Shown here in pieces: positions 1 through 64,000 of a DNA stretch of 64,000 nt. The translations under genes were made by a program, and so were the position numbers. The notes under the pieces are model-generated. The model was not told the DNA's origin, searched no databases, and saw nothing but the letters and a program-made list of their open reading frames with translations. The stretch is from a candidate division FCPU426 bacterium (lineage in GTDB: Bacteria > Oederibacteriota > JAAXVQ01 > JAUVAV01), in the NCBI GenBank assembly GCA_030591525.1, contig JAUVAV010000012.1, forward strand, positions 1 to 64,000, written 5' to 3'. Positions within the stretch are counted from its first letter, which is position 1. Each line of letters begins with the position of its first letter.

Positions 1-1112
1 CGGCCGGCCTCTGGCCAGCCTAAATAGTCCAGCATCATTACGCCCGAAAGCAGCAAAGACCCCGGATTGACTTTATCCTGTCCGGCATATTTAGGTGCCG
101 TGCCGTGGGTGGCTTCAAAAAGCGCCATGCCCTTGCCCATATTCGCGCCCGGCGCCATGCCTAAACCGCCTACCTGGGCGGCGCAGGCATCCGAGATGTA
201 GTCTCCATTCAAATTGGGTGTAGCCAGCACGGAATATTCATCCGGACGCAGGAGCACTTGCTGGAACATGGCATCCGCAATACGATCCTTAATTAAAATC
301 CTGCCGGCCGGCAATTGTCCCTGGCACTCTTCCCAGAGCGCTTTTTCATTGATAGTCTGCTCACCGAATTCCTGGGCCGCGATTTCGTATCCCCAATCCC
401 GGAACGCGCCTTCGGTGTACTTCATTATATTACCTTTATGCACCAGGGTTACGGAAGGACATTTATGCTCCAGCGCATATTGGATGGCCGCTTTTACGAT
501 ACGATGGGTGTTGCGGCGTGTCATGGGTTTGATGCCGATCCCGGCTTCGGACGAGAGGGGAGTTTTAAGTTCCCGGCTTACGAAATCCGCCAGCATCTTC
601 GCTTCGCGGCTCCCGGCCGGCCACTCAATCCCGGCGTATACATCCTCGGTGTTCTCGCGAAAGATAACCACATTCAGTTTTTCGGGCTGCTTAACCGGGG
701 CCGGTGTTCCCTGGTAATAACGCACGGGCCGTACGCAGGCAAACAAATCCAGTTCCTGCCTAAGGCTGACGTTTAAAGAACGGAACCCCCCGCCTACGGG
801 CGTGGTGAGAGGCCCTTTAATGGCCACGCGGTATTTCCGGACAGCCTCCAGAGTCTCTGGGGGCAGGGCCGGCAGCCTGTTGGCTGCGGCTTTCTCTCCG
901 CAGAGGATTTCCATCCATTTTATTTCACGCCTGCCCTTATAAGTTGTCGCTATGGCAGCTTCCCATACCCGGCGGGCCGCGGCCCAGATATCCGGGCCTA
1001 TGCCATCACCTTCAATATAAGGAATCACGGGCTTATCTGGAACTTGCAGCCGGCCTTTGCTCTCCTGGATAATCTCCCCGTCCGGAGGCGGAGTATAAAT
1101 AACTTTTTCCAT
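1..1112 (-). CDS. icd: NADP-dependent isocitrate dehydrogenase (3' truncated by window edge)
   Basis: Reverse-strand reading from ATG at 1112: [16 protein letters not shown]...[14 protein letters not shown]...[35 protein letters not shown]...[14 protein letters not shown]...[23 protein letters not shown]...[11 protein letters not shown]...[33 protein letters not shown]. Open to window edge, hence absent from the ORF track. Confidence 0.9.
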
Positions 1113-1121
1113 GCGCCCGCT

Positions 1122-2513
1122 TTACTCCTTTTCGTGATGCAGGTATCCCACCCACTCGGAAAAGTGGATACGGGCCTGATCCCACATCTCGGCATCCGAT
1201 ATGCCGGTAGTCCGTTCCTCGGCATACTGCTGATCAACCCATTCCTTAATCGCCAGCACCCCGGGATCGATCTTTTCCACCTTGAATTTTTCCGGAATTT
1301 TTAGACGGGCGTTAATCCAATAGGCAATCCCGGCAGCCCCGGATTTATCCGTAATCCCGATATCCACCGGACGGTTCAACACCTTCTCGGTGTCAAAAAT
1401 ATTATAGATTTCCTGGTCCTTCATCAATCCGTCGGCATGAATGCCGGCCCGGGTTACATTGAAATTAGCTCCCACCAGGGGTTGGTTGGCAGGTATCTGG
1501 TACCCTATCTCCTTTTCAAAATATCCCGCCATCTCGGTAATGGCCGAAGTATCTATTCCATCCGTTTCCCCGCGCAGACCGATATATTCAATCAGCAGCG
1601 CTTCGATCGGCGTATTTCCGGTACGCTCGCCGATTCCCAGCAAAGTACCGTTGGCCGCCGAACATCCGTACAACCACGCCCCTACCGCATTGCTCAGCCC
1701 CCGGTAGAAATCATTATGTCCGTGCCACTCCAGCAGTTCCGAGGGCACGCCGGCGTACTTGTGCAGCCCGTAAATGATTCCGTTCACATTGCGCGGCAGC
1801 ATGACTCCGGGATAACTCACGCCATATCCCAGCGTATCGCAAGCCCGTATCTTTACCGGAATCCCGGACTCCTTGGAAAGCCGCATAAGCCTCTGGGCAA
1901 AAGGAATCACGAACCCATAAAAGTCGGCGCGGGTAATATCCTCAAAATGGCAGCGAGGAATGATGCCCACCTCGAGCGCGGAACGAACTATCTCTAAATA
2001 ACCTTCCATGGCCTGCTCCCGCGTCTTTTTGAGCTTATTGAAAATATGATAATCCGAGGCCGAGGTTAGAATCCCGGTTTCCTGGAGCTCCATTTCTTTT
2101 ACGATCTTCAAATCCTCTTTCTTGGCCCGGATCCACCCCGTAACCTCGGGAAACTCATACCCCCGTTCCAGGCATTTGCGCACCGCTTCCTTGTCCTTGT
2201 CAGTGTACAGGAAAAACTCGCTTTGCCGAATGATTCCGTTGGAACCGGAGAGCTTATGCATAAGATCAAACAAGCGGACGATTTGATCCACGGTAAAAGG
2301 CGGGAGGGCCTGCTGGCCGTCGCGGAAAGTTGTATCCGTAATCCAAATATCCTCCGCCGGCACCAAGGGAACCATGCGGTGATTGAAGCACATGAGCGGC
2401 GGCATCTCGTAAGTATAAATGTCGCGGTATAGATTGGGTTCCTTAACTTGCTGGAGTTCATACTGGTATTCCTCGCGCATCAAAGTCCGGCGATGTTTAT
2501 CGAATTTAATCAT
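1122..2513 (-). CDS. Re-citrate synthase-like enzyme (isopropylmalate/homocitrate synthase family, DRE-TIM metallolyase)
   Basis: ITDTTFRDGQQALPPFT, HFEDITRADFYGF, ACDTLGYG, LLEWHGHNDFYRGLSNAVGAWLYG, GIGERTGNTPIEALL motifs. ATG at 2513 has an AGGAGG upstream. Lies directly upstream of icd. Confidence 0.75.
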   Translation of the reverse strand: MIKFDKHRRTLMREEYQYELQQVKEPNLYRDIYTYEMPPLMCFNHRMVPLVPAEDIWITDTTFRDGQQALPPFTVDQIVRLFDLMHKLSGSNGIIRQSEFFLYTDKDKEAVRKCLERGYEFPEVTGWIRAKKEDLKIVKEMELQETGILTSASDYHIFNKLKKTREQAMEGYLEIVRSALEVGIIPRCHFEDITRADFYGFVIPFAQRLMRLSKESGIPVKIRACDTLGYGVSYPGVMLPRNVNGIIYGLHKYAGVPSELLEWHGHNDFYRGLSNAVGAWLYGCSAANGTLLGIGERTGNTPIEALLIEYIGLRGETDGIDTSAITEMAGYFEKEIGYQIPANQPLVGANFNVTRAGIHADGLMKDQEIYNIFDTEKVLNRPVDIGITDKSGAAGIAYWINARLKIPEKFKVEKIDPGVLAIKEWVDQQYAEERTTGISDAEMWDQARIHFSEWVGYLHHEKE

Positions 2514-2866
2514 GATATTTCCTCCTGGATCATGTCCCCGGCAGAAACCTGAGACTGATAAATCACCCCCCCCCGTAGCAGGGGCGCTGCTGGCCGCGCC
2601 CGCATACACGACGCATGTCTTTATTTTGCCCGTGACCGCTCCCGGAGGCGGCCTCTAAGATAGCTACCGGGCATCAACTGGCATTGGGGGTAATAATATA
2701 CGGAAGGCCTTATGAATTGTCAACCAGGGAAAAGCATGGACGTTGTGACGCCCACTATTTCCTGCCATCAAAACACGGATGCTTTTCCCTGGTCAGGTGA
2801 TACAATCTCATTCGAGGTAGCAACTTTGGTTAATATCCCAAAACAGGTATCCTAAAATTCGTCCTC

Positions 2867-3037
2867 CTACCCTTTCAAGTAACTCAACAACTGATAAATC
2901 AGGATTGCCGGCCAGAACATGGCTTGGATAATCCCCAGCACGCCGGTCCAGAAACTGTGGGCCTGCTGGACGAAATAAACCGCAGCGCCGATAAAAGCCA
3001 TGAAGTAAAAGCCGCCGGAAGTTTGATAGTTTTTCAT
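2867..3037 (-). CDS. small (56 aa) hydrophobic protein
   Basis: Reverse-strand ORF MKNYQTSGGFYFMAFIGAAVYFVQQAHSFWTGVLGIIQAMFWPAILIYQLLSYLKG* with a good RBS (CAGGAGGCAAATC-ATG); below the ORF-track size cutoff. Confidence 0.6.
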   Translation of the reverse strand: MKNYQTSGGFYFMAFIGAAVYFVQQAHSFWTGVLGIIQAMFWPAILIYQLLSYLKG

Positions 3038-3302
3038 GATTTGCCTCCTGTGTGGATTATTTTTTTCTACGCCGGCTAAAGCCTGCGGCTACCACCTTGT
3101 ATCTATATAATATAGAAGGAATGTCCTCGAATTCAATTTCCCCGCTCTGAAGAGCGGGGAATTGGATATGATCTGTAGATTATATAAATGTGTATCCCGC
3201 ATTTCGCTTTTTCAGCGAAATGTCCCCGGCTTGAACATGCATATCAATAATAATCTTCATCTCATGTCACGAAGTCAAGCCGGGGAATTCGCGGCTAACA
3301 TA

Positions 3303-4157
3303 TTAAGCTTTGACCCGGGGAGGCTTGGCTGGGTTGTTCTTACCGGAGCTCAGCCATGGTTTATTGGTGCCAAAACGAGTCAAGAGTATGGCTCCCAGTC
3401 CGGGAAGCGTGGCAATGAAATAAAAAGCACCCCCGATAAAAGGAACGAAATGTATAACCTTGAGCAGCAACAGTCCTAAGAGAACCGCCATGGTGGGCGA
3501 ACAGCGGGCCGACATTTTGTGCCCCAGCAGGTAAGCCACGGAGGCAATCCCAAACCAGCGGGCTACCAGCAAGAAAATAAAAATCGCCAATGAAATCGGG
3601 ATGCCGAATAAAGTCACTGCAAAACCAATGGCCAGCGGCAATAATAGTATAATAGCGAATAAGCCTACCAGGCTGGATTTCAACAGATCAGCGGATACTT
3701 CCTCGGCTGTATAGCGGATCTGGTTCGGCCACATCATGACCAGGAATATGCAAAACAGAATTAAACCCGCGGCGGAAACCAACTTGAATAAAAAACTAAA
3801 AAGCAGCACCTTTCCAATGGAAAAAAACGGAAGAGACTTCCAGCCTATCTGGCCGCCGATCTCGACTTTGGACCCCAGCACCAGGGCCCCGGGAACCACC
3901 TCGATTTGTCCTCCTATGCAAACTACGTCTCCGCCTATATAAGCCGTACTCTCCAGAAATACATCTCCCCGTATTACCACCACATTACCGGTAATCCGGC
4001 CCTTAATCTCGGCCGATCCGTTTAATACTACCAGTTCGCTGTACTCGGCTCTGACCGGAACCATTGCATTTTCATTAAAACGAAACAGATTATCCGCCCA
4101 TCCCAGATGCGGCGCCAGCAGCATTCCCATAACTGTTCCTAAGATGAGCTTCTTCAT
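3303..4157 (-). CDS. bactofilin-like / polymer-forming N-terminal repeat plus integral membrane C-terminal region
   Basis: Signal peptide; beta-solenoid-like repeats (LNGSAEIKGRITGNVVVIRGDVFLESTAYIGGDVVCIGGQIEV), then several TM helices. Confidence 0.6.
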   Translation of the reverse strand: MKKLILGTVMGMLLAPHLGWADNLFRFNENAMVPVRAEYSELVVLNGSAEIKGRITGNVVVIRGDVFLESTAYIGGDVVCIGGQIEVVPGALVLGSKVEIGGQIGWKSLPFFSIGKVLLFSFLFKLVSAAGLILFCIFLVMMWPNQIRYTAEEVSADLLKSSLVGLFAIILLLPLAIGFAVTLFGIPISLAIFIFLLVARWFGIASVAYLLGHKMSARCSPTMAVLLGLLLLKVIHFVPFIGGAFYFIATLPGLGAILLTRFGTNKPWLSSGKNNPAKPPRVKA

Positions 4158-4194
4158 AATCTTTATTCCTCCACCAGCTTTATGGCTCTGGTAA

Positions 4195-4959
4195 TTATCT
4201 ATCCGCCCATACTTCCTGGGCCAGCACCCAGCCTTTATATCCCTCGCGCGGCAGGCCGATAGCTGTCCATTCCTTCTCTCTTCCTAAAATCCTGACTTCC
4301 CTTCCTTCGGGCACCGTGAAACCAACTTGATACTCCGGACCCGGGCCGTTGCGCGCTTCCGCCTGGACGGCTACCACCACGCCCCAGCAAACTTTTTTTT
4401 CTATAATCAGGCGCACTGAGGCCCAGGCTGCGAAAAATAAAAAAAATACTCCGGCGGTTCCGGCAAACCATCTCAGGGCGTCTCCCCGTCCCCGCGTTAT
4501 AATTAAACTGCCGGTCAGTATTGCCAGTATCAGGAATACTATCCAGGCCACGCCTGCCAGTATTGGCCCGGAAAACCGATTGAACAAATCCCGTCCCAGC
4601 CTGGCCAAAGGACCGGAACGATCGGGCGGCTGCCGGACAAAACTTCTTACATGCCTCAAATTATAACGTATATCGTCATCAAAGGGTGATTTTTTCAGGG
4701 CCCAACGATAATATGCTATGGCCCGGCCCAGATGGTGCTGCTTGAACTCGGCGTTTCCAAGATTGTAATAAAGCTCCGCGTTTTCCCAGCCCTGATCCAG
4801 CAGCCAATGATAATCGGCAACTGCCCGGGCATAATCGCCGCTATCAAAAGCTGCCCGGGCCCCGGCCAGCTTTTGACCGGACTCGTCAGCCGGGCCCTCG
4901 GCTGCCAGGGGACTCACTAACCAAAACAAGCTGCCGGCCAGTATAAAAATCCGTCTCAT
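4195..4959 (-). CDS. BatE-like TPR + SH3 protein
   Basis: TPR-like segment (AELYYNLGNAEFKQHHLGRAIAYYRWALKKSPFDDDIRYNL), TM helices and C-terminal SH3 (GPGPEYQVGFTVPEGREVRILGREKEWTAIGLP); end of Bat operon. Confidence 0.75.
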   Translation of the reverse strand: MRRIFILAGSLFWLVSPLAAEGPADESGQKLAGARAAFDSGDYARAVADYHWLLDQGWENAELYYNLGNAEFKQHHLGRAIAYYRWALKKSPFDDDIRYNLRHVRSFVRQPPDRSGPLARLGRDLFNRFSGPILAGVAWIVFLILAILTGSLIITRGRGDALRWFAGTAGVFFLFFAAWASVRLIIEKKVCWGVVVAVQAEARNGPGPEYQVGFTVPEGREVRILGREKEWTAIGLPREGYKGWVLAQEVWADR

Positions 4960-6857
4960 ACTTTTCTCTCCTTGGAAAGAATGCGTCCCAGTTTTACCAG
5001 AAGGTCCTCGGCTTCTTGTTCCTGCCGCTCCATTTCCGCGTCCTTCCGCCCGCTGGGCGCAAACCGGGCAAAATCACACTCATCAAACAGGTTGGCAAGT
5101 TTTTCCACCATGATTTCTTCTGCGCCAATATCGTGTAATTTTTGCACAATCTCCCGCTTAGTACTCCCGGAACGGGAGATCCCCAAATGATCCGCCAGGT
5201 ACCAGGTTAAAGCCTGAGAGAGGGAAGCATAAAAAGCCTTGGAATCCCGGCGCAGGCGCTGGGTTCTTGCCTGGCGAAGGACCCGGCGCGCGCTTTGCTC
5301 AGCCTTGAGACGGCGCGCGTATCTGGGATCAGAAGCCAATTGATCCTGGCGGCGCTGCCAAAACCAGAGCGCGCCCAGCCCTATCGGAGGCAATAAAAAC
5401 CCGGCTATCCAGATCCAGGCCGGCCACGGCCGAAAAGGCTTCAGGGAAAAATTAGTTTTCAGATACCGGATATCTTCCGCCACCACCTTAACTCCCGGAC
5501 CAACGGGTTCGGAAGTGCTCCGGCTTCCTACGACCACGGGCTGGGTTTTCCCCGGCAAAACTTCCAGGCTGAGGCTGGGTACTTCCAGTTTTTCAAACCG
5601 TCTTTTACCGGGATTGAAGTAATTATAAATAATGGGCGGGATAGTCAATTTTCCGGTTACTTCCGGCCGGATCAAGGTCCGGTAGATTTTAACTCCCTTT
5701 ACTCTGCCTTTTTGCTTTTGAACTTCCGAGGAAGAAACCGTTTCATATACCTTGAACCCTTTTAGCACGGGAATCCGGGGTTTGCCCACGGATTTAACAT
5801 TGCCTTCACCAAAAATCCGGATTTCCATGGTAACGGCCTCGCCAACCTTGGCTTGTTTCCGGTCCAGCTTGGCCGAGAGAGACCATTGCCCCACTGTCCC
5901 GGAAAATTCTTTAGGCCGGCCTTCTCTGGGAATCGGCTTGACTTCCAGATTGATCGGGTCGGAACTCAGCTTCACCTGCTGCCCGCCGGAAAAGAAATCC
6001 CGGAAAAAATCATCTCCCAAAGGATCAAAAGACCGCCGCCGGAAATCCCGGGTTTGCACTACCAGGGTAGCCGGACTAATAGTCAGCTTGCCGGCTGTAG
6101 TGGGAAAAAGCGCAGTCTTGATCTCAATCACCTGGTACTCCTGTCCCTGTATCCGGACATTATAATTCCTCTGGGGCGGCAGATCCTCGGCCCAGAATCC
6201 GCTGGTATCCGGAGGCTGATATTGCGGCTGGGAAAGCAGGCGTATGCGCGAAAAAAACCTGAAAGTAAGAATTACCGGTTCATTCACATAAACCCGGCGA
6301 TGGTCTACGCTGGTAGTAATAAACGCCCCCTTCCCGGCATAACGTGAAGTTCCGGGGAGCGTATCGGTCTTGGGCGGCTTGGCTCTAGGCCCGGGCGGCA
6401 CCACAGGAGGCCGAGAAGGCCTGGAAGGCTGCACTGCCCGGCCGGATGATCCAACTTGTATTTGGATAGGTTGGGTGGAATAGGTGCGGCCCGCATGATC
6501 GATCTGAACCGGCCCGATAGTAAAGTTCCCTGTCCCTTTGGGAACCAGCACATAAGTAAATTTCAAAGCGGATGAAATCTTCCCATTAACAAAAGAAAAG
6601 TTTGAAGAACGTCCTCCCTCATAAACCTGAAACTCCGGCATATCCGGCAGGCGGGGCGACCCTTTCAGATTAACTTTACCCTCAATCGTCACGACCAAAC
6701 GTATATGCTGTCCCACTGCGGCCTGTTGAGGGTTGGCCATAGCGGATATGGATATCTCCTGCGCCCATGCAGCGGAAGCTGTTAAGGCGCAGAGAATTAT
6801 GCTCCCCATGATTTTCCTCACAGAACATACTCTCCTGAATTTTAAGTTTACTACCAA
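4956..6857 (-). CDS. BatD-like (oxygen tolerance) protein
   Basis: Secreted Ig-like repeats (VGQHIRLVVTIEG, VNEPVILTFRFFSR, VGEAVTMEIRIFGEGN), C-terminal TM; overlaps neighbours at both ends within the Bat operon. Confidence 0.8.
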   Translation of the reverse strand: MVVNLKFRRVCSVRKIMGSIILCALTASAAWAQEISISAMANPQQAAVGQHIRLVVTIEGKVNLKGSPRLPDMPEFQVYEGGRSSNFSFVNGKISSALKFTYVLVPKGTGNFTIGPVQIDHAGRTYSTQPIQIQVGSSGRAVQPSRPSRPPVVPPGPRAKPPKTDTLPGTSRYAGKGAFITTSVDHRRVYVNEPVILTFRFFSRIRLLSQPQYQPPDTSGFWAEDLPPQRNYNVRIQGQEYQVIEIKTALFPTTAGKLTISPATLVVQTRDFRRRSFDPLGDDFFRDFFSGGQQVKLSSDPINLEVKPIPREGRPKEFSGTVGQWSLSAKLDRKQAKVGEAVTMEIRIFGEGNVKSVGKPRIPVLKGFKVYETVSSSEVQKQKGRVKGVKIYRTLIRPEVTGKLTIPPIIYNYFNPGKRRFEKLEVPSLSLEVLPGKTQPVVVGSRSTSEPVGPGVKVVAEDIRYLKTNFSLKPFRPWPAWIWIAGFLLPPIGLGALWFWQRRQDQLASDPRYARRLKAEQSARRVLRQARTQRLRRDSKAFYASLSQALTWYLADHLGISRSGSTKREIVQKLHDIGAEEIMVEKLANLFDECDFARFAPSGRKDAEMERQEQEAEDLLVKLGRILSKERKV

Positions 6858-8638
6858 TTCTCCTGCCCCTTGGCTGCGCCCTGCTTTCTCATTTTTTTCA
6901 GGCGTTCACGCTGGGCGTCCTGTTCGGCTTCGCGGACCGCGTCCAGAATATTCTCGGCATTCTCCCGGCTCATCTCCCCGGGCTTGGGCCCTGGCAGCAA
7001 TTCCTCGTCCGGGGTCTGCTGCCCGGCATCCTGATCCGCTTTCGCGTTCCCGTGCTCATCCGGCCCGGCAGAGTTTTTGGAATCGCCGGACTTGGCCTGT
7101 GATTTTTCATCGGATTTATCCCGGTCTTTATCGTCTTTGGCTTCCCCGCCTGGTTGCTGTTTACGGGATGATTTTTCTTTTGAATCATCCTTTTGCTTGT
7201 CCTGCTTTTTCCCAGGGGGCGGCTGTTTTAGCAAGGCCAAGGCCTGGGAGAGATTGTATATGGTATCTTCATCCCGCGGCTTGAGTTTCAGGGCCTTATG
7301 ATACTGCTTTACAGCTTCGGTATACTGTTCTTGTTCTAAATAATTATTCCCCAGGTTATAAAATGTCTTAGCGCGCAGTTTCCGGTTCTTGCTTTTCAAG
7401 ACCCGGTTATAGGCTTGTTCCGCTTCCGGATATTTTTCCAGCTTATGCAGAGCATTCCCCATATCATAATGTATAATCGGATGTTCCGGCCGTTTAATCT
7501 GCGCATCCCGGTATTTGGTTAAGGCTGACTCGTACTTTTCTTTTTTATATTCCCGATTGCCTTTATTGATATCATCCGCGATTCCGGCCTGAACCGGAAG
7601 CGCTCCCAGTAAAATCATCGGGAACATCCAAAGCCAGGCCCCCCGGCGGCCGGGAAGCCATAAGGCCAGCATCAGCAGCATAAGGGCCGGAAACAGAATA
7701 TACTGAAAGCGGTCTTCCGAAGTTCCGTATTGTCCGGCAGACACCTCGCGTTTCTGCATCCGGTTGATTATTTCCGCGATATTACCTGCTTCCAAATTAC
7801 CCTCATGGGCCGGCAGATAAGCGCCGTTGGTAAGAGCCGCGATTTCTTTCAGGCTCTTCTCATCCAGTTTGGAAACCACGATCTGGCCGGTCTGGTTTTT
7901 TATATATTTTTTTATTCGCCCGGCTGAATCCCGTTCCGGAACCGGCTCGCCTTCCGGCGTTCCAAAACCAATGTTTATAATACGTACCCCGGCCGCCTTG
8001 GCCTCGCGCGCAGCTTCCAAGGGCTGGGAGTGGTGATCCTCTCCATCAGTCAATAACACCAAAACCCTGTATCCCTCTCCGCCTTGAGGAAAGGTCTTGA
8101 GCGCCAGCCTGATAGCCCGGCCCAGTGCGGTTCCCGGCAGGGCCACAGTGTCCGGGGTAAGATAATTCAGGAACATTTTAGCGGCTGCATAATCAGTCGT
8201 CAAGGGGCAAGCCACCTGGGCGGATCCGGCAAAGGCAATCACGCCCACGCGATCGCCGCCCAAGCTGTCAATCAGGGCTGCCAATTCCTGCTGGGCGCGC
8301 TGCAAACGATTGGGTTTCACGTCCTCTGCCAGCATGGAGCGCGAAACATCCAGGGCAATGATTACATCCACGCCCTGACGCCGGACTTCCACCATCTTAA
8401 CACCGTACTGCGGGCCGGCCAGGGCCAGACACAAAAGCAGGACACCGGCTCCCCAGGCCATATTGCGAATAGTACGCCGTGTTGGCGAGAGATGGCCAAA
8501 GAGCCGCGCGACCATGTCCGGCGCTCCAAAGGCCTTTAAATCCCGGCCGCGCTGCCAACGCCCCCAAACGCCTGCTCCTATCAGCAGCGGAATAAGCGCC
8601 AGGGCGCAGTAAAAAAACACAGAATGCGTAAATTGCAT
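6851..8638 (-). CDS. BatB/BatC fusion: vWA domain membrane protein with TPR tail
   Basis: MIDAS-type vWA (VIIALDVSRSMLAEDVKPNRL...VLLTDGEDHHS), TPRs (HYDMGNALHKLEKYPEAEQAYNRVLK), low-complexity charged C-terminus; likely start at MQFTHSVFF (8638). Confidence 0.85.
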   Translation of the reverse strand: MQFTHSVFFYCALALIPLLIGAGVWGRWQRGRDLKAFGAPDMVARLFGHLSPTRRTIRNMAWGAGVLLLCLALAGPQYGVKMVEVRRQGVDVIIALDVSRSMLAEDVKPNRLQRAQQELAALIDSLGGDRVGVIAFAGSAQVACPLTTDYAAAKMFLNYLTPDTVALPGTALGRAIRLALKTFPQGGEGYRVLVLLTDGEDHHSQPLEAAREAKAAGVRIINIGFGTPEGEPVPERDSAGRIKKYIKNQTGQIVVSKLDEKSLKEIAALTNGAYLPAHEGNLEAGNIAEIINRMQKREVSAGQYGTSEDRFQYILFPALMLLMLALWLPGRRGAWLWMFPMILLGALPVQAGIADDINKGNREYKKEKYESALTKYRDAQIKRPEHPIIHYDMGNALHKLEKYPEAEQAYNRVLKSKNRKLRAKTFYNLGNNYLEQEQYTEAVKQYHKALKLKPRDEDTIYNLSQALALLKQPPPGKKQDKQKDDSKEKSSRKQQPGGEAKDDKDRDKSDEKSQAKSGDSKNSAGPDEHGNAKADQDAGQQTPDEELLPGPKPGEMSRENAENILDAVREAEQDAQRERLKKMRKQGAAKGQENW

Positions 8639-8654
8639 ATACTTCTCCGTTCTT

Positions 8655-9644
8655 TTACGGAATGCGGCGAAACACTGTTTGCCGCAATACGCTCCCCAGT
8701 AATAACAGTACCAGGGCCGCGCCCAGCCAGGCCGGATATAGATCGCGATAATTCGTAAATTCCTCAATTTTGTACTCGCTTTTTTCCAGCCGGTTTATCC
8801 GAGCAAAAATATTCTGCATCCCCTTGACATCCTTGGCCCGGAAATATAGCCCCTTAGTAGCCTGGGCTATCCTGCGCAGAGTGGGCTCATCCAAATCATT
8901 ATTCATTCTCACATAACGGGTTCCAAACAAAGGATCCTGTACCGGCATAACCCCGCCTTCCAATGATCCGGCGCCCACGGCATGGATTTTAATCCCCAGC
9001 GCAGCCGCTGCCTTGGCCGCGGTAATGGGATCAATAGCGCCCTGGTTATTGCGGCCGTCGGTTAACAACAGTATCACTTTACCCGCGGCACGCGATTCCC
9101 GCAGCCGGTCGGCCGAGGTGGCCAAAGCCATGCCAATGGCTGTTCCATCCACGCCGGTCATATCTATATGCACCTGGTTTAAAAGGTCCAGCAGGGCGCG
9201 TTTATCATTGGTAAGCGGACAAATTGTCAGGGCTGCGCCTCCAAAAATTACTATGCCGATCCGGTCCGGCCCGCGGTCCTGAATAAATTTCCGGGCTACT
9301 TGTTTAGCCGCGCCCAGACGGTTCTGCGGCTTAAAATCCACTGAACGCATGGAACCCGAAGTATCCAGACAAAGAATAATATCCACGCCTTGCCCGGATA
9401 TTTGCTGGGTGGTAAGTCCGGCCTGGGGCCGGGCCAATGCTACTACGGCTGCGATCAAACCCAGCAGAGTGATTATTCCGAGGATTTCATCCGGTCCTAA
9501 AGCTTTTCGCGGAATGACCTGATCTATGCCTGCCAGTTCAGGAAATTGTATGCCTTCGGGCCGGCGCGCGCGCTGCCAGAGTAAAATCCCCAAACCAATA
9601 ACCGGCAGAAGCAGGAGCAGCCACCAAGGGTCGGCTAATCTCAT
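8655..9644 (-). CDS. BatA-like vWA domain protein
   Basis: IILCLDTSGSMRSVDFKPQNRLGAAKQVARKFI...ILLLTDGRNNQGAIDP; N- and C-terminal TM helices. Confidence 0.85.
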   Translation of the reverse strand: MRLADPWWLLLLLPVIGLGILLWQRARRPEGIQFPELAGIDQVIPRKALGPDEILGIITLLGLIAAVVALARPQAGLTTQQISGQGVDIILCLDTSGSMRSVDFKPQNRLGAAKQVARKFIQDRGPDRIGIVIFGGAALTICPLTNDKRALLDLLNQVHIDMTGVDGTAIGMALATSADRLRESRAAGKVILLLTDGRNNQGAIDPITAAKAAAALGIKIHAVGAGSLEGGVMPVQDPLFGTRYVRMNNDLDEPTLRRIAQATKGLYFRAKDVKGMQNIFARINRLEKSEYKIEEFTNYRDLYPAWLGAALVLLLLGSVLRQTVFRRIP

Positions 9645-9677
9645 TTTTTAAGTACTACCTCCGGAAAAATATTCCTG

Positions 9678-9796
9678 CGGGCGGGCCCCTGTGCCCGCCC
9701 CTACAAATTCTTTCATACATCCGTAGGGGCCGGCTTCCATGCCGGCCCATTGATTTTTCATTACACAGACGGGCGGACATGGAAGTCCGCCCCTAC
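9678..9796. repeat. cluster of three REP-like palindromes between batA and the upstream gene
   Basis: GCGGGCGGGCCCCTGTGCCCGCCCCTAC; GTAGGGGCCGGCTTCCATGCCGGCCCA; GACGGGCGGACATGGAAGTCCGCCCCTAC. Confidence 0.85.
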
Positions 9797-10780
9797 GTTA
9801 GTCGTCCGCTCCACAAAATCCGCTACTGCTTGCCAATCAATCCGGGCCTCATTTTCAGACGGTAAAGCCTTGGCGAATTTTACCATGTCACTGCGCTCCA
9901 GCATTTCCCGGATCACCATCTGTTCCTGCCGTTTGATGCCGGTGGATTTCATTTCACGCGCCATCTCATGAGTCGTACGATCTATGGCCGGTAGATTAAA
10001 CCGTCCTTCCAGATACCGCCGTAATATATCTGAAAGTTCTATGTAATAGACCTTGCTTTCACCGCCGGCCAGAAGATCCGAATCCTGCAGGATCTTCAGC
10101 CTTTGGCGGGCTGCCGCTTCGGGCGGCTGGGGCGGCTCGCACGTAATCCCGGCTGCGGCCGCCAACTTTTTCCGCCGCTGATAATACCACCAAAACCCGG
10201 CTGCCACGGCTGCCAGCAAACCCAGCCCGATCAACCACCAGGTCGAAAGCATGCCTTGGGGCGATTTTAAATCCCGCCATTGTCCCGGTTTTTCTCCCTT
10301 GCGAAGCGGCAGGGGCTCCACCTTGATTTTTATCGGCGCGGAGCGAAACTCGCCGGCCTGGCCCTTGGGCAACCGGAAGGGCACAATCAACGAAGGCACT
10401 TCAATCTCTCCCGGCAAATAGGTGGTTAAAGTTATGGTATCCAGCCGCACGGCCCGGCCGTCCGCCATCTCGAGTTTTCCTTTTTTGACCCGCTCAACTT
10501 CCCACTCGCCGAGCGTTTCGCCGTAATCAAAATCCAGCAGCTCAAGGCCGGGCTGAGTGCTTATTTTTACTTCCACCGCTACGGGGCCGCCAATACGAGG
10601 TTCCTCGGTCTTGGCGCTCAAAGATACTGTGATTGGCTGAATCGCCGGAGCTTCGGCCACAGCCCGTGCGGTCACGGTTGCGGCTGCCGGGGCCCCGGTC
10701 TGAATCTCCAGGGCGGAAACCGGCAGCGTGTAAAATAAACCTGTTATGACTGGCAGTATCCGGATTATTTTAAACATCAT
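9761..10780 (-). CDS. Bat operon membrane protein (BatD-like N-terminal / DUF4381-like)
   Basis: Signal peptide, Ig-like segment, single TM, helical C-terminus (LSDILRRYLEGRFNLPAIDRTTHEM); between the DUF58 gene and batA. Confidence 0.65.
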   Translation of the reverse strand: MMFKIIRILPVITGLFYTLPVSALEIQTGAPAAATVTARAVAEAPAIQPITVSLSAKTEEPRIGGPVAVEVKISTQPGLELLDFDYGETLGEWEVERVKKGKLEMADGRAVRLDTITLTTYLPGEIEVPSLIVPFRLPKGQAGEFRSAPIKIKVEPLPLRKGEKPGQWRDLKSPQGMLSTWWLIGLGLLAAVAAGFWWYYQRRKKLAAAAGITCEPPQPPEAAARQRLKILQDSDLLAGGESKVYYIELSDILRRYLEGRFNLPAIDRTTHEMAREMKSTGIKRQEQMVIREMLERSDMVKFAKALPSENEARIDWQAVADFVERTTNVGADFHVRPSV

Positions 10781-10785
10781 AATCT

Positions 10786-11688
10786 TTAATGAAACCTCCG
10801 GGCGCGCATACGGAAAAAATTCATCAAAGGCTCAACATAGGAAAGGTTGGTCTGCAATTCAATGCAATCCACGTTCAAGCGCCGGAAAAGCCCCCTCCGC
10901 TGAGCCTGCTGGTGCTCAACCCTTTTCCTGAAAGCGGCGCGGACCGCCATCGAACCGCTGGATACCAGCCGGCTGTGCCCGCGTTCCAAGTCTTCCAGTA
11001 CCAGGCAGGGAACGTCCGGGAGTTCCCTTTCCCGGGGATCGTGTAATTCTATCGCGATCAAGTCGTGCCGCCGGCTGGTAACTGCCAAGGCCCGGGAATA
11101 ATCAGAAGTATGAAAATCCGAGATCAGGAAAACAATACAGCGCCGTTTGACCACATCATTCAGATATTGCAGCGCGGGATTGAAATCCGTGCCCTGTCCG
11201 ACCGGATGCGCGTAAAGTACGTCGCGCAGGATGCGGGATAAATGGGTGGTGCCTTTGGCCGGTGGAATGAACTCCTCTACCCGGTCAGTAAACAAGAGAG
11301 CGCCTACCCGGTCATTGTTTTTAATCGCAGTATACGCCAGCACTCCGGATATTTCAGCCGTCATTTCAGCCTTGGTCTGGGAAGCAGTGCCGAACCGCTG
11401 CGAGGCCGAGGCATCGACCAGCAGCATGATATTGAGTTCCCGTTCCTCCACGAACTTTTTAATATACGGATGCCCGGTACGGGCGGTTACATTCCAGTCA
11501 ATGCTCCGGATATCGTCGCCCGGCAAATATTCCCGCACCTCGTCGAATTCCATGCCGCGGCCTTTGAACACACTTTCATACTGTCCGGCGAATATCTCGT
11601 TCACCAGGCGGCCGGTACGAATCTCGATGCGGCGGATTTTGGCAATAATCTCTTTAGGCAGCATAATAGTCCTCGGAAGCCTGAGCAA
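10786..11688 (-). CDS. DUF58 family protein
   Basis: GRGMEFDEVREYLPGDDIRSIDWNVTARTGHPYIKKFVEERELNIMLLVDASAS signature. Confidence 0.9.
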   Translation of the reverse strand: MLRLPRTIMLPKEIIAKIRRIEIRTGRLVNEIFAGQYESVFKGRGMEFDEVREYLPGDDIRSIDWNVTARTGHPYIKKFVEERELNIMLLVDASASQRFGTASQTKAEMTAEISGVLAYTAIKNNDRVGALLFTDRVEEFIPPAKGTTHLSRILRDVLYAHPVGQGTDFNPALQYLNDVVKRRCIVFLISDFHTSDYSRALAVTSRRHDLIAIELHDPRERELPDVPCLVLEDLERGHSRLVSSGSMAVRAAFRKRVEHQQAQRRGLFRRLNVDCIELQTNLSYVEPLMNFFRMRARRFH

Positions 11689-11918
11689 TTAGTCTTTTTT
11701 TACTTTCTGAGCAATAGAACAATTGAAAATAGACCGCAATTGAGTTTTTTTCTATTGTTCTATTGGTCGATTCTCAATTGCTCTGGAGCCTGGGCAATTA
11801 GTCGCTTTTTTGAGAGTAGATAGTAGAAAGTAGACCGCATTTGATATAATTTATCTAATTTCTACTATCGAATTTCAAATGCTCTGGATACTGAGCAACT
11901 AATTGCTCAGTATCCTAG
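11676..11918. repeat. MITE-like hairpin elements (two adjacent related copies) abutting the 3' end of the moxR-like gene
   Basis: GAAGCCTGAGCAATTAGTC... and GGAGCCTGGGCAATTAGTCGC...GACCGCATTTGATATAATTTATCTAATTTCTACTAT..TCAAATGCTCTGGATACTGAGCAACTAATTGCTCAGTATCC. Confidence 0.75.
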
Positions 11919-12907
11919 GGGACCTCGACGCCGTCGAATACAGACTTAACTATATCCTCGGAGCTTAATTGTTCGGCCTCGGCTTCATAAGTAACAATAA
12001 TCCGGTGGCGCAGTACGTCCGGCCCAACGGTTTTTACGTCTTCCGGCGTAATAAAACCGCGGCCGGAGAGAAAAGCCAAGGCCTTGGCCGCCAAAGTAAG
12101 ATAGATGGTGGCCCGCGGCGAAGCCCCGTAGGCTATCAATTCCTTTAAATCCTTGAGCCCTGCGCGTTCGGGTTCGCGCGTGGCAAAAACCAGGTCAATG
12201 ATGTAATTTTGCATTTTTTCATCCACGTAAATCTGTTCCACCAGCTTACGCGCCTTGAGAATATCCCTGGTGCTTACTTTCTGCCGCACCGACGGCTTTA
12301 CACCCGTGGTCATGCGCTGGAGAATTCTCTTTTCCTCCTCGCGCGAGGGATAAGTGATCTTTAATTTCAGGAGAAAGCGGTCAATTTGCGCTTCTGGCAG
12401 CGGATATGTCCCCTGCTGTTCAATCGGATTCTGGGTCGCCAATACCAGGAACGGGGCTTCCAAGGGATGAGTTTTCTCACCGATGGTAACCTGGCGTTCC
12501 TGCATGGCTTCCAGCAGGGCGCTCTGGACCTTGGCCGGCGCGCGGTTTATCTCGTCCGCCAGAATCAGGTTGGCAAAAATTGGCCCTTTTTTAACCGTGA
12601 ATCCTTCGCCCTTGGGATTATAAATCATGGTTCCTATCAGGTCGGCCGGCAGCAGATCCGGGGTAAACTGCAGGCGCTGAAATTTGGCGTCAATGCAATC
12701 CGCCAGGGTTTTAACGGTCAGGGTTTTGGCCAGTCCCGGAACTCCTTCCAATAGCACATGGCCGTCAGCCAGCAGACCGATCAACAAGCCGTCTATCAAG
12801 TAATGCTGTCCCACAATTACCTGCCCGATCTCCTGGCGCAGTTCCTCAATAAAAACACTTTCTTTCTTGACCTTCTCATTCAAAGCACGGATATCCTTAT
12901 CCATCAC
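11915..12907 (-). CDS. MoxR family AAA+ ATPase
   Basis: GHVLLEGVPGLAKTLTVKTLA, LADEINRAPAKVQSALLEAMQERQVTI, ATQNPIEQQGTYPLPEAQIDRFLLK. Confidence 0.95.
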   Translation of the reverse strand: MMDKDIRALNEKVKKESVFIEELRQEIGQVIVGQHYLIDGLLIGLLADGHVLLEGVPGLAKTLTVKTLADCIDAKFQRLQFTPDLLPADLIGTMIYNPKGEGFTVKKGPIFANLILADEINRAPAKVQSALLEAMQERQVTIGEKTHPLEAPFLVLATQNPIEQQGTYPLPEAQIDRFLLKLKITYPSREEEKRILQRMTTGVKPSVRQKVSTRDILKARKLVEQIYVDEKMQNYIIDLVFATREPERAGLKDLKELIAYGASPRATIYLTLAAKALAFLSGRGFITPEDVKTVGPDVLRHRIIVTYEAEAEQLSSEDIVKSVFDGVEVP

Positions 12908-12986
12908 TACCTCCCGGAATAATTTTCAGAGACATAACATTATGTAGTTTCTGCTGTGAGCAGCCCAATTTTGTCGCTCACGGGTT

Positions 12987-13014
12987 GTAGGGGCGACGCA
13001 TGCGTCGCCCCTAC
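12987..13014. repeat. 28-bp REP palindrome, core ACGCATGCGT
   Basis: GTAGGGGCGACGCATGCGTCGCCCCTAC. Confidence 0.9.
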
Positions 13015-13118
13015 AACTGCTGACCATGTTCTAAAACCGGCTAATCTACCACTGCCCGTGATACCCTAACGAACAACTAATGCCTTACGGGGAATTCTAT
13101 TATTTATTCAAAAAACCG

Positions 13119-14456
13119 TCATTTGTCAAGATCTGTCCCTAAAAATAGCGCCCGGTCAACGCGCTGAAACAAGGAACCCCGGCGGCTGCCCGCGCCCAGG
13201 GAAAGATCGGAAACTATTACCCGGCCCACTCTACGTATATAATCCCCCCGGCTGTCACGCGCATGAATACCGTACAGATTATGAATTACATATGTTCTCT
13301 GGTTTTCGCTGCCCAGCACCAGCATAACATGTCCCTGTAAATATAAAAAACTGGCGCCGGCCGGAAGCGCAGCCAAGACTGACTGTTTTCCTTGGCCGGA
13401 CATATTAAAGGTCTTCCCCGGCAAGGCCCGTCCAAGTTTCACGGTATTGCGCGGAAAATCCAGGCCGCAAGCCAAACCCACACGTCTTATGAATTCCGAG
13501 CAATCACCATACCCTTCAGCACCGCCCCATCCATAAGGCTGATCGAGCAGGCGAAAAGCCTGTTCTATTATGGCGCGCGGAGTGCAGGGCCTGGTGCCCG
13601 GACTCACGTCTTTTGGCTGCCGCGGCACAGCCATGAGAAAAATTAATTCTCCCTGATCATTCCGTCTCGGAAAATGTACTGTTAAGTCTGAATTCCTGGC
13701 TGCTCGTAACCGGCATCCCATGCGGGCACTGTCCTGGATTTTGCCGCCATGCTCCCGGGAAAAATAAACCTCTGCTCCTACCACTACGAGTTCGCCTGTG
13801 CGCCGGTATTCAAAAACCTGTTCCCGGCTCCCGGCCTTCCCGATATCCCGGATCCGCGCCCAGCCCCGTCCGGTCTCCGACGCGATGTAATACCATTCCC
13901 CATCGGCGCTGGTATGTAATAATGCCACCGGTTCAGCCAACCTTAGCCCGGAATGTGAAAAAACATCAAATTCCTCATCCCGCGGTTTGACACTGGCTGT
14001 CTTAAGGGTGGGAAAAAGCCGGAGCGCGGTTCGCCGCACTGTCATACCCCAGTCAACTAAATTAGACCCCTGGAGGGTTTCACAGTTCACATTATCCTTA
14101 ATAGATTTATAGTCGCGCGCTTCCCATCGGCGGCCGTTTGGCCCGTAACGCGCCGCCCGGCCAAGGTAATTATAATCCTCGGTAAGCCAGGTTTTAAGCT
14201 GCCTGCGGGAAATCTTCTCCGGAAGCTGCGATAAATCCCGTATCAGTTTTTCCTCCTGCCAGCGACGCTTTAACCTTTTGCGCTCGGCAGGGGAAAACAG
14301 TTCCTGGTCCGGGGCTGGTACGCGGTTTATCCAAAACTCCGGAGTGCGCATGCCGGATTCTACATAAGGCATGGTTTCCGGCCCTTCCACGATCCGGGGA
14401 GCCGACGCGCCCAGGAGTCCTAGCATAATAAATAACATCCAGTATTTACGTGTCAT
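13119..14456 (-). CDS. secreted SH3b1 + NlpC/P60 family peptidase (paralogue 1)
   Basis: SH3-like (PVALLHTSADGEWYYIASETGRGWARIRDI) and NlpC/P60 catalytic motifs (YGWGGAEGYGDCSEFIRRV; GHVMLVLG). Confidence 0.8.
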   Translation of the reverse strand: MTRKYWMLFIMLGLLGASAPRIVEGPETMPYVESGMRTPEFWINRVPAPDQELFSPAERKRLKRRWQEEKLIRDLSQLPEKISRRQLKTWLTEDYNYLGRAARYGPNGRRWEARDYKSIKDNVNCETLQGSNLVDWGMTVRRTALRLFPTLKTASVKPRDEEFDVFSHSGLRLAEPVALLHTSADGEWYYIASETGRGWARIRDIGKAGSREQVFEYRRTGELVVVGAEVYFSREHGGKIQDSARMGCRLRAARNSDLTVHFPRRNDQGELIFLMAVPRQPKDVSPGTRPCTPRAIIEQAFRLLDQPYGWGGAEGYGDCSEFIRRVGLACGLDFPRNTVKLGRALPGKTFNMSGQGKQSVLAALPAGASFLYLQGHVMLVLGSENQRTYVIHNLYGIHARDSRGDYIRRVGRVIVSDLSLGAGSRRGSLFQRVDRALFLGTDLDK

Positions 14457-14473
14457 TTCACGACCTGTTCATT

Positions 14474-14611
14474 CTAGGAGTCTGAGCAATTAGTCGAAAT
14501 TTGCGAGAGTCGATAGTCGAAAATCGAGCGCATTTGAATTTATTATCTAATTTCTATTGTCAACTCTCAAATGCTCGGGAGCCTGGGCAACTAATTGCCC
14601 AGGCTCCCAGG
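14474..14611. repeat. MITE-like hairpin element, same family as 11676-11918
   Basis: CTAGGAGTCTGAGCAATTAGTCG...GAGCGCATTTGAATTTATTATCTAATTTCTATTGT...CTCAAATGCTCGGGAGCCTGGGCAACTAATTGCCCAGGCTCCCAGG. Confidence 0.8.
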
Positions 14612-14640
14612 GTATTTCAAAGTGGCTGCCGAGTGATTTA

Positions 14641-16110
14641 TCAGGGCTTTAACAGATTAATATTGGTCAGTCGCTCAAGCAGAGAGCCCTTAGTGCTCCC
14701 CTGCCCCAGAGAAAGATCGGAAACCACTACTTTTCCGATAATAACTTTTTTATCCTTCTCCGGCGAGGCGGATTCACGGTAGGACCAGATATCATGTAAA
14801 GCATAATAATGTGCTCCCACCCGGCCGATATAGATCATAACATGGCCTGGAAACTGGAGCAGGGCTGGATATTTCAAACTATCCAATTTATTCCGGCGCC
14901 GGCGGACCGAGTCTTTACGGCCAAAAGTATAGCGCACCTTGCCCACCAGCGCCTGGGCCGAAGAATTCCGGGGCATGGCCAACCCCATGGTGGCGAATAA
15001 ATCCATTACCAACTGGGAACAGTCCCGCTGCTCCTCCTTGCCGCCCCAGGAATACGGAGTATGTAATAATTTGAATCCCTGCTGATAAATATTGCGCACC
15101 CTGCAGGGAAGGTACCCTTCATGCACTTCGGCGTGACGGGAAATAAACACCCTTTGATATCCCAGCCGGCCGTTTCTGGTCTTTGCCGGCAAGCCAATCT
15201 GATAATAATATTCGGTTTTTTTCAGCAGGGGACAGGCCGTGCCCATGAAAAGCCTTTCCGCCGTTCGGGTAGTTCCGGGTTCCCAAACCGCTGCCACCAC
15301 ATGTCCCGTCACGACCAGCCGGCGTTCAGGCTGCAAAAACCTTTTTAAGTCCCGGGGATCGCAGCCGGTGATAAGATCACGGCATTTAATCCATCCCCGG
15401 CAATAAGAGGTTACTGCAAAAACCCATTTTTCGTCCAGACTGGCATGCAGCACCGCCACCGTCTGCATGGCCCGGATCGAAGAAACCTGCACAATATCAA
15501 AATCCACGTTCCAGCGTTTGCTGGTAATAATCATATCCGTAGGATAGTAACGCACGTCTGTTCTTCGGCGGGTAATTCCATAACTCAAGTGATTGTTTTC
15601 GCGAATGCCGCCCAGATTCAGATTAGCGTCCAACTGTTTAAAAACCCCGCGGGGAACCGGCCGGCCGTCGCTCTTCCAACGCTGCACCCTTTTAATCCGT
15701 TCCGTTTCAGCTTTTAAATAGGTATACAGCGTATATCCTCCCAAAACCCCGGGACTGTACACTTTTGCTGCCGATTGATCCCAGCCGCTGTCCGGATTAA
15801 CCTCTTCCGGCCGGTCCACCTCTGCATACTTGTAATCCCAAAGTTTATTGGAAAACACGTCCGTGAGTAATCCCCGGGCATAATTACTGCTATTAAGCTG
15901 CTCGATCTCCGGGTAAGTAAGGAGAAATTTATCCCGGTTTCCCAGCTTGGGGATCCAGTAATTCTCGTCATCCATCACATTCCGGCAATTAATCAGGGGC
16001 AGGCTGGCGTAGGATTTAGCCGGTGGTCCGGGCGGAGGCGGCGGCAGAGAAACAGAAGCACAGCCTGTCAGCGTTGCCAGACAGATGAAAATTATCAGAT
16101 TTCGCGTCAA
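14641..16110 (-). CDS. lipoprotein-like SH3b1 + NlpC/P60 family peptidase (paralogue 2)
   Basis: Lipobox-like LTGCASVS; SH3-like region; YSWGGKEEQRDCSQLVMDLF; GHVMIYIG; colinear with the neighbouring 445-aa protein. Confidence 0.8.
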   Translation of the reverse strand: MTRNLIIFICLATLTGCASVSLPPPPPGPPAKSYASLPLINCRNVMDDENYWIPKLGNRDKFLLTYPEIEQLNSSNYARGLLTDVFSNKLWDYKYAEVDRPEEVNPDSGWDQSAAKVYSPGVLGGYTLYTYLKAETERIKRVQRWKSDGRPVPRGVFKQLDANLNLGGIRENNHLSYGITRRRTDVRYYPTDMIITSKRWNVDFDIVQVSSIRAMQTVAVLHASLDEKWVFAVTSYCRGWIKCRDLITGCDPRDLKRFLQPERRLVVTGHVVAAVWEPGTTRTAERLFMGTACPLLKKTEYYYQIGLPAKTRNGRLGYQRVFISRHAEVHEGYLPCRVRNIYQQGFKLLHTPYSWGGKEEQRDCSQLVMDLFATMGLAMPRNSSAQALVGKVRYTFGRKDSVRRRRNKLDSLKYPALLQFPGHVMIYIGRVGAHYYALHDIWSYRESASPEKDKKVIIGKVVVSDLSLGQGSTKGSLLERLTNINLLKP

Positions 16111-16145
16111 AACAAATTCTCCCCTGCAGATTCGTGAATTAACTG

Positions 16146-16309
16146 GTTCCTGTTGCGGAAATGATGTTTTTAGCGGACTCCCCGCGTTTTATCATTCTGA
16201 GCCGAGGGCGAAGAATCTCCCAGAGACCTGATAATTAAGGCGTTTTCGTGGAGATTCCTCACTACGTTCGGAATGACAAACTTAAAAAAACACACTTTCA
16301 TAACAGAAA
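16146..16309. repeat. 164-bp TIR element copy 1
   Basis: GTTCCTGTTGCGGAAA...CATTCTGAGCCGAGGGCGAAGAATCTC...GGAGATTCCTCACTACGTTCGGAATGAC...TTTCATAACAGAAAT. Confidence 0.85.
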
Positions 16310-16391
16310 TTAATTAACTATATCAATTTTTCCCGGGATAGTCGAAATAAATAAGGCAGGCCGAAATAAGCGTAGCTGCCCAGCGGGAGTC

Positions 16392-16895
16392 CTAAGGCCC
16401 GGAAAGCAGTTTTTCCCAATTTATGTGCATTGCGTCCATCAATTCATTTTTTTCTTCGCTGGTTAAGCCCCCCCATGAGTCGAAAACAATTTTTTCTTCA
16501 CTATTAACAAGTTGCAATGGCGTTTTTTTAAAATACTCAATAAACTCCTTTTTATTCATCTTGGAAATTTTTCTGGCCACTATCCGGGCTTCGTTTTCAG
16601 GCAGTCCCAACAGCTCCAGGTTCAGCTGTAAACCTTTTACGGTACAGTAATTATGGTATAACGGCACGCTGACCGGCAGGAGTTTGTAAATCGGATTACG
16701 GGCCTCCTGGACACTTCCCAAAGTAATCTTGGCATTTATACATCCGCCCTCAAAGCGCATTTTAACCGCTTCCTCCACCCACCGCTTCAAATTCCACTCT
16801 TCCATATTTTCTTCGGCCCGGTCGCTCATAGGAACGCAGAGCAAGCCCCCCGCCATAAGACCGGCCAGAATTCGGATTGTCATCGCCTTTTTCAT
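16392..16895 (-). CDS. hypothetical secreted protein
   Basis: Signal peptide (MKKAMTIRILAGLMAGGLLCVPMSDRAEE); no family recognised. Confidence 0.5.
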   Translation of the reverse strand: MKKAMTIRILAGLMAGGLLCVPMSDRAEENMEEWNLKRWVEEAVKMRFEGGCINAKITLGSVQEARNPIYKLLPVSVPLYHNYCTVKGLQLNLELLGLPENEARIVARKISKMNKKEFIEYFKKTPLQLVNSEEKIVFDSWGGLTSEEKNELMDAMHINWEKLLSGP

Positions 16896-17336
16896 CTCTA
16901 CTCTCCGCCTTTCCTCTGCCGCCCGGCGGCCAGCCGTATCCCGGACGCGCTTCTCTCCATGGTACCTTAATAATCTCCGATTTAGGCTTTCCCGGGAAAG
17001 CCTAATACTATTTTATACTGACTAATCCAATTCAACAATCCTTTATTTAAAATCCTGGAATCTAAATTGAAATAATTATATCTGTTACGGAAAGCCCTCC
17101 TAACCTCCCCCTTCATCCCCTCCCGTCAAAAAGGGAGGGGAATACTTGAATTCCGGACTAATTGCTCACACTCCTGGGATGTATAACAATTTTTATAAAT
17201 TACAATTGATATTAAAGAATACTCAAAATCAGGAGATGGAAGTGTGTTATCGGTATGCGTTGACTAATCTACTGTAAATGAATATAATGTTCTAGTTCCG
17301 GTTGCGGAAAAGCGGTTTTTATTCAAGGAGGAGTAT

Positions 17337-18077
17337 ATGAAAACACCATATATCCTGTTGGCGGCTGTATTTTTAATGCCTTTATCCGCACCGGCGGCGG
17401 AAACCGCTAAAAGCATTATCCAAAAAGTGGACCAAAACCAGGTCTTCGCTACCCAGGAATTCAAGGCGGTCATGACTATCACCAAGGGCAAGCGCAGGTT
17501 GGTCAAGACCTTTTTCGGTTTTGGCAAAAAGGACGGCACCAAATCTTTTATGGAATTTACCAATCCCGAGGACCTCGGGGTTAAATATCTAAAAATCGCA
17601 GACGAGCTCTGGATCTATTTCCCGGACGCGGATGATATTATGAAAATCTCCGGCCACATGCTGCGGCAGGGCATGATGGGCAGTGATATTTCCTACGAGG
17701 ACATGCTCGAGAACGATAGCATCGAAGAAAAATACCGATCCGAACGCCTGGCCGACCAGGCAATCGGCGAGAGGAATTGTTTTGTAATCAAGTTGACCGC
17801 GAAAAAACCGGACGCCACTTATGAAAAACAGATAATCTTCGTGGACCAGACCTGGTTCCTGCCTCTAAAAATTGAGCTGTTTGCACGCGGGGGACGGCTG
17901 CTTAAAACCATGGCCCAGGCCGACGTGAAAAAGGTCGGCTCCCGCTGGGTCCCGAACACTATCCGTATCCAGGATATGCGCAAAAAAAATTCCGAGACTA
18001 CTATTACTTTTGAGGAAATAGTCTTTGATCAAAAAATTCCGGCCCGGGTATTTACCAAAGGATATTTAAAAAGGTAG
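17337..18077 (+). CDS. outer membrane lipoprotein-sorting protein (LolA-like)
   Basis: Signal peptide; KGKRRLVKTFFGFGKKDGTKSFMEFTNPEDLGVKYLKI...LWIYFPDADDIMKISGHMLRQGMMGSDISYEDM; RBS AAGGAGGAG. Confidence 0.8.
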   Translation: MKTPYILLAAVFLMPLSAPAAETAKSIIQKVDQNQVFATQEFKAVMTITKGKRRLVKTFFGFGKKDGTKSFMEFTNPEDLGVKYLKIADELWIYFPDADDIMKISGHMLRQGMMGSDISYEDMLENDSIEEKYRSERLADQAIGERNCFVIKLTAKKPDATYEKQIIFVDQTWFLPLKIELFARGGRLLKTMAQADVKKVGSRWVPNTIRIQDMRKKNSETTITFEEIVFDQKIPARVFTKGYLKR

Positions 18078-18100
18078 CAACAACGAGAGGACCGGCATTC

Positions 18101-19189
18101 ATGGACTGCATAAAATTAGTTATTTTAACCTTTACCCTCCTCTTCCTGGGCTCCGCAACCGCAGCTGAAATTAAGGTTTCCGGCGCTATCCGCAATGACG
18201 CTATTTTTATGTTTTCCGGCCAGGATTCGGAATTTAATAACCTCCTGGAAAACCAACTGGTACTGCAGCGCCGGGCGGCTGACTGGAAATTCTACAGTGA
18301 TTTGAGATTCTATCTGCTTTACGGAAACGCGGCTGACTCGGAGGCAAATTCGCCCGAAGCTGACTACTCTTTTGTCCCGAGGATTCTGCGTACCTTTATC
18401 CGATATTATACTGATTACGGGGATTTCACTCTGGGCAAAACCTATATCCCTTTTGGGAATGCCGGCGTCTTCAATCCTTTTGAGCTGGACCGGGGAATCA
18501 ACTTCATGGATCTGAATTATATCAAGGAAGGAATATTAGCTCTCTCCTGGGAGCTTCCCCTGGGCGGCCTGGGTGGAATAAAAGCATATTTCAGCCCCGA
18601 AGCTCTTGACTCGGATCTCGCTGCCGGAATAACCGTTTATACGAATATAAGCAGCTATGATCTCGGCACGGTTATCAATCGCAGCGGCCGGGACATGAAT
18701 ATTATCGGCGGTTATTTTAAAGGCGACCTGGAAATCGGCGTCCAGGGTTCATATGCCTTCCATTTTGACGACCACGGCGGAAATACTTTTTCCGAGGCCA
18801 AGGCCGGGATTGATTACAGTTTTTTAGAGGGAAAACTGCTGGCAAGCGCACTGGGGTATTACAACGGCCGGACTGACGAAAACGCCGGTTCTGATCAAAT
18901 ATTAAATTTTAACGCCGCCTCGTCCAGCCCCATGTTTTTCACGGATAAATATTATATGTATTTTAACCTGGCCTATATGCCGGATGAATTTTTTAATTTT
19001 CGCCTGGATGCCTTTTTAAACGCCGTGGATGCCAGCAGTTTATTAATCCCGTCCGCCACCTGGGTGCTGGGGGACGGTTTAAGCGCCGGTTTGCAGGGAT
19101 TTGTTCCCACCGGCGCCGGCCGCGCCGAATTTTCCCGGGATACCCTGGGCGATTACGGAATCATAATAAAAGTCGAGGCCAAGTTGTGA
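18101..19189 (+). CDS. putative outer-membrane beta-barrel protein
   Basis: Signal peptide; alternating amphipathic strands; aromatic residues near the C-terminus; follows the LolA-like gene. Confidence 0.55.
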   Translation: MDCIKLVILTFTLLFLGSATAAEIKVSGAIRNDAIFMFSGQDSEFNNLLENQLVLQRRAADWKFYSDLRFYLLYGNAADSEANSPEADYSFVPRILRTFIRYYTDYGDFTLGKTYIPFGNAGVFNPFELDRGINFMDLNYIKEGILALSWELPLGGLGGIKAYFSPEALDSDLAAGITVYTNISSYDLGTVINRSGRDMNIIGGYFKGDLEIGVQGSYAFHFDDHGGNTFSEAKAGIDYSFLEGKLLASALGYYNGRTDENAGSDQILNFNAASSSPMFFTDKYYMYFNLAYMPDEFFNFRLDAFLNAVDASSLLIPSATWVLGDGLSAGLQGFVPTGAGRAEFSRDTLGDYGIIIKVEAKL

Positions 19190-19260
19190 GGTTGGTTGTT
19201 TTTTATGCGAATACATGGCATCGCAGATCATTTTACGCAGCCTAGGGATGACGATAGGAT

Positions 19261-19288
19261 GTAGGGGCGTTTAATTAAACGCCCCTGC
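19261..19288. repeat. 28-bp REP palindrome GTAGGGGCG-TTTAATTAAA-CGCCCCTGC
   Basis: Directly read; 9-bp arms and palindromic 10-bp core. Confidence 0.9.
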
Positions 19289-19303
19289 GCACGGGGTGAT
19301 TTC

Positions 19304-20506
19304 ATGAATAATAAAAGAGTCTGTTTAATATTCGGAAGTGGCGCCACCGCAGGGTCAGGATTAAGATTTACAGAAAATGCAAAAACAACATTAAAGGAAC
19401 AAGGGATCGAATTAAAAAAGTTTGATATTCCCATGGATAGTAATTTTTGGGATTGTGTCAAGGTCCGCCAAGAGTTTTTCCCCGCCCTTACTTTGTTAAG
19501 AAAAAGTAAATTGAAATGTCTGAAAAGCATGGAAAGAACCTGGTCATTAACCAATCTTGTCCATCAAAAAAGACTGGGTTTTATTTTCGATAGTGTTATT
19601 TGGGAAGCTTTAAGTACATTCAAAGATTGGCCATTTAAGCATATTTTTGAGCTCTATGATTTTTTCAATGCTATAGAAGCTCAATATATCAAACAAAACC
19701 AGAGAGCCCCTTTTAATCTAAAACGCAATGACCGCCACCCTCATTTATTTTGCGGCGACATTGATACCGAGTGGAGATCTTTGGTCTATTTAATTTATAA
19801 ATGTGGCAACTTCTCCCTAACAAATAATAGTAAGAATCAATATGCTGAACTTTTTGATAAATTACGTTCTCGCGAACGTAATTTTGACATTATTTCTTTC
19901 AATTATGATCTTTTAACAGAAAATACACTGAAAGAGAAATATAGTTACGTTTCCGAAAACGGCAAAAGTTGTTCAAGCAAGAAGTTACCTGCCCTCGTCA
20001 AGCTTCACGGCAGTTTGAATTGGCTTCAAAAAGCCAGGGAACCTGTACATTTCAAGGAAAAAGAAGTCGAACCAAAATATAATAACAATGGATCAGTTTG
20101 GTTTGAACAACCAGCTATGGTGCCGCCAACATTTAATAAAGCTGAGATTAACAGACCAGAAGACGACCCCAACAGAGATGATTCTGTACGCCGAATAATA
20201 GGCAAGCAATGGGAATTTGCTGAAAATATATTGCAGAAAAGTCAGTGTTGGGTTTTTATTGGTTATGGTTTCCCTGATACAGATGAGCATGCACGTAACT
20301 TGTTTAAAGATTCATATAATAAAATTTCAGGTGAAAAACCAAAAATATGTTACTGCGTATATAATACGTGCGATAGTGAACGTGATAAAATCAAAAAAAT
20401 ATTCGGCGAAGGTGATAATATTAAATGTTTCCATAAGGGCTTTAAGGACTTCGCAACGAATGATTTGAACCGTATTTTGGGTTCTTTAAATTCATGTCGC
20501 ACCTGA
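19304..20506 (+). CDS. SIR2-like domain protein (putative NADase / defence effector candidate)
   Basis: N-terminal CLIFGSGATAGSGL, FDIISFNYDLLTENTL, LPALVKLHGSLNWL, CWVFIGYGFPDTDEHARNLF: order and spacing of SIR2-like proteins. Confidence 0.8.
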   Translation: MNNKRVCLIFGSGATAGSGLRFTENAKTTLKEQGIELKKFDIPMDSNFWDCVKVRQEFFPALTLLRKSKLKCLKSMERTWSLTNLVHQKRLGFIFDSVIWEALSTFKDWPFKHIFELYDFFNAIEAQYIKQNQRAPFNLKRNDRHPHLFCGDIDTEWRSLVYLIYKCGNFSLTNNSKNQYAELFDKLRSRERNFDIISFNYDLLTENTLKEKYSYVSENGKSCSSKKLPALVKLHGSLNWLQKAREPVHFKEKEVEPKYNNNGSVWFEQPAMVPPTFNKAEINRPEDDPNRDDSVRRIIGKQWEFAENILQKSQCWVFIGYGFPDTDEHARNLFKDSYNKISGEKPKICYCVYNTCDSERDKIKKIFGEGDNIKCFHKGFKDFATNDLNRILGSLNSCRT

Positions 20507-20540
20507 ACATTTTTACACGGCCTGGCGGGGCCGACAGGAT

Positions 20541-20568
20541 GTAGGGGCGTTTAATTAAACGCCCCTAC
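20541..20568. repeat. 28-bp REP palindrome GTAGGGGCG-TTTAATTAAA-CGCCCCTAC
   Basis: Directly read; direct-orientation partner of 19261-19288 across the SIR2-like gene. Confidence 0.9.
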
Positions 20569-20662
20569 GCAAACTCCGCGATTTATTAGCTTATTTCAGG
20601 CATCATGAATGCCGTTAATGACGAACTTTTTTCAAGCGCAGATTTTATAAAAAATAGCAAAG

Positions 20663-21196
20663 GTGTGCGAGATGCTGACTAATCTTGAAAAACATCATCG
20701 TCGGTCCATCAGATTAAAAGATTATGATTATTCACAAGCCGGGGCATATTTTGTAACAATATGTTGTTATGGCAAAAAAACCTATTTTGAAAATGTTAAA
20801 ATACAAAATATTATCGAACAATGCTGGGCGGAAATTCCCCAGCACTTTCCGAATGTCTCGCTGGATGAATACGTGATTATGCCTAATCATTTGCACGGCA
20901 TTTTAATGCTGCATGACGCGTGTAGGGGCGTTCAATTGAACGCCCCTACACAGGATTCTTCTAACAAACCATTCTCAAAATCATCCCCTCGTCGGAATAC
21001 CATTTCTTTAATTATCCGGACATTTAAAGCAGCTGTAACTACACAATGCCGGCGTATAGGATGTGAGGAATTTGCCTGGCAAAGAAATTATTATGAACAC
21101 ATTATTCGGAAGGAAAAAGAATTAGAAAGCATTCGGCAGTATATAAATGAAAATCCTATAAGTGGGAATTGGATGAAGAGAATCCAAATAAAATAA
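20663..21196 (+). CDS. REP-associated tyrosine transposase (RAYT, Y1_Tnp / HUH family)
   Basis: HHRRSIRLKDYDYSQAGAYFVTICCYGKKTYF, VIMPNHLHGILML (HUH motif), WQRNYYEHIIRKEKELESIRQYINENP; surrounded by REP palindromes. Confidence 0.92.
   Translation: MCEMLTNLEKHHRRSIRLKDYDYSQAGAYFVTICCYGKKTYFENVKIQNIIEQCWAEIPQHFPNVSLDEYVIMPNHLHGILMLHDACRGVQLNAPTQDSSNKPFSKSSPRRNTISLIIRTFKAAVTTQCRRIGCEEFAWQRNYYEHIIRKEKELESIRQYINENPISGNWMKRIQIK
20922..20949. repeat. 28-bp REP palindrome inside the RAYT coding sequence (core TTCAATTGAA)
   Basis: GTAGGGGCGTTCAATTGAACGCCCCTAC, translated in frame as ..RGVQLNAPT.. Confidence 0.9.
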
Positions 21197-21229
21197 ACCG
21201 CAGAGACGGTTCCCGTCTTTGTTTATGAA

Positions 21230-21570
21230 TACAGACTGGTAGCTCTGCACGGCTTTGCAATGTCGCAGGTTTGTGTAGGGGCGTTTAATTAAACGCCCCT
21301 ACATGCGGGAGTGACTTCTAATTAAACATAATCTTTGTTCTGCCTACGATAAATGCTTTTGCGGGTGATAATACTTCTGCCCGGGTTTGCAATGTCGTAG
21401 GTTTGTGTAGGGGCGTTTAATTAAACGCCCCTGCATGCGGGAGTGTCTTTTAAAAATATATTGTTTGTTTTGCCTACGATAAATGCTTTTGCGGATGATA
21501 ATACTTCTGCACGGCTTTGCAATGTCATAGGTTTGTGTAGGGGCGTTTAATTAAACGCCCTTACAAAAAT
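21230..21570. repeat. about 2.5 tandem copies of a 130-132 bp unit, each carrying a 28-bp REP (21275-21302, 21407-21434, 21537-21564)
   Basis: TTTGCAATGTCGYAGGTTTGT-REP-GCGGGAGTG...TGCCTACGATAAATGCTTTTGCGG.TGATAATACTTCTGC recurs at 132 and 130 bp spacing. Confidence 0.9.
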
Positions 21571-21590
21571 GCCAAAGGAGACGATGCGCT

Positions 21591-22262
21591 ATGCTGCTAC
21601 AAGTGAAAAACCTGAATAAAACCTATCGTTCCGGCAAGGTGGACGTTAAGGCTCTAAGTAATATCAACTTAAATCTCGAGCCGGCCGAGTTCACAGCCAT
21701 TGCCGGTCCTTCCGGTTCGGGCAAGACCACGCTGCTGAACTGCATCGGGACCATTGACCGGGCCGAGAGCGGCGAGATTTTTCTCGACAACGTGGAATTG
21801 ATGGGCAAATCCCGGAATGAGCTGGCCCAACTGCGCAAGGAATATTTTGGCTTTATTTTTCAGACCTATAACCTGATTCCGGTTCTGACGGTCTTTGAGA
21901 ACGTGGAGATGCCGCTCAAGCTCCTGAGAAAATATTCCGGCAGCGAGATCAAAGACAAGGTTCTGGGCATGCTGAACCAGGTCGGGCTGGCCGGCCTGGA
22001 AAACCGGCGTCCGCTGGAGCTTTCCGGCGGCCAGCAGCAGCGCGTCTCCATTGCCCGGGCCCTGGTCAAGCATCCCAAGATGGTGCTGGCCGACGAGCCT
22101 ACGGCGAATCTGGATTCCAAAACCGGGGAGGAGATCGTGGATCTCATGAAGTCCCTGAATGAACAGGAGGGCGCGAGCTTTCTTTTTTCCACCCATGATC
22201 AGCTAATCATGAAACATGCCAAGCGCCTGATAAAAATCCGGGACGGGATGATCGAGTCATGA
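21591..22262 (+). CDS. ABC transporter ATP-binding protein (LolD/MacB type)
   Basis: Walker A GPSGSGKTTLLN, signature LSGGQQQRVSIARAL, Walker B MVLADEPTANLD. Confidence 0.95.
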   Translation: MLLQVKNLNKTYRSGKVDVKALSNINLNLEPAEFTAIAGPSGSGKTTLLNCIGTIDRAESGEIFLDNVELMGKSRNELAQLRKEYFGFIFQTYNLIPVLTVFENVEMPLKLLRKYSGSEIKDKVLGMLNQVGLAGLENRRPLELSGGQQQRVSIARALVKHPKMVLADEPTANLDSKTGEEIVDLMKSLNEQEGASFLFSTHDQLIMKHAKRLIKIRDGMIES

Positions 22263-23473
22263 CCTATTTGTTCAAACTGGCGTTTAAAAATATCTTGCGC
22301 TCAAAAATCCGGACTATTCTTACTTTTTTGATTTTGTCCTTTGGCGTGGCTCTGTATATCCTCCTGGCCTGCTTGATGGCCGGATTCGATAAAGTCTCCA
22401 TTAAAAATGTCATTGATTTTGAGACCGGACATTACAAGCTGCGGAGTCCCGACTTTGACGAGGACCATCCCTATGATCTGAAAAATTATCTGGAAAACTC
22501 CCAGGCCCTTAAGACCCGGGTTTTAAAGCTCGGTTTTGTCCAGGGGGCGGCCGAACGCGTGCAGTTTCTGGCTGAACTGGATAATAGCATTGATTCCGCG
22601 CCTGTGGTAGCCGTAGGCATCGGGCCGCAGGATAACCAGGTCTTTTCCCTGGAGCAGTACATTATCGAGGGCCGCCTCGAGCCGGGCGGTTTGCTCATGG
22701 GTAAATCCCTGGCCCAGGATATGGGGCTCCAAAAAGATGATCTGATCTATCTCACCTTCCGGGCCCAGCAGGGCATGTATACCTCCATAGAGATGCTGAT
22801 TACGGGAATAGTTAATTCAGCGAATCCGCAAGTCAATAACTCCATGGTATTCATGAACCTGGATGAGGCCCAAAAGCAGCTTAACACTAAGCAAGTTACC
22901 GATATCACGGTCAAAACCGACGCTTTTTTTAAAGTCAAGGAATATGAACCTCAAATCAAGGCGGCCGCACCGAATATCCAAGTTTATAGCTGGAAAAAAC
23001 TTTCCGAGGATTTCACGGCCATGATGACCATGAAAAGAAAATTCCAGGGCATTTTTCTGCTGATGATTATGGTAATCGCGGTGGTGGGCATTGTGAATAC
23101 CATGCTGATGTCGGTTTATGAAAAAAAAGCCGAGATCGGCACTATGAAGGCCCTGGGATTTACCGACCAGGAGGTCAGCAATCTCTTTCTGTTTGAGGGT
23201 TTTTTAATCGGCCTGGCCGGCGGCCTGATGGGATTGATCCTCGGAACCTTGTTTAATTCCTGGTTTTATTTTGTGGGCATGGATATTACTGCCATGATGG
23301 GCGATCAGGATATTGGTATGCCGATTATGGGCGTGGTGAGGTCCGCTTGGATAGCGGATGCCTATATAAAAGCCCTGCTGTTTGCCACGCTCGCCAGCAT
23401 TGTTGCCAGCTATTATCCGGCCAAGAAGGTTACTAAAATGGAAGCCATGGAGTGCCTGCGCACCGTACAGTAA
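22259..23473 (+). CDS. ABC transporter permease (FtsX/MacB type)
   Basis: N-terminal KNILRSKIRTILTFLILSFGVALYI; C-terminal VVGIVNTMLMSVYEKKAEIGTMKALGFTDQEVSNLFLFEG; ATGA overlap with the ATPase gene. Confidence 0.92.
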   Translation: MTYLFKLAFKNILRSKIRTILTFLILSFGVALYILLACLMAGFDKVSIKNVIDFETGHYKLRSPDFDEDHPYDLKNYLENSQALKTRVLKLGFVQGAAERVQFLAELDNSIDSAPVVAVGIGPQDNQVFSLEQYIIEGRLEPGGLLMGKSLAQDMGLQKDDLIYLTFRAQQGMYTSIEMLITGIVNSANPQVNNSMVFMNLDEAQKQLNTKQVTDITVKTDAFFKVKEYEPQIKAAAPNIQVYSWKKLSEDFTAMMTMKRKFQGIFLLMIMVIAVVGIVNTMLMSVYEKKAEIGTMKALGFTDQEVSNLFLFEGFLIGLAGGLMGLILGTLFNSWFYFVGMDITAMMGDQDIGMPIMGVVRSAWIADAYIKALLFATLASIVASYYPAKKVTKMEAMECLRTVQ

Positions 23474-23484
23474 AGGAGACCAAC

Positions 23485-24687
23485 ATGTTATTTAACTTTG
23501 CTTTTCGCAATGTATTACGTAATAAGCGCCGAAGCTTTTTAACCGCCCTGGCGATTTTCTTTGCCGCCATGATTGTCGGACTGGCACAGAGTTTTGTGAA
23601 CGGCATGCTCGATATTTATATGCAAAATTATATTACTTATCAGACCGGGCATATCCGCGTTACGACCGACGAATTTATCGACCGCGAGCGATTCATGCCC
23701 GTGGATGAAATCATGGCGGACGCTGATGAGATCATGGCCAATATTCAAAACCTGGAAGGCGTGGCCGGCGTCAAAGAACGCATTCGTTTCGGGATTCTGC
23801 TCGGGCACCAGGATACTACGGTAGAGGCTTTAGGCGTGGGACTGGATCTTAAAACCAGCCGGTTCAATCTGCCGGAAAAGCTGAGTGCCGGCGAACTCGG
23901 CGAAAGCGGCATTTATATCGGGCATGCACTGGCCAAAAGATTAGGCGTTGACCTGGGCGATGCCTTGCTCCTGGCAACCAAAACTTCCGAGGGCGGCTTG
24001 AATGGGATCAAATTGCCAATCAATGGCCTGGTGCATTTGGGCATTACCATGTTCGATAAAAGGATGTTTTTTATAAGCCTGGCAGATGCTAAAAAACTGC
24101 TTAAAATTTTTGCCGGCACCACCGAGCTCTTTGTCTTTGCGAATAACCGCGATATTACTGATGGTTTGGCCCAGCGGATTAAAACCGGGCTGCCTCCCGG
24201 GGTTACGGCCCAAACCTTTAAAGAACAACTGGGCGGTTTCTATACCTATCTGGAAACCGCCAAGGTTATCTACTTGATTATTGAGGTCTTGATCCTCTTT
24301 TTGGCCTCGTTTGTCGTTATTAATACCATGATGATGGCCATATTTGAACGTTTGCATGAGATCGGAACCCTGAAAGCCATTGGCATGTCCAATCGGGAAT
24401 TGTTTTTAAACTTCACCTTAGAAGGCGCCATCATCGGAGCGGCCGGAGGCATTCCCGGAGCCCTGGTGGGTTATTTGCTCACCGTAGTGATGTCCCATAC
24501 CGGGATCAATTTGCAAGCCTCTTTGGAATCCCTGGAAATGCCGATAGAATATATAATACGTCCGACGCTGAGTCTTGCTGCCCTGATCACGGCTATGCTG
24601 ATGTCCATTGTGGTTCCCGCTCTCGCCGCCATGATCCCGGCCCGCTACGCCGGCAAACTCCAGCCTGCCGAGGCCTTGCGGAAGTAA
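23485..24687 (+). CDS. ABC transporter permease (FtsX/MacB type)
   Basis: FRNVLRNKRRSFLTALAIFFAAMIVGL; VINTMMMAIFERLHEIGTLKAIGMSNRELFLNFTLEG; RBS AAAGGAG before ATG 23485. Confidence 0.92.
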   Translation: MLFNFAFRNVLRNKRRSFLTALAIFFAAMIVGLAQSFVNGMLDIYMQNYITYQTGHIRVTTDEFIDRERFMPVDEIMADADEIMANIQNLEGVAGVKERIRFGILLGHQDTTVEALGVGLDLKTSRFNLPEKLSAGELGESGIYIGHALAKRLGVDLGDALLLATKTSEGGLNGIKLPINGLVHLGITMFDKRMFFISLADAKKLLKIFAGTTELFVFANNRDITDGLAQRIKTGLPPGVTAQTFKEQLGGFYTYLETAKVIYLIIEVLILFLASFVVINTMMMAIFERLHEIGTLKAIGMSNRELFLNFTLEGAIIGAAGGIPGALVGYLLTVVMSHTGINLQASLESLEMPIEYIIRPTLSLAALITAMLMSIVVPALAAMIPARYAGKLQPAEALRK

Positions 24688-26004
24688 TTATGCCGGACGG
24701 ATGTGAAAGGTGAAAAACCCCCAGGCAAATCCCGCCAGCCCCAGGAGCAGGGCATATATATCCCGGTTGCGAAAATAAAATTTATCCGTAAGGGTTACGC
24801 GCTGCGCAGGTACGCCCAGGCGCGGCGGCAGCACGCGCGGAATCCAGCCATAGGTTTCCCGGGCTATTAAAACTTTGTTCCATACCATCGAGCCCGTTGG
24901 TTTAACGTCGGCCAGCAGCAAAAGGCGGCCGGCCTTTAGACTTTTGATAGGCTGCGCTTGCAACGAGGGCCGGTTGTAAATCAAGTTTTGCTCCCCCAGG
25001 GTCTCAACCAACAAATGCCGGGATTTATATTGAGCTCCCTGCAGGTGCCGGCCCGGACCCCCCGGAACATAGTTTAGCCCCCAATAGGCCAGAGTAAAGA
25101 AGATTAAAAAACCGAGCCCCCCTTTGCTGATCCGGAAGACGGTTATGGGAATGGTTTTTAGATTCAGGATGGTATAGATCAGCCACCCTAAACCTCCTAA
25201 AAGGACCAGGCACGGAAGTAATAAAAGCGGGTAGTCAAACAAGATGGCGCTGGGGCTGAGCATAACCAGGGAGATATTTTCAAACTCGCTTAAAAGAAAG
25301 CGCAGATAAAATTTGATTAACAAAAATACCGCAGTCAACCCCGCCAGCGTATACATGAGTATTTCATATCGCTGCCTGGGAATTAACGGCATTTTGGTAT
25401 GTAACTTCAGCTCGCCGATCAGGCTCGGGGCCTTTTGCCACTGGCATTGATAGATATCGATAGCTTTGTTTTTTCCCCTGGGAATAAAGTCGCCTTTTTT
25501 TTCAATGAAAAAATCCTGATCTGTCAGACGTTGCCTGGTCTCAGAGGACAAAAGGATCTCTCTCCCTTTGCCTTTGCTCTCTATCCGGGAAGCAATATTC
25601 ACTACATCGCCGAACACATCATGGTGCTCCACAATGGTCTCCCCGCTGTGAATCCCAATCCGGATTTTCAAGCAAAAAGCCGGATTGGTCTCACTTTCAT
25701 GCTTCAGGATTTGCTGCATGGCGATCGCGGCCTGCACGGCGTGGTGGGATTCTTTAAACACTGCTAAAATGGCATCGCCGATGGTTTTGACGATACGGCC
25801 TTTGAAATGTTTAATCACCGGAAACAAGAGCCAGTTATGGCGGTCGACCATCAGGCGGCCTTGAATATCGCCCCGGGCCGCCCAAAAACGGGTGGAATGC
25901 ACTATATCCGAGAACAAAATAGTGCGTTCTTTTTGGGACCGCTGGATATGCTTAGCGATACTTTGGATATTTCTCCTGGAATTCTGAAAATTCAGCGCGC
26001 TCAC
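24688..26004 (-). CDS. class III adenylate/guanylate cyclase with membrane region and C-terminal SH3-like segment
   Basis: RTILFSDIVHSTRFWAARGD...GRIVKTIGDAILAVF...IRIGIHSGETIVEHHDVFGDVVNIASRIES; several TM helices; starts in a GTGA overlap with the upstream gene. Confidence 0.88.
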   Translation of the reverse strand: MSALNFQNSRRNIQSIAKHIQRSQKERTILFSDIVHSTRFWAARGDIQGRLMVDRHNWLLFPVIKHFKGRIVKTIGDAILAVFKESHHAVQAAIAMQQILKHESETNPAFCLKIRIGIHSGETIVEHHDVFGDVVNIASRIESKGKGREILLSSETRQRLTDQDFFIEKKGDFIPRGKNKAIDIYQCQWQKAPSLIGELKLHTKMPLIPRQRYEILMYTLAGLTAVFLLIKFYLRFLLSEFENISLVMLSPSAILFDYPLLLLPCLVLLGGLGWLIYTILNLKTIPITVFRISKGGLGFLIFFTLAYWGLNYVPGGPGRHLQGAQYKSRHLLVETLGEQNLIYNRPSLQAQPIKSLKAGRLLLLADVKPTGSMVWNKVLIARETYGWIPRVLPPRLGVPAQRVTLTDKFYFRNRDIYALLLGLAGFAWGFFTFHIRPA

Positions 26005-27602
26005 TTTTTCAGCGCTCCTGGCTTTATCGGTTTATCACGCACATGGTCGACAATGCAGAAGAACCCAAATGGCTGCTCGCTCTCGTTTTTCAACTGGTGC
26101 TCCTTGAACGGCGGAACATAGGCTATATCATGTTCTTTTAAATGTATCGCGTTATCCCCTTGCCGCAATATGCCATTTCCGCGGATGCAGATAATCACGT
26201 GTTCATGCCGGTGTTTTTCCGGGCTGGAAAAGCCCCCGGGTTCAATTTGAAAATACCGCAAATCAAAACCGGTATTTTCTCCATATTGGCCCACCAATTC
26301 ATGGCGGGTAATGGCTTTAAAATCAACCTGCTTCTCCGCCTTATATTCCAACGGTTCGCGGCCGGTCCAGCGAAAATCCTCCAGCCGTGGCAGGTGTTCC
26401 AATATCCGCCCGGCTGGTTTTTCCGTCCCGGCAGGCGAAAGCGCCGGCACCCTCTCCCTAGCCGGTTCTTCCGGCGATTTCTGGAAAGCACGATGAATGG
26501 TTTCCATAAAAACCCGCGTACTTCCGCTTAAATCCTTGGAATGTTTTAATAGCGCTCCGCCGATAAGATAAATCGCATCCTTGCCATACTCTTTTTTCAT
26601 CTCCCCGATGTTGTCCAGACTCATTCCGCCCGCCGGCGCAGGCCAGGCCGGCTTTACGCACCCCCAAGGCCTTCTGAGAGCCAGACTCAATTCCCGGCAA
26701 TCCTGCGGATTAAAACTAAAGCGGCCGCCATGATTGGGAAAAACGGAAATATCCGCTCCCCACCATCGCAAAAGCGTACCTAAAAGAATCGCCGGTTTAA
26801 TGCCATGCAACGGATCATGAAAATAAGTCCCTGCAAAAGCCGGATGCACCATGATAACCAGGGGATATTGTTTTGCCAGATACCGCAAAAAATCCGGGCC
26901 ACTCAGCCAAGGCGAGAGCAGTATGCCCTTTACGTCCTGACTGACGGCAAACTCTGCCTGGGCCTGCATTTGCTCCCAACTGCCGCTGATATTGGGAAAA
27001 TAGAGCGTATTATGTCCTGTCCGGCTATTGGCCCGCGTTACAGCTTCCTGGCATTGGCTGACTCTTTCCCGGAAAGGACAAAACGGCTGCTCTGCCAACC
27101 CGTGATCATCTTTGATTATATCCCCACCGCCCCTGGCAAAAGCCTCTGCCAAAGAGGCCAGCCGCGCCGGATCGCTGCCTAGCGGTTTAAGGGCCGTGGC
27201 CGCTAAAGGACGGTTATACACCCTGAGCAGACTGCGCAATCCTGCAATTCCGTACCTCGGCCCGGAAAACCGGTTGACTAGCTGTTCCGGCAAGGACAAT
27301 TCCACGACGCGAATATTCTTTTTCATTGATATGTTTCCGAAAAGCAGATTGAGAAACTGGGGGATTTGGTAGGCCGTATTGTCCGGGTGATAACCAATCC
27401 TCACCCGGTATTGATGCTGTTCCATCCGGAGCGGAACAATTTCCAGGACTTGTCCTGCTACTGATTCCCGAATCTCCCGGGTTGGAATGCATTCCAGAGG
27501 CACTTCCACTGTTTGTTCCAGGGCGATTTCCATGCTCAGTTTCTCAACCGAAACTCCCGGAGGACAAATGACCTCATATGCTATTTGGATTAAATCAGAC
27601 AT
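26001..27602 (-). CDS. RuBisCO-like protein (form IV) fused to C-terminal cupin domain
   Basis: RuBisCO large-subunit-type core (RYGIAGLRSLLRVYNRPLAATALKPLG, FARGGGDIIKDDHGLAEQPFCPFRERVSQCQEAV, TGHNTLYFPNISG), then cupin (PEKHRHEHVIICIRGNGILRQGDNAIHLKEHDIAYVPPFKEHQLKN). Confidence 0.88.
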   Translation of the reverse strand: MSDLIQIAYEVICPPGVSVEKLSMEIALEQTVEVPLECIPTREIRESVAGQVLEIVPLRMEQHQYRVRIGYHPDNTAYQIPQFLNLLFGNISMKKNIRVVELSLPEQLVNRFSGPRYGIAGLRSLLRVYNRPLAATALKPLGSDPARLASLAEAFARGGGDIIKDDHGLAEQPFCPFRERVSQCQEAVTRANSRTGHNTLYFPNISGSWEQMQAQAEFAVSQDVKGILLSPWLSGPDFLRYLAKQYPLVIMVHPAFAGTYFHDPLHGIKPAILLGTLLRWWGADISVFPNHGGRFSFNPQDCRELSLALRRPWGCVKPAWPAPAGGMSLDNIGEMKKEYGKDAIYLIGGALLKHSKDLSGSTRVFMETIHRAFQKSPEEPARERVPALSPAGTEKPAGRILEHLPRLEDFRWTGREPLEYKAEKQVDFKAITRHELVGQYGENTGFDLRYFQIEPGGFSSPEKHRHEHVIICIRGNGILRQGDNAIHLKEHDIAYVPPFKEHQLKNESEQPFGFFCIVDHVRDKPIKPGALKK

Positions 27603-27767
27603 CTTATAGTACTCCTGCCCGTCCTGGATGATTTGGTCCAGGGGTAGGTTTAGTCCAGGGCTTTCGCCGGTATGACGGCTGGTTAAGACGGTCTTTAAGC
27701 AGCGTTAGGGACAGCACTACCCAGCTCATGGTTTAATCATAAGTCCGCTCGCACCGCTTATCTCAGC

Positions 27768-28754
27768 TCAAAACTCTATCTTCAAGGTAATCCAGTGATC
27801 CCAGCCGTCGATTCGGTCCTGCACCGCGGCATAATCCAGTCTTAAGGCGGCGCGCGCCCAGCCTATCCACGGCACGCGTACTCCGCCGCCGGCGGCGATT
27901 TGCCCGTCATCATATCCTCCGCGAAGAAAGAGAATATCCGCCCAGGCGTACTCCAGGCCCGCCCGGGGCCGCGTCGCGCGGCGGCTGATGCTCTGTTCCA
28001 GGTCCGCGCTGAATAATAGTCCATGGGACTCCATTGCCGTTATGCGATACGCGGCTCCTAGCTTGAAAACTATGGGAAACTGCTCCTTTAAACCGGTTGA
28101 CCATGCCAAACAAGTATAAACATCCCGCACGGCCAAGGCTGTGGTCAATCCGGGATAACCGTTCCAGGCTATTGCCGCGTCAATGCCCCAACCCACGGCA
28201 TCTTTCTGATCCAGTTGATGGTACAACCCTTTGGCTCCCAGTCCCAGATTGATATGCCGGCCAATTGGCATGCCAAAAGCCAAACCATAGGCTCCTTCAA
28301 CATTTGAAAATAGATAATCCGGATTAAGTGAATCTGTAGAGCGCGCTTCTATATCATAGGTCGTTGCCATGCGGCGCAGGATAATTCCAATGGTTCCTTC
28401 CGGGCCTGCTCCTTTACTCCCGGATTTATTATTCGCCGGAAATCCCCAAGCATTCAGAGGCAGGGCGTAAGCCAACTGGGTATAATCCCCGCTCCCGGGA
28501 AACACCGTATATGTGGCCATGAACTCCTGGCGTTTTACCCAAGCCAATCCGGCTGGATTCCAATAGGCTGCCGCGGCATCCCGGCATACCGCCGTGTACG
28601 CGCTTCCCATGGCCGCGGCCCTGGCATCCATACTCACTTTCAGAAAGGCGCCAGGTTGGCCGGCTCCCGGGGCGGCATTGGCCAGGACCGGCTGGAATGC
28701 CAGGATCAATAAGATCATCAATATTGGTCTTGACCAGGATGGTTGATTATTCAT
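27768..28754 (-). CDS. PorV/PorQ (UPF0164)-like outer-membrane protein
   Basis: GQPGAFLKVSMDARAAAMGSAYTAVCRDAAAAYWNPAGLAWVKRQEFMATY signature; beta-barrel pattern. Confidence 0.8.
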   Translation of the reverse strand: MNNQPSWSRPILMILLILAFQPVLANAAPGAGQPGAFLKVSMDARAAAMGSAYTAVCRDAAAAYWNPAGLAWVKRQEFMATYTVFPGSGDYTQLAYALPLNAWGFPANNKSGSKGAGPEGTIGIILRRMATTYDIEARSTDSLNPDYLFSNVEGAYGLAFGMPIGRHINLGLGAKGLYHQLDQKDAVGWGIDAAIAWNGYPGLTTALAVRDVYTCLAWSTGLKEQFPIVFKLGAAYRITAMESHGLLFSADLEQSISRRATRPRAGLEYAWADILFLRGGYDDGQIAAGGGVRVPWIGWARAALRLDYAAVQDRIDGWDHWITLKIEF

Positions 28755-28758
28755 AAAT

Positions 28759-30366
28759 TTACCTCAGCACAGCTATAACTTTGGTCTGGCTGGCCGGCCC
28801 GTTGTCCGTGGTAATCCGGAAAAAATAGGCCCCATTGGCCACCACTTCTCCTGCTCCATTGCGGCCGTCCCAGGCTTTGATGTTTTTCCCGGCCACAGTT
28901 TCCGAGACCGAAAAAGACCGCTCCCAAACCAGGTCCCGTGAAACATCATAAATTCTAATATCCACTTTCCGCGGCTCACCCAGCAGAAACACGATTTGCG
29001 TAACCCTGTCCTGGTCCGGATTAAAAGGATTCGGATAATTGTAAACCGTAAGGTCCGGACGTTCAACCGAGGGATTGCCAAGCGCTGCCAGCAGATCAAT
29101 CCGGCCCGAACCGGTCTCTTCATCCGCTCCCGCGGGCCCGATGTCCAGCGCTGTGGATTTAAGCTGGTTCTCTATCTGATCAACGGTCCATTCGTTATGA
29201 TATGCCCAAATAACCGCGGCCGCGCCGGAAACCAGGGCCGCGGCCATGGAGGTTCCGGCTGTAATGGCATACTCACCGGCTTCGGAGCCGCCTATAAAAT
29301 CCGTTATCCAGCTGTTTTCATTCCAATAAGTACTTAGAATCCCGGTTTCCTTGGAAAATGCTTCTTCCCCGGCTCCTCCGGGCGCTGCTATATCAATGTC
29401 CGGGCCAAAGGTGGAATACGAGGCTCTCTGATCCCAGGGATTCGTGGCCGCTATGGCAAGAACACGCGGAAAAGCGGCCGGATAATGCTTTACATTGTCG
29501 CCTGAATTCCCGGTAGCCGCAATGACCAGGCAATTATGTCCATAAGCGTAATCAATCGCAGCTTGCAGCACCTGGGGCGGATTCTCCCCTTCCAGAGGTC
29601 CTCCCAAGGATAAATTTATGATGCGGGCGCCCGCATCCACGGCCCAGGTAATACCAGCCGCAATATCCGCGTCAGTTCCTTCGCCTTCCTTATTCAAAAC
29701 CTTGATGGGCATGATACGGCCTGCCCAGGAACATCCGCTAATACCTAAATTATTATTAGTCATTGCTGCAATTATGCCGGCTACATGCGTTCCGTGGCCA
29801 TTATCATCCATGCCGCTACGGCTGGGGGGAGTATAATTTTCCTGGTTTACAATGGTAACTCCCTGAACCAGGCGGTCTTTCAGGTCAGGGTGATCCAGAT
29901 CAACTCCTGAATCCACTACTGCTATTACTATCCCGTCGTTTCCCTTACATATTGACCAGGCAAAATTTGCATTGATTTTCGGCAAATACCACTGCTGATA
30001 CTGCCTTTGGTTGCGTTCCGGCCGGTAGTAAGGATCATCCGGCACTACTTCGGTTGCCAGAGCATAGCGCCAGTAATTCGGCTGGGCCCATGCTACTTCT
30101 GTTTTCCTTTGCCAGCGTCCGGCTGAGAAATTCGGAGTTTGGCCGGCCGGAATCGGCATACGCTCTATTTCCAGGCCGCGCACTTGGCCCCGGCTCTGCG
30201 CGATTATTTTTCGGTCTGCTCCCGGTTTTAGCTTTATCAGAATCTCTGTTGCCTGACGCGTTTTCGGCTGGGCCCGGGGAACCAATATCGGTTCCGAGGC
30301 CCAGGCCGGAAGGCTGAACAAAATAAGCCAGATAAAAATCGGGACAAGACTGGTTAGATATTTCAT
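28759..30366 (-). CDS. S8 subtilisin-like serine protease with C-terminal FlgD/T9SS-like Ig domain
   Basis: Catalytic triad motifs VVDSGVDLDHPD, GHGTHVAGIIAA, GTSMAAALVSGAAA; C-terminal NYPNPFNPD...WDGRNGAGEVVANGAYFFRI. Confidence 0.93.
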   Translation of the reverse strand: MKYLTSLVPIFIWLILFSLPAWASEPILVPRAQPKTRQATEILIKLKPGADRKIIAQSRGQVRGLEIERMPIPAGQTPNFSAGRWQRKTEVAWAQPNYWRYALATEVVPDDPYYRPERNQRQYQQWYLPKINANFAWSICKGNDGIVIAVVDSGVDLDHPDLKDRLVQGVTIVNQENYTPPSRSGMDDNGHGTHVAGIIAAMTNNNLGISGCSWAGRIMPIKVLNKEGEGTDADIAAGITWAVDAGARIINLSLGGPLEGENPPQVLQAAIDYAYGHNCLVIAATGNSGDNVKHYPAAFPRVLAIAATNPWDQRASYSTFGPDIDIAAPGGAGEEAFSKETGILSTYWNENSWITDFIGGSEAGEYAITAGTSMAAALVSGAAAVIWAYHNEWTVDQIENQLKSTALDIGPAGADEETGSGRIDLLAALGNPSVERPDLTVYNYPNPFNPDQDRVTQIVFLLGEPRKVDIRIYDVSRDLVWERSFSVSETVAGKNIKAWDGRNGAGEVVANGAYFFRITTDNGPASQTKVIAVLR

Positions 30367-30411
30367 ACTGTTTTTCACTTCTTCGAAATCTGAAATGTGC
30401 CCCCACGGGAC

Positions 30412-30439
30412 GTAGGGGCGACGCATGCGTCGCCCCTAC
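30412..30439. repeat. 28-bp REP palindrome, core ACGCATGCGT
   Basis: GTAGGGGCGACGCATGCGTCGCCCCTAC upstream of the subtilase start. Confidence 0.9.
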
Positions 30440-30483
30440 AACTGCCGATAAAACTGTAACTTTTGAACGATATTAATATATCA

Positions 30484-33066
30484 CTATTTTTTCTCCAGCA
30501 CCAAACTTCCCTCTTTAACCCTGGCCTGAATTTTATCTCCCGGCTTGAACTCGCCGGCTACCAGGCGCTTGGCCAGGGGATCGGTAAGCAGGCGCTGGAT
30601 GGCACGCTTAAGCGGGCGCGCGCCGTAAACCGGATCATAACCCTGCTCAGCTATCAGGCGGACCGCCTCAGGCTTCAAGTCCAGAGATAAGCGTTTATCT
30701 GCTAAGCGTACCTGCAGCCTGCTCACCTGCCGGTCCACAATTTGTTCAATCAATTTATCCGACAACCGGTGGAAAACAATAATATCATCCAGCCGGTTCA
30801 GGAATTCCGGTTTGAATTGGGCCTGCAGCTCGGCCATAACCGCCTGGTGCACCTCTTTTTCCGATGCCCGGCTAAGTTGGGAAATTGTCTGGCCGCCTAC
30901 GTTGCTGGTTAAAATAATCATGGTCTGGCGAAAATCTACGATTCTCCCCTGTCCGTCGGTTAAGCGTCCGTCATCCAATACCTGGAGCAGGATTGAAAAT
31001 ACTTCAGGATGGGCTTTTTCAATCTCATCAAAAAGAATCAGGCTGTAGGGCCGGCGCCGGACTGACTCCGTAAGCTGGCCGCCTTCTTCATAACCGACAT
31101 AACCGGGAGGCGCGCCGATCAGGCGGGCCACAGAATGCCTTTCCATATACTCGGACATATCAATGCGTATCATGGCCGATTCTTCGTCAAAGAGAAACTC
31201 GGTCAGTGCCCGGGCCAGCTCGGTCTTGCCCACACCTGTCGGCCCCAAAAACATAAACGACCCCAAGGGCCGGTTGGGCTCAGCCAGTCCGGAACGGGCC
31301 CGGCGCACAGCGTCGGAAACCGCGCTCACAGCCTCGTCCTGGCCCACCACCCGCTCGCGCAGCTTTTCCTCCATGGCCAACAGTTTGGTCATATCCTCTT
31401 CCAGCAATTTAGTAACCGGAATGCCGGTCCAGCGTGCCACTACCTCGGCTATATCCTCCTCATCCACATAATCTTTCAATAAAGAGTCGCCTTTCCGTTC
31501 CCCGGCCAGGGTCTGCTCCGCTTTTTCTGATTGGGCCTGCAGCTCTCTCATCCGGCCGTAACGTATTTCGGCCACGCGTTCGAGGTTCCCTTCCCGTTCC
31601 GCAGCTGCTTCCTCCTGCTTCAAGACCTCCATCTGTTCCTGGACTTTCTGGATGGCCTCAATCTGCTGCTTCTCCTTCTGCCAGCGTCCACGCAAATCAT
31701 CCCTCTGTTTTACACGTTCCTTCAAGTCTTGCTCCAGCGCCTGCCGGCGTGCCTGGTCAGCCTCACTCTTTTCGCGCTTCAGGGCTTCGCGCTCTATCTC
31801 CAACTGCCGGACCCTCCGTTCAACCTCATCCAACTCGGTCGGCAAACTGTCAATCTCGGTCCGCAAACGCGCAGATGCCTCATCCATCAGATCAATCGCT
31901 TTATCCGGCAGGAATCGCCCGGAGATGTACCGGTGGGAAAGCTCGGCCGCAGCTATCAACGCGGCATCGCGGATCTTGATTCCATGATGCACTTCATAGC
32001 GTTCGCGCAAACCCCGCAGAATGGAGACCGTATCCGTGACCGAGGGTTCGCCAACATATACTATTTGAAAGCGGCGTTCCAGGGCCGCGTCCTTTTCAAT
32101 ATGCTTTCTGTACTCATCCAGAGTCGTGGCCCCGACACAGTGCAATTCTCCCCTGGCCAGAGCGGGTTTAAGCATGTTTGAAGCATCAATCGCGCCCTCG
32201 GCCGCGCCGGCGCCTACCAGGGTATGCAGCTCGTCAATGAAAAGGATAACCTGCCCGGCCGCGCTATCGATTTCCTTTAAAACCGCTTTCAGGCGGTCCT
32301 CAAACTCTCCCCGATACTTGGCCCCGGCCAACAGCGCTCCCATATCCAGGGATAAAACCTTTTTCTGCTTCAAGCCTTCCGGCACATCCTTGGCCACAAT
32401 CCTCTGGGCCAGGCCCTCGGCAATCGCGGTTTTGCCCACTCCCGGCTCACCAATGAGTACTGGATTATTTTTGGTCCTTCGGGATAGTACCTGAATCACC
32501 CGGCGGATTTCCTGGTCCCGGCCGATAACCGGATCCAGCTTGCCGCTGCGCGCCATCTCGGTCAGGTCTTGGCAATAGCGCTTCAAGGCCTGGTATTTAT
32601 CCTCAGGCGCAGGATCAGTCACGCGATGGCTTCCCCGGATTTCTTGGAGCCCGCGCAGTACAGCCTCGGTTTTTACGCCGGCCGCCTTCAGGGTTTTTCC
32701 GGCTTCGCCCTGATCCTGAGCCAGGGCCAGGAAAAGATGTTCAGTAGAAAGATACTCATCCTGGAGTTCCTGGGCTTTTTTCCAGGCCGTATCCAGAAGC
32801 GTGGTAAATTCCCGGTCCGGCGCCGGCTGGGCCACAGCCCCGGTTACCTGGGCAAGGCGTTTAAGTCCAGCCTCGGTCATCTTGACCAAAGTTGGGGCGT
32901 CCATACCTAGCTTGGCAATCAGGGACTTGATTACGCCCCCCTCTTCCTGCAACAGAGCTAAAAGCAGATGCAGAGGGGTCAGCTCCGGATTTCCCCTCTC
33001 CTGGGCTATTTCAATCGCCTTTTGCAGGGCCTCCTGACTCTTCACGGTAAATCTGTCATAGCGCAC
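30484..33066 (-). CDS. clpB: ATP-dependent chaperone ClpB
   Basis: Clp-N repeats, [18 protein letters not shown], middle coiled-coil, [53 protein letters not shown]. Confidence 0.97.
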
Positions 33067-33117
33067 TTAGTATATCTCCTTTCAAAAAGAGACTGCGTCA
33101 TAAGAGCTTTTTGAGGT

Positions 33118-33205
33118 TGTCATCCCGGACTTGATCCGGGATCCAGCACGCATACTGCTTATATTACAATGATTTCCTGGATTCCGGCTTTCGCCGGAAT
33201 GACGA
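33118..33205. repeat. dispersed palindromic repeat pair (GTCATCCCGGACTTGATCCGGGATCCAG ... TGGATTCCGGCTTTCGCCGGAATGAC)
   Basis: Two inward-facing hairpins upstream of clpB; a widespread bacterial intergenic repeat type. Confidence 0.8.
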
Positions 33206-33244
33206 TAAAAAACACCTGCAAGCCGCGTTACAATCCAGTCATTC

Positions 33245-34234
33245 CTATACCCATACTCTCAACATTCCAACCCCTGTATCTCCCGGCTCCACTCTCCATG
33301 CGCTAAAACCCGCGGGCAGGAGCAGCACATTTCCGCGCTCCAGCTTTTCCTCTCCCTGGGCGTAAACCAGCCGTCCTTGTCCCTGGGTTATGATTAGAAT
33401 CTGGAACCCGCTTGATACCATGCCGAGTGTTAGTTTTTCCAGGTATAAATGCTCAACCGCAAAGTAGGGATTTGATCCCAGGTTCTGAACGCTTCCCCCA
33501 GGACAGGGCTTTTGATCCGGCTCTACCCGGCCGTTGGATCTATCCGAGAAATCCATGACCCGCAAGGCCTGTTCCACATGCAGCTCGCGCTTGCGCCCCT
33601 GACTGTCTTGGCGGTCATAATCATGTACCCGGAAAGTAAGGTCGGAATTTTGCTGGATTTCCGCCAGCAGCAGACCCTCGCCTATGCCGTGCACCCGGCC
33701 GGCTGGAATAAAATAGGCCTCCCCGGCTTGCACGTGGCTGTGATTAAGCAGGTTTTCAAACCTCTTTTGATCAATCGCCTCGCGTACGGATTCTGGGGTT
33801 TGGGTGGATTTAAACCCGATTAAAAGTTCAGCCCGAGGCCCGGCTTCCATAACATACCACATTTCGGTCTTGCCCGTATCCCCGGGATGATGCTCTTGGG
33901 CATACTCATCCGGAGGATGCACTTGCAAAGAGAGCCGGTCAGCCGTGCTGATAAATTTTATCAGCAAAGGAAACCGCTGATCCGGCCTGGTGCCCGGACC
34001 CAGCATGGTTTCCGGATGCGCCGCGATCAACTCACGCAAAGAGCATCCGGCCAGAGGGCCGTTAGCCACCCGGCTGCCCTCCCCGTTCCGGTCCGTAATC
34101 TCCCATGACTCGCCAATGCAGGTATCGCCCGGCAGGCCGCGGCCCAGGCTAGTATGGAACTTTTGGCTGTCTCCCCATATTCTTTCTTTATATACAGGGA
34201 TAAAACGCAGAGGATAATTCGGTACTGGCAGCAT
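33245..34234 (-). CDS. manA: mannose-6-phosphate isomerase, class I
   Basis: YKERIWGDSQ, GESWEITDR, PLLIKFISTADRLSLQVHPPDEYA, KTEMWYVMEAGP, YFIPAGRVHGIGEGLLLAEIQQNSDLTFRVHDYDR. Confidence 0.92.
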   Translation of the reverse strand: MLPVPNYPLRFIPVYKERIWGDSQKFHTSLGRGLPGDTCIGESWEITDRNGEGSRVANGPLAGCSLRELIAAHPETMLGPGTRPDQRFPLLIKFISTADRLSLQVHPPDEYAQEHHPGDTGKTEMWYVMEAGPRAELLIGFKSTQTPESVREAIDQKRFENLLNHSHVQAGEAYFIPAGRVHGIGEGLLLAEIQQNSDLTFRVHDYDRQDSQGRKRELHVEQALRVMDFSDRSNGRVEPDQKPCPGGSVQNLGSNPYFAVEHLYLEKLTLGMVSSGFQILIITQGQGRLVYAQGEEKLERGNVLLLPAGFSAWRVEPGDTGVGMLRVWV

Positions 34235-34364
34235 TAATTTTCTCTCCCGGACTGATAGCTGCATTAATTTATCCAGATTGTAACATGGGTATCAGGGAAG
34301 GGCAATCTCTTTGCATGTAGTAGGGAGTGCGGGAAAAAAGGGTTCGGGTTCGGGGTTTGGTTTC

Positions 34365-34392
34365 GTAGGGGCGCGATAAATCGCGCCCCTAC
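34365..34392. repeat. 28-bp REP palindrome, core CGATAAATCG
   Basis: GTAGGGGCGCGATAAATCGCGCCCCTAC; a degenerate relative, GGGCGCGATAAATCACGCCCCTAC, occurs near 44999-45022. Confidence 0.88.
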
Positions 34393-34491
34393 GTTATCTC
34401 TCACCCTAACCGGGCGTCTAAAAAAATTGAAATATTGACTTTCCACACCTCGGATCAAATTACCCCGCACTTCAGTGCGGGGTAATTTAAC

Positions 34492-37400
34492 TTAGGCCGC
34501 CCATATCGCCTTGAGTTGCTGGCCCGGTGTCGGCATGGGTATGGCTTCGCCATCCATGTAAAGGAAATCGTAATGGTTATTAAAAAGCATTTGTGCCAGC
34601 AAAGACTTGTTCTCCATAAGCATGGCTGGAATATTGATAACCCTTAAGCCGGCTTTGGTTCGGATCTGAATTGACTCCAGGTTTAAAGGTTCCAGCAAGG
34701 ATAGTACCTCTAGCACCCCGGTCCGGTAGTCTGCATTAACATCTTTCCGATCCAGCTCCCTAAGAAGCATACGAATCATTTTTACGAGGAGGAAGGAGCT
34801 GTAGTTTTTATCCATCTGTTGCAGCGCCCCCTGGTATCTACGCGCAAATATCATATCCGCCATCAATGTGCTCAGCTTACTAATCCGGGCCAGTTCTCCC
34901 GCAGTGGGTTGGGTTTTCAGCCTAAGCTGTGCCAATTCTTGGTTTGCGGCGCTCAATATACTCTTGGCTTCTGCCCGCGATGTGGTAAGATTTCGTACCA
35001 GTTGCTCAGGCAGCCCGTCCGCCCGCATCTCTACCTGGCTCAGCATGTGAGCTTGCTTGGCAAAATGCCAGGTTACTGCTTCTATTTTTATGAATTCATT
35101 GATCAGCATAAGCAATTCGGGTTGAAGGCTGTCCAGATTTATTCCGCGCCATATTAAAAATTCTTCGAAAAATGGTATTTTGCGCAGCGTATCCTTGATC
35201 CAAATTAATATATTCAGGGGGATTTTCAGGGAATCCGGGATCTTAGAGGGTTGGCCCTTTAAACTCTCCAGCTTTATCCCTTTATCCATAAGCTGCTGGA
35301 GATCCAGTAATTGCTGCCCCAATTGCGGATGCTTGCCGACCAGGTCACCAACATTGCCGGTTACGATTCTGGTCATGAGGCGCAAGGCCTTTAAAAAGGC
35401 GGAAAAAAATTCAGGCTGCACTAAATAGAGAAGCGGCAAGCGCTGAGGCTTTAACTCTTTTTCCAAGGTAGTTTTACGCGCGCGTCCACTCAAAGAACGC
35501 AGGATTAATCCCACTGCTGCCAACCCCAGTACTACCATGGAGAAGGTTTTAACCAGACCACTGCTCAACAGGAATTTTGTCGGCTCAGGCACGGGCAATC
35601 TTTCTCCAACAGAGTCCGCTGCCTTCTCCTCGGGAGACCGAGTATCTTGCTTATAATAGACGCCTGATTCCAAAAAAGTTGTCCCCTCCGGCCACGGGGT
35701 GCCATGCCTGCCATGCTTCCCACGCAGTACCAAAGCCTTGTCAAGAAGGTTATCCAATCCATCCACAGCACTTAAATATCGCTTCTGAGTAAGCGGTTTT
35801 TTGGCTAAAGCCTCCATCTTGGATTTACCGGGCATTTTAATGCTTAATTCATTATTGACTCTATCTTCAAGCTCCTCGCTAATTCCAAACATATCATCCA
35901 CAGGTCCTAAATGTATGGGACTCAATCCCATGCTCTCCGCATGTGTCGCCAGGCTCTGCAAACTGGCAGCTGAAGCCACGCCAATATCAGAAGGATACAC
36001 CACAACCAGTCCATCTCCATCCTTTAAAACCTCGTTAACCTGTTCTAGCATTGCGCGGGCTTTAGAATCAACCCCAAGCGCTTGTGAGTCTAAACCGAGC
36101 TTCTTAAGAAGCTCAGTATTTTCAGTGCTTACCTGGGCCTGGACAGGTTCCGGTAAGTAAAGATGACCCAAAAGGTGTCGGTGTGTTTCCGCCTGCTCCA
36201 TGGTAAGAAGTATGTAATTGTTCAATGCATTTGCATTGATTAATCCCTGCATCAATTGATTATTGGCGTTAATGAGTTCTTTCACGGTTGCCGACTGATC
36301 AGAATTTTGTATGGCATTTATGGGAATTGCTGTCATATTCACCAGTACATCGTTCCCCACCTGAAAAGTATTTCCGGGCTCCAGAGTCAGCGCCATCATG
36401 CCGTTAATTGTAGGCGGCAAACCAATAAGCTGACCGGTTGGACCCATGGTTAAAGTGTTGATTGTCACAGCCGCTTGAAAATTCATCCAATCCTCGGAAC
36501 CGGACGGGGCTTGCATTGCAAGCAGGTATCTCATCGCATCAGCCAAGGCCGGATTATTAGTGTGAAAACTTGGCGGCGGCAGCGGATCGACCTGCCCCCG
36601 CCACTGATCGAAAAATCCGGACATCAATGGCACGGCCTGTGACAATGCCAGGGGTATATCGGCCGCAGCACTCAGCTCGGCGAGCGTGAAGGGGGCGGAG
36701 GGGGCGGACGCGGGTGCCATTGGTTGAATGGGTGAGACAGGGGCAGGTGAGGCAGCTGGCTGGGTGGAGGACGTATCTGTAACGCTGGCGTCTGGTCTGA
36801 CCCCGAATTTGGCAGTTTTTGGGGTCTGTGCCCTCTTTCGCATTTTATCCAAACCACTCAGCACGTCTCCCTCAGTTTCCACTTGTGGCACTATCAGGTC
36901 AGGCTCTTGCTCATCTATGTTAGGTTCTTCGGCTACCAGGACAGGTTGGGTAAGCGATGGTTGTGATTCCTCCTTTTGATTTAATCCAAAGGCCATAATA
37001 GTTTGCGGGTTTGTCTTTGCATCGACTTTTGGCATATGTAAGGCCCCCATCGATTCAGGTATATTAACTTCATAACCACTTCCATCATATTCAGGCTCAA
37101 TTCCACTGTCAACCGGCATAACTTCGCTTACTTGCTTAGTATGCGCTGGGGTTGGAAATAAACTTATCGCGTCCGGATTAAGTCCCGTTGCAGGCATAGC
37201 GTTGGTCTTAACTATTTCATGCAACGCCCTGGCAGAAGCTATCTTGGCTGATAATTCAAATCTCCATTTAGGCCAGGAAGGATGCTCGCCCAAGTCTTCG
37301 AAATGCTTCAATTCATGTATTAAATATGCTTCTGCCATTACCCGTGGCAGAAGCAAAAATATTGGATGTATGTGAATTTTCTGGTTCTCAATATACAAAG

Positions 37401-40400
37401 GCGCAAATCCCCGTCGGAAAAACTGCTGAATGATATTTCCTGCTTGCGGCCTGAGTTCCAAATTTGATTTATCATAAGAATATTCTGTGCAGCGGGAAAG
37501 AACCCAGGTATTTTTCTTCATCCATTTATTTCCGAAAATATCATCCGCTTCATTCCACTCCTTTAAATTGCGTTCAAGCGCCTCTGGTTGGATTCGTCCC
37601 AGAGCCTCAAAATAAACCATCTGAATAATTCTATACATCAAATACGTTCCGGCCGCGAAAAATCCCAATAGATGAGAATGCACCAACCAGGTCGCTATTG
37701 TTCCGCCAAGTACTGCGAAGAACAAGGAGTTAACAAATGAAAAGTTAATATTCAATCTCGGGAGTCTTCTGCCTGGCACCTCACTGGAAGCCAGGTTGCG
37801 GCTCGCTCTATATAAGGCGCTATCTGGCACATTAGCAGAGACCGGGAAGCTTAAAAGGTTGCTGCCACGTTTTTCTAAATGTTTTTGAAATTGCTCAAAG
37901 GCCTGTTCTTCCTCCGGGCTTAACTCCGCTGCAAATAATTCTACTATCTGGCTCGCTGCGGGATCTTCCAGAAGCCCTGAGTTTACCGATTTTTTTAGTA
38001 AAAACAAGGCCCATTTATCGCACCAGGTTTCAATAAAATACTGCCAGGGCATTAACTCCTGAACATCTCCGCCTATGGCTTTAAGCACGCCCTTGACAAT
38101 AAACACTCCGGGATTTCGCTTGAATAACTGGGAAAAATAAGTCATCCAGCTAATCCCTCCCTCTCCATCCGGCATTGTATAAATAAGTTCATGCAACGCA
38201 GCATGCCCAGTCTCATGGAATGGGGCCAGATACCGCATAATATTCAATCCCAGCGCATGCTTTTGTTCTGCGTCCATGTTTGCTATGGCTGGCATCCCTT
38301 TTTCAACAATAGACGCTAATTCTTGCGAGTTATAAACCTTGAGTATTGCGGCGTTGGCAGGCGTCATACTGGACAAACTGCGGTCTAATTTTTCCATATC
38401 AGCTTTCCATGAATTTTTAAACCGGGCTAGTAAGGCCAGCGGATCGAAATCCTCTGCTGTCTTCTGGGGATCAAAAAGTCCGCTCTTAGGACGGACTACT
38501 GCAATTGACACCGCTAACCGGATTATGTTGTTTACCGCTTCAGGTAATTTGTCAACCGTAGCAAAGGTTATGCCTTGTAAATTTTCGTTTTTATAAGATA
38601 TAATCCGCGCTAAAAGAGCTTCTAGATTGCCTAATCCTAATTGCTTCAATAATTTTCTCGTTCTCGCCATATCATCTCGGCCAACAATAATATCATAACC
38701 TTCAACTGGTAAGTCTTCCCACCGGGACACAGCAATTCCTAAGGTCTGCTCTGTAGTTCGGTCAAGTTCATCCTCTAATTCCGCTAGAGTAAGGCGAGAT
38801 GGAGTGGTGCCATAAATATTTCCAAAAGTTGGTTCTGTATCTTTTGATTTTTTACCGTGCCCAGTTGAGACCTGTCCAACCAGAAAAAGCATTCCGGCAA
38901 AAAAACCAAGTCCGATATCCCCTATAGGATTAATAACCACGGTATTTAGATAAGTAAAGAAATCAGAGAGTCTTCCCGGAATCGCGGCCGCATCATGCGC
39001 ATAGACGGTCAGGTTCTGGAATATAGGGAGGGATAAGACTTGCTGGAGGCTCGCGGTGATTCCCGGCAATAAAATCTTCGGGGCCGGGTTTCCAACACCC
39101 AGGGTATTCACGGCCTCAGCCGAGGCTGTCCCCATAGTAAAAACCAGCAGGGTTAAAGGCAGCAGAATAGCAGAAACAATTATGCCCCGTTTGAACAATG
39201 CCGGATTTTTTTGAGGGAGTTGTGCCAGGGTTTTAAAATTCGCGGCTGTCCACCAGATCCCCACGCCGATCAGACCTATCCCGAGTGCCGGGGCCACTAT
39301 CGGGGCCACTATCGGCAGAAACGCCGAGAGCACGAACGCGATTGCGCCCATGCTAAAAACAAATAAGCTCAATATGCGCATATTGTTGGAAGCTAATACA
39401 CTGGTTTGCCCGGCGGTCTGCGCCTCCACCCCTTGCAAAATATCAATTTTATTTTTGCTTAAACGCACTACTATTAGATTCGCGCCTTCGGAGATAATCT
39501 GGATAAAGTTATTCTTTACGCGTTTGAGCGAGAGATTGTCCCACTCAAGCGTGGAACTCTTATGGTCTTGTATTCGTGTTACCGCCTCCCGCATAAAACC
39601 CATGGCTGAGATAAACAAGGCACGGAAATTGGGCTGTACCATCTGGTTTGGAGCTGAGATGGCTGAGACTCCGGCCGCATGCTGAGCCAGCAGTCTCTCT
39701 AATTCGGTGGGCTGATCCGGGTAGCGGAGCTGGTTAAAATAATTATTTGAAAAACCGGCCTCTTCCATGCGCGGGCGCAGGGAAACATAGGAACATCCCT
39801 GGTTCCGGATAAGCTCAATAATCGCCGGGGTATGGAATCCTCCGGTAACCAGAATCACCCGGCTCTCGCCCCGGTCGCGCGCGCGTTGGGCCGTGTTCTC
39901 CAGAAGCGCGTGGTTGCGCTGCTCGGCCAAAGCATAGAACTTCAGGGCTTTCCCCACCGCCTCCTCAAGCGCTTCTATCTCTTCTTCCGCAGTATAACGG
40001 CTCTCTTCAGGCAGGGCTTGCAGAAGGTTCAACACTCCGGCCAGAGAGAGTTTCCCGGTCTGCTTTTGATAGGCCTGAATATCTTTGCGCGAGGCGGCTA
40101 CGCTGACAATCCGCTCCACGATTTCCACGTATTTCCGGTGACTAAGCAGACGTTTTTCATTGGCAGTTCTGGCCAGTCGACCGTGAATTTTGGTTTCCAG
40201 ATAGCGGTCCTGGGTTTCTTGGTCATGATAATCCAGCCGTCCCGCGCCCCTAGCCTGCAAAGCCGGCGGCAAAAGCGCAATCTTTAAGCCGCGCGCCTGC
40301 TGGATCAAATGATGGTGATAAGCTTCCACGTCCAGGTCGCCGCGCATAAAAGTCCGGCGCCTTTGCTCAAAGACCTTTAATTCTTGGTTATAGAACTGGT

Positions 40401-41058
40401 TCTCCAGCAGTTCCAGTTGATCCAGAAGTTCCAGAATCAGCCCGCGATTTTCCTCACTGCCAAAAGCCTGAATCAGCTCTATGCTTTTAGCATAAAGCTG
40501 TGGATCTTCGGCACCGAAAAGCTCCATAGCCGGAGAATCACAGATAGCCAGGCAATCCGCGCCGGTCAGCTTGCCTTCCTGCATAAAATAATCCGCCACA
40601 GCGCGTTTGACGGCGGAATCCGGGAGCATGGCCAGCTCCATGGTGGGAATAATGCCGGTCGCGCCCTCGACTGCCACTAATTTTAATTCCGAATGCTTGT
40701 CCATCAGACGATTAAGCATTTTCCGAATATTAGTCTGGATTTCATAATTGCAATGCAGGTCCTGTACCAGGATAAAGGTTAAATCCCCGGGCGCAAAACC
40801 CGCTTCCACGATTTTGCCCAGATTGGGCGGGATCCGGTATTCTGCGGCCAGCCTTTTATCGTGAGGTCCGAACAGGCGGGTTTTAGCCGACCCGTCGTTC
40901 TCATAGGTTTTAATATCAAAAGCCCAGCTGATGGTTGGCAATAGAAAGCACAGGCTGATTAACAGCGCTACGCTGCGCGTGATTACACTGCGCCGGGGCG
41001 CACGCCATTGCGACAGGCTCGCTATTTTATTAATATGGAAGAAAGATAGATTAAACAT
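34492..41058 (-). CDS. giant secreted multidomain protein (2188 aa): Tiki/TraB-like N-terminal domain, TM segments, two HExxH motifs, shared C-terminal domain
   Basis: Single uninterrupted ORF with RBS and signal peptide (RRSVITRSVALLISLCFLLPTISWAF). ILVQDLHCNYEIQ...VAVEGA...VTGGFH motifs; HETGHAALHE and HELKHFEDLGEHP; ends AIWAA*. Confidence 0.85.
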   Translation of the reverse strand: MFNLSFFHINKIASLSQWRAPRRSVITRSVALLISLCFLLPTISWAFDIKTYENDGSAKTRLFGPHDKRLAAEYRIPPNLGKIVEAGFAPGDLTFILVQDLHCNYEIQTNIRKMLNRLMDKHSELKLVAVEGATGIIPTMELAMLPDSAVKRAVADYFMQEGKLTGADCLAICDSPAMELFGAEDPQLYAKSIELIQAFGSEENRGLILELLDQLELLENQFYNQELKVFEQRRRTFMRGDLDVEAYHHHLIQQARGLKIALLPPALQARGAGRLDYHDQETQDRYLETKIHGRLARTANEKRLLSHRKYVEIVERIVSVAASRKDIQAYQKQTGKLSLAGVLNLLQALPEESRYTAEEEIEALEEAVGKALKFYALAEQRNHALLENTAQRARDRGESRVILVTGGFHTPAIIELIRNQGCSYVSLRPRMEEAGFSNNYFNQLRYPDQPTELERLLAQHAAGVSAISAPNQMVQPNFRALFISAMGFMREAVTRIQDHKSSTLEWDNLSLKRVKNNFIQIISEGANLIVVRLSKNKIDILQGVEAQTAGQTSVLASNNMRILSLFVFSMGAIAFVLSAFLPIVAPIVAPALGIGLIGVGIWWTAANFKTLAQLPQKNPALFKRGIIVSAILLPLTLLVFTMGTASAEAVNTLGVGNPAPKILLPGITASLQQVLSLPIFQNLTVYAHDAAAIPGRLSDFFTYLNTVVINPIGDIGLGFFAGMLFLVGQVSTGHGKKSKDTEPTFGNIYGTTPSRLTLAELEDELDRTTEQTLGIAVSRWEDLPVEGYDIIVGRDDMARTRKLLKQLGLGNLEALLARIISYKNENLQGITFATVDKLPEAVNNIIRLAVSIAVVRPKSGLFDPQKTAEDFDPLALLARFKNSWKADMEKLDRSLSSMTPANAAILKVYNSQELASIVEKGMPAIANMDAEQKHALGLNIMRYLAPFHETGHAALHELIYTMPDGEGGISWMTYFSQLFKRNPGVFIVKGVLKAIGGDVQELMPWQYFIETWCDKWALFLLKKSVNSGLLEDPAASQIVELFAAELSPEEEQAFEQFQKHLEKRGSNLLSFPVSANVPDSALYRASRNLASSEVPGRRLPRLNINFSFVNSLFFAVLGGTIATWLVHSHLLGFFAAGTYLMYRIIQMVYFEALGRIQPEALERNLKEWNEADDIFGNKWMKKNTWVLSRCTEYSYDKSNLELRPQAGNIIQQFFRRGFAPLYIENQKIHIHPIFLLLPRVMAEAYLIHELKHFEDLGEHPSWPKWRFELSAKIASARALHEIVKTNAMPATGLNPDAISLFPTPAHTKQVSEVMPVDSGIEPEYDGSGYEVNIPESMGALHMPKVDAKTNPQTIMAFGLNQKEESQPSLTQPVLVAEEPNIDEQEPDLIVPQVETEGDVLSGLDKMRKRAQTPKTAKFGVRPDASVTDTSSTQPAASPAPVSPIQPMAPASAPSAPFTLAELSAAADIPLALSQAVPLMSGFFDQWRGQVDPLPPPSFHTNNPALADAMRYLLAMQAPSGSEDWMNFQAAVTINTLTMGPTGQLIGLPPTINGMMALTLEPGNTFQVGNDVLVNMTAIPINAIQNSDQSATVKELINANNQLMQGLINANALNNYILLTMEQAETHRHLLGHLYLPEPVQAQVSTENTELLKKLGLDSQALGVDSKARAMLEQVNEVLKDGDGLVVVYPSDIGVASAASLQSLATHAESMGLSPIHLGPVDDMFGISEELEDRVNNELSIKMPGKSKMEALAKKPLTQKRYLSAVDGLDNLLDKALVLRGKHGRHGTPWPEGTTFLESGVYYKQDTRSPEEKAADSVGERLPVPEPTKFLLSSGLVKTFSMVVLGLAAVGLILRSLSGRARKTTLEKELKPQRLPLLYLVQPEFFSAFLKALRLMTRIVTGNVGDLVGKHPQLGQQLLDLQQLMDKGIKLESLKGQPSKIPDSLKIPLNILIWIKDTLRKIPFFEEFLIWRGINLDSLQPELLMLINEFIKIEAVTWHFAKQAHMLSQVEMRADGLPEQLVRNLTTSRAEAKSILSAANQELAQLRLKTQPTAGELARISKLSTLMADMIFARRYQGALQQMDKNYSSFLLVKMIRMLLRELDRKDVNADYRTGVLEVLSLLEPLNLESIQIRTKAGLRVINIPAMLMENKSLLAQMLFNNHYDFLYMDGEAIPMPTPGQQLKAIWAA

Positions 41059-41094
41059 ATGTAATACTCCTCTGTAATGGATTAAATTATATCG

Positions 41095-41202
41095 AGTTCC
41101 TGTTGCGGAAAGAGCAAATTCCCCTCCCTTGACGGGAGGGGATTATCCTAACCTCCCCCCTCAAGGGGGAGGAATTTATTTTGGCTTTCCGCAACAGATA
41201 CT
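41095..41202. repeat. 108-bp element with the same terminal inverted repeat but a different interior
   Basis: AGTTCCTGTTGCGGAAAG...CCCCTCCCTTGACGGGAGGGG...CCTCCCCCCTCAAGGGGGAGG...CTTTCCGCAACAGATACT; interior-related partial copy at about 17081-17152. Confidence 0.8.
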
Positions 41203-41328
41203 ATTTAATGGTATTTTTGTTTGTTCTTTCTACGCAGGCTAAAGCCTGCGGCTGCCTTTCTTGTTCTAAAATATACTTTTATTATATCATATATTTACAC
41301 TTGTTGCAAATTGGAGCATAATTTTTTA

Positions 41329-44300
41329 TTAGGCCGCGCTTCCTATAGTTGGACCTCTCCTTGGCTCAACTATAGGCTGACCATTTTCATCCAATATGTT
41401 CAATAACTTCAAACGGTTGAATAGCGAGGACCGCTCGAAAATCACGTCCGGCAAGCTCATGACCCTTACTTTTCCCCCAATTTCTATTTGAATTGTCCGC
41501 TTTTCACCCGGCATAGCCTCTAAAATTGTCAAAACATCCTCTACCGCGCCCGGGTCAATGGCCATGACCTGGTTCATGACTCTTAATAGCCCGAGAATCA
41601 CAATTTCCTGCGCCCGGGGCCATTTCGAGGCCGATTGAAGCTTTTTATTCATCCAAGCGCTCTTCATTACTGAACTTACCCAGGCCGAGGCAAGTTCCGG
41701 GCCGGTATTCACCTGGTAGGCAAAGTATTTATTTGGCCTCACAGAAGCGACAACAAAAATCCCGGTCCTGACTGCCGCTTCTGCGCTTAGAATTCCTCCT
41801 AACAGAAAGACCATGCCGGCCCATAGGCCGGATGAAATTCCCGTTGTCAAATATCCACGCGCCCTGGATAAAAATCTTGCCGCTTTCCAGCTCTCAACCC
41901 CGTTGAACGCCCTGGTTATGAACCGGCTTGCCGGAAGGGATGATTGAGGCACTATACCAAATTTTAGCATACGCTCAATTTCTTCCAGAACCTTAGGAAT
42001 ATTTTCGGCGGCGATAAAAATCGATTTCGGACGGACCGCAGTGCCTGTCCCAACCCCCTTGGCCTCTGCGGTTTTCATGATTTCGCCAACCAGGTTGCCA
42101 AAGCGGGTATTTTCCAGGGGAATGGTTATACGTGTTGAAGATCCGAAGCTCCTGGCAAACTCAATCAGTCCATTATAGGCTTCTATTACCTGCTTTGGTT
42201 CGAGATAAAACCCCAGCCAGGGATTGAACTGCGTACCTGAAATTTCCAGTTTAATCTTACTCTCTTTCACCAGGGTCTGCATAACCGCGACTTGCAAATC
42301 CGAATAATATTCCAGCAGCAAGCGTTCGGGATTACCGGCATCCAGACTGCCGAGTCTAAATACCTCTTTCTTATCAATAATAGCCTGTACCAGCCGGGCC
42401 AGTGAGGAATTGCCTAATTTTAACTCTTCCAGGGATTTTTTCCCGGCATTAATTTCCACTGCCAGGCTTTCTCCCTCCATAAAGTCTCTGGCCAGGGCCA
42501 GTACCCGCTCAGTGGGAGAACCCGGAACACACGCGAGCCGGCCGTTATGATATGCTATGCCAGCCAAAGCCAAGTGGACTGGCGTGCTGACAAACTTTTC
42601 CAGACCCGGCCGGCCGGCCTGGGTTTCTTCTTGGGCCAGCTTAAGAATGTTTCTTAAATCGTCCTCCAAATAGAAATTTCCGACCAGCGGAATCCGGGCG
42701 CGATAACCCTGTTGCCCTGACCAGACCAGGGCTTTTGAAATAATGTCCTCTTGTTCAACACGCATGTCTATCACGGGTTCTTTCACTCCCGTACCCGCGC
42801 CAAACCATGCCGCAACCTGCTGGCGGATATTCATCGGCAAATTCGTCAAGAATGCCATCACCTTGGCCGGTCCGCTTTCTATCTCCTGGCCCAGGATTCT
42901 TGCGCTGTGCAATTTCATGTCATTCCGGGAGACAAACTGCATCACAACATTATTTTCCAGCCTGACTTCAGGCATCATCAACAGCTCGGGATAATCGGTT
43001 AGCACACCACCCGGACGCAGGACAATGTAAAAATTCTGGCCTTTAATCTGAAAGGCATATATATTTTTTCCGGGATTGGAATAATTTTCACGGAACTGTA
43101 AACGCGTCTTTATGCTCTCCGGCAGAGTCCCCAAAAACGCTTTGGCCAGGGCCGCGTCATATCTTTCATTCACTTCCTTAGCTCTCGCCTGGGCAGCCAG
43201 CCCTTTTACGTTTTCTTCCAGCCTGACAAACAAACGCAGCATGGCTTCCTTTACCAGCATGAAGTGCCTCTGGAAATCCGCCTTTTCGAAGCTGGTGGAA
43301 GGCGCAAAAAGGTTTTCTTTCCTGGCCAGCAACTGGTCCAGTGAAGTGCGTTTATTGCGAATCAGGGAAAAATAGGGATTGGGTACATCGGTTCGGGTAA
43401 TGCGCGGTTTAATTGCCAGGTAGGAGACCTGGTTTTCACGCAGGGCCTGCTCGACATGCGAGGCATGAAAACCGCCGGTAATCAGCACTGCCAGCCCTTG
43501 CCCCTGGCTCTGCATGTGACTGAGCAAATTTCGCACAAAGGCCGAGGAACGCTGGTCTGCCACTTTATAAAAATCCGCGGCTTGGGCCAGAAATTCATCC
43601 AGCCGCAGGATCCCGGAATCAATATCCGGCTCAATCACATAACGGTAACAAACCTCTTCCAGAAAACGGAGCATCGCGGCCGCGGAAAATTCTTTACGAT
43701 GCGAGCGGAAATACTTCAAATCCTTCTCCGTAGCGCTGATATTAACCATGCTCTCCATCACCTTGAGCAGGTAAAGATAGTGATCCAGTTGCCGCTGATC
43801 CGGCGAAGTATACAGTTTGCGGCGCAGTCCTTGGTCCAGGCTCTCGGCGTCTTCCAGCAGACGCTCGTAATCGAGGGTGGCGGTGAGCGGAAGCTTGTGA
43901 TTCACGGCATAGAGCGTTAACGCCTTAAAGGAAGCGGTTTCTATTCCCTGCTTCCGGGCCTCGCCCAGGAGAAAATCACAGTAATTTTCGAGAGTAATAT
44001 TTTCGTAATCATATTCCTCTTGCTTATGATCCAGCTTAGCCAGGCCCATATTGTAAAGCGGCTTCTTGAGGCGCACCAAGGCGTCCCGTATGTCTTCGCA
44101 ATAGCCCTGGCTTTCTTCATTGAGAAATGTGAGCAGGGATTTCTTATTTGCCTGGTACAAGGCCTTATCCTCAATGCCTTCCAGTGCCAGGGGCTTATCA
44201 CCCGTACCGGCCTGGTACTCCGCTCCGGTAATCAAACCCCTCCGCATGAAGTACTGCCCTATGTCTATTTTGACTTTTTTAACGGGAAAGGCTGAGAGCA

Positions 44301-44682
44301 GGGAAACATCCACTTTTTCGCTATCGCCTTCCACTCCGATCAGGCGCAACTGGTTGCGCTCGGCCAGCTTGCGGATAATAGCCGCGATATTGCCCTGGAC
44401 TTCATAGTTGCAGTGCAAATCCTGAATATACACCACAGTGTATTGGGAAGTGCTTTTATGACAGCCGGTTATTATCCCGCATTTCTCCGGAATTTTAATA
44501 ACCGCGCCGTTAGCCTTTAAGGCTGTCTGGCCCGGACCGGATTCTACACCAGCCGCATAAACCCGGCTATCGAAAACAAAAGCCGTATAGGGGAAAATGA
44601 AACAAATAGACATTAGGAAGGAAATGATTTTTATCCGGGTTTTTCTCCGGGCGTTCTGCCCGGCATTTAAAGAAGATTTCAT
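41329..44682 (-). CDS. large secreted protein (about 1117 aa): Tiki/TraB-like N-terminal domain, shared C-terminal domain
   Basis: Signal peptide; VYIQDLHCNYEVQGNIAAII...LIGVEGD...YFMRRGLITGAEY...LITGGFHASHV, colinear with the N-terminus of the 2188-aa protein; ends TIGSAA*. Confidence 0.85.
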   Translation of the reverse strand: MKSSLNAGQNARRKTRIKIISFLMSICFIFPYTAFVFDSRVYAAGVESGPGQTALKANGAVIKIPEKCGIITGCHKSTSQYTVVYIQDLHCNYEVQGNIAAIIRKLAERNQLRLIGVEGDSEKVDVSLLSAFPVKKVKIDIGQYFMRRGLITGAEYQAGTGDKPLALEGIEDKALYQANKKSLLTFLNEESQGYCEDIRDALVRLKKPLYNMGLAKLDHKQEEYDYENITLENYCDFLLGEARKQGIETASFKALTLYAVNHKLPLTATLDYERLLEDAESLDQGLRRKLYTSPDQRQLDHYLYLLKVMESMVNISATEKDLKYFRSHRKEFSAAAMLRFLEEVCYRYVIEPDIDSGILRLDEFLAQAADFYKVADQRSSAFVRNLLSHMQSQGQGLAVLITGGFHASHVEQALRENQVSYLAIKPRITRTDVPNPYFSLIRNKRTSLDQLLARKENLFAPSTSFEKADFQRHFMLVKEAMLRLFVRLEENVKGLAAQARAKEVNERYDAALAKAFLGTLPESIKTRLQFRENYSNPGKNIYAFQIKGQNFYIVLRPGGVLTDYPELLMMPEVRLENNVVMQFVSRNDMKLHSARILGQEIESGPAKVMAFLTNLPMNIRQQVAAWFGAGTGVKEPVIDMRVEQEDIISKALVWSGQQGYRARIPLVGNFYLEDDLRNILKLAQEETQAGRPGLEKFVSTPVHLALAGIAYHNGRLACVPGSPTERVLALARDFMEGESLAVEINAGKKSLEELKLGNSSLARLVQAIIDKKEVFRLGSLDAGNPERLLLEYYSDLQVAVMQTLVKESKIKLEISGTQFNPWLGFYLEPKQVIEAYNGLIEFARSFGSSTRITIPLENTRFGNLVGEIMKTAEAKGVGTGTAVRPKSIFIAAENIPKVLEEIERMLKFGIVPQSSLPASRFITRAFNGVESWKAARFLSRARGYLTTGISSGLWAGMVFLLGGILSAEAAVRTGIFVVASVRPNKYFAYQVNTGPELASAWVSSVMKSAWMNKKLQSASKWPRAQEIVILGLLRVMNQVMAIDPGAVEDVLTILEAMPGEKRTIQIEIGGKVRVMSLPDVIFERSSLFNRLKLLNILDENGQPIVEPRRGPTIGSAA

Positions 44683-45048
44683 TTTGGCTCTCCGCAATAG
44701 ATACTATAATACTGCAGTATTTTTCGCAACGCAAGTAATCGGATACAATATTGCTTATAATATGTTATTATCGGCCGCAGCAAGCAGCGCCTTTATAGAA
44801 ATTACAACCATAGCAATTATTTTTAGGGGCACAAGAATCCAAGATTTTAGTATATCACACAAAGCCAAACAAGGCAAGCGTGTTGTTTTAAAACGGTTTG
44901 TTTTATTTTGTTTTAAACCAGGGCTTTTATAGCACGCTTGGCTTTCCGGCCTGTTTTTGCGGATAATATGCGGGCTGGCACATCTGTCGCATTTCTTTGG
45001 GCGCGATAAATCACGCCCCTACGGTATTCAATTCACGCGCAATTAATA

Positions 45049-45088
45049 TAAAAAAAGCCCGGCTCCTGAATAACAGAAGCCGGGCTTT
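45049..45088 (-). terminator. Rho-independent terminator of the giant 5471-aa gene
   Basis: On the minus strand: AAAAGCCCGGCTTCTGTTATTCAGGAGCCGGGCTTTTTTTAT, a GC-rich hairpin plus T-tract starting about 15 nt after the stop codon. Confidence 0.88.
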
Positions 45089-45102
45089 TGGGTTCGAAAA
45101 GA

Positions 45103-48100
45103 TCAGGCAGCGCTGCCGGGCAAGTTCAGTTTCATCGGCTTTTTGATCGGCTCCAACTGCAGATTAATAATGGTTATGCCCCTGTCTCCTAGGCTCTTAA
45201 AGATATAGCCGATCTTGCGGTCATCAGTAAGCGTCCTGGGCACGGTTTCTGGCGTCAGTTGCACTTTCAAGGCATAGCTATGCTTATCGTATTTCATATT
45301 AACCTGGAACTGCAGCATGCCCAGAACCTGGACCACATCCTCAGTTAACTTTATCTTAGCCGCGTTGGATATATCGGAATCCACAACAGTTACCAAGTGT
45401 TCCAGAGCAAACCGGATGGCCCGGTTGCGCATATTCTCTGAAACTGCCTGCTGCGTTCCCTTAATCCCCAGGTTTTCTATGGCCTTCACAAACCCGGGAT
45501 TTTGCATAAGCGCTGGCAAAGTAATCTTCTGATAAGTCTGGTAGGACATGCCGAATTGTTGGGTAAAGCTTTCCAGGTTTTGCTCTACTTGCGCATTATT
45601 ACCCGCCTGCATTAGATTCAAAATTACGCCGGCGGCCTGCGCCATCTCCGGATCAGTTGACGCGAAACCAGTGGTCTGCAATTGTTCAGCCACGGCATTA
45701 GTGGGATTCAGATTAAAGGCGATCTTCCCGGACTGGATCCACACCAGGGCGCCCTCCATGGCCACAGCCGCTCCGGCTGCCAGGGCCGCCAATCCCAAGG
45801 CCACGGGCAGAACTCCGGATACAGTTCCCAGAACCACTCCGCCGATTATGGCCGCTACTGTGCCAAGGCCCAGCATTTGCTGACCCGCGGTCCTGACATT
45901 GGCAGTGGGTTGATTATCCCGGTTCAAATCCTCCACGCTGAAAAAGTACTGCATGATCCGCTGGACCATGGGAGGAGTGATCATTTCCTGATAAGCCGCG
46001 TAAGAAATTCCAAAGGTCTCCTCGAACTCAGTCTTCTTGGCCGGACGGACACGGCCGGAAGCGCTCTCTATTTCCCCGGCCTTAACCTGCATTTGTGAAT
46101 AGGCCCCATTCTCTATTTCTAGCATAGCCTGGTTAATCTCTATCAAATCCCTTTCTTTAAATTTATAACCCCCAAATTTTTCAGCGATAAAATCACAGGC
46201 CAGCTCCAGCACAGCATTTCCGTGAGCCATGTTTTGCAGATCCTCTCCATTGGTAATATATTGCTTGATGAATTCCGTCACAGGGTAATAATCACCTTTG
46301 AATTCCCAGCTTTGCGATAATACACTGTTCAGGAATTTTTGCTCCGGCTCGGTGAGTATAACGTTCTTAGCCGCCTGGATCGCGCCGTTGAACAGCACTT
46401 CGGAGAAACGCCGCTCAAAGAAAGCCAGTGCGTTTTCTGGCACATGGATAACTCCGGCCTGGTCAGCGCCTTCGGCTGGCGCGCCGATATTAACAACGCG
46501 GAGCCCTCCTTGTTTGGCCTCAATGCTCATCCTCTGCCAGATGTTCGGCATAACCGTGGAATCCGGGGAAGCCGGAATTGCCGGCACGAGGTCGAACAGG
46601 GCGGCCAGCATGTGCATATAGCCGTAGGTTTTCGCGTTCTTGGCTACGTTAAGCTTTACGCCAAGCAAACTCATGATTCCGGCCAATGCTGTATAAGCCT
46701 CTGTCCCGTCATGGCTCGGACCCATCGCGTCCTTCCAGGCCTTTACCACGCCGTCCGTATGCAGAGACTGCCCGCCCGTTTCTTCGAAAAGAAGACGACT
46801 GCCCCCGACCGGCTCTACCATCTCATCTGTCGTCTTCGTCCGCGGTACAGGTATTATAAAACCGCCCAGGAAAGACAAGGCCACTGCTCCGGATGCCGTG
46901 CCAACACTACTGACCAGCAGTATGGCGGTCGCGGCTACCAGGCCGGTTAAAGGAACCAAATTTTCTTTTTTCAGCGATTTTCGGACCAATGCCTTAGCCA
47001 TGAAAGGAGTTAAACTTCGCATAGAGCTTAGGCTATCCTTCAACCCCAGTACGCTCAAAGATGTCCGGCTGAAAGTAACAGCCACGGGTTCAAATATGCC
47101 GAGGCGGTTTTTAAAGCCTGCGTAGACACGATTCCTCAACCTCTGCTCTATTCCATAGCGAAGTTGCAGGTCTTCTCTCCCGGCTTGCATATTGGCAAGA
47201 TAGTTTTGGGCCTGTTCCAGGGTCATGCTTTGGCCCTGGTAAGTTATAACCTCTGCCGCCGCTGCCTGGGCGGCTAATCCAGCAGCAGCCGCCACTCCAG
47301 CCGCGGCCGCGGCTGCGGTTACTGGTTCTGTGGCCGCTTGCCTCTCATTTATAAGCGCCTCCAGCTCAGCTATGGCCTGCGGCATACGGTGATACTGCGC
47401 CTTGGCCGCGGTTGATTGGCGCAAGATCGAAATAGGTATGTTTAAACCGCTAAAAACGGATTCCGCCGGTTGGCCCAGGTTCTCATAGAAACGCCAGTCA
47501 GCGCCGAATTTCTCAGCCATGGCCGGTTCTACCCACTGGGCGCCGTAGGTTTCATAATATCTTTGAATATCCGCGACCATCTGGAAATGATCGTTACTCC
47601 ACATAGTTTTCTGCGCTTCCGCCTTAGCCATCTCCATTGCCTTTTGATACCATTTATTGCCATGCTCTTGCTTCAGAATTTTTACCGCTTTCGGATTATT
47701 CTCATTCCATGTTGCCATATCCACGCTCACATCTGCTTTCCTATCCGCTTTCATCCCTGCCAGCGTATTCTCAAACCAGAGTGTTTTTTCTTTTTCTCCC
47801 ATTTGAAGAGGAGAGTTAACTGCCGCCGCCATCCCAAGGTATTGCGCTATTCCCTGCCAATCCTCGTTGTAAGCGCGGATCAGGTTGATTTTATAGGCAT
47901 CAGCCTGCAGGGCGCTCTGTAGAGTTGCTATATAATTAGTCACGAAAGGTATGCGCCATCCCCGCACTCCCATGCCCTCACCAATAGTCGGATTTTTCCC
48001 GAAAACCGAGGAAGGCGCATGCTTCCCGCCTGTTAATTCCGAAATTCCCCGGGCCTCGCGCAAGCGGCCGGGCAGGTTCTTGGCCGCGGTCCGCGCCAGT

Positions 48101-51100
48101 TCCTGGAGATACTTCGGGCTGCTTTCTTCCACGCGCACGGTCTCGGTCTTTGCCAGATCGCCGGCCTGGGTTTTGGCCACTTCGCCGGCTTTCGCAGTAT
48201 CAATTTCCTTGAGATACTCCTGCATAACCTTGTCAAACAATTTAAAGAAACTCTTCTGTGCCGCCTTTGCCTCGAGGCCGCCTTTTTTATATTCCTCAAA
48301 GAATTTTTCGAATTTCACTCTTTCCGTGCCCTTCATATGGCTGATCCGGTTTAAATCCAGGTCCAGGCTGGTGCGCGCATCTACGCGCATGCCTTCAACA
48401 TTTCCCCGCTTCACGGCCTGGTTAAATACATCTCCGGGCGAGAGATCCATCTTGTACAAGGCCGCTTTGAACTGGGATTTAGCCGAGAGTCCGCGCACAG
48501 TGCCAAAAATATTCAGACCCTCGCCAATATTGGGAGCAAAGACGTAGCGCTGCTGGGTCCAGCCCAGGTCCTGCTTAATTGCCTCGATCTTGACCAGTTG
48601 CTCAGCCATCGCCTTATTTTCTTTAATTTCCATCCAGTCATGGATCGAACGTTTTTGGGAAGTTCTCATAAATGTTTCCAAAGAATTCCTCAACCCAGGA
48701 CTTAAGGTGTGGTAATATTTCGGTTTACTGAGAATCTCCGCAATTTCCGGCATTTTATGAATAACTTTTTGCATGGCCTCTACTGCGACGGCATAACTCT
48801 CAGGACTCATTCCATCTATCATAATTACCTGCAGTTTTCCCGTGCCGGAGGATGCCAGCATATCCTTGACCACAATATCAATAGCCGCTTTATTCTCTCC
48901 TCCCTTTACCCACTCTAGATTTTCAACCGCCCTGGCTTTTCCCCCTTCCCTGGTATCCGCTTTCATCTCCCTAAAACGTGTTTCAATAGTGTCCATGGAA
49001 ATCTTGATTACTTCCGTGCCGGCGTTCCGGGCGGCTTTCTCAGACATACTTCTAAGGATTAAATTATTATCATGCACAAATACCTGCTGAGTATTGCCGT
49101 CCTGCATATTTCTGGCGGCGCGGTCCAGCATGAACTCTTCAAATTTCGCCTTGCCCATTACTTCCAGTTTGAGAGATCCGTCATATGCTTTCCTGAGAAA
49201 CATGATTTCATTTCCCACCTTAACCGAGAACGCCACTTCACCGCTTTTCACGTGATCCATGGTAATATGTTCCTCAGCCGTAACCTCCATTATCCGCTTG
49301 CCGGACTGGCGCATGGCCGCTTGCAGTCCCTGTAAAGTTCCGGAATAGCCCACAATATTTTTTGAACCGATCAGGTCCATGGCTTCCAGCATGGTTACCC
49401 GCTTGGTAGTCACGTGGGCCAGGGCCTCTCCGGCCTTTATTACAAATCCTTCATTGGCCATGAGTTCACTCGCGCTTTTGCCTCTGCCTTCAGCGCTCTT
49501 TATCATTATGTCTATCAACTGGAAGGCGGATTGATAATGGTCTCCGTAGATGGTATTGGTCTTGCCCACGCCCTTCTCTGCCGTGCCATACTCCGGCACT
49601 CCATCCTTTACAATACCCATATATTCACGGCCGTTCTGGTTGTACATAGTCTGGGCCATTTTACGCAGCAGGTAAGCATTGCCGCTGCTTTTAGCGTCCA
49701 GACGCGCTTGTTCCAGTGCCTTGCCCAGGGTTTTGCCTCTATAGTCTCCCTCTTGAATTTTATACTCCAAATTGAATTCCATCTGATCCCGAATTTCCTC
49801 GCGCGGATTGGTTTTTTGATTTTTGAAAATCTCATTTTGCGCGCCGGTCCTCTGCAGATCCCTGGCCAGAATATCATTGACCTTGATATAACTATCGGTC
49901 AAGGTTTCGATCGCGGCTCTTAGCTGGCTCTTCGTGCCCTGGGGCAGGAATTCCCAAACCCCGGCCGATCCCAGGATGGTGTCTGTGGTGTGAAAAGCGG
50001 AATGGTATTCATCCCAGGCCTTGGTCCCGACATCCTCGAAAAATTTCCTGATCCGGGCGTCGGAATAACCCTTGCCGCGCATCTCCAAAATCATCAGCTT
50101 TACGCCTTCATTGGAAATCACGTAAACCTTATCCGGCTTCAGGCCCTGCTCAATAATCCGTCCCATGTTGGCCTTGGTAATCATTTCAGCATTCATATTC
50201 TTCATGGCCGGCTCATTCATAATCTGCCTGACCAGAGGCTCCACGGCCGTGATGTACATGGCAGCCGGCGCCGGCCGGCCGTTATGCGCCTGGCTGTAAA
50301 GAGCACGCGCCAGCTCCAGGGAGATCACACCGGCGGATTTCCCGCCTCCCATACCCAATAAGTTGGCCTCGCCCATAACAGACTGGGCCACGCTGTACGA
50401 CTTGCCGTGAAGCTCCAGGTTCAAGTAATGAAGTTCCAGCACACGGGTCAGGAATGTAAGCTGGTCGCCTTTGGCCGTAAATTGCGGGTAATCTTTATTA
50501 AAGGCCTTGGCCAGCTCACGGCTCAGCATGCGGATATGCGCATCCTGCGGTATATTTTCATTGCCTTTAATAATTCCGTCCAATTCAGCATCTATCTCTT
50601 TAGTGGTTTTCCCAGCCTCCTCAAGCGTCCTGATCTTTCTAACGAGCTCAACCATTGCCCGGCCTATCTCTCCTCTCATTATGCTGCCTTCCTTCAGTAC
50701 ACTATATTTAATTCCCTCTGCCTTCAGTATCTCATTCAGGACTTTGGCATCTTGCAGTTTCTCGATAAAATCAGCTCTCTCCTTGACCAACTTCGTTATC
50801 TCCGCCTTGATTGCGGCATCTTTCGTGAGCAGGCTTTTGATCCGGGCCCATCGCGAGCTGCTTTCCAGGCCTTCTGTCAATTTCTCGATTTTTGCGTCCC
50901 GCCTGATTAATTCCCGGACATTACTCACTACTTTACCGTCAACCTTTAGTTTCTCTAAATTCCTGATAATTTTATCCGCATATGCCGCACGCTCGGCTGA
51001 TACCATTTTTCGATACTCTTTTGACAATCCTTGCGCCTCAACGAGTTTATTAATGGTTTGGACCTCTTGGGCGTATTGCTTACTCAAACGCGCGGCCTGT

Positions 51101-54100
51101 ACCTCGTTCCCCGCAGCGCGCGCTTTGGCTATCTCGGTCTGCAGGCTTTGGGCCCGGTTCTCGGCATCCAGGAGCTTTTGCTGGGTCTGCCATTCCTTGG
51201 CCGTAATGTGCTGGTCTACACTATTTCGGTCAGCCAGCTTCCTGGCATCCAGTAGGGTTCTCCCGCTTTCGGCATTCCGGGCATTAAATTTCTTCATGGC
51301 CTCCCTGAAACTCATGCCCTTGTTTATATCCATGAACTGCTTGAATTCCTGCAAGGTCTTGGCGTATGCGCCATCAGCCATCTTCCTCATGTAAAGTTCG
51401 CCCGCCATTCTTAAAGAGGAATGTGCGCTGTTTTTTGCCAGGTCGGCGTAAGCCTCGTTCGCCAGCAATCCCTTTCCGCCGGTTCCGGGCCTGCTGCCCA
51501 GCAGCTCGGAAGCAGTTCTGCCGGCCAGTATATTCTCAGCCATAGCCTGCTCAACCGCAGCCTCTGCTGTGATTTTGGCCTTTCCGTCCGCCGCCTTAGC
51601 CCGCTCCAGGCATCCTTCCATTATTTTCCTGGCCATTTCCAGCGGCATACGGCTGGAAACCATACGCTGGGTTTCGGGCGACATGCGCGAAACTATATCT
51701 GCGGCCTTTTTTACAGACAGCGTGTTGATATAATCAGCCTGACTCTCTATAGCCGCTCTCTCAATTATTTTTGCCCTCAGGGCTTCAGTCCCTGGGGCAT
51801 TGCCTAATTTTTCAGCTATGGCTTTATGTTGGCCTAAGAACTCCACCTCGCTCAGTATATTCTGTTGCTGCGTTTCCAATTTCAGCATTTCGGCCCGCTG
51901 GGCTTCCAGAGGCTCAAGTATTTTTTCCAGCCGGCTTATCTCGGTCTGAACTTGCTTTAACTCCTGTTTAAATGGATCCACTCTGCGCTGCCTTATCTTC
52001 AAACCCTGTTTGGCTTGTTTTACAGCAATGCTGGCCTGCTGAATTTCCTTCCCAGCGGCTTCTGCCTGATATCGGGTGGATGCCTTGCTTAAACTGTTTT
52101 TTGCCGCGCCCAGGTCTTCTTTGGCCTGCTTCAGGTTTGCTCTGGCCTCGGTTAATACTTCCTTAAATGCTTCAGTCAGTTCCTGAATATTCTCCTCGCT
52201 CTTCCTGGCCTCCTTCAGTTTTGCAATTTCCTTTTTATTGGTTTCAGTTAAAGCTTCCTGCTTAGCTCTACCTGTTTGCTGTTTTACAGCGTTTTTCACA
52301 AGTCCTTCCGCCGCACTGGATTCAAATTGCCGAAGCGCCGCTTCTGCGCTTACTTTGTGCGATCCGCGCGGATTTCGCAATGCCTCTACGGCCCGGCCCA
52401 CGGGCTCATTAGCCCGGATTACATCCTCCACAGCCCTCTTTACCTGATTTTCCAGGGTCTGAATCTCCTGTTGGCTGCGGGCGTCCTTAAGCTTGGCTTT
52501 TGCCTCAGTCAAAACCTTGCCCGCGCTTTCCGCCTTTAAAATATCCTGCCCGTATCTGCCCGTACTCTCCAGGTATTGCCTGGCCACGTCCAGTTCTTGC
52601 ATGGATTTAACCAGCGCATCCGCTATAACGTCCCTGTTTCCCAGTTGCTGGTTTATCTGCGCCTGCTGTGCTTTCAGCTTGGCATTATTCTCCATCTCCT
52701 TTATCAAGCGGTCCATCGGCCGGTTTTTGAATACTCTATCCAGGCCGCGGCTCAAGCGGCCGGTCGAGCTAAGCTCTTGCTTTAACATTTGCTCTAGGCG
52801 TGCTTCGGAAGCCGTAACTTCAGCCTGGTTTTTCGTGTCGGTCTTTATCAGTTTTTTCCCTTCAAGGTTCTTGTAAGCATCAGCCTTGCCCTCTTGTATG
52901 GATTTCCCCAACTTTTGCATGCCTATTTGCAGGACTTTCATTCCGGAGAGATACGCGAACACGTTCTGCGTAAAACTATACGGATTGCTTAACGCGTTGT
53001 TCATAAAATCCGTGATATTATCCCCAAAGCTTCGGAGCGCCGCGGGATCTGGCTTTCCTTCGGGTGTTGCTTTGCCTTTATTACCCGTCCCGCCTGTCCC
53101 TCCTGCGCTTACTTCGCCACTTTTGGTATTGGCTATATCTTTTCCGTCTATATATTGCTCCATCGCCTCTCTCGCGGCTCTTACACTTTGGTCAGCCTTG
53201 ACGTTTTTACTCCCCAAGTCCTTGAGTCGCGCTTTCAGGCCTTGCTGCCGTATGCTTTTTATCGTTTCGGGAAGGGCTTCAAGCGCGTTCCGTAGTCCTC
53301 TGGTTTGGGATGTTGTTTTCTCTCCCTCAACAACTTTTTTCAGGCTTTGCACTATGTTGCTGGTCGCCTCCGAAATTTTAACGGTTTCCAGATTCTTGGC
53401 GGTTTCCAAATCCTTCACTGCATCCCCGCTCTGACTCTCAGTCTTGCTTCTCGTCGCATCCGCCGGCTGAGCTTTTTTCTCGGTATAGCTCTCGGCTTTT
53501 TTAGCCGCCCTCTCACTCTTGGACGCCTGGATCGCCTCTGTCTTGATGGTATTGATCGCGTCTGCCAGGCTGTTCTTTTGCGAGGACGACATTTGCTTAT
53601 AACTTGCCTCCATATTCTTAGCATCAGCAATATTTTTACTGACCTCGTTTGTCAAATCCTTAAGACCCTTATGCTTGCCAGCCGAGTTCAGCAATGTCAG
53701 ACTTTCCCCGGGACTTTTTTCAAAGGTTTTCTCAAAGTTTTTAATTACTGCTTCGGCCTCGGTTTTGCTCATTCTCGCGACGGTCTCACCAAAAGCTTCG
53801 CGGGCTTTAGGTATTGAACTCAGCCCTTTAACCACAGTGGAACTCGTTTTAGGAGAGACGCTGCCGGTCATAGCGGCCTTTACCACGCCTTCCATGGCGG
53901 TTGGGCTCTCTGCCAACGCTTTGGCCATGGCCTGGCTCGCCTCGCTGGATTTCGCCATCTGCCTGGCCACACTGTCCAGCACCTTGTTGTCTTTAGCGGC
54001 CAGGTCCGCGATTTGCTTCGCGACTTCAGAGTCCTTGCGCGCCGCTTCCATAATGTTTCTCATTAACCGGCTGTCCTGTTTCAAATTCAGAGCGTTGCTC

Positions 54101-57100
54101 ACGCGGCCGCCTTGTTCCATGCGGGTAGATTGTTTATTATCCATCTCAGCGGCTTTTTGCAGGATCGTTTCAATAGCGCCTTTGGACTTTGTTCCCTCCA
54201 GCGCCTTGATCAAATTGCCTATGGCATCCGGGCTTTTGCCGATCTCGGTCATCAGGCTATCAATATTCTTTTGGTCTGGGCTTTTCTGCCTTGCCTTGGT
54301 GCTGATATCGGCCACATCCGAACCTTTGCCGGGCCGGGCTTCGGTCTTTAACATGCTCTCAGCCATGGTTTCTGATACCAGTTTGTTTTCAAACATAGTC
54401 CTGGCCATTTTTGGGTTCTCTCCGAGCATACGGCCGGCCTCTGCTAAAACCCCCTGGGATTTTATGCTGTCCCGGGTAAAGGTGCGAACAACATCAGTAG
54501 CTTTTCCGCCCTTGGCAGAGCTTTCCAGAATGTCAAGAAGTTTGGCCGAATCCGCGGCTGAATTTTTCCCCAGCAGTTCGGTCAGAAGTTTGCCTCCCAG
54601 GGCGTCTCCATTTTCCGCCAGTCGTATAATACTTTCCGCCTGGACTTCCGGGCTTTTAGTCTTGAGCCCCTCAGCCGTTTTTCCCAAAGCTGTATTAAGT
54701 TTATGTCCGGCAACCAGCCTCTGTCCATCAGTGGAGGCGCTTTTTAACGCCTCAATAGCGTTAATTACGCCACTCTCAAAAGGCTGCAGGTCCTTGGGAG
54801 CTTCCGCGTTTTTCCCAGTGGTCTTAACCTCGCCTCTCAAAGCCTCGGTGGTTCCGAGTCTCACTACTTTGCCATCACCAGTATCAATCTCCAGGAATTT
54901 TTTGCCTTCGGTCAATGCTGCTGCATCGCCTTTTTCCAAGGTAATAGGGTCTTTGCCCTCAAACTTGAACGTCATATCGCCGTTTTTAGCAACCTCAACC
55001 TCAATAATCTCGGTTTTCCCGTCCTTAGTTTTCAACTCAACTTTTATTGTTTTGCCGTTCCCAAGGTCCAGCGGTTTGACCGGATTATTGATGTCCAGCT
55101 TGATCTCTATATCTTTCGCGGACTGAACACCCTCGGTCTTACTGTTCTTTGCAGATATCGCCTGCCCGGCTGTGGTTTTTCCCGGCTCGTACTTAACCGC
55201 CGCCCTGTGACTCATGCGACCCGTGCTTTCGCCGGGCTCTATTTTGGCTGATGCTTTGATTTGCTCGCCGGATTTCGTAGGTTTTCCTGTGATTGCATCT
55301 GCGCTCTTACCTGCATCTGCTTTGACCCCCGGTCCCTGTTCGGCTGGTTTGGCTTCCGGAAGCTTGCGCAACTCCCCGAGTTTTTGCATGGTTGATTTCC
55401 CGGAAAGCAAAATATCCACAACCCGGCTGAATTCAGGTTTAGCACTGCTCCGGTTTTTAGCGCCTATGTCAATTATCTTAGCCAGGATCGGGATCCCTAC
55501 GGCCTGTACGTGTGGTTTAACTATACGGTACCCGTGCCCGGCCATCATAAATGCGAAGAAAATCCCGAGAGCGCCGGCTGTCATTATCAGCGCGTTATCC
55601 GCGACATTAAAGGCATTATCCATACTCCAGGAGTTCTGCGCGAGCAGACTGGTCCCATGAAAAAATTCCTTAAACGGGTGTACGAAAAAGTTAGTGAACA
55701 CGGTACCCACCGCACCAAACAGCCCCTTGCTCATCTCCGCCAGTACCATGGTGCCTAAGAACGCCACTCCTACCGCGGGAACCAGTACCGAGGCTGCGAT
55801 AACGGTTATCAGGATCATATTCTGGCTTGCTAATTTGAGGCCAAAATACGTCATAGCGCTAACAGATGTAACGCTTTCTTTTATATAATTTTGGACCATT
55901 TCGCTTGGAATATTATTAAACCAACCGCTATTGGATAACCTGTCCGGCCATTCCCGGACGTGATTATCCGCAAGAAAGTCCAGTTGCCCCATAGCGCCGG
56001 ACAATAAAACAGTAAGTCCGCCCATGGCGCCAGTGCCTACAACCGCAAGGGCGTCTGGTATTATGCCAGGTTTGGTAACACCAAGAAGAGCTCCTACCGC
56101 TCCCAAATAATTTCCAGCGCGAGCCTGGCTTTTGACCTCCGTCCAGGAGGGTAGGGTAAGACCGGTAAGCGTTCCTAATGCGCCCCACCCATCCCCAGCG
56201 CGAACTTGGCTTCTGAACTCCGCGCCATGCTTATGCCCGCTTGCCCAGGCGTGGGACAAACCCACAAAAGCCTCCCGCTGTATGTTTTTACCCCGGGTAA
56301 AACCATCGGTTTTTTCAACCCCGGCGCTGTTATAAAGCCGGTAAGTGTTTGTTTCGGTGTTTATTACTTTAATATTGTCGCCTGATACTCCCAAAATTAA
56401 TGTTCCTTCATCGGTCTGTCCTATGCTCTTTCCATTTATAAAAGCCATCTTGATTCCCGTAACCCCGGTTAGAACACTTACTTCTATCTGCTCGTCCTTA
56501 CGGTTCATCAACACAGTGCCGGCGACTAATTCCTGGCCGTCGCCGGGGACTATGGTATATATGCCATTATTAGAATACTTTATGCGTTCTCCGTTTTGAG
56601 TATAATGAAATTTATGCTCACTCTGAACCGTAATGCCCGCGTCCTTAAGGGCGGCATCGGTTCCGCTTAGGCTCTCTACCTGTAAGCCTAGCGCCTTTTG
56701 CTCGGTAATTCCGTCTTTCGCCGCACTAATAAGCATTAAAGGCGGGCACAGGGCCAAAACACCTGGTTTACGCAACTCTTCTTTGGTTTTTATTCCGGTA
56801 GTAACTTGCAGGAATTCGCCGTTCTTAGTTTCAACCAGACCCGTTAATTTATTTCCTTCCTCGGTAAACTGCATGTTTATCATGCCGTCTGACTCGTATT
56901 CAATATCCAGTTTGTCGCCGTTGGCAGTGGTATAAGTTTGCCCTTCTCCCTCTGCCAGATAATCGAGCACGTCTTCCCCGATGCCTGCCTCCTGGAACGC
57001 AGCTTTGGACCCACTCGCCGTCTGGACTTTCATTTCATCTTCGGTCATCCCGGCCATGACCATGATATTGCCTTTATCCGTCTCGATAACACCCAGGGTG

Positions 57101-60100
57101 TTGAAGACAGCCTTGCCCTTGCCGTCTTCGCTCACGCGCACCTCATACTTGCCATTCTTGTCAAACTTTACATCGTTCCCCTCAAAGGTCTGGGGTAATC
57201 CCTTTATTTCCTCCCCAGAGACTCCCATCTTATCCATAAATCCCTCATCGCCTTTAAGCATGATAGCCTGTGGATTGCCCAGTGCTCCTGTTACTATCCG
57301 GGGGTTGCCGTTAATCACTATTTCTTGTCCAATATTCTTCTGAATATCCGCATTTTCGGAGAAACTCATGAACTCGGCTTTAATTTCAGCAAAAACGACT
57401 CCGCTTTCCTTGCTGCCCTGTATCATGAACCGGGTGTTGCCAGTGCCCGTTTCTCTGGTTAAATCAATAGTGGCAACCCCGTTCCCGTGTACGAATTGCA
57501 CATTCTCCTTCTTGGCATCTCCCACCCAGACATTGCCGGCCTCGATTTTATCCACCAGGAGGGACGGTACGCCGAAGCTTCGCATGGCGTCAGTATCGCC
57601 GTGCACATGCGCCATTTCCATCTTATTGGTATCCGTATTCAGCATGGATATGATATTCAGATCGCCTTCGAAGGTTTTGCCGACTCCTGCCAGGCCGTAG
57701 GTGGTTGTGTCGCCATCCTTGCCCAGGTAAATTCTAACCTTGTTGTCATTATTTACATAATCCGCATCATTGATTCTAGTCGCAGCCTCATCTCCATACT
57801 CATTCCCGGCCAGCACATACTCTCCAAGCTTTAATTCAGATGTTCCCATCCCGCCTATATAGGTCTCGCCTGAGGCGACGGCGTTTCTAACCTCTAGCGG
57901 AATTTCCAAACCCGGATCATTCAATGCCTTCAGGGACAGCTCCGCTTCACCGATTTCAAAACGGCTGTTAGTCCAGGCCGCGGTAAATTCCATCTCCCCA
58001 TCGCAACCCTCTCCGCTAACCAAGAAAGCATATTCCCCGTTTTCGTCCGCAACCGTGGATACGGCAAACGAGATAATATTGTCATTAATATAGCCGGCAT
58101 CTGCGATTTTTACATTGTCAAATAGAGTCTGCGTCCCGGCCGCGGCCGCCGCTGTCACCATTTCCACGGGCGCGCCCATTTCAATGGCAGCCTCCGTATC
58201 CCCGCTAACCCGTGCTATATTCAGCACACCATTCTCTTCATCCACTGCGGCATAGCATCTCGCGATTCCTCCCGCCTCGCCAGTATAAGTTACATCCATA
58301 CCATAGCTAACCTCGCCGCTTTCGGCTACTCCCCGGTGGAAAGTAACCATGCCGTTATCACTGTATTTCTCCCCGGTTACCCTTTGGCCGGTAAAGTAGG
58401 ATTTTTGATCTCTAGCAGCCTCTGCCGCCTCATGGGAAATCCCAATTTTCTCGGCTATTATCATATCTTCAGGCACCACGCAGCCGGTCATTTCCACGGT
58501 ATGGGACAGGGTCCTCCCGGCGGTCATGTCAACCTCGGTTCCGTCGACCACGCCCGTAAACTTCATTCCCCCATTACTATCCGCCGTATATAAGCCGTTA
58601 TCATTCGTGAGGTGCTGCTCATCCAAATTGGTTACTCCCTGAATGGTCCCGCCCTGGTTCTCCAATTGACTAAACAATTTGGCATCCACATACTGCCCGG
58701 TAATCAGGCCCTGTTGCGTGCCCTGAGTCTCAATCCGCGTCCAGTCTGACCCGCCGGCGCATACGTCCGTGCTATAGATTTCTACTTGTCCCAACACACT
58801 GCTCTGGGTATCTGTTTTGGTAAGGCCGCTTCCCGGAACTAAATTGACTGTGACCTGATGCTTGGTGACTTCCTCCAGCTTGACGTCCACGCCTTGTTCG
58901 TCGGCATACTTGGCAATGTTCATATTTATACTCTGCTCGACATTAAACTCGATCAGTCCGGGCTGTACCCCGCTTCCACCACCGCCTTCTTCGCTGGGAA
59001 GAATACGGCCGCCGGTTGCAGTATATATCTCTGTCGTCACTTTCTCGTCGGTTGAGACCAACTTGAACCCGCCATTGGCCGTGGTCTCGAAAGTAAAGTC
59101 CTGTCCTCCGCCACTCAGGCCGGCCAAACTTTCTGCGGTAATATCTCCGTTCCGGTTATATTGCAGAACTACATTTTTGTCCTGGTTGTCGGTAAAATTT
59201 TCCAGGATTACTTTGGTCCCCTGGAGGTTTCCCTCTTGATAATAGGATATCGCCTTTCCCGATCCATCCTCCCTGGTTGCTTCTACGTTGAAATTGGTAA
59301 TCTGCCCATCACGGGAAGCGCTGATATCCACGATTTCCTTCCCATTGCTCAGCGAGGCCTTATACAATTCGCTGTTTTTATACGTGGCGGTATAGCTCAA
59401 ATCGCCGGCATTTTCGAACGTATTCTGGCCTACAACTTGGTAGTTGCCTGATTCAATGTTTTCCTGGGTTCCAACATATAGTGTTCCATCCTGGGTCTGG
59501 ATGGCTAATTTTCCCTCCAGTTGGTTTTGTTGATCCTGGTTCAATCCGCTATGCTGAAGCATTTTCGGGGTTAGGTCCACTTTTGACAATTGGTTGCCCT
59601 TGAAATCCACTGCCAGGTTTCCATAAAACTGGAAGCTCGCTTCCGCCGATGGGATCGCATTCACCACCTGACTGGTTTCCGCACCCACTACGCTCGCAAT
59701 CATACCCTGCCCGGTTTCCAGATTCACGTCTATGGTATATATTTGATTCTGTTCCTGGTAAAAGGTCTTTTGGGTTCCCAGATGGACCAGCAGGTTCTGG
59801 CTAATCGTTCCTCCGTCTGCGGTATTAATTGTTACGGGCATCCGGGAGGCGGCCAGTTCCAATTGGCCGTTATTCAGGTTAAATATCTGCTCAATTTGTT
59901 GCCCATAATTAGTCGAAGTGGTTACGCCGGAAACTTGCAAGGGTTCTTCTTTAGGCTTGAATAAGTTGCTTATCCAATTATCCGAAAATCCGGCCGGCTG
60001 GCTGCTGTTTTCATTGGGTGTGAAATTTATTCTTACCTCTAATATCCCGTTGCCGGTATCAACCGAGTTGGTCAGCGTGTATCCGTTATTGTTTTTAGTT

Positions 60101-61518
60101 AGTGTTCCTATTTGACCCAGCGGACTATTTATTTGTCCCGCTTCGGCCGTGTCCACATTCATCTTCCAGTCCGCTCCCCGGGCATGTTGATTCAATTGCT
60201 CCGCAACGCTATTAACCAGCCTGGTGGGGTCCACTACTTGTTCGCCCCTAATCTGATTTATCCTCAAGGCCGCACCTACATCCTGCATGGTCACTTGTTC
60301 TGCGGGAATATTATCAATCCAATTTTGCGCGGTTTTGGCCACTTGATCTGTGCCCAGATCCTGTTCCAGGATTCCGGCCAACCCTCCTTGCACAGGCAGC
60401 GCGTCCATTGCTTTCTGTACATCTTCCGGCAGAACCGGCTGACCTTCCTGGGATGTTATCGTCGTCAGCGGCGCAGTTAAAGACATCAACCCACCCGGCG
60501 TACCGCTTCCACCGGACGGCTTGAGTGTATTCCCCCCCCCCATTAAAGCCCATAGTTGACCGCCGATTTGGGTTATGGGTTGCGTAATTTGCTCGATGCC
60601 TTGTACCAGGTTTTGTACTGTTGGATTGTTTGAATTTTGTGCAAAATTATAAACTTGCTCGACTTGGGAGACGATGGGGGCGGAGAAAAAAGAGACCGCT
60701 TTTGCGGCGATATTCGTAAATATGCCCAAGTTTATCCCTTGCCGGGAACTCTGGGGAGAAGAAGTCGTGACAATCTGCCCGGCTTTTTGCTGATCCGCCA
60801 CTGACTGGAGTTGTTGACTCTGGGTGTCAAGAAATTTCTGGCTTGGAAGATTGGCCGCAATATTCTGGTCAATCATGTGCGGCCTACCCGTATCCGCCTG
60901 CCTGACTGTTATGGCTCCACTGCCGGATATATACGGACTTAGCATATTAGGATAAATGGAAATAGCGGGAGACGACATGGTTTTTCCTAAATTCGCTATG
61001 GGGTTATAGGGACTGGGGAGTATTTGCGCGAGCAAGTCATTCGATTGGCTTATCGGACTGGCCGGAATAACAGACGCTACCTGCACTGGCTGCGGGCTTG
61101 TGCTGCCGCCAAATAGGTTCGGGACCGCTATCGGGTTATATAAACTGGTGGTGTTCGCTACTGCCGCCTGACGATTGGTATTGCTGGGAACAGTGTTTTT
61201 CACATTCTCTGACGGGGTTTTTAAAGTAGGGGCAGTTGATCCGGATGACCCGGATGCAACTTTACTATTTCTAATATCGCTGGATGTTCTATTTCTTGAT
61301 TGACTGAGGGTAACTTTCGGCGAGCTACTATAGTCAAAGCCGCTTTTAAAAGACTCTTTATAGCTCCTGGCTTCGACTACTGTATTCAGGCCGGTCATGG
61401 TAAGCGTAAACGTGCCTACCAGGATGCACGAGATTACCCGGCGGTGCTGATTCTTAACCAACCGGCGTGCGCGGCGTCCAATCCGCAATATGCTTTTTTT
61501 AAGATAATGGGTAATCAT
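45103..61518 (-). CDS. giant secreted protein (5471 aa): N-terminal beta-repeat region, TM cluster, long helical region, SecA/SF2-like motor motifs, Ala-rich segment, shared C-terminal domain
   Basis: Single 16.4-kb ORF, likely start MITHYLKKSILRIGRRARR (61518) with signal peptide; motifs LLGMGGGKSAGVI, AWDEYHSAFH, VGYSGTLQGL, QVFVHDNNLILRSMSEKA, YVFAPNIGEGLNIFG; ends LPGSAA*. Confidence 0.9.
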   Translation of the reverse strand: MITHYLKKSILRIGRRARRLVKNQHRRVISCILVGTFTLTMTGLNTVVEARSYKESFKSGFDYSSSPKVTLSQSRNRTSSDIRNSKVASGSSGSTAPTLKTPSENVKNTVPSNTNRQAAVANTTSLYNPIAVPNLFGGSTSPQPVQVASVIPASPISQSNDLLAQILPSPYNPIANLGKTMSSPAISIYPNMLSPYISGSGAITVRQADTGRPHMIDQNIAANLPSQKFLDTQSQQLQSVADQQKAGQIVTTSSPQSSRQGINLGIFTNIAAKAVSFFSAPIVSQVEQVYNFAQNSNNPTVQNLVQGIEQITQPITQIGGQLWALMGGGNTLKPSGGSGTPGGLMSLTAPLTTITSQEGQPVLPEDVQKAMDALPVQGGLAGILEQDLGTDQVAKTAQNWIDNIPAEQVTMQDVGAALRINQIRGEQVVDPTRLVNSVAEQLNQHARGADWKMNVDTAEAGQINSPLGQIGTLTKNNNGYTLTNSVDTGNGILEVRINFTPNENSSQPAGFSDNWISNLFKPKEEPLQVSGVTTSTNYGQQIEQIFNLNNGQLELAASRMPVTINTADGGTISQNLLVHLGTQKTFYQEQNQIYTIDVNLETGQGMIASVVGAETSQVVNAIPSAEASFQFYGNLAVDFKGNQLSKVDLTPKMLQHSGLNQDQQNQLEGKLAIQTQDGTLYVGTQENIESGNYQVVGQNTFENAGDLSYTATYKNSELYKASLSNGKEIVDISASRDGQITNFNVEATREDGSGKAISYYQEGNLQGTKVILENFTDNQDKNVVLQYNRNGDITAESLAGLSGGGQDFTFETTANGGFKLVSTDEKVTTEIYTATGGRILPSEEGGGGSGVQPGLIEFNVEQSINMNIAKYADEQGVDVKLEEVTKHQVTVNLVPGSGLTKTDTQSSVLGQVEIYSTDVCAGGSDWTRIETQGTQQGLITGQYVDAKLFSQLENQGGTIQGVTNLDEQHLTNDNGLYTADSNGGMKFTGVVDGTEVDMTAGRTLSHTVEMTGCVVPEDMIIAEKIGISHEAAEAARDQKSYFTGQRVTGEKYSDNGMVTFHRGVAESGEVSYGMDVTYTGEAGGIARCYAAVDEENGVLNIARVSGDTEAAIEMGAPVEMVTAAAAAGTQTLFDNVKIADAGYINDNIISFAVSTVADENGEYAFLVSGEGCDGEMEFTAAWTNSRFEIGEAELSLKALNDPGLEIPLEVRNAVASGETYIGGMGTSELKLGEYVLAGNEYGDEAATRINDADYVNNDNKVRIYLGKDGDTTTYGLAGVGKTFEGDLNIISMLNTDTNKMEMAHVHGDTDAMRSFGVPSLLVDKIEAGNVWVGDAKKENVQFVHGNGVATIDLTRETGTGNTRFMIQGSKESGVVFAEIKAEFMSFSENADIQKNIGQEIVINGNPRIVTGALGNPQAIMLKGDEGFMDKMGVSGEEIKGLPQTFEGNDVKFDKNGKYEVRVSEDGKGKAVFNTLGVIETDKGNIMVMAGMTEDEMKVQTASGSKAAFQEAGIGEDVLDYLAEGEGQTYTTANGDKLDIEYESDGMINMQFTEEGNKLTGLVETKNGEFLQVTTGIKTKEELRKPGVLALCPPLMLISAAKDGITEQKALGLQVESLSGTDAALKDAGITVQSEHKFHYTQNGERIKYSNNGIYTIVPGDGQELVAGTVLMNRKDEQIEVSVLTGVTGIKMAFINGKSIGQTDEGTLILGVSGDNIKVINTETNTYRLYNSAGVEKTDGFTRGKNIQREAFVGLSHAWASGHKHGAEFRSQVRAGDGWGALGTLTGLTLPSWTEVKSQARAGNYLGAVGALLGVTKPGIIPDALAVVGTGAMGGLTVLLSGAMGQLDFLADNHVREWPDRLSNSGWFNNIPSEMVQNYIKESVTSVSAMTYFGLKLASQNMILITVIAASVLVPAVGVAFLGTMVLAEMSKGLFGAVGTVFTNFFVHPFKEFFHGTSLLAQNSWSMDNAFNVADNALIMTAGALGIFFAFMMAGHGYRIVKPHVQAVGIPILAKIIDIGAKNRSSAKPEFSRVVDILLSGKSTMQKLGELRKLPEAKPAEQGPGVKADAGKSADAITGKPTKSGEQIKASAKIEPGESTGRMSHRAAVKYEPGKTTAGQAISAKNSKTEGVQSAKDIEIKLDINNPVKPLDLGNGKTIKVELKTKDGKTEIIEVEVAKNGDMTFKFEGKDPITLEKGDAAALTEGKKFLEIDTGDGKVVRLGTTEALRGEVKTTGKNAEAPKDLQPFESGVINAIEALKSASTDGQRLVAGHKLNTALGKTAEGLKTKSPEVQAESIIRLAENGDALGGKLLTELLGKNSAADSAKLLDILESSAKGGKATDVVRTFTRDSIKSQGVLAEAGRMLGENPKMARTMFENKLVSETMAESMLKTEARPGKGSDVADISTKARQKSPDQKNIDSLMTEIGKSPDAIGNLIKALEGTKSKGAIETILQKAAEMDNKQSTRMEQGGRVSNALNLKQDSRLMRNIMEAARKDSEVAKQIADLAAKDNKVLDSVARQMAKSSEASQAMAKALAESPTAMEGVVKAAMTGSVSPKTSSTVVKGLSSIPKAREAFGETVARMSKTEAEAVIKNFEKTFEKSPGESLTLLNSAGKHKGLKDLTNEVSKNIADAKNMEASYKQMSSSQKNSLADAINTIKTEAIQASKSERAAKKAESYTEKKAQPADATRSKTESQSGDAVKDLETAKNLETVKISEATSNIVQSLKKVVEGEKTTSQTRGLRNALEALPETIKSIRQQGLKARLKDLGSKNVKADQSVRAAREAMEQYIDGKDIANTKSGEVSAGGTGGTGNKGKATPEGKPDPAALRSFGDNITDFMNNALSNPYSFTQNVFAYLSGMKVLQIGMQKLGKSIQEGKADAYKNLEGKKLIKTDTKNQAEVTASEARLEQMLKQELSSTGRLSRGLDRVFKNRPMDRLIKEMENNAKLKAQQAQINQQLGNRDVIADALVKSMQELDVARQYLESTGRYGQDILKAESAGKVLTEAKAKLKDARSQQEIQTLENQVKRAVEDVIRANEPVGRAVEALRNPRGSHKVSAEAALRQFESSAAEGLVKNAVKQQTGRAKQEALTETNKKEIAKLKEARKSEENIQELTEAFKEVLTEARANLKQAKEDLGAAKNSLSKASTRYQAEAAGKEIQQASIAVKQAKQGLKIRQRRVDPFKQELKQVQTEISRLEKILEPLEAQRAEMLKLETQQQNILSEVEFLGQHKAIAEKLGNAPGTEALRAKIIERAAIESQADYINTLSVKKAADIVSRMSPETQRMVSSRMPLEMARKIMEGCLERAKAADGKAKITAEAAVEQAMAENILAGRTASELLGSRPGTGGKGLLANEAYADLAKNSAHSSLRMAGELYMRKMADGAYAKTLQEFKQFMDINKGMSFREAMKKFNARNAESGRTLLDARKLADRNSVDQHITAKEWQTQQKLLDAENRAQSLQTEIAKARAAGNEVQAARLSKQYAQEVQTINKLVEAQGLSKEYRKMVSAERAAYADKIIRNLEKLKVDGKVVSNVRELIRRDAKIEKLTEGLESSSRWARIKSLLTKDAAIKAEITKLVKERADFIEKLQDAKVLNEILKAEGIKYSVLKEGSIMRGEIGRAMVELVRKIRTLEEAGKTTKEIDAELDGIIKGNENIPQDAHIRMLSRELAKAFNKDYPQFTAKGDQLTFLTRVLELHYLNLELHGKSYSVAQSVMGEANLLGMGGGKSAGVISLELARALYSQAHNGRPAPAAMYITAVEPLVRQIMNEPAMKNMNAEMITKANMGRIIEQGLKPDKVYVISNEGVKLMILEMRGKGYSDARIRKFFEDVGTKAWDEYHSAFHTTDTILGSAGVWEFLPQGTKSQLRAAIETLTDSYIKVNDILARDLQRTGAQNEIFKNQKTNPREEIRDQMEFNLEYKIQEGDYRGKTLGKALEQARLDAKSSGNAYLLRKMAQTMYNQNGREYMGIVKDGVPEYGTAEKGVGKTNTIYGDHYQSAFQLIDIMIKSAEGRGKSASELMANEGFVIKAGEALAHVTTKRVTMLEAMDLIGSKNIVGYSGTLQGLQAAMRQSGKRIMEVTAEEHITMDHVKSGEVAFSVKVGNEIMFLRKAYDGSLKLEVMGKAKFEEFMLDRAARNMQDGNTQQVFVHDNNLILRSMSEKAARNAGTEVIKISMDTIETRFREMKADTREGGKARAVENLEWVKGGENKAAIDIVVKDMLASSGTGKLQVIMIDGMSPESYAVAVEAMQKVIHKMPEIAEILSKPKYYHTLSPGLRNSLETFMRTSQKRSIHDWMEIKENKAMAEQLVKIEAIKQDLGWTQQRYVFAPNIGEGLNIFGTVRGLSAKSQFKAALYKMDLSPGDVFNQAVKRGNVEGMRVDARTSLDLDLNRISHMKGTERVKFEKFFEEYKKGGLEAKAAQKSFFKLFDKVMQEYLKEIDTAKAGEVAKTQAGDLAKTETVRVEESSPKYLQELARTAAKNLPGRLREARGISELTGGKHAPSSVFGKNPTIGEGMGVRGWRIPFVTNYIATLQSALQADAYKINLIRAYNEDWQGIAQYLGMAAAVNSPLQMGEKEKTLWFENTLAGMKADRKADVSVDMATWNENNPKAVKILKQEHGNKWYQKAMEMAKAEAQKTMWSNDHFQMVADIQRYYETYGAQWVEPAMAEKFGADWRFYENLGQPAESVFSGLNIPISILRQSTAAKAQYHRMPQAIAELEALINERQAATEPVTAAAAAAGVAAAAGLAAQAAAAEVITYQGQSMTLEQAQNYLANMQAGREDLQLRYGIEQRLRNRVYAGFKNRLGIFEPVAVTFSRTSLSVLGLKDSLSSMRSLTPFMAKALVRKSLKKENLVPLTGLVAATAILLVSSVGTASGAVALSFLGGFIIPVPRTKTTDEMVEPVGGSRLLFEETGGQSLHTDGVVKAWKDAMGPSHDGTEAYTALAGIMSLLGVKLNVAKNAKTYGYMHMLAALFDLVPAIPASPDSTVMPNIWQRMSIEAKQGGLRVVNIGAPAEGADQAGVIHVPENALAFFERRFSEVLFNGAIQAAKNVILTEPEQKFLNSVLSQSWEFKGDYYPVTEFIKQYITNGEDLQNMAHGNAVLELACDFIAEKFGGYKFKERDLIEINQAMLEIENGAYSQMQVKAGEIESASGRVRPAKKTEFEETFGISYAAYQEMITPPMVQRIMQYFFSVEDLNRDNQPTANVRTAGQQMLGLGTVAAIIGGVVLGTVSGVLPVALGLAALAAGAAVAMEGALVWIQSGKIAFNLNPTNAVAEQLQTTGFASTDPEMAQAAGVILNLMQAGNNAQVEQNLESFTQQFGMSYQTYQKITLPALMQNPGFVKAIENLGIKGTQQAVSENMRNRAIRFALEHLVTVVDSDISNAAKIKLTEDVVQVLGMLQFQVNMKYDKHSYALKVQLTPETVPRTLTDDRKIGYIFKSLGDRGITIINLQLEPIKKPMKLNLPGSAA

Positions 61519-61781
61519 AATGACACCTCGCCTTTCTGACGCGAAATTATTATAAGTATTGGGCAATTTCATTTTCCTGCATAAAATGCTATTGGTTCTT
61601 TTATTACCCGTATTACCTGCTGCATTTATGCCTTTCGATTTTAAGTATATCACCTAATATTTACGAAGTCAAAAGCCTGCGATAATTTATATGCTTGATT
61701 TGCAATGGTTTTCTTGGGCCTAAAAAATTTACCGGGAGATTTATGTTTTTTTGCAATAGACGCGCTTTAATTTTGCAATTA

Positions 61782-61945
61782 GTTTCTGTTGCGGAAAACT
61801 ATTTTTAGCGAGCTCCACGCATTTTGTCATTCTGAGCCGAAGGCGAAGAATCTCCAGGAGACCTGTTAATTCAGGCATTTTCTCGGAGATTCCTCACTTC
61901 GTTCGGAATGACAAACTTAAGAAAACACGCTTCCGCAACAGAAAC
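61782..61945. repeat. 164-bp TIR element copy 2
   Basis: GTTTCTGTTGCGGAAA...CATTCTGAGCCGAAGGCGAAGAATCTC...GGAGATTCCTCACTTCGTTCGGAATGAC...CTTCCGCAACAGAAAC; same length as copy 1. Confidence 0.9.
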
Positions 61946-62127
61946 CCACTTATCATTTGCAGTTGGCGCAGGAAATTCTTGACAAAGTCTCGTAGGTTCT
62001 AGTACCATTCATTTTTTTCGTGGTTTTGATCGAACTTGGCTCTCTCCCAAACTCAGTATAATAAATTATTTTTCCATTTCCTCTTCGTGCTTCATGTTGG
62101 GGCCAGGAGAGATGGGAGGTCTTAGTA

Positions 62128-62961
62128 GTGGCTTTTGAACTTAATCCTGATCCTGGTTTTTTATCCCGTCAGGCTCTGGTTATCCGGCGCGATATTATTA
62201 ACATGCTGGGCCGGGCCGGATCCGGCCACACAGGCGGTTCCCTGTCCATGACGGATTTAATCACGGCTCTCTATTTTGCCGAACTTAAACATGATCCCAC
62301 TAATCCGGCCTGGCCGGACCGCGACCGTTTCCTGCTCTCCAAGGGGCACGGCGCTCCTGCGCTTTATGCCGTCCTGGCACGCACCGGGTATTTTTCCGTG
62401 GAAAATCTCTCGACCCTGCGCCAACTCGGCTCTAGCCTGCAAGGCCATCCGGACATGAATAAATCTCCGGGCATCGAGTGTTCCACCGGCTCCCTGGGGC
62501 AGGGCCTGTCTATGGCGTGCGGCATGGCAATGGCGGCCCGGCTGCGCGAGTCCGGTCCGGCTTACCGGGTATACACCCTGCTGGGCGACGGCGAACTAAA
62601 CGAGGGACAGGTCTGGGAAGCTGCCATGAGCGCGGCCCATTATGGCTTGGACAATCTCTGCGCCTTGGTTGATTGCAACGGTCTGCAGATTGACGGCGAA
62701 ACCTGCCGGATAATGAATTCGGAACCCTTGGCCGATAAATGGAAAGCCTTTGGCTGGAACGTGATTTCTATCAACGGGCATGATTTTAATGAAATCCTGT
62801 CCGCCTTAGCCCGGGCCCGCGCAGCTGTCCGCCAACCCACGGTTATTCTCGCTAAAACCGTGAAGGGCAAGGGCGTCTCTTTTATCGAGAATCAGGTCTC
62901 CTGGCATGGCATTGCACCGAAACCGGACGAAGTCAAGAAAGCTTTGGAAGAATTAAAATGA
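62128..62961 (+). CDS. transketolase, N-terminal subunit
   Basis: GSGHTGGSLSMTDLITALYF, RDRFLLSKGHGAPALYAVL, STGSLGQGLSMACGMAMAARL, LLGDGELNEGQVWEAAMSAAHYGLDNL; GTG start with GGGAGGT RBS. Confidence 0.95.
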   Translation: MAFELNPDPGFLSRQALVIRRDIINMLGRAGSGHTGGSLSMTDLITALYFAELKHDPTNPAWPDRDRFLLSKGHGAPALYAVLARTGYFSVENLSTLRQLGSSLQGHPDMNKSPGIECSTGSLGQGLSMACGMAMAARLRESGPAYRVYTLLGDGELNEGQVWEAAMSAAHYGLDNLCALVDCNGLQIDGETCRIMNSEPLADKWKAFGWNVISINGHDFNEILSALARARAAVRQPTVILAKTVKGKGVSFIENQVSWHGIAPKPDEVKKALEELK

Positions 62962-62974
62962 GGAGTTGTTCATT

Positions 62975-63904
62975 GTGACGGAAAAGATTGCCACTCGCGA
63001 GGCTTACGGCCAGGCGCTGGCCGAACTCGGAAAGCAACACGCGGATATTGTGGTTCTGGACGCGGATCTTTCCTGTTCGACCAAGACCAATACCTTTGCT
63101 AAAAAATTTCCCGACCGCTTTTTTAATATGGGCGTAGCCGAACAGAACATGATCGGATGGGCCGCCGGACTGGCCGCCAGCGGCCATGTTCCCTTTGCCT
63201 CGTCGTTCGCGGTGTTTGCTACGGCGCGGGCTTTTGACCAGTTGCGCAACTCGGTTGCTCTTCCGGGATTGAATGTCAAGGTCGCAGCCAGCCATGCCGG
63301 GCTCTCAGTCGGGCCGGACGGCGCCTCGCACCAGGCTATTGAAGATATCGCGCTGACGCGGCTTTTGCCGAATTTCACGGTAGTGGTTCCGGCCGATGGC
63401 CCCCAGGCCGGCTTGGCCACCAGGGCGGTTTATGCGCACCAGGGCCCGGTATACCTGAGGCTGGGACGTCCCAAGGTCGAGAGCATTATTAAGGACACGT
63501 CCTTCACTATCGGTCAGGCGCAGCTTCTGCGTCCCGGATCCGATGCGGCTATTATTGCGTGCGGAACCATGGTACACGAGGCCTGCCAGGCGGCCGAGTT
63601 TCTGGCCCGGGATAACATTTCCGTCCGCGTAGTAAATATGCATACGATTAAACCTTTGGACGCCGAGGCCGTTCTGGCCGCAGCGCGGGAAACCCGCGTC
63701 CTGCTGACTGCGGAAGAACACAGCATTATCGGCGGCCTGGGAAGCGCGGTGGCCGAAACTCTGGCCGAAGCGGGCATAGGCATTCCCTTTAAGCGCATAG
63801 GCGTAAACGATAGTTTTGGCGAGTCCGGCGAGCCGGATGAACTCTTCCACAAATTCGGATTGGACGCGGAAAATATTGTCAGGCAGGTTAAGGGGTTATT
63901 ATAA
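62975..63904 (+). CDS. transketolase, C-terminal subunit
   Basis: ATREAYGQALAELG, FFNMGVAEQNMIGWAAGLAASGHVPFASSFAVFATARAFDQLRNSV, VVNMHTIKPLDAEAVLAAA; GTG start at 62975 with AGGAG upstream. Confidence 0.95.
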   Translation: MTEKIATREAYGQALAELGKQHADIVVLDADLSCSTKTNTFAKKFPDRFFNMGVAEQNMIGWAAGLAASGHVPFASSFAVFATARAFDQLRNSVALPGLNVKVAASHAGLSVGPDGASHQAIEDIALTRLLPNFTVVVPADGPQAGLATRAVYAHQGPVYLRLGRPKVESIIKDTSFTIGQAQLLRPGSDAAIIACGTMVHEACQAAEFLARDNISVRVVNMHTIKPLDAEAVLAAARETRVLLTAEEHSIIGGLGSAVAETLAEAGIGIPFKRIGVNDSFGESGEPDELFHKFGLDAENIVRQVKGLL

Positions 63905-64000
63905 CTCCCGCGTAACCCACCACGCGTTCCTCGTCCCCGCCGGCTTCGGCTGAGGTGGCATAATCCACTATGGCGGCGTTCTGCGCGCCCAGTTCCCGGG
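63888..64000 (-). CDS. MEMO1 family / AmmeMemoRadiSam system protein B, C-terminal fragment (5' part outside window)
   Basis: Reverse-strand reading RELGAQNAAIVDYATSAEAGGDEERVVGYAGVIITP*; resembles the YxTSGDVxGDxxxVVGYAxI C-terminus of the MEMO family. Confidence 0.55.
   Translation of the reverse strand, partial: RELGAQNAAIVDYATSAEAGGDEERVVGYAGVIITP

What the first reader, a model, noticed from the sequence alone, without database searches (positions are those of the whole stretch)
34492..61518. Cluster of three co-oriented giant secreted proteins as a candidate undescribed system
Three consecutive minus-strand genes (about 2188, 1117 and 5471 aa) occupy about 27 kb with no ordinary gene between them. 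Each starts with an unusually long, Arg/Lys-rich n-region followed by a signal peptide or anchor (e.g. MITHYLKKSILRIGRRARRLVKNQHRRVISCILVGTFTLTMTG). Domains are combined in unusual ways (Tiki/TraB-like, HExxH, SecA-like motor, repeats), and by eye they share a C-terminal region. Very large genes are known in Omnitrophota and some predatory or episymbiotic bacteria. The coupled trio is inferred here to be a functional set (cell surface, predation or export).
Basis: partly seen in the sequence, partly recalled or inferred. Interest (0 to 1): 0.85.

Follow-up and report, generated by a model that had tools for sequence, protein, structure and literature searches.

The report
Giant proteins sharing enzyme head, tail
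Two of three giant bacterial proteins here begin with the same exported enzyme-like module and all three end in the same short tail; the module heads dozens of giants in this order and in Omnitrophota, giving a first sequence handle on a class of bacterial giants reported as poorly conserved and of unknown function.

Summary
The three giant minus-strand ORFs are real, but "coupled trio" is the wrong unit. Two of them (34492-41058, 41329-44682) start with a conserved ~430-aa module behind a conserved signal sequence. AlphaFold2 (pLDDT 90) plus Foldseek place the module in the TIKI/erythromycin-esterase superfamily; its four catalytic positions (D-x-H, E, GGxH) are invariant in 65/65 sequences. 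The module heads 16 ORFs (about 5.8%) of this genome, occurs in all eight genomes of this order, and in 12 of ~350 more distant bacterial genomes sampled, on ORFs up to 24,620 aa; named distant hits are Omnitrophota. All three window proteins share a C-terminal domain ending in A-A: in the loci collected, 25 of 25 ORFs (>=300 aa) ending in AA belong to this class. Between the constant ends the cargo is mostly unrelated between paralogues and includes recognisable enzymes (triosephosphate isomerase, PPDK, iPGM, nucleotidyltransferase; SecA-type and UPF1-like motors in relatives). The 41-kb and 34-kb genes are neighbours in every testable relative; the 45-61.5 kb gene has its own terminator and is nearby in only one. 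"SecA-like" for that gene was not confirmed. Proposed: export-headed, C-terminally tagged cargo proteins; function and topology unproven.

The parts
34492..41058 (-). P0001, 2188 aa: signal + TIKI/Ere-like N-module + hydrophobic block + HExxH region + C-terminal tag; length-stable core orthologue in the order
39679..40926 (-). P0001 N-module (divergent branch, 25-30% identical to the others; catalytic D-x-H, E, GGFH kept)
38203..38217 (-). P0001 HExxH (948-952), invariant in the aligned orthologues
34495..34944 (-). P0001 C-terminal tag domain, ends ..IWAA
41329..44682 (-). P0002, 1117 aa from ATG: signal + N-module + short cargo + C-terminal tag; orthologues 1718, 3312 and 5753 aa in relatives
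43288..44550 (-). P0002 N-module, TIKI/erythromycin-esterase superfamily fold (AlphaFold2 pLDDT 89.8)
44413..44421 (-). catalytic motif D93-L-H95 of the module (numbered from the TTG)
44329..44331 (-). catalytic E123 (VEG) of the module
43465..43476 (-). catalytic GGFH (H411) of the module
41332..41781 (-). P0002 C-terminal tag domain, ends ..GSAA
45103..61518 (-). P0003, 5471 aa from ATG: signal/anchor, no N-module, C-terminal tag present (tag-only member)
47974..50856 (-). P0003 conserved P-loop-like region (GMGGGKS, WDEYHS, SGT, NIGEGLN); SecA assignment not confirmed
45106..45555 (-). P0003 C-terminal tag domain, ends ..GSAA
45053..45089 (-). intrinsic terminator (16 pairs, 9 GC, U-run) directly after P0003: separates it from P0002

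Best explanation
A class of giant proteins with constant ends and exchangeable cargo. Shown by sequence: the constant head is a Sec-type signal sequence plus a TIKI/erythromycin-esterase-superfamily domain with an invariant putative active site; the constant tail is a C-terminal domain ending in a basic stretch and [S/A]-A; mostly unrelated cargo of about 0.4 to over 5 kaa lies between them, and it grows and swaps by domain capture and internal duplication even at one orthologous locus. Inferred: the signal brings the head to the envelope, where it is an active hydrolase (protease or esterase); the free C-terminus is a handle read by a dedicated partner (a PDZ-type protease or processing factor, an AAA+ unfoldase or a sorting factor), so that one machinery handles many different cargos; the repertoire serves envelope display, or delivery of enzymes in cell-cell interaction. 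The window holds two headed members (P0001, P0002) and one tag-only member (P0003).
For: 16 headed ORFs in the own genome; cargo of paralogues shows almost no similarity apart from head and C-terminal part; D, H, E, H invariant in 16/16 and 65/65; model pLDDT 89.8, with EreC and Bcr135-type Ere proteins at Foldseek ranks 1, 3, 4 and 6; hhalign pairs the DLH..E and VEG motifs with the Ere GExxHGxxE and AIE motifs, p=0.008 against 0.26-0.70 for ten shuffles; tail ends AA in 14/15 own and 26/37 relatives' members, last residue A in 49/52, and all 25 AA-ending ORFs among 102 collected are members; the tail model finds an independent tag-only ORF (C81:4257, E 3e-13); the P0002 locus is 1122, 1718, 3312 and 5753 aa while its neighbour P0001 stays at 2108-2362 aa; enzyme cargo; head on ORFs to 24,620 aa in other lineages, with a different but again shared tail in one Omnitrophota genome.
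Against: No expression or protein data. Foldseek E-values are weak (best 2.5e-3) with low TM-scores. The tail has only a medium-confidence model and no fold match. A tail-reading partner is not identified. The charges around the hydrophobic block after the head conflict with a periplasmic head, so topology is unresolved; enzymes such as TIM, PPDK and iPGM act on cytosolic metabolites.
Confidence: 0.45

Rival explanations
1. Delivered multi-enzyme effectors: the proteins work like constant-arm/variable-cargo giant effectors, carrying cytosol-type enzymes into another cell; the TIKI-type head helps entry or processing.
For: Constant ends with swapped cytosol-type enzyme cargo; a TIM copy with GNWK, GHSE and YEP motifs intact although a normal housekeeping TIM exists; related giant ORFs are linked to attached, predatory Omnitrophota (PMC10066038).
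Against: No known delivery domain or toxin family found; several members have up to 25 hydrophobic segments; lifestyle of this order unknown.
Confidence: 0.2
2. Membrane-tethered scaffolds of the producer's own cell: head in the periplasm, cargo in the cytosol, serving metabolism or envelope biogenesis.
For: Hydrophobic blocks of 1-4 segments follow the head in most paralogues; ATP- and sugar-phosphate-dependent cargo; neighbouring PMI, ClpC and subtilase genes recur beside P0001.
Against: Charge pattern does not fit this topology cleanly; cargo is not conserved between close relatives, unlike housekeeping enzymes.
Confidence: 0.2
3. The AA tail is a degradation tag read by Clp-type proteases (as the ssrA tag ends in AA), limiting unexported giants; it is not a sorting signal.
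For: Tail ends AA or SA in almost all members; a ClpC-type gene lies next to P0001 in four genomes, own included.
Against: The residue before AA is mostly S/G/Q rather than L/V; a longer region upstream is also conserved; ClpC is a common housekeeping gene.
Confidence: 0.15
4. No system: assembly chimeras or neutral domain accretion by ORF fusion.
For: Cargo is very variable and includes duplications.
Against: Intact frames in eight separately assembled genomes, invariant active site, constant tails, conserved P0002-P0001 synteny.
Confidence: 0.04

Closest known systems
Giant ORFs of Omnitrophota (Seymour et al. 2023, PMC10066038)
   Different: That paper calls them poorly conserved and I found no common head or tail named in it; the window's order is outside Omnitrophota. 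The dedicated preprint (West-Roberts 2023) was not readable here.
TIKI / erythromycin esterase / ChaN superfamily
   Same: Predicted fold and positions of the 2His/2Glu active site (PMC6254334); best PDB hits EreC and Bcr135.
   Different: Asp replaces the first Glu (D-x-H); a long helical region lies between the two core halves; N-terminal header of giant proteins; no Pfam or NCBIfam model matches.
Polymorphic and MARTX-type giant secreted proteins
   Same: Constant terminal parts flanking exchangeable cargo (from general knowledge).
   Different: No known trafficking domains or toxin families found; recognisable cargo is metabolic-type enzymes.
C-terminal sorting tags (PEP-CTERM, T9SS CTD)
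   Same: A shared C-terminal region on otherwise unrelated exported proteins.
   Different: No terminal transmembrane helix in the window's tails and no fold match; ends in free [S/A]A; partner unknown.

Membership tests
TIKI / Ere superfamily (N-module) | alpha/beta core with parallel beta-sheet | tested here: met
   AlphaFold2 pLDDT 89.8; Foldseek rank 1 EreC (prob 0.96, E 2.5e-3), ranks 3, 4, 6 the Ere-type BcR135; TM-scores low, so support is moderate
TIKI / Ere superfamily (N-module) | 2His/2Glu active site (E-x-H, E, H; PMC6254334) | tested here: met
   D-x-H, E, GGxH invariant 65/65; conservative Asp at the first Glu position; assigned by motif order, geometry not measured
TIKI / Ere superfamily (N-module) | hydrolase activity | not testable with these tools
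   none
Pfam TraB/PrgY/gumN (PF01963), Cofac_haem_bdg (PF04187) or Erythro_esteras (PF05139) | match to the family model | tested here: not met
   no Pfam match to these for any of 16 modules; none of the three families in the own genome or the rest of the order; hhalign to TraB p=0.51
Giant ORFs of Omnitrophota | ORF longer than 20 kb | tested here: inconclusive
   window ORFs reach 16.5 kb; other headed ORFs reach 74 kb (G276, 24,620 aa)
SecA motor (P0003) | SecA NBD1/NBD2 sequence similarity | tested here: not met
   no Pfam or PDB match; hhalign no better than shuffled controls
SecA motor (other headed giants) | SecA_DEAD over the curated cut-off | tested here: met
   G005:C42, G002:C4 and G001:C13 ORFs that also carry the head
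PEP-CTERM-like tag | PEP motif + terminal TM + basic end | tested here: not met
   the three window tails have no terminal hydrophobic helix; most tails end ..R..R....[SA]A

The most novel reading that the evidence does not exclude
A previously undescribed export/sorting system in two or more uncultured bacterial phyla: an obligatory TIKI-type peptidase head and a C-terminal [S/A]A tag mark giant proteins whose interchangeable middle carries whole enzymes, and head and tag are read by a dedicated machinery; it would unify much of the unexplained giant-gene repertoire of Omnitrophota and related lineages.
Probability: 0.3. Interest if true: 0.92.

Novelty: new variant of a known kind. Interest (0 to 1): 0.76.

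Why it matters
Giant genes of Omnitrophota and relatives are among the largest bacterial genes known and have been described as poorly conserved and of unknown function. A constant head with an invariant active site and a constant tail give a sequence handle to find, count and compare them, and make their function testable: one domain of ~430 aa can be expressed and assayed instead of a 5,000-aa protein. Metabolic enzymes inserted in such proteins would also be an unusual route of enzyme recruitment.

Tried and rejected
Trio as one operon or conserved set: rejected (terminator after P0003; synteny). TraB or ChaN Pfam membership: rejected. HMMER of the head against PDB sequences: nothing. Rfam and tRNA in the window: nothing. 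Direct repeats between the three genes: only short weak ones. Foldseek of the tail: no match; head against viral structures: nothing below E 9e-3. Topology by hydropathy and charge: contradictory.

Full report
OBSERVATION. The window is bases 1-64000 of contig C44 (75.2 kb) of a 2.70-Mb, 91-contig genome, 96% complete. On the minus strand lie ORFs of 2188 aa (P0001, 34492-41058), 1117 aa from ATG 44682 (P0002; a TTG five codons upstream lies inside a short repeat) and 5471 aa from ATG 61518 (P0003). No Pfam model reaches its cut-off in any of them (best E 0.008) and no NCBIfam family matches at E up to 1.

THE UNIT IS A GENOME-WIDE FAMILY. A search of the own genome with P0002 gives 16 places: its first ~470 residues head ORFs of 1.1 to 6.6 kaa on twelve contigs. 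Summed (open-frame lengths, truncated ones included) the ORFs are 52,127 aa, 5.8% of the genome. The aligned heads share a conserved signal region (S-x-W-x-x-P-R-R-x-x-T-K-I-I-S-L-L-I..F-V-F-P-x-L-T-W-A-F) and a core with QDLHCNYEVQ, VEG, TGGFH and NPYF. Beyond the head, all-against-all BLAST of the collected family members finds similarity almost only near the C-termini.

THE HEAD. AlphaFold2 with 65 sequences gives pLDDT 89.8, pTM 0.88. Foldseek against the PDB: rank 1 erythromycin esterase EreC (prob 0.96, E 2.5e-3), ranks 3, 4 and 6 the Ere-type BcR135. TM-scores are low (0.15-0.27), so the claim rests on ranking plus motifs. Profile comparison with four Ere-family sequences pairs exactly the first catalytic stretch (DLHxxxE..VEG with GEASHGTHE..AIE; p 0.008; ten column-shuffled controls 0.26-0.70). 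In a structurally studied TIKI-superfamily member four residues, E-x-H, E and H, are essential (PMC6254334). Their counterparts here, D93-x-H95, E123 and H411, are invariant in 16/16 own and 65/65 collected heads, as are C96 and Q101. So the head very probably is an active TIKI-superfamily hydrolase with Asp for the first Glu; activity itself is untested.

THE TAIL. One C-terminal alignment (15 members) gives a model that finds all of them and one further ORF in the own genome (C81:4257, 1558 aa, E 3e-13). Four tail-bearing ORFs (P0003, C91:3165, C63:4763, C81:4257) have no detected head, though the C91 one runs off its contig. Tails are rich in R/K in positions -16 to -4 (mean 3.3 K/R against 0.9 D/E) and end AA in 14/15 own and 26/37 relatives' members; the last residue is A in 49/52. 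Among 102 non-overlapping ORFs of at least 300 aa in the loci collected, 25 end in AA and all 25 are members. AlphaFold2 of the tail: pLDDT 71.6, last 10 residues low, no PDB match.

CARGO. Pfam on the paralogues finds strong enzyme domains inside some ORFs: triosephosphate isomerase, at least two copies (4e-121; GNWK, GHSE and YEP motifs all present in one copy; the genome has a separate normal TIM, 35-39% identical); PPDK ATP-binding plus phosphohistidine domain (6e-55); nucleotidyltransferase (1e-29); iPGM (1.5e-25); a methyltransferase and an alpha/beta hydrolase. In relatives, SecA_DEAD above cut-off occurs in three headed giants, G005:C42, G002:C4 and G001:C13, and a UPF1-like helicase in an Omnitrophica giant. 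Most cargo has no match.

RELATIVES AND SYNTENY. All eight genomes of the order carry 8-24 heads; named records with the head are mostly FCPU426, Firestonebacteria and Goldiibacteriota MAGs. P0001 has an orthologue in all seven relatives, 2108-2362 aa where complete; its HExxH at 948 is invariant, the one at 1248 is not. The gene immediately upstream carries the tail and, where readable, matches P0002: G001, G002, G005, G007. At this locus the length is 1122 (own), 1718 (G007), 3312 (G005) and 5753 (G002) aa. Upstream tails ending SSA in G003 and G004 fit but are not clear P0002 matches; G006's contig ends inside P0001. P0003 homologues are present in six relatives, often in several copies, but near the pair only in G002, with another gene between. 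A 16-pair terminator follows P0003. ClpC-type, PMI and subtilase genes near P0001 recur in relatives.

BEYOND THE ORDER. A named Omnitrophica genome (L096, G098) has several headed ORFs from 1017 to 10,021 aa. Six ORF ends read there share their own tail, of the form R..P...I..wR...EA....S[AL] (and L096; read by eye, not tested statistically).

MECHANISM. Shown: constant head with invariant active site, constant tail, swapped and growing cargo. Inferred: export by the signal, hydrolase activity at the envelope, tail read by a partner, one machinery for many cargos. Not resolved: topology. Most headed ORFs have 1-4 hydrophobic segments after the head, but the charges around them would place the end of the head inside the cell, against the signal sequence. 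Cytosol-type enzymes argue either for cytosolic cargo or for delivery into another cell.

COMPARISON. Omnitrophota giant ORFs are known, called poorly conserved and of unknown role (PMC10066038; also PMC12057145). I found no held paper naming a shared head or tail, but the main preprint on giant genes is not in the library, so the novelty claim is limited by that. I score it as a new variant of a known kind, with a real chance of a new sorting system.

Noticed in passing
L010 (G000:C78), ORF residues about 2790-3330: Tandem triosephosphate isomerase domains inside a >4205-aa headed giant; a separate normal TIM exists at C56.
   Followed up: partly
window 26001-27602 (-): A 533-aa protein matching the RuBisCO large-chain catalytic domain (118-284) and a C-terminal cupin (450-517), an unusual combination.
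   Followed up: no
window 41103-41204: About 100-bp palindromic element with GTTGCGGAAAG inverted ends between P0002 and P0001; a similar end sequence precedes P0002's ATG. Possibly a MITE-like insertion.
   Followed up: partly
window 30484-34264 (-): ClpC-type AAA+ unfoldase and phosphomannose isomerase beside P0001, with a subtilase next to them; the neighbourhood recurs in G003, G006, G007.
   Followed up: partly
L132/L133 (G002:C36), joined 26078-28771, and L028:1593-4418: Unknown ~900-aa gene with a signal sequence directly upstream of the P0002 orthologue in two relatives, absent from the window.
   Followed up: no
G276:C22:70250: Head on an ORF of 24,620 aa; this genome had 54 first-look candidates of which only 4 were scored, so it may hold dozens of headed giants.
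   Followed up: no
L013 (G000:C43), residues 978 and 3284: Long internal duplication inside one giant (same hydrophobic segment twice), suggesting growth by segment duplication.
   Followed up: no
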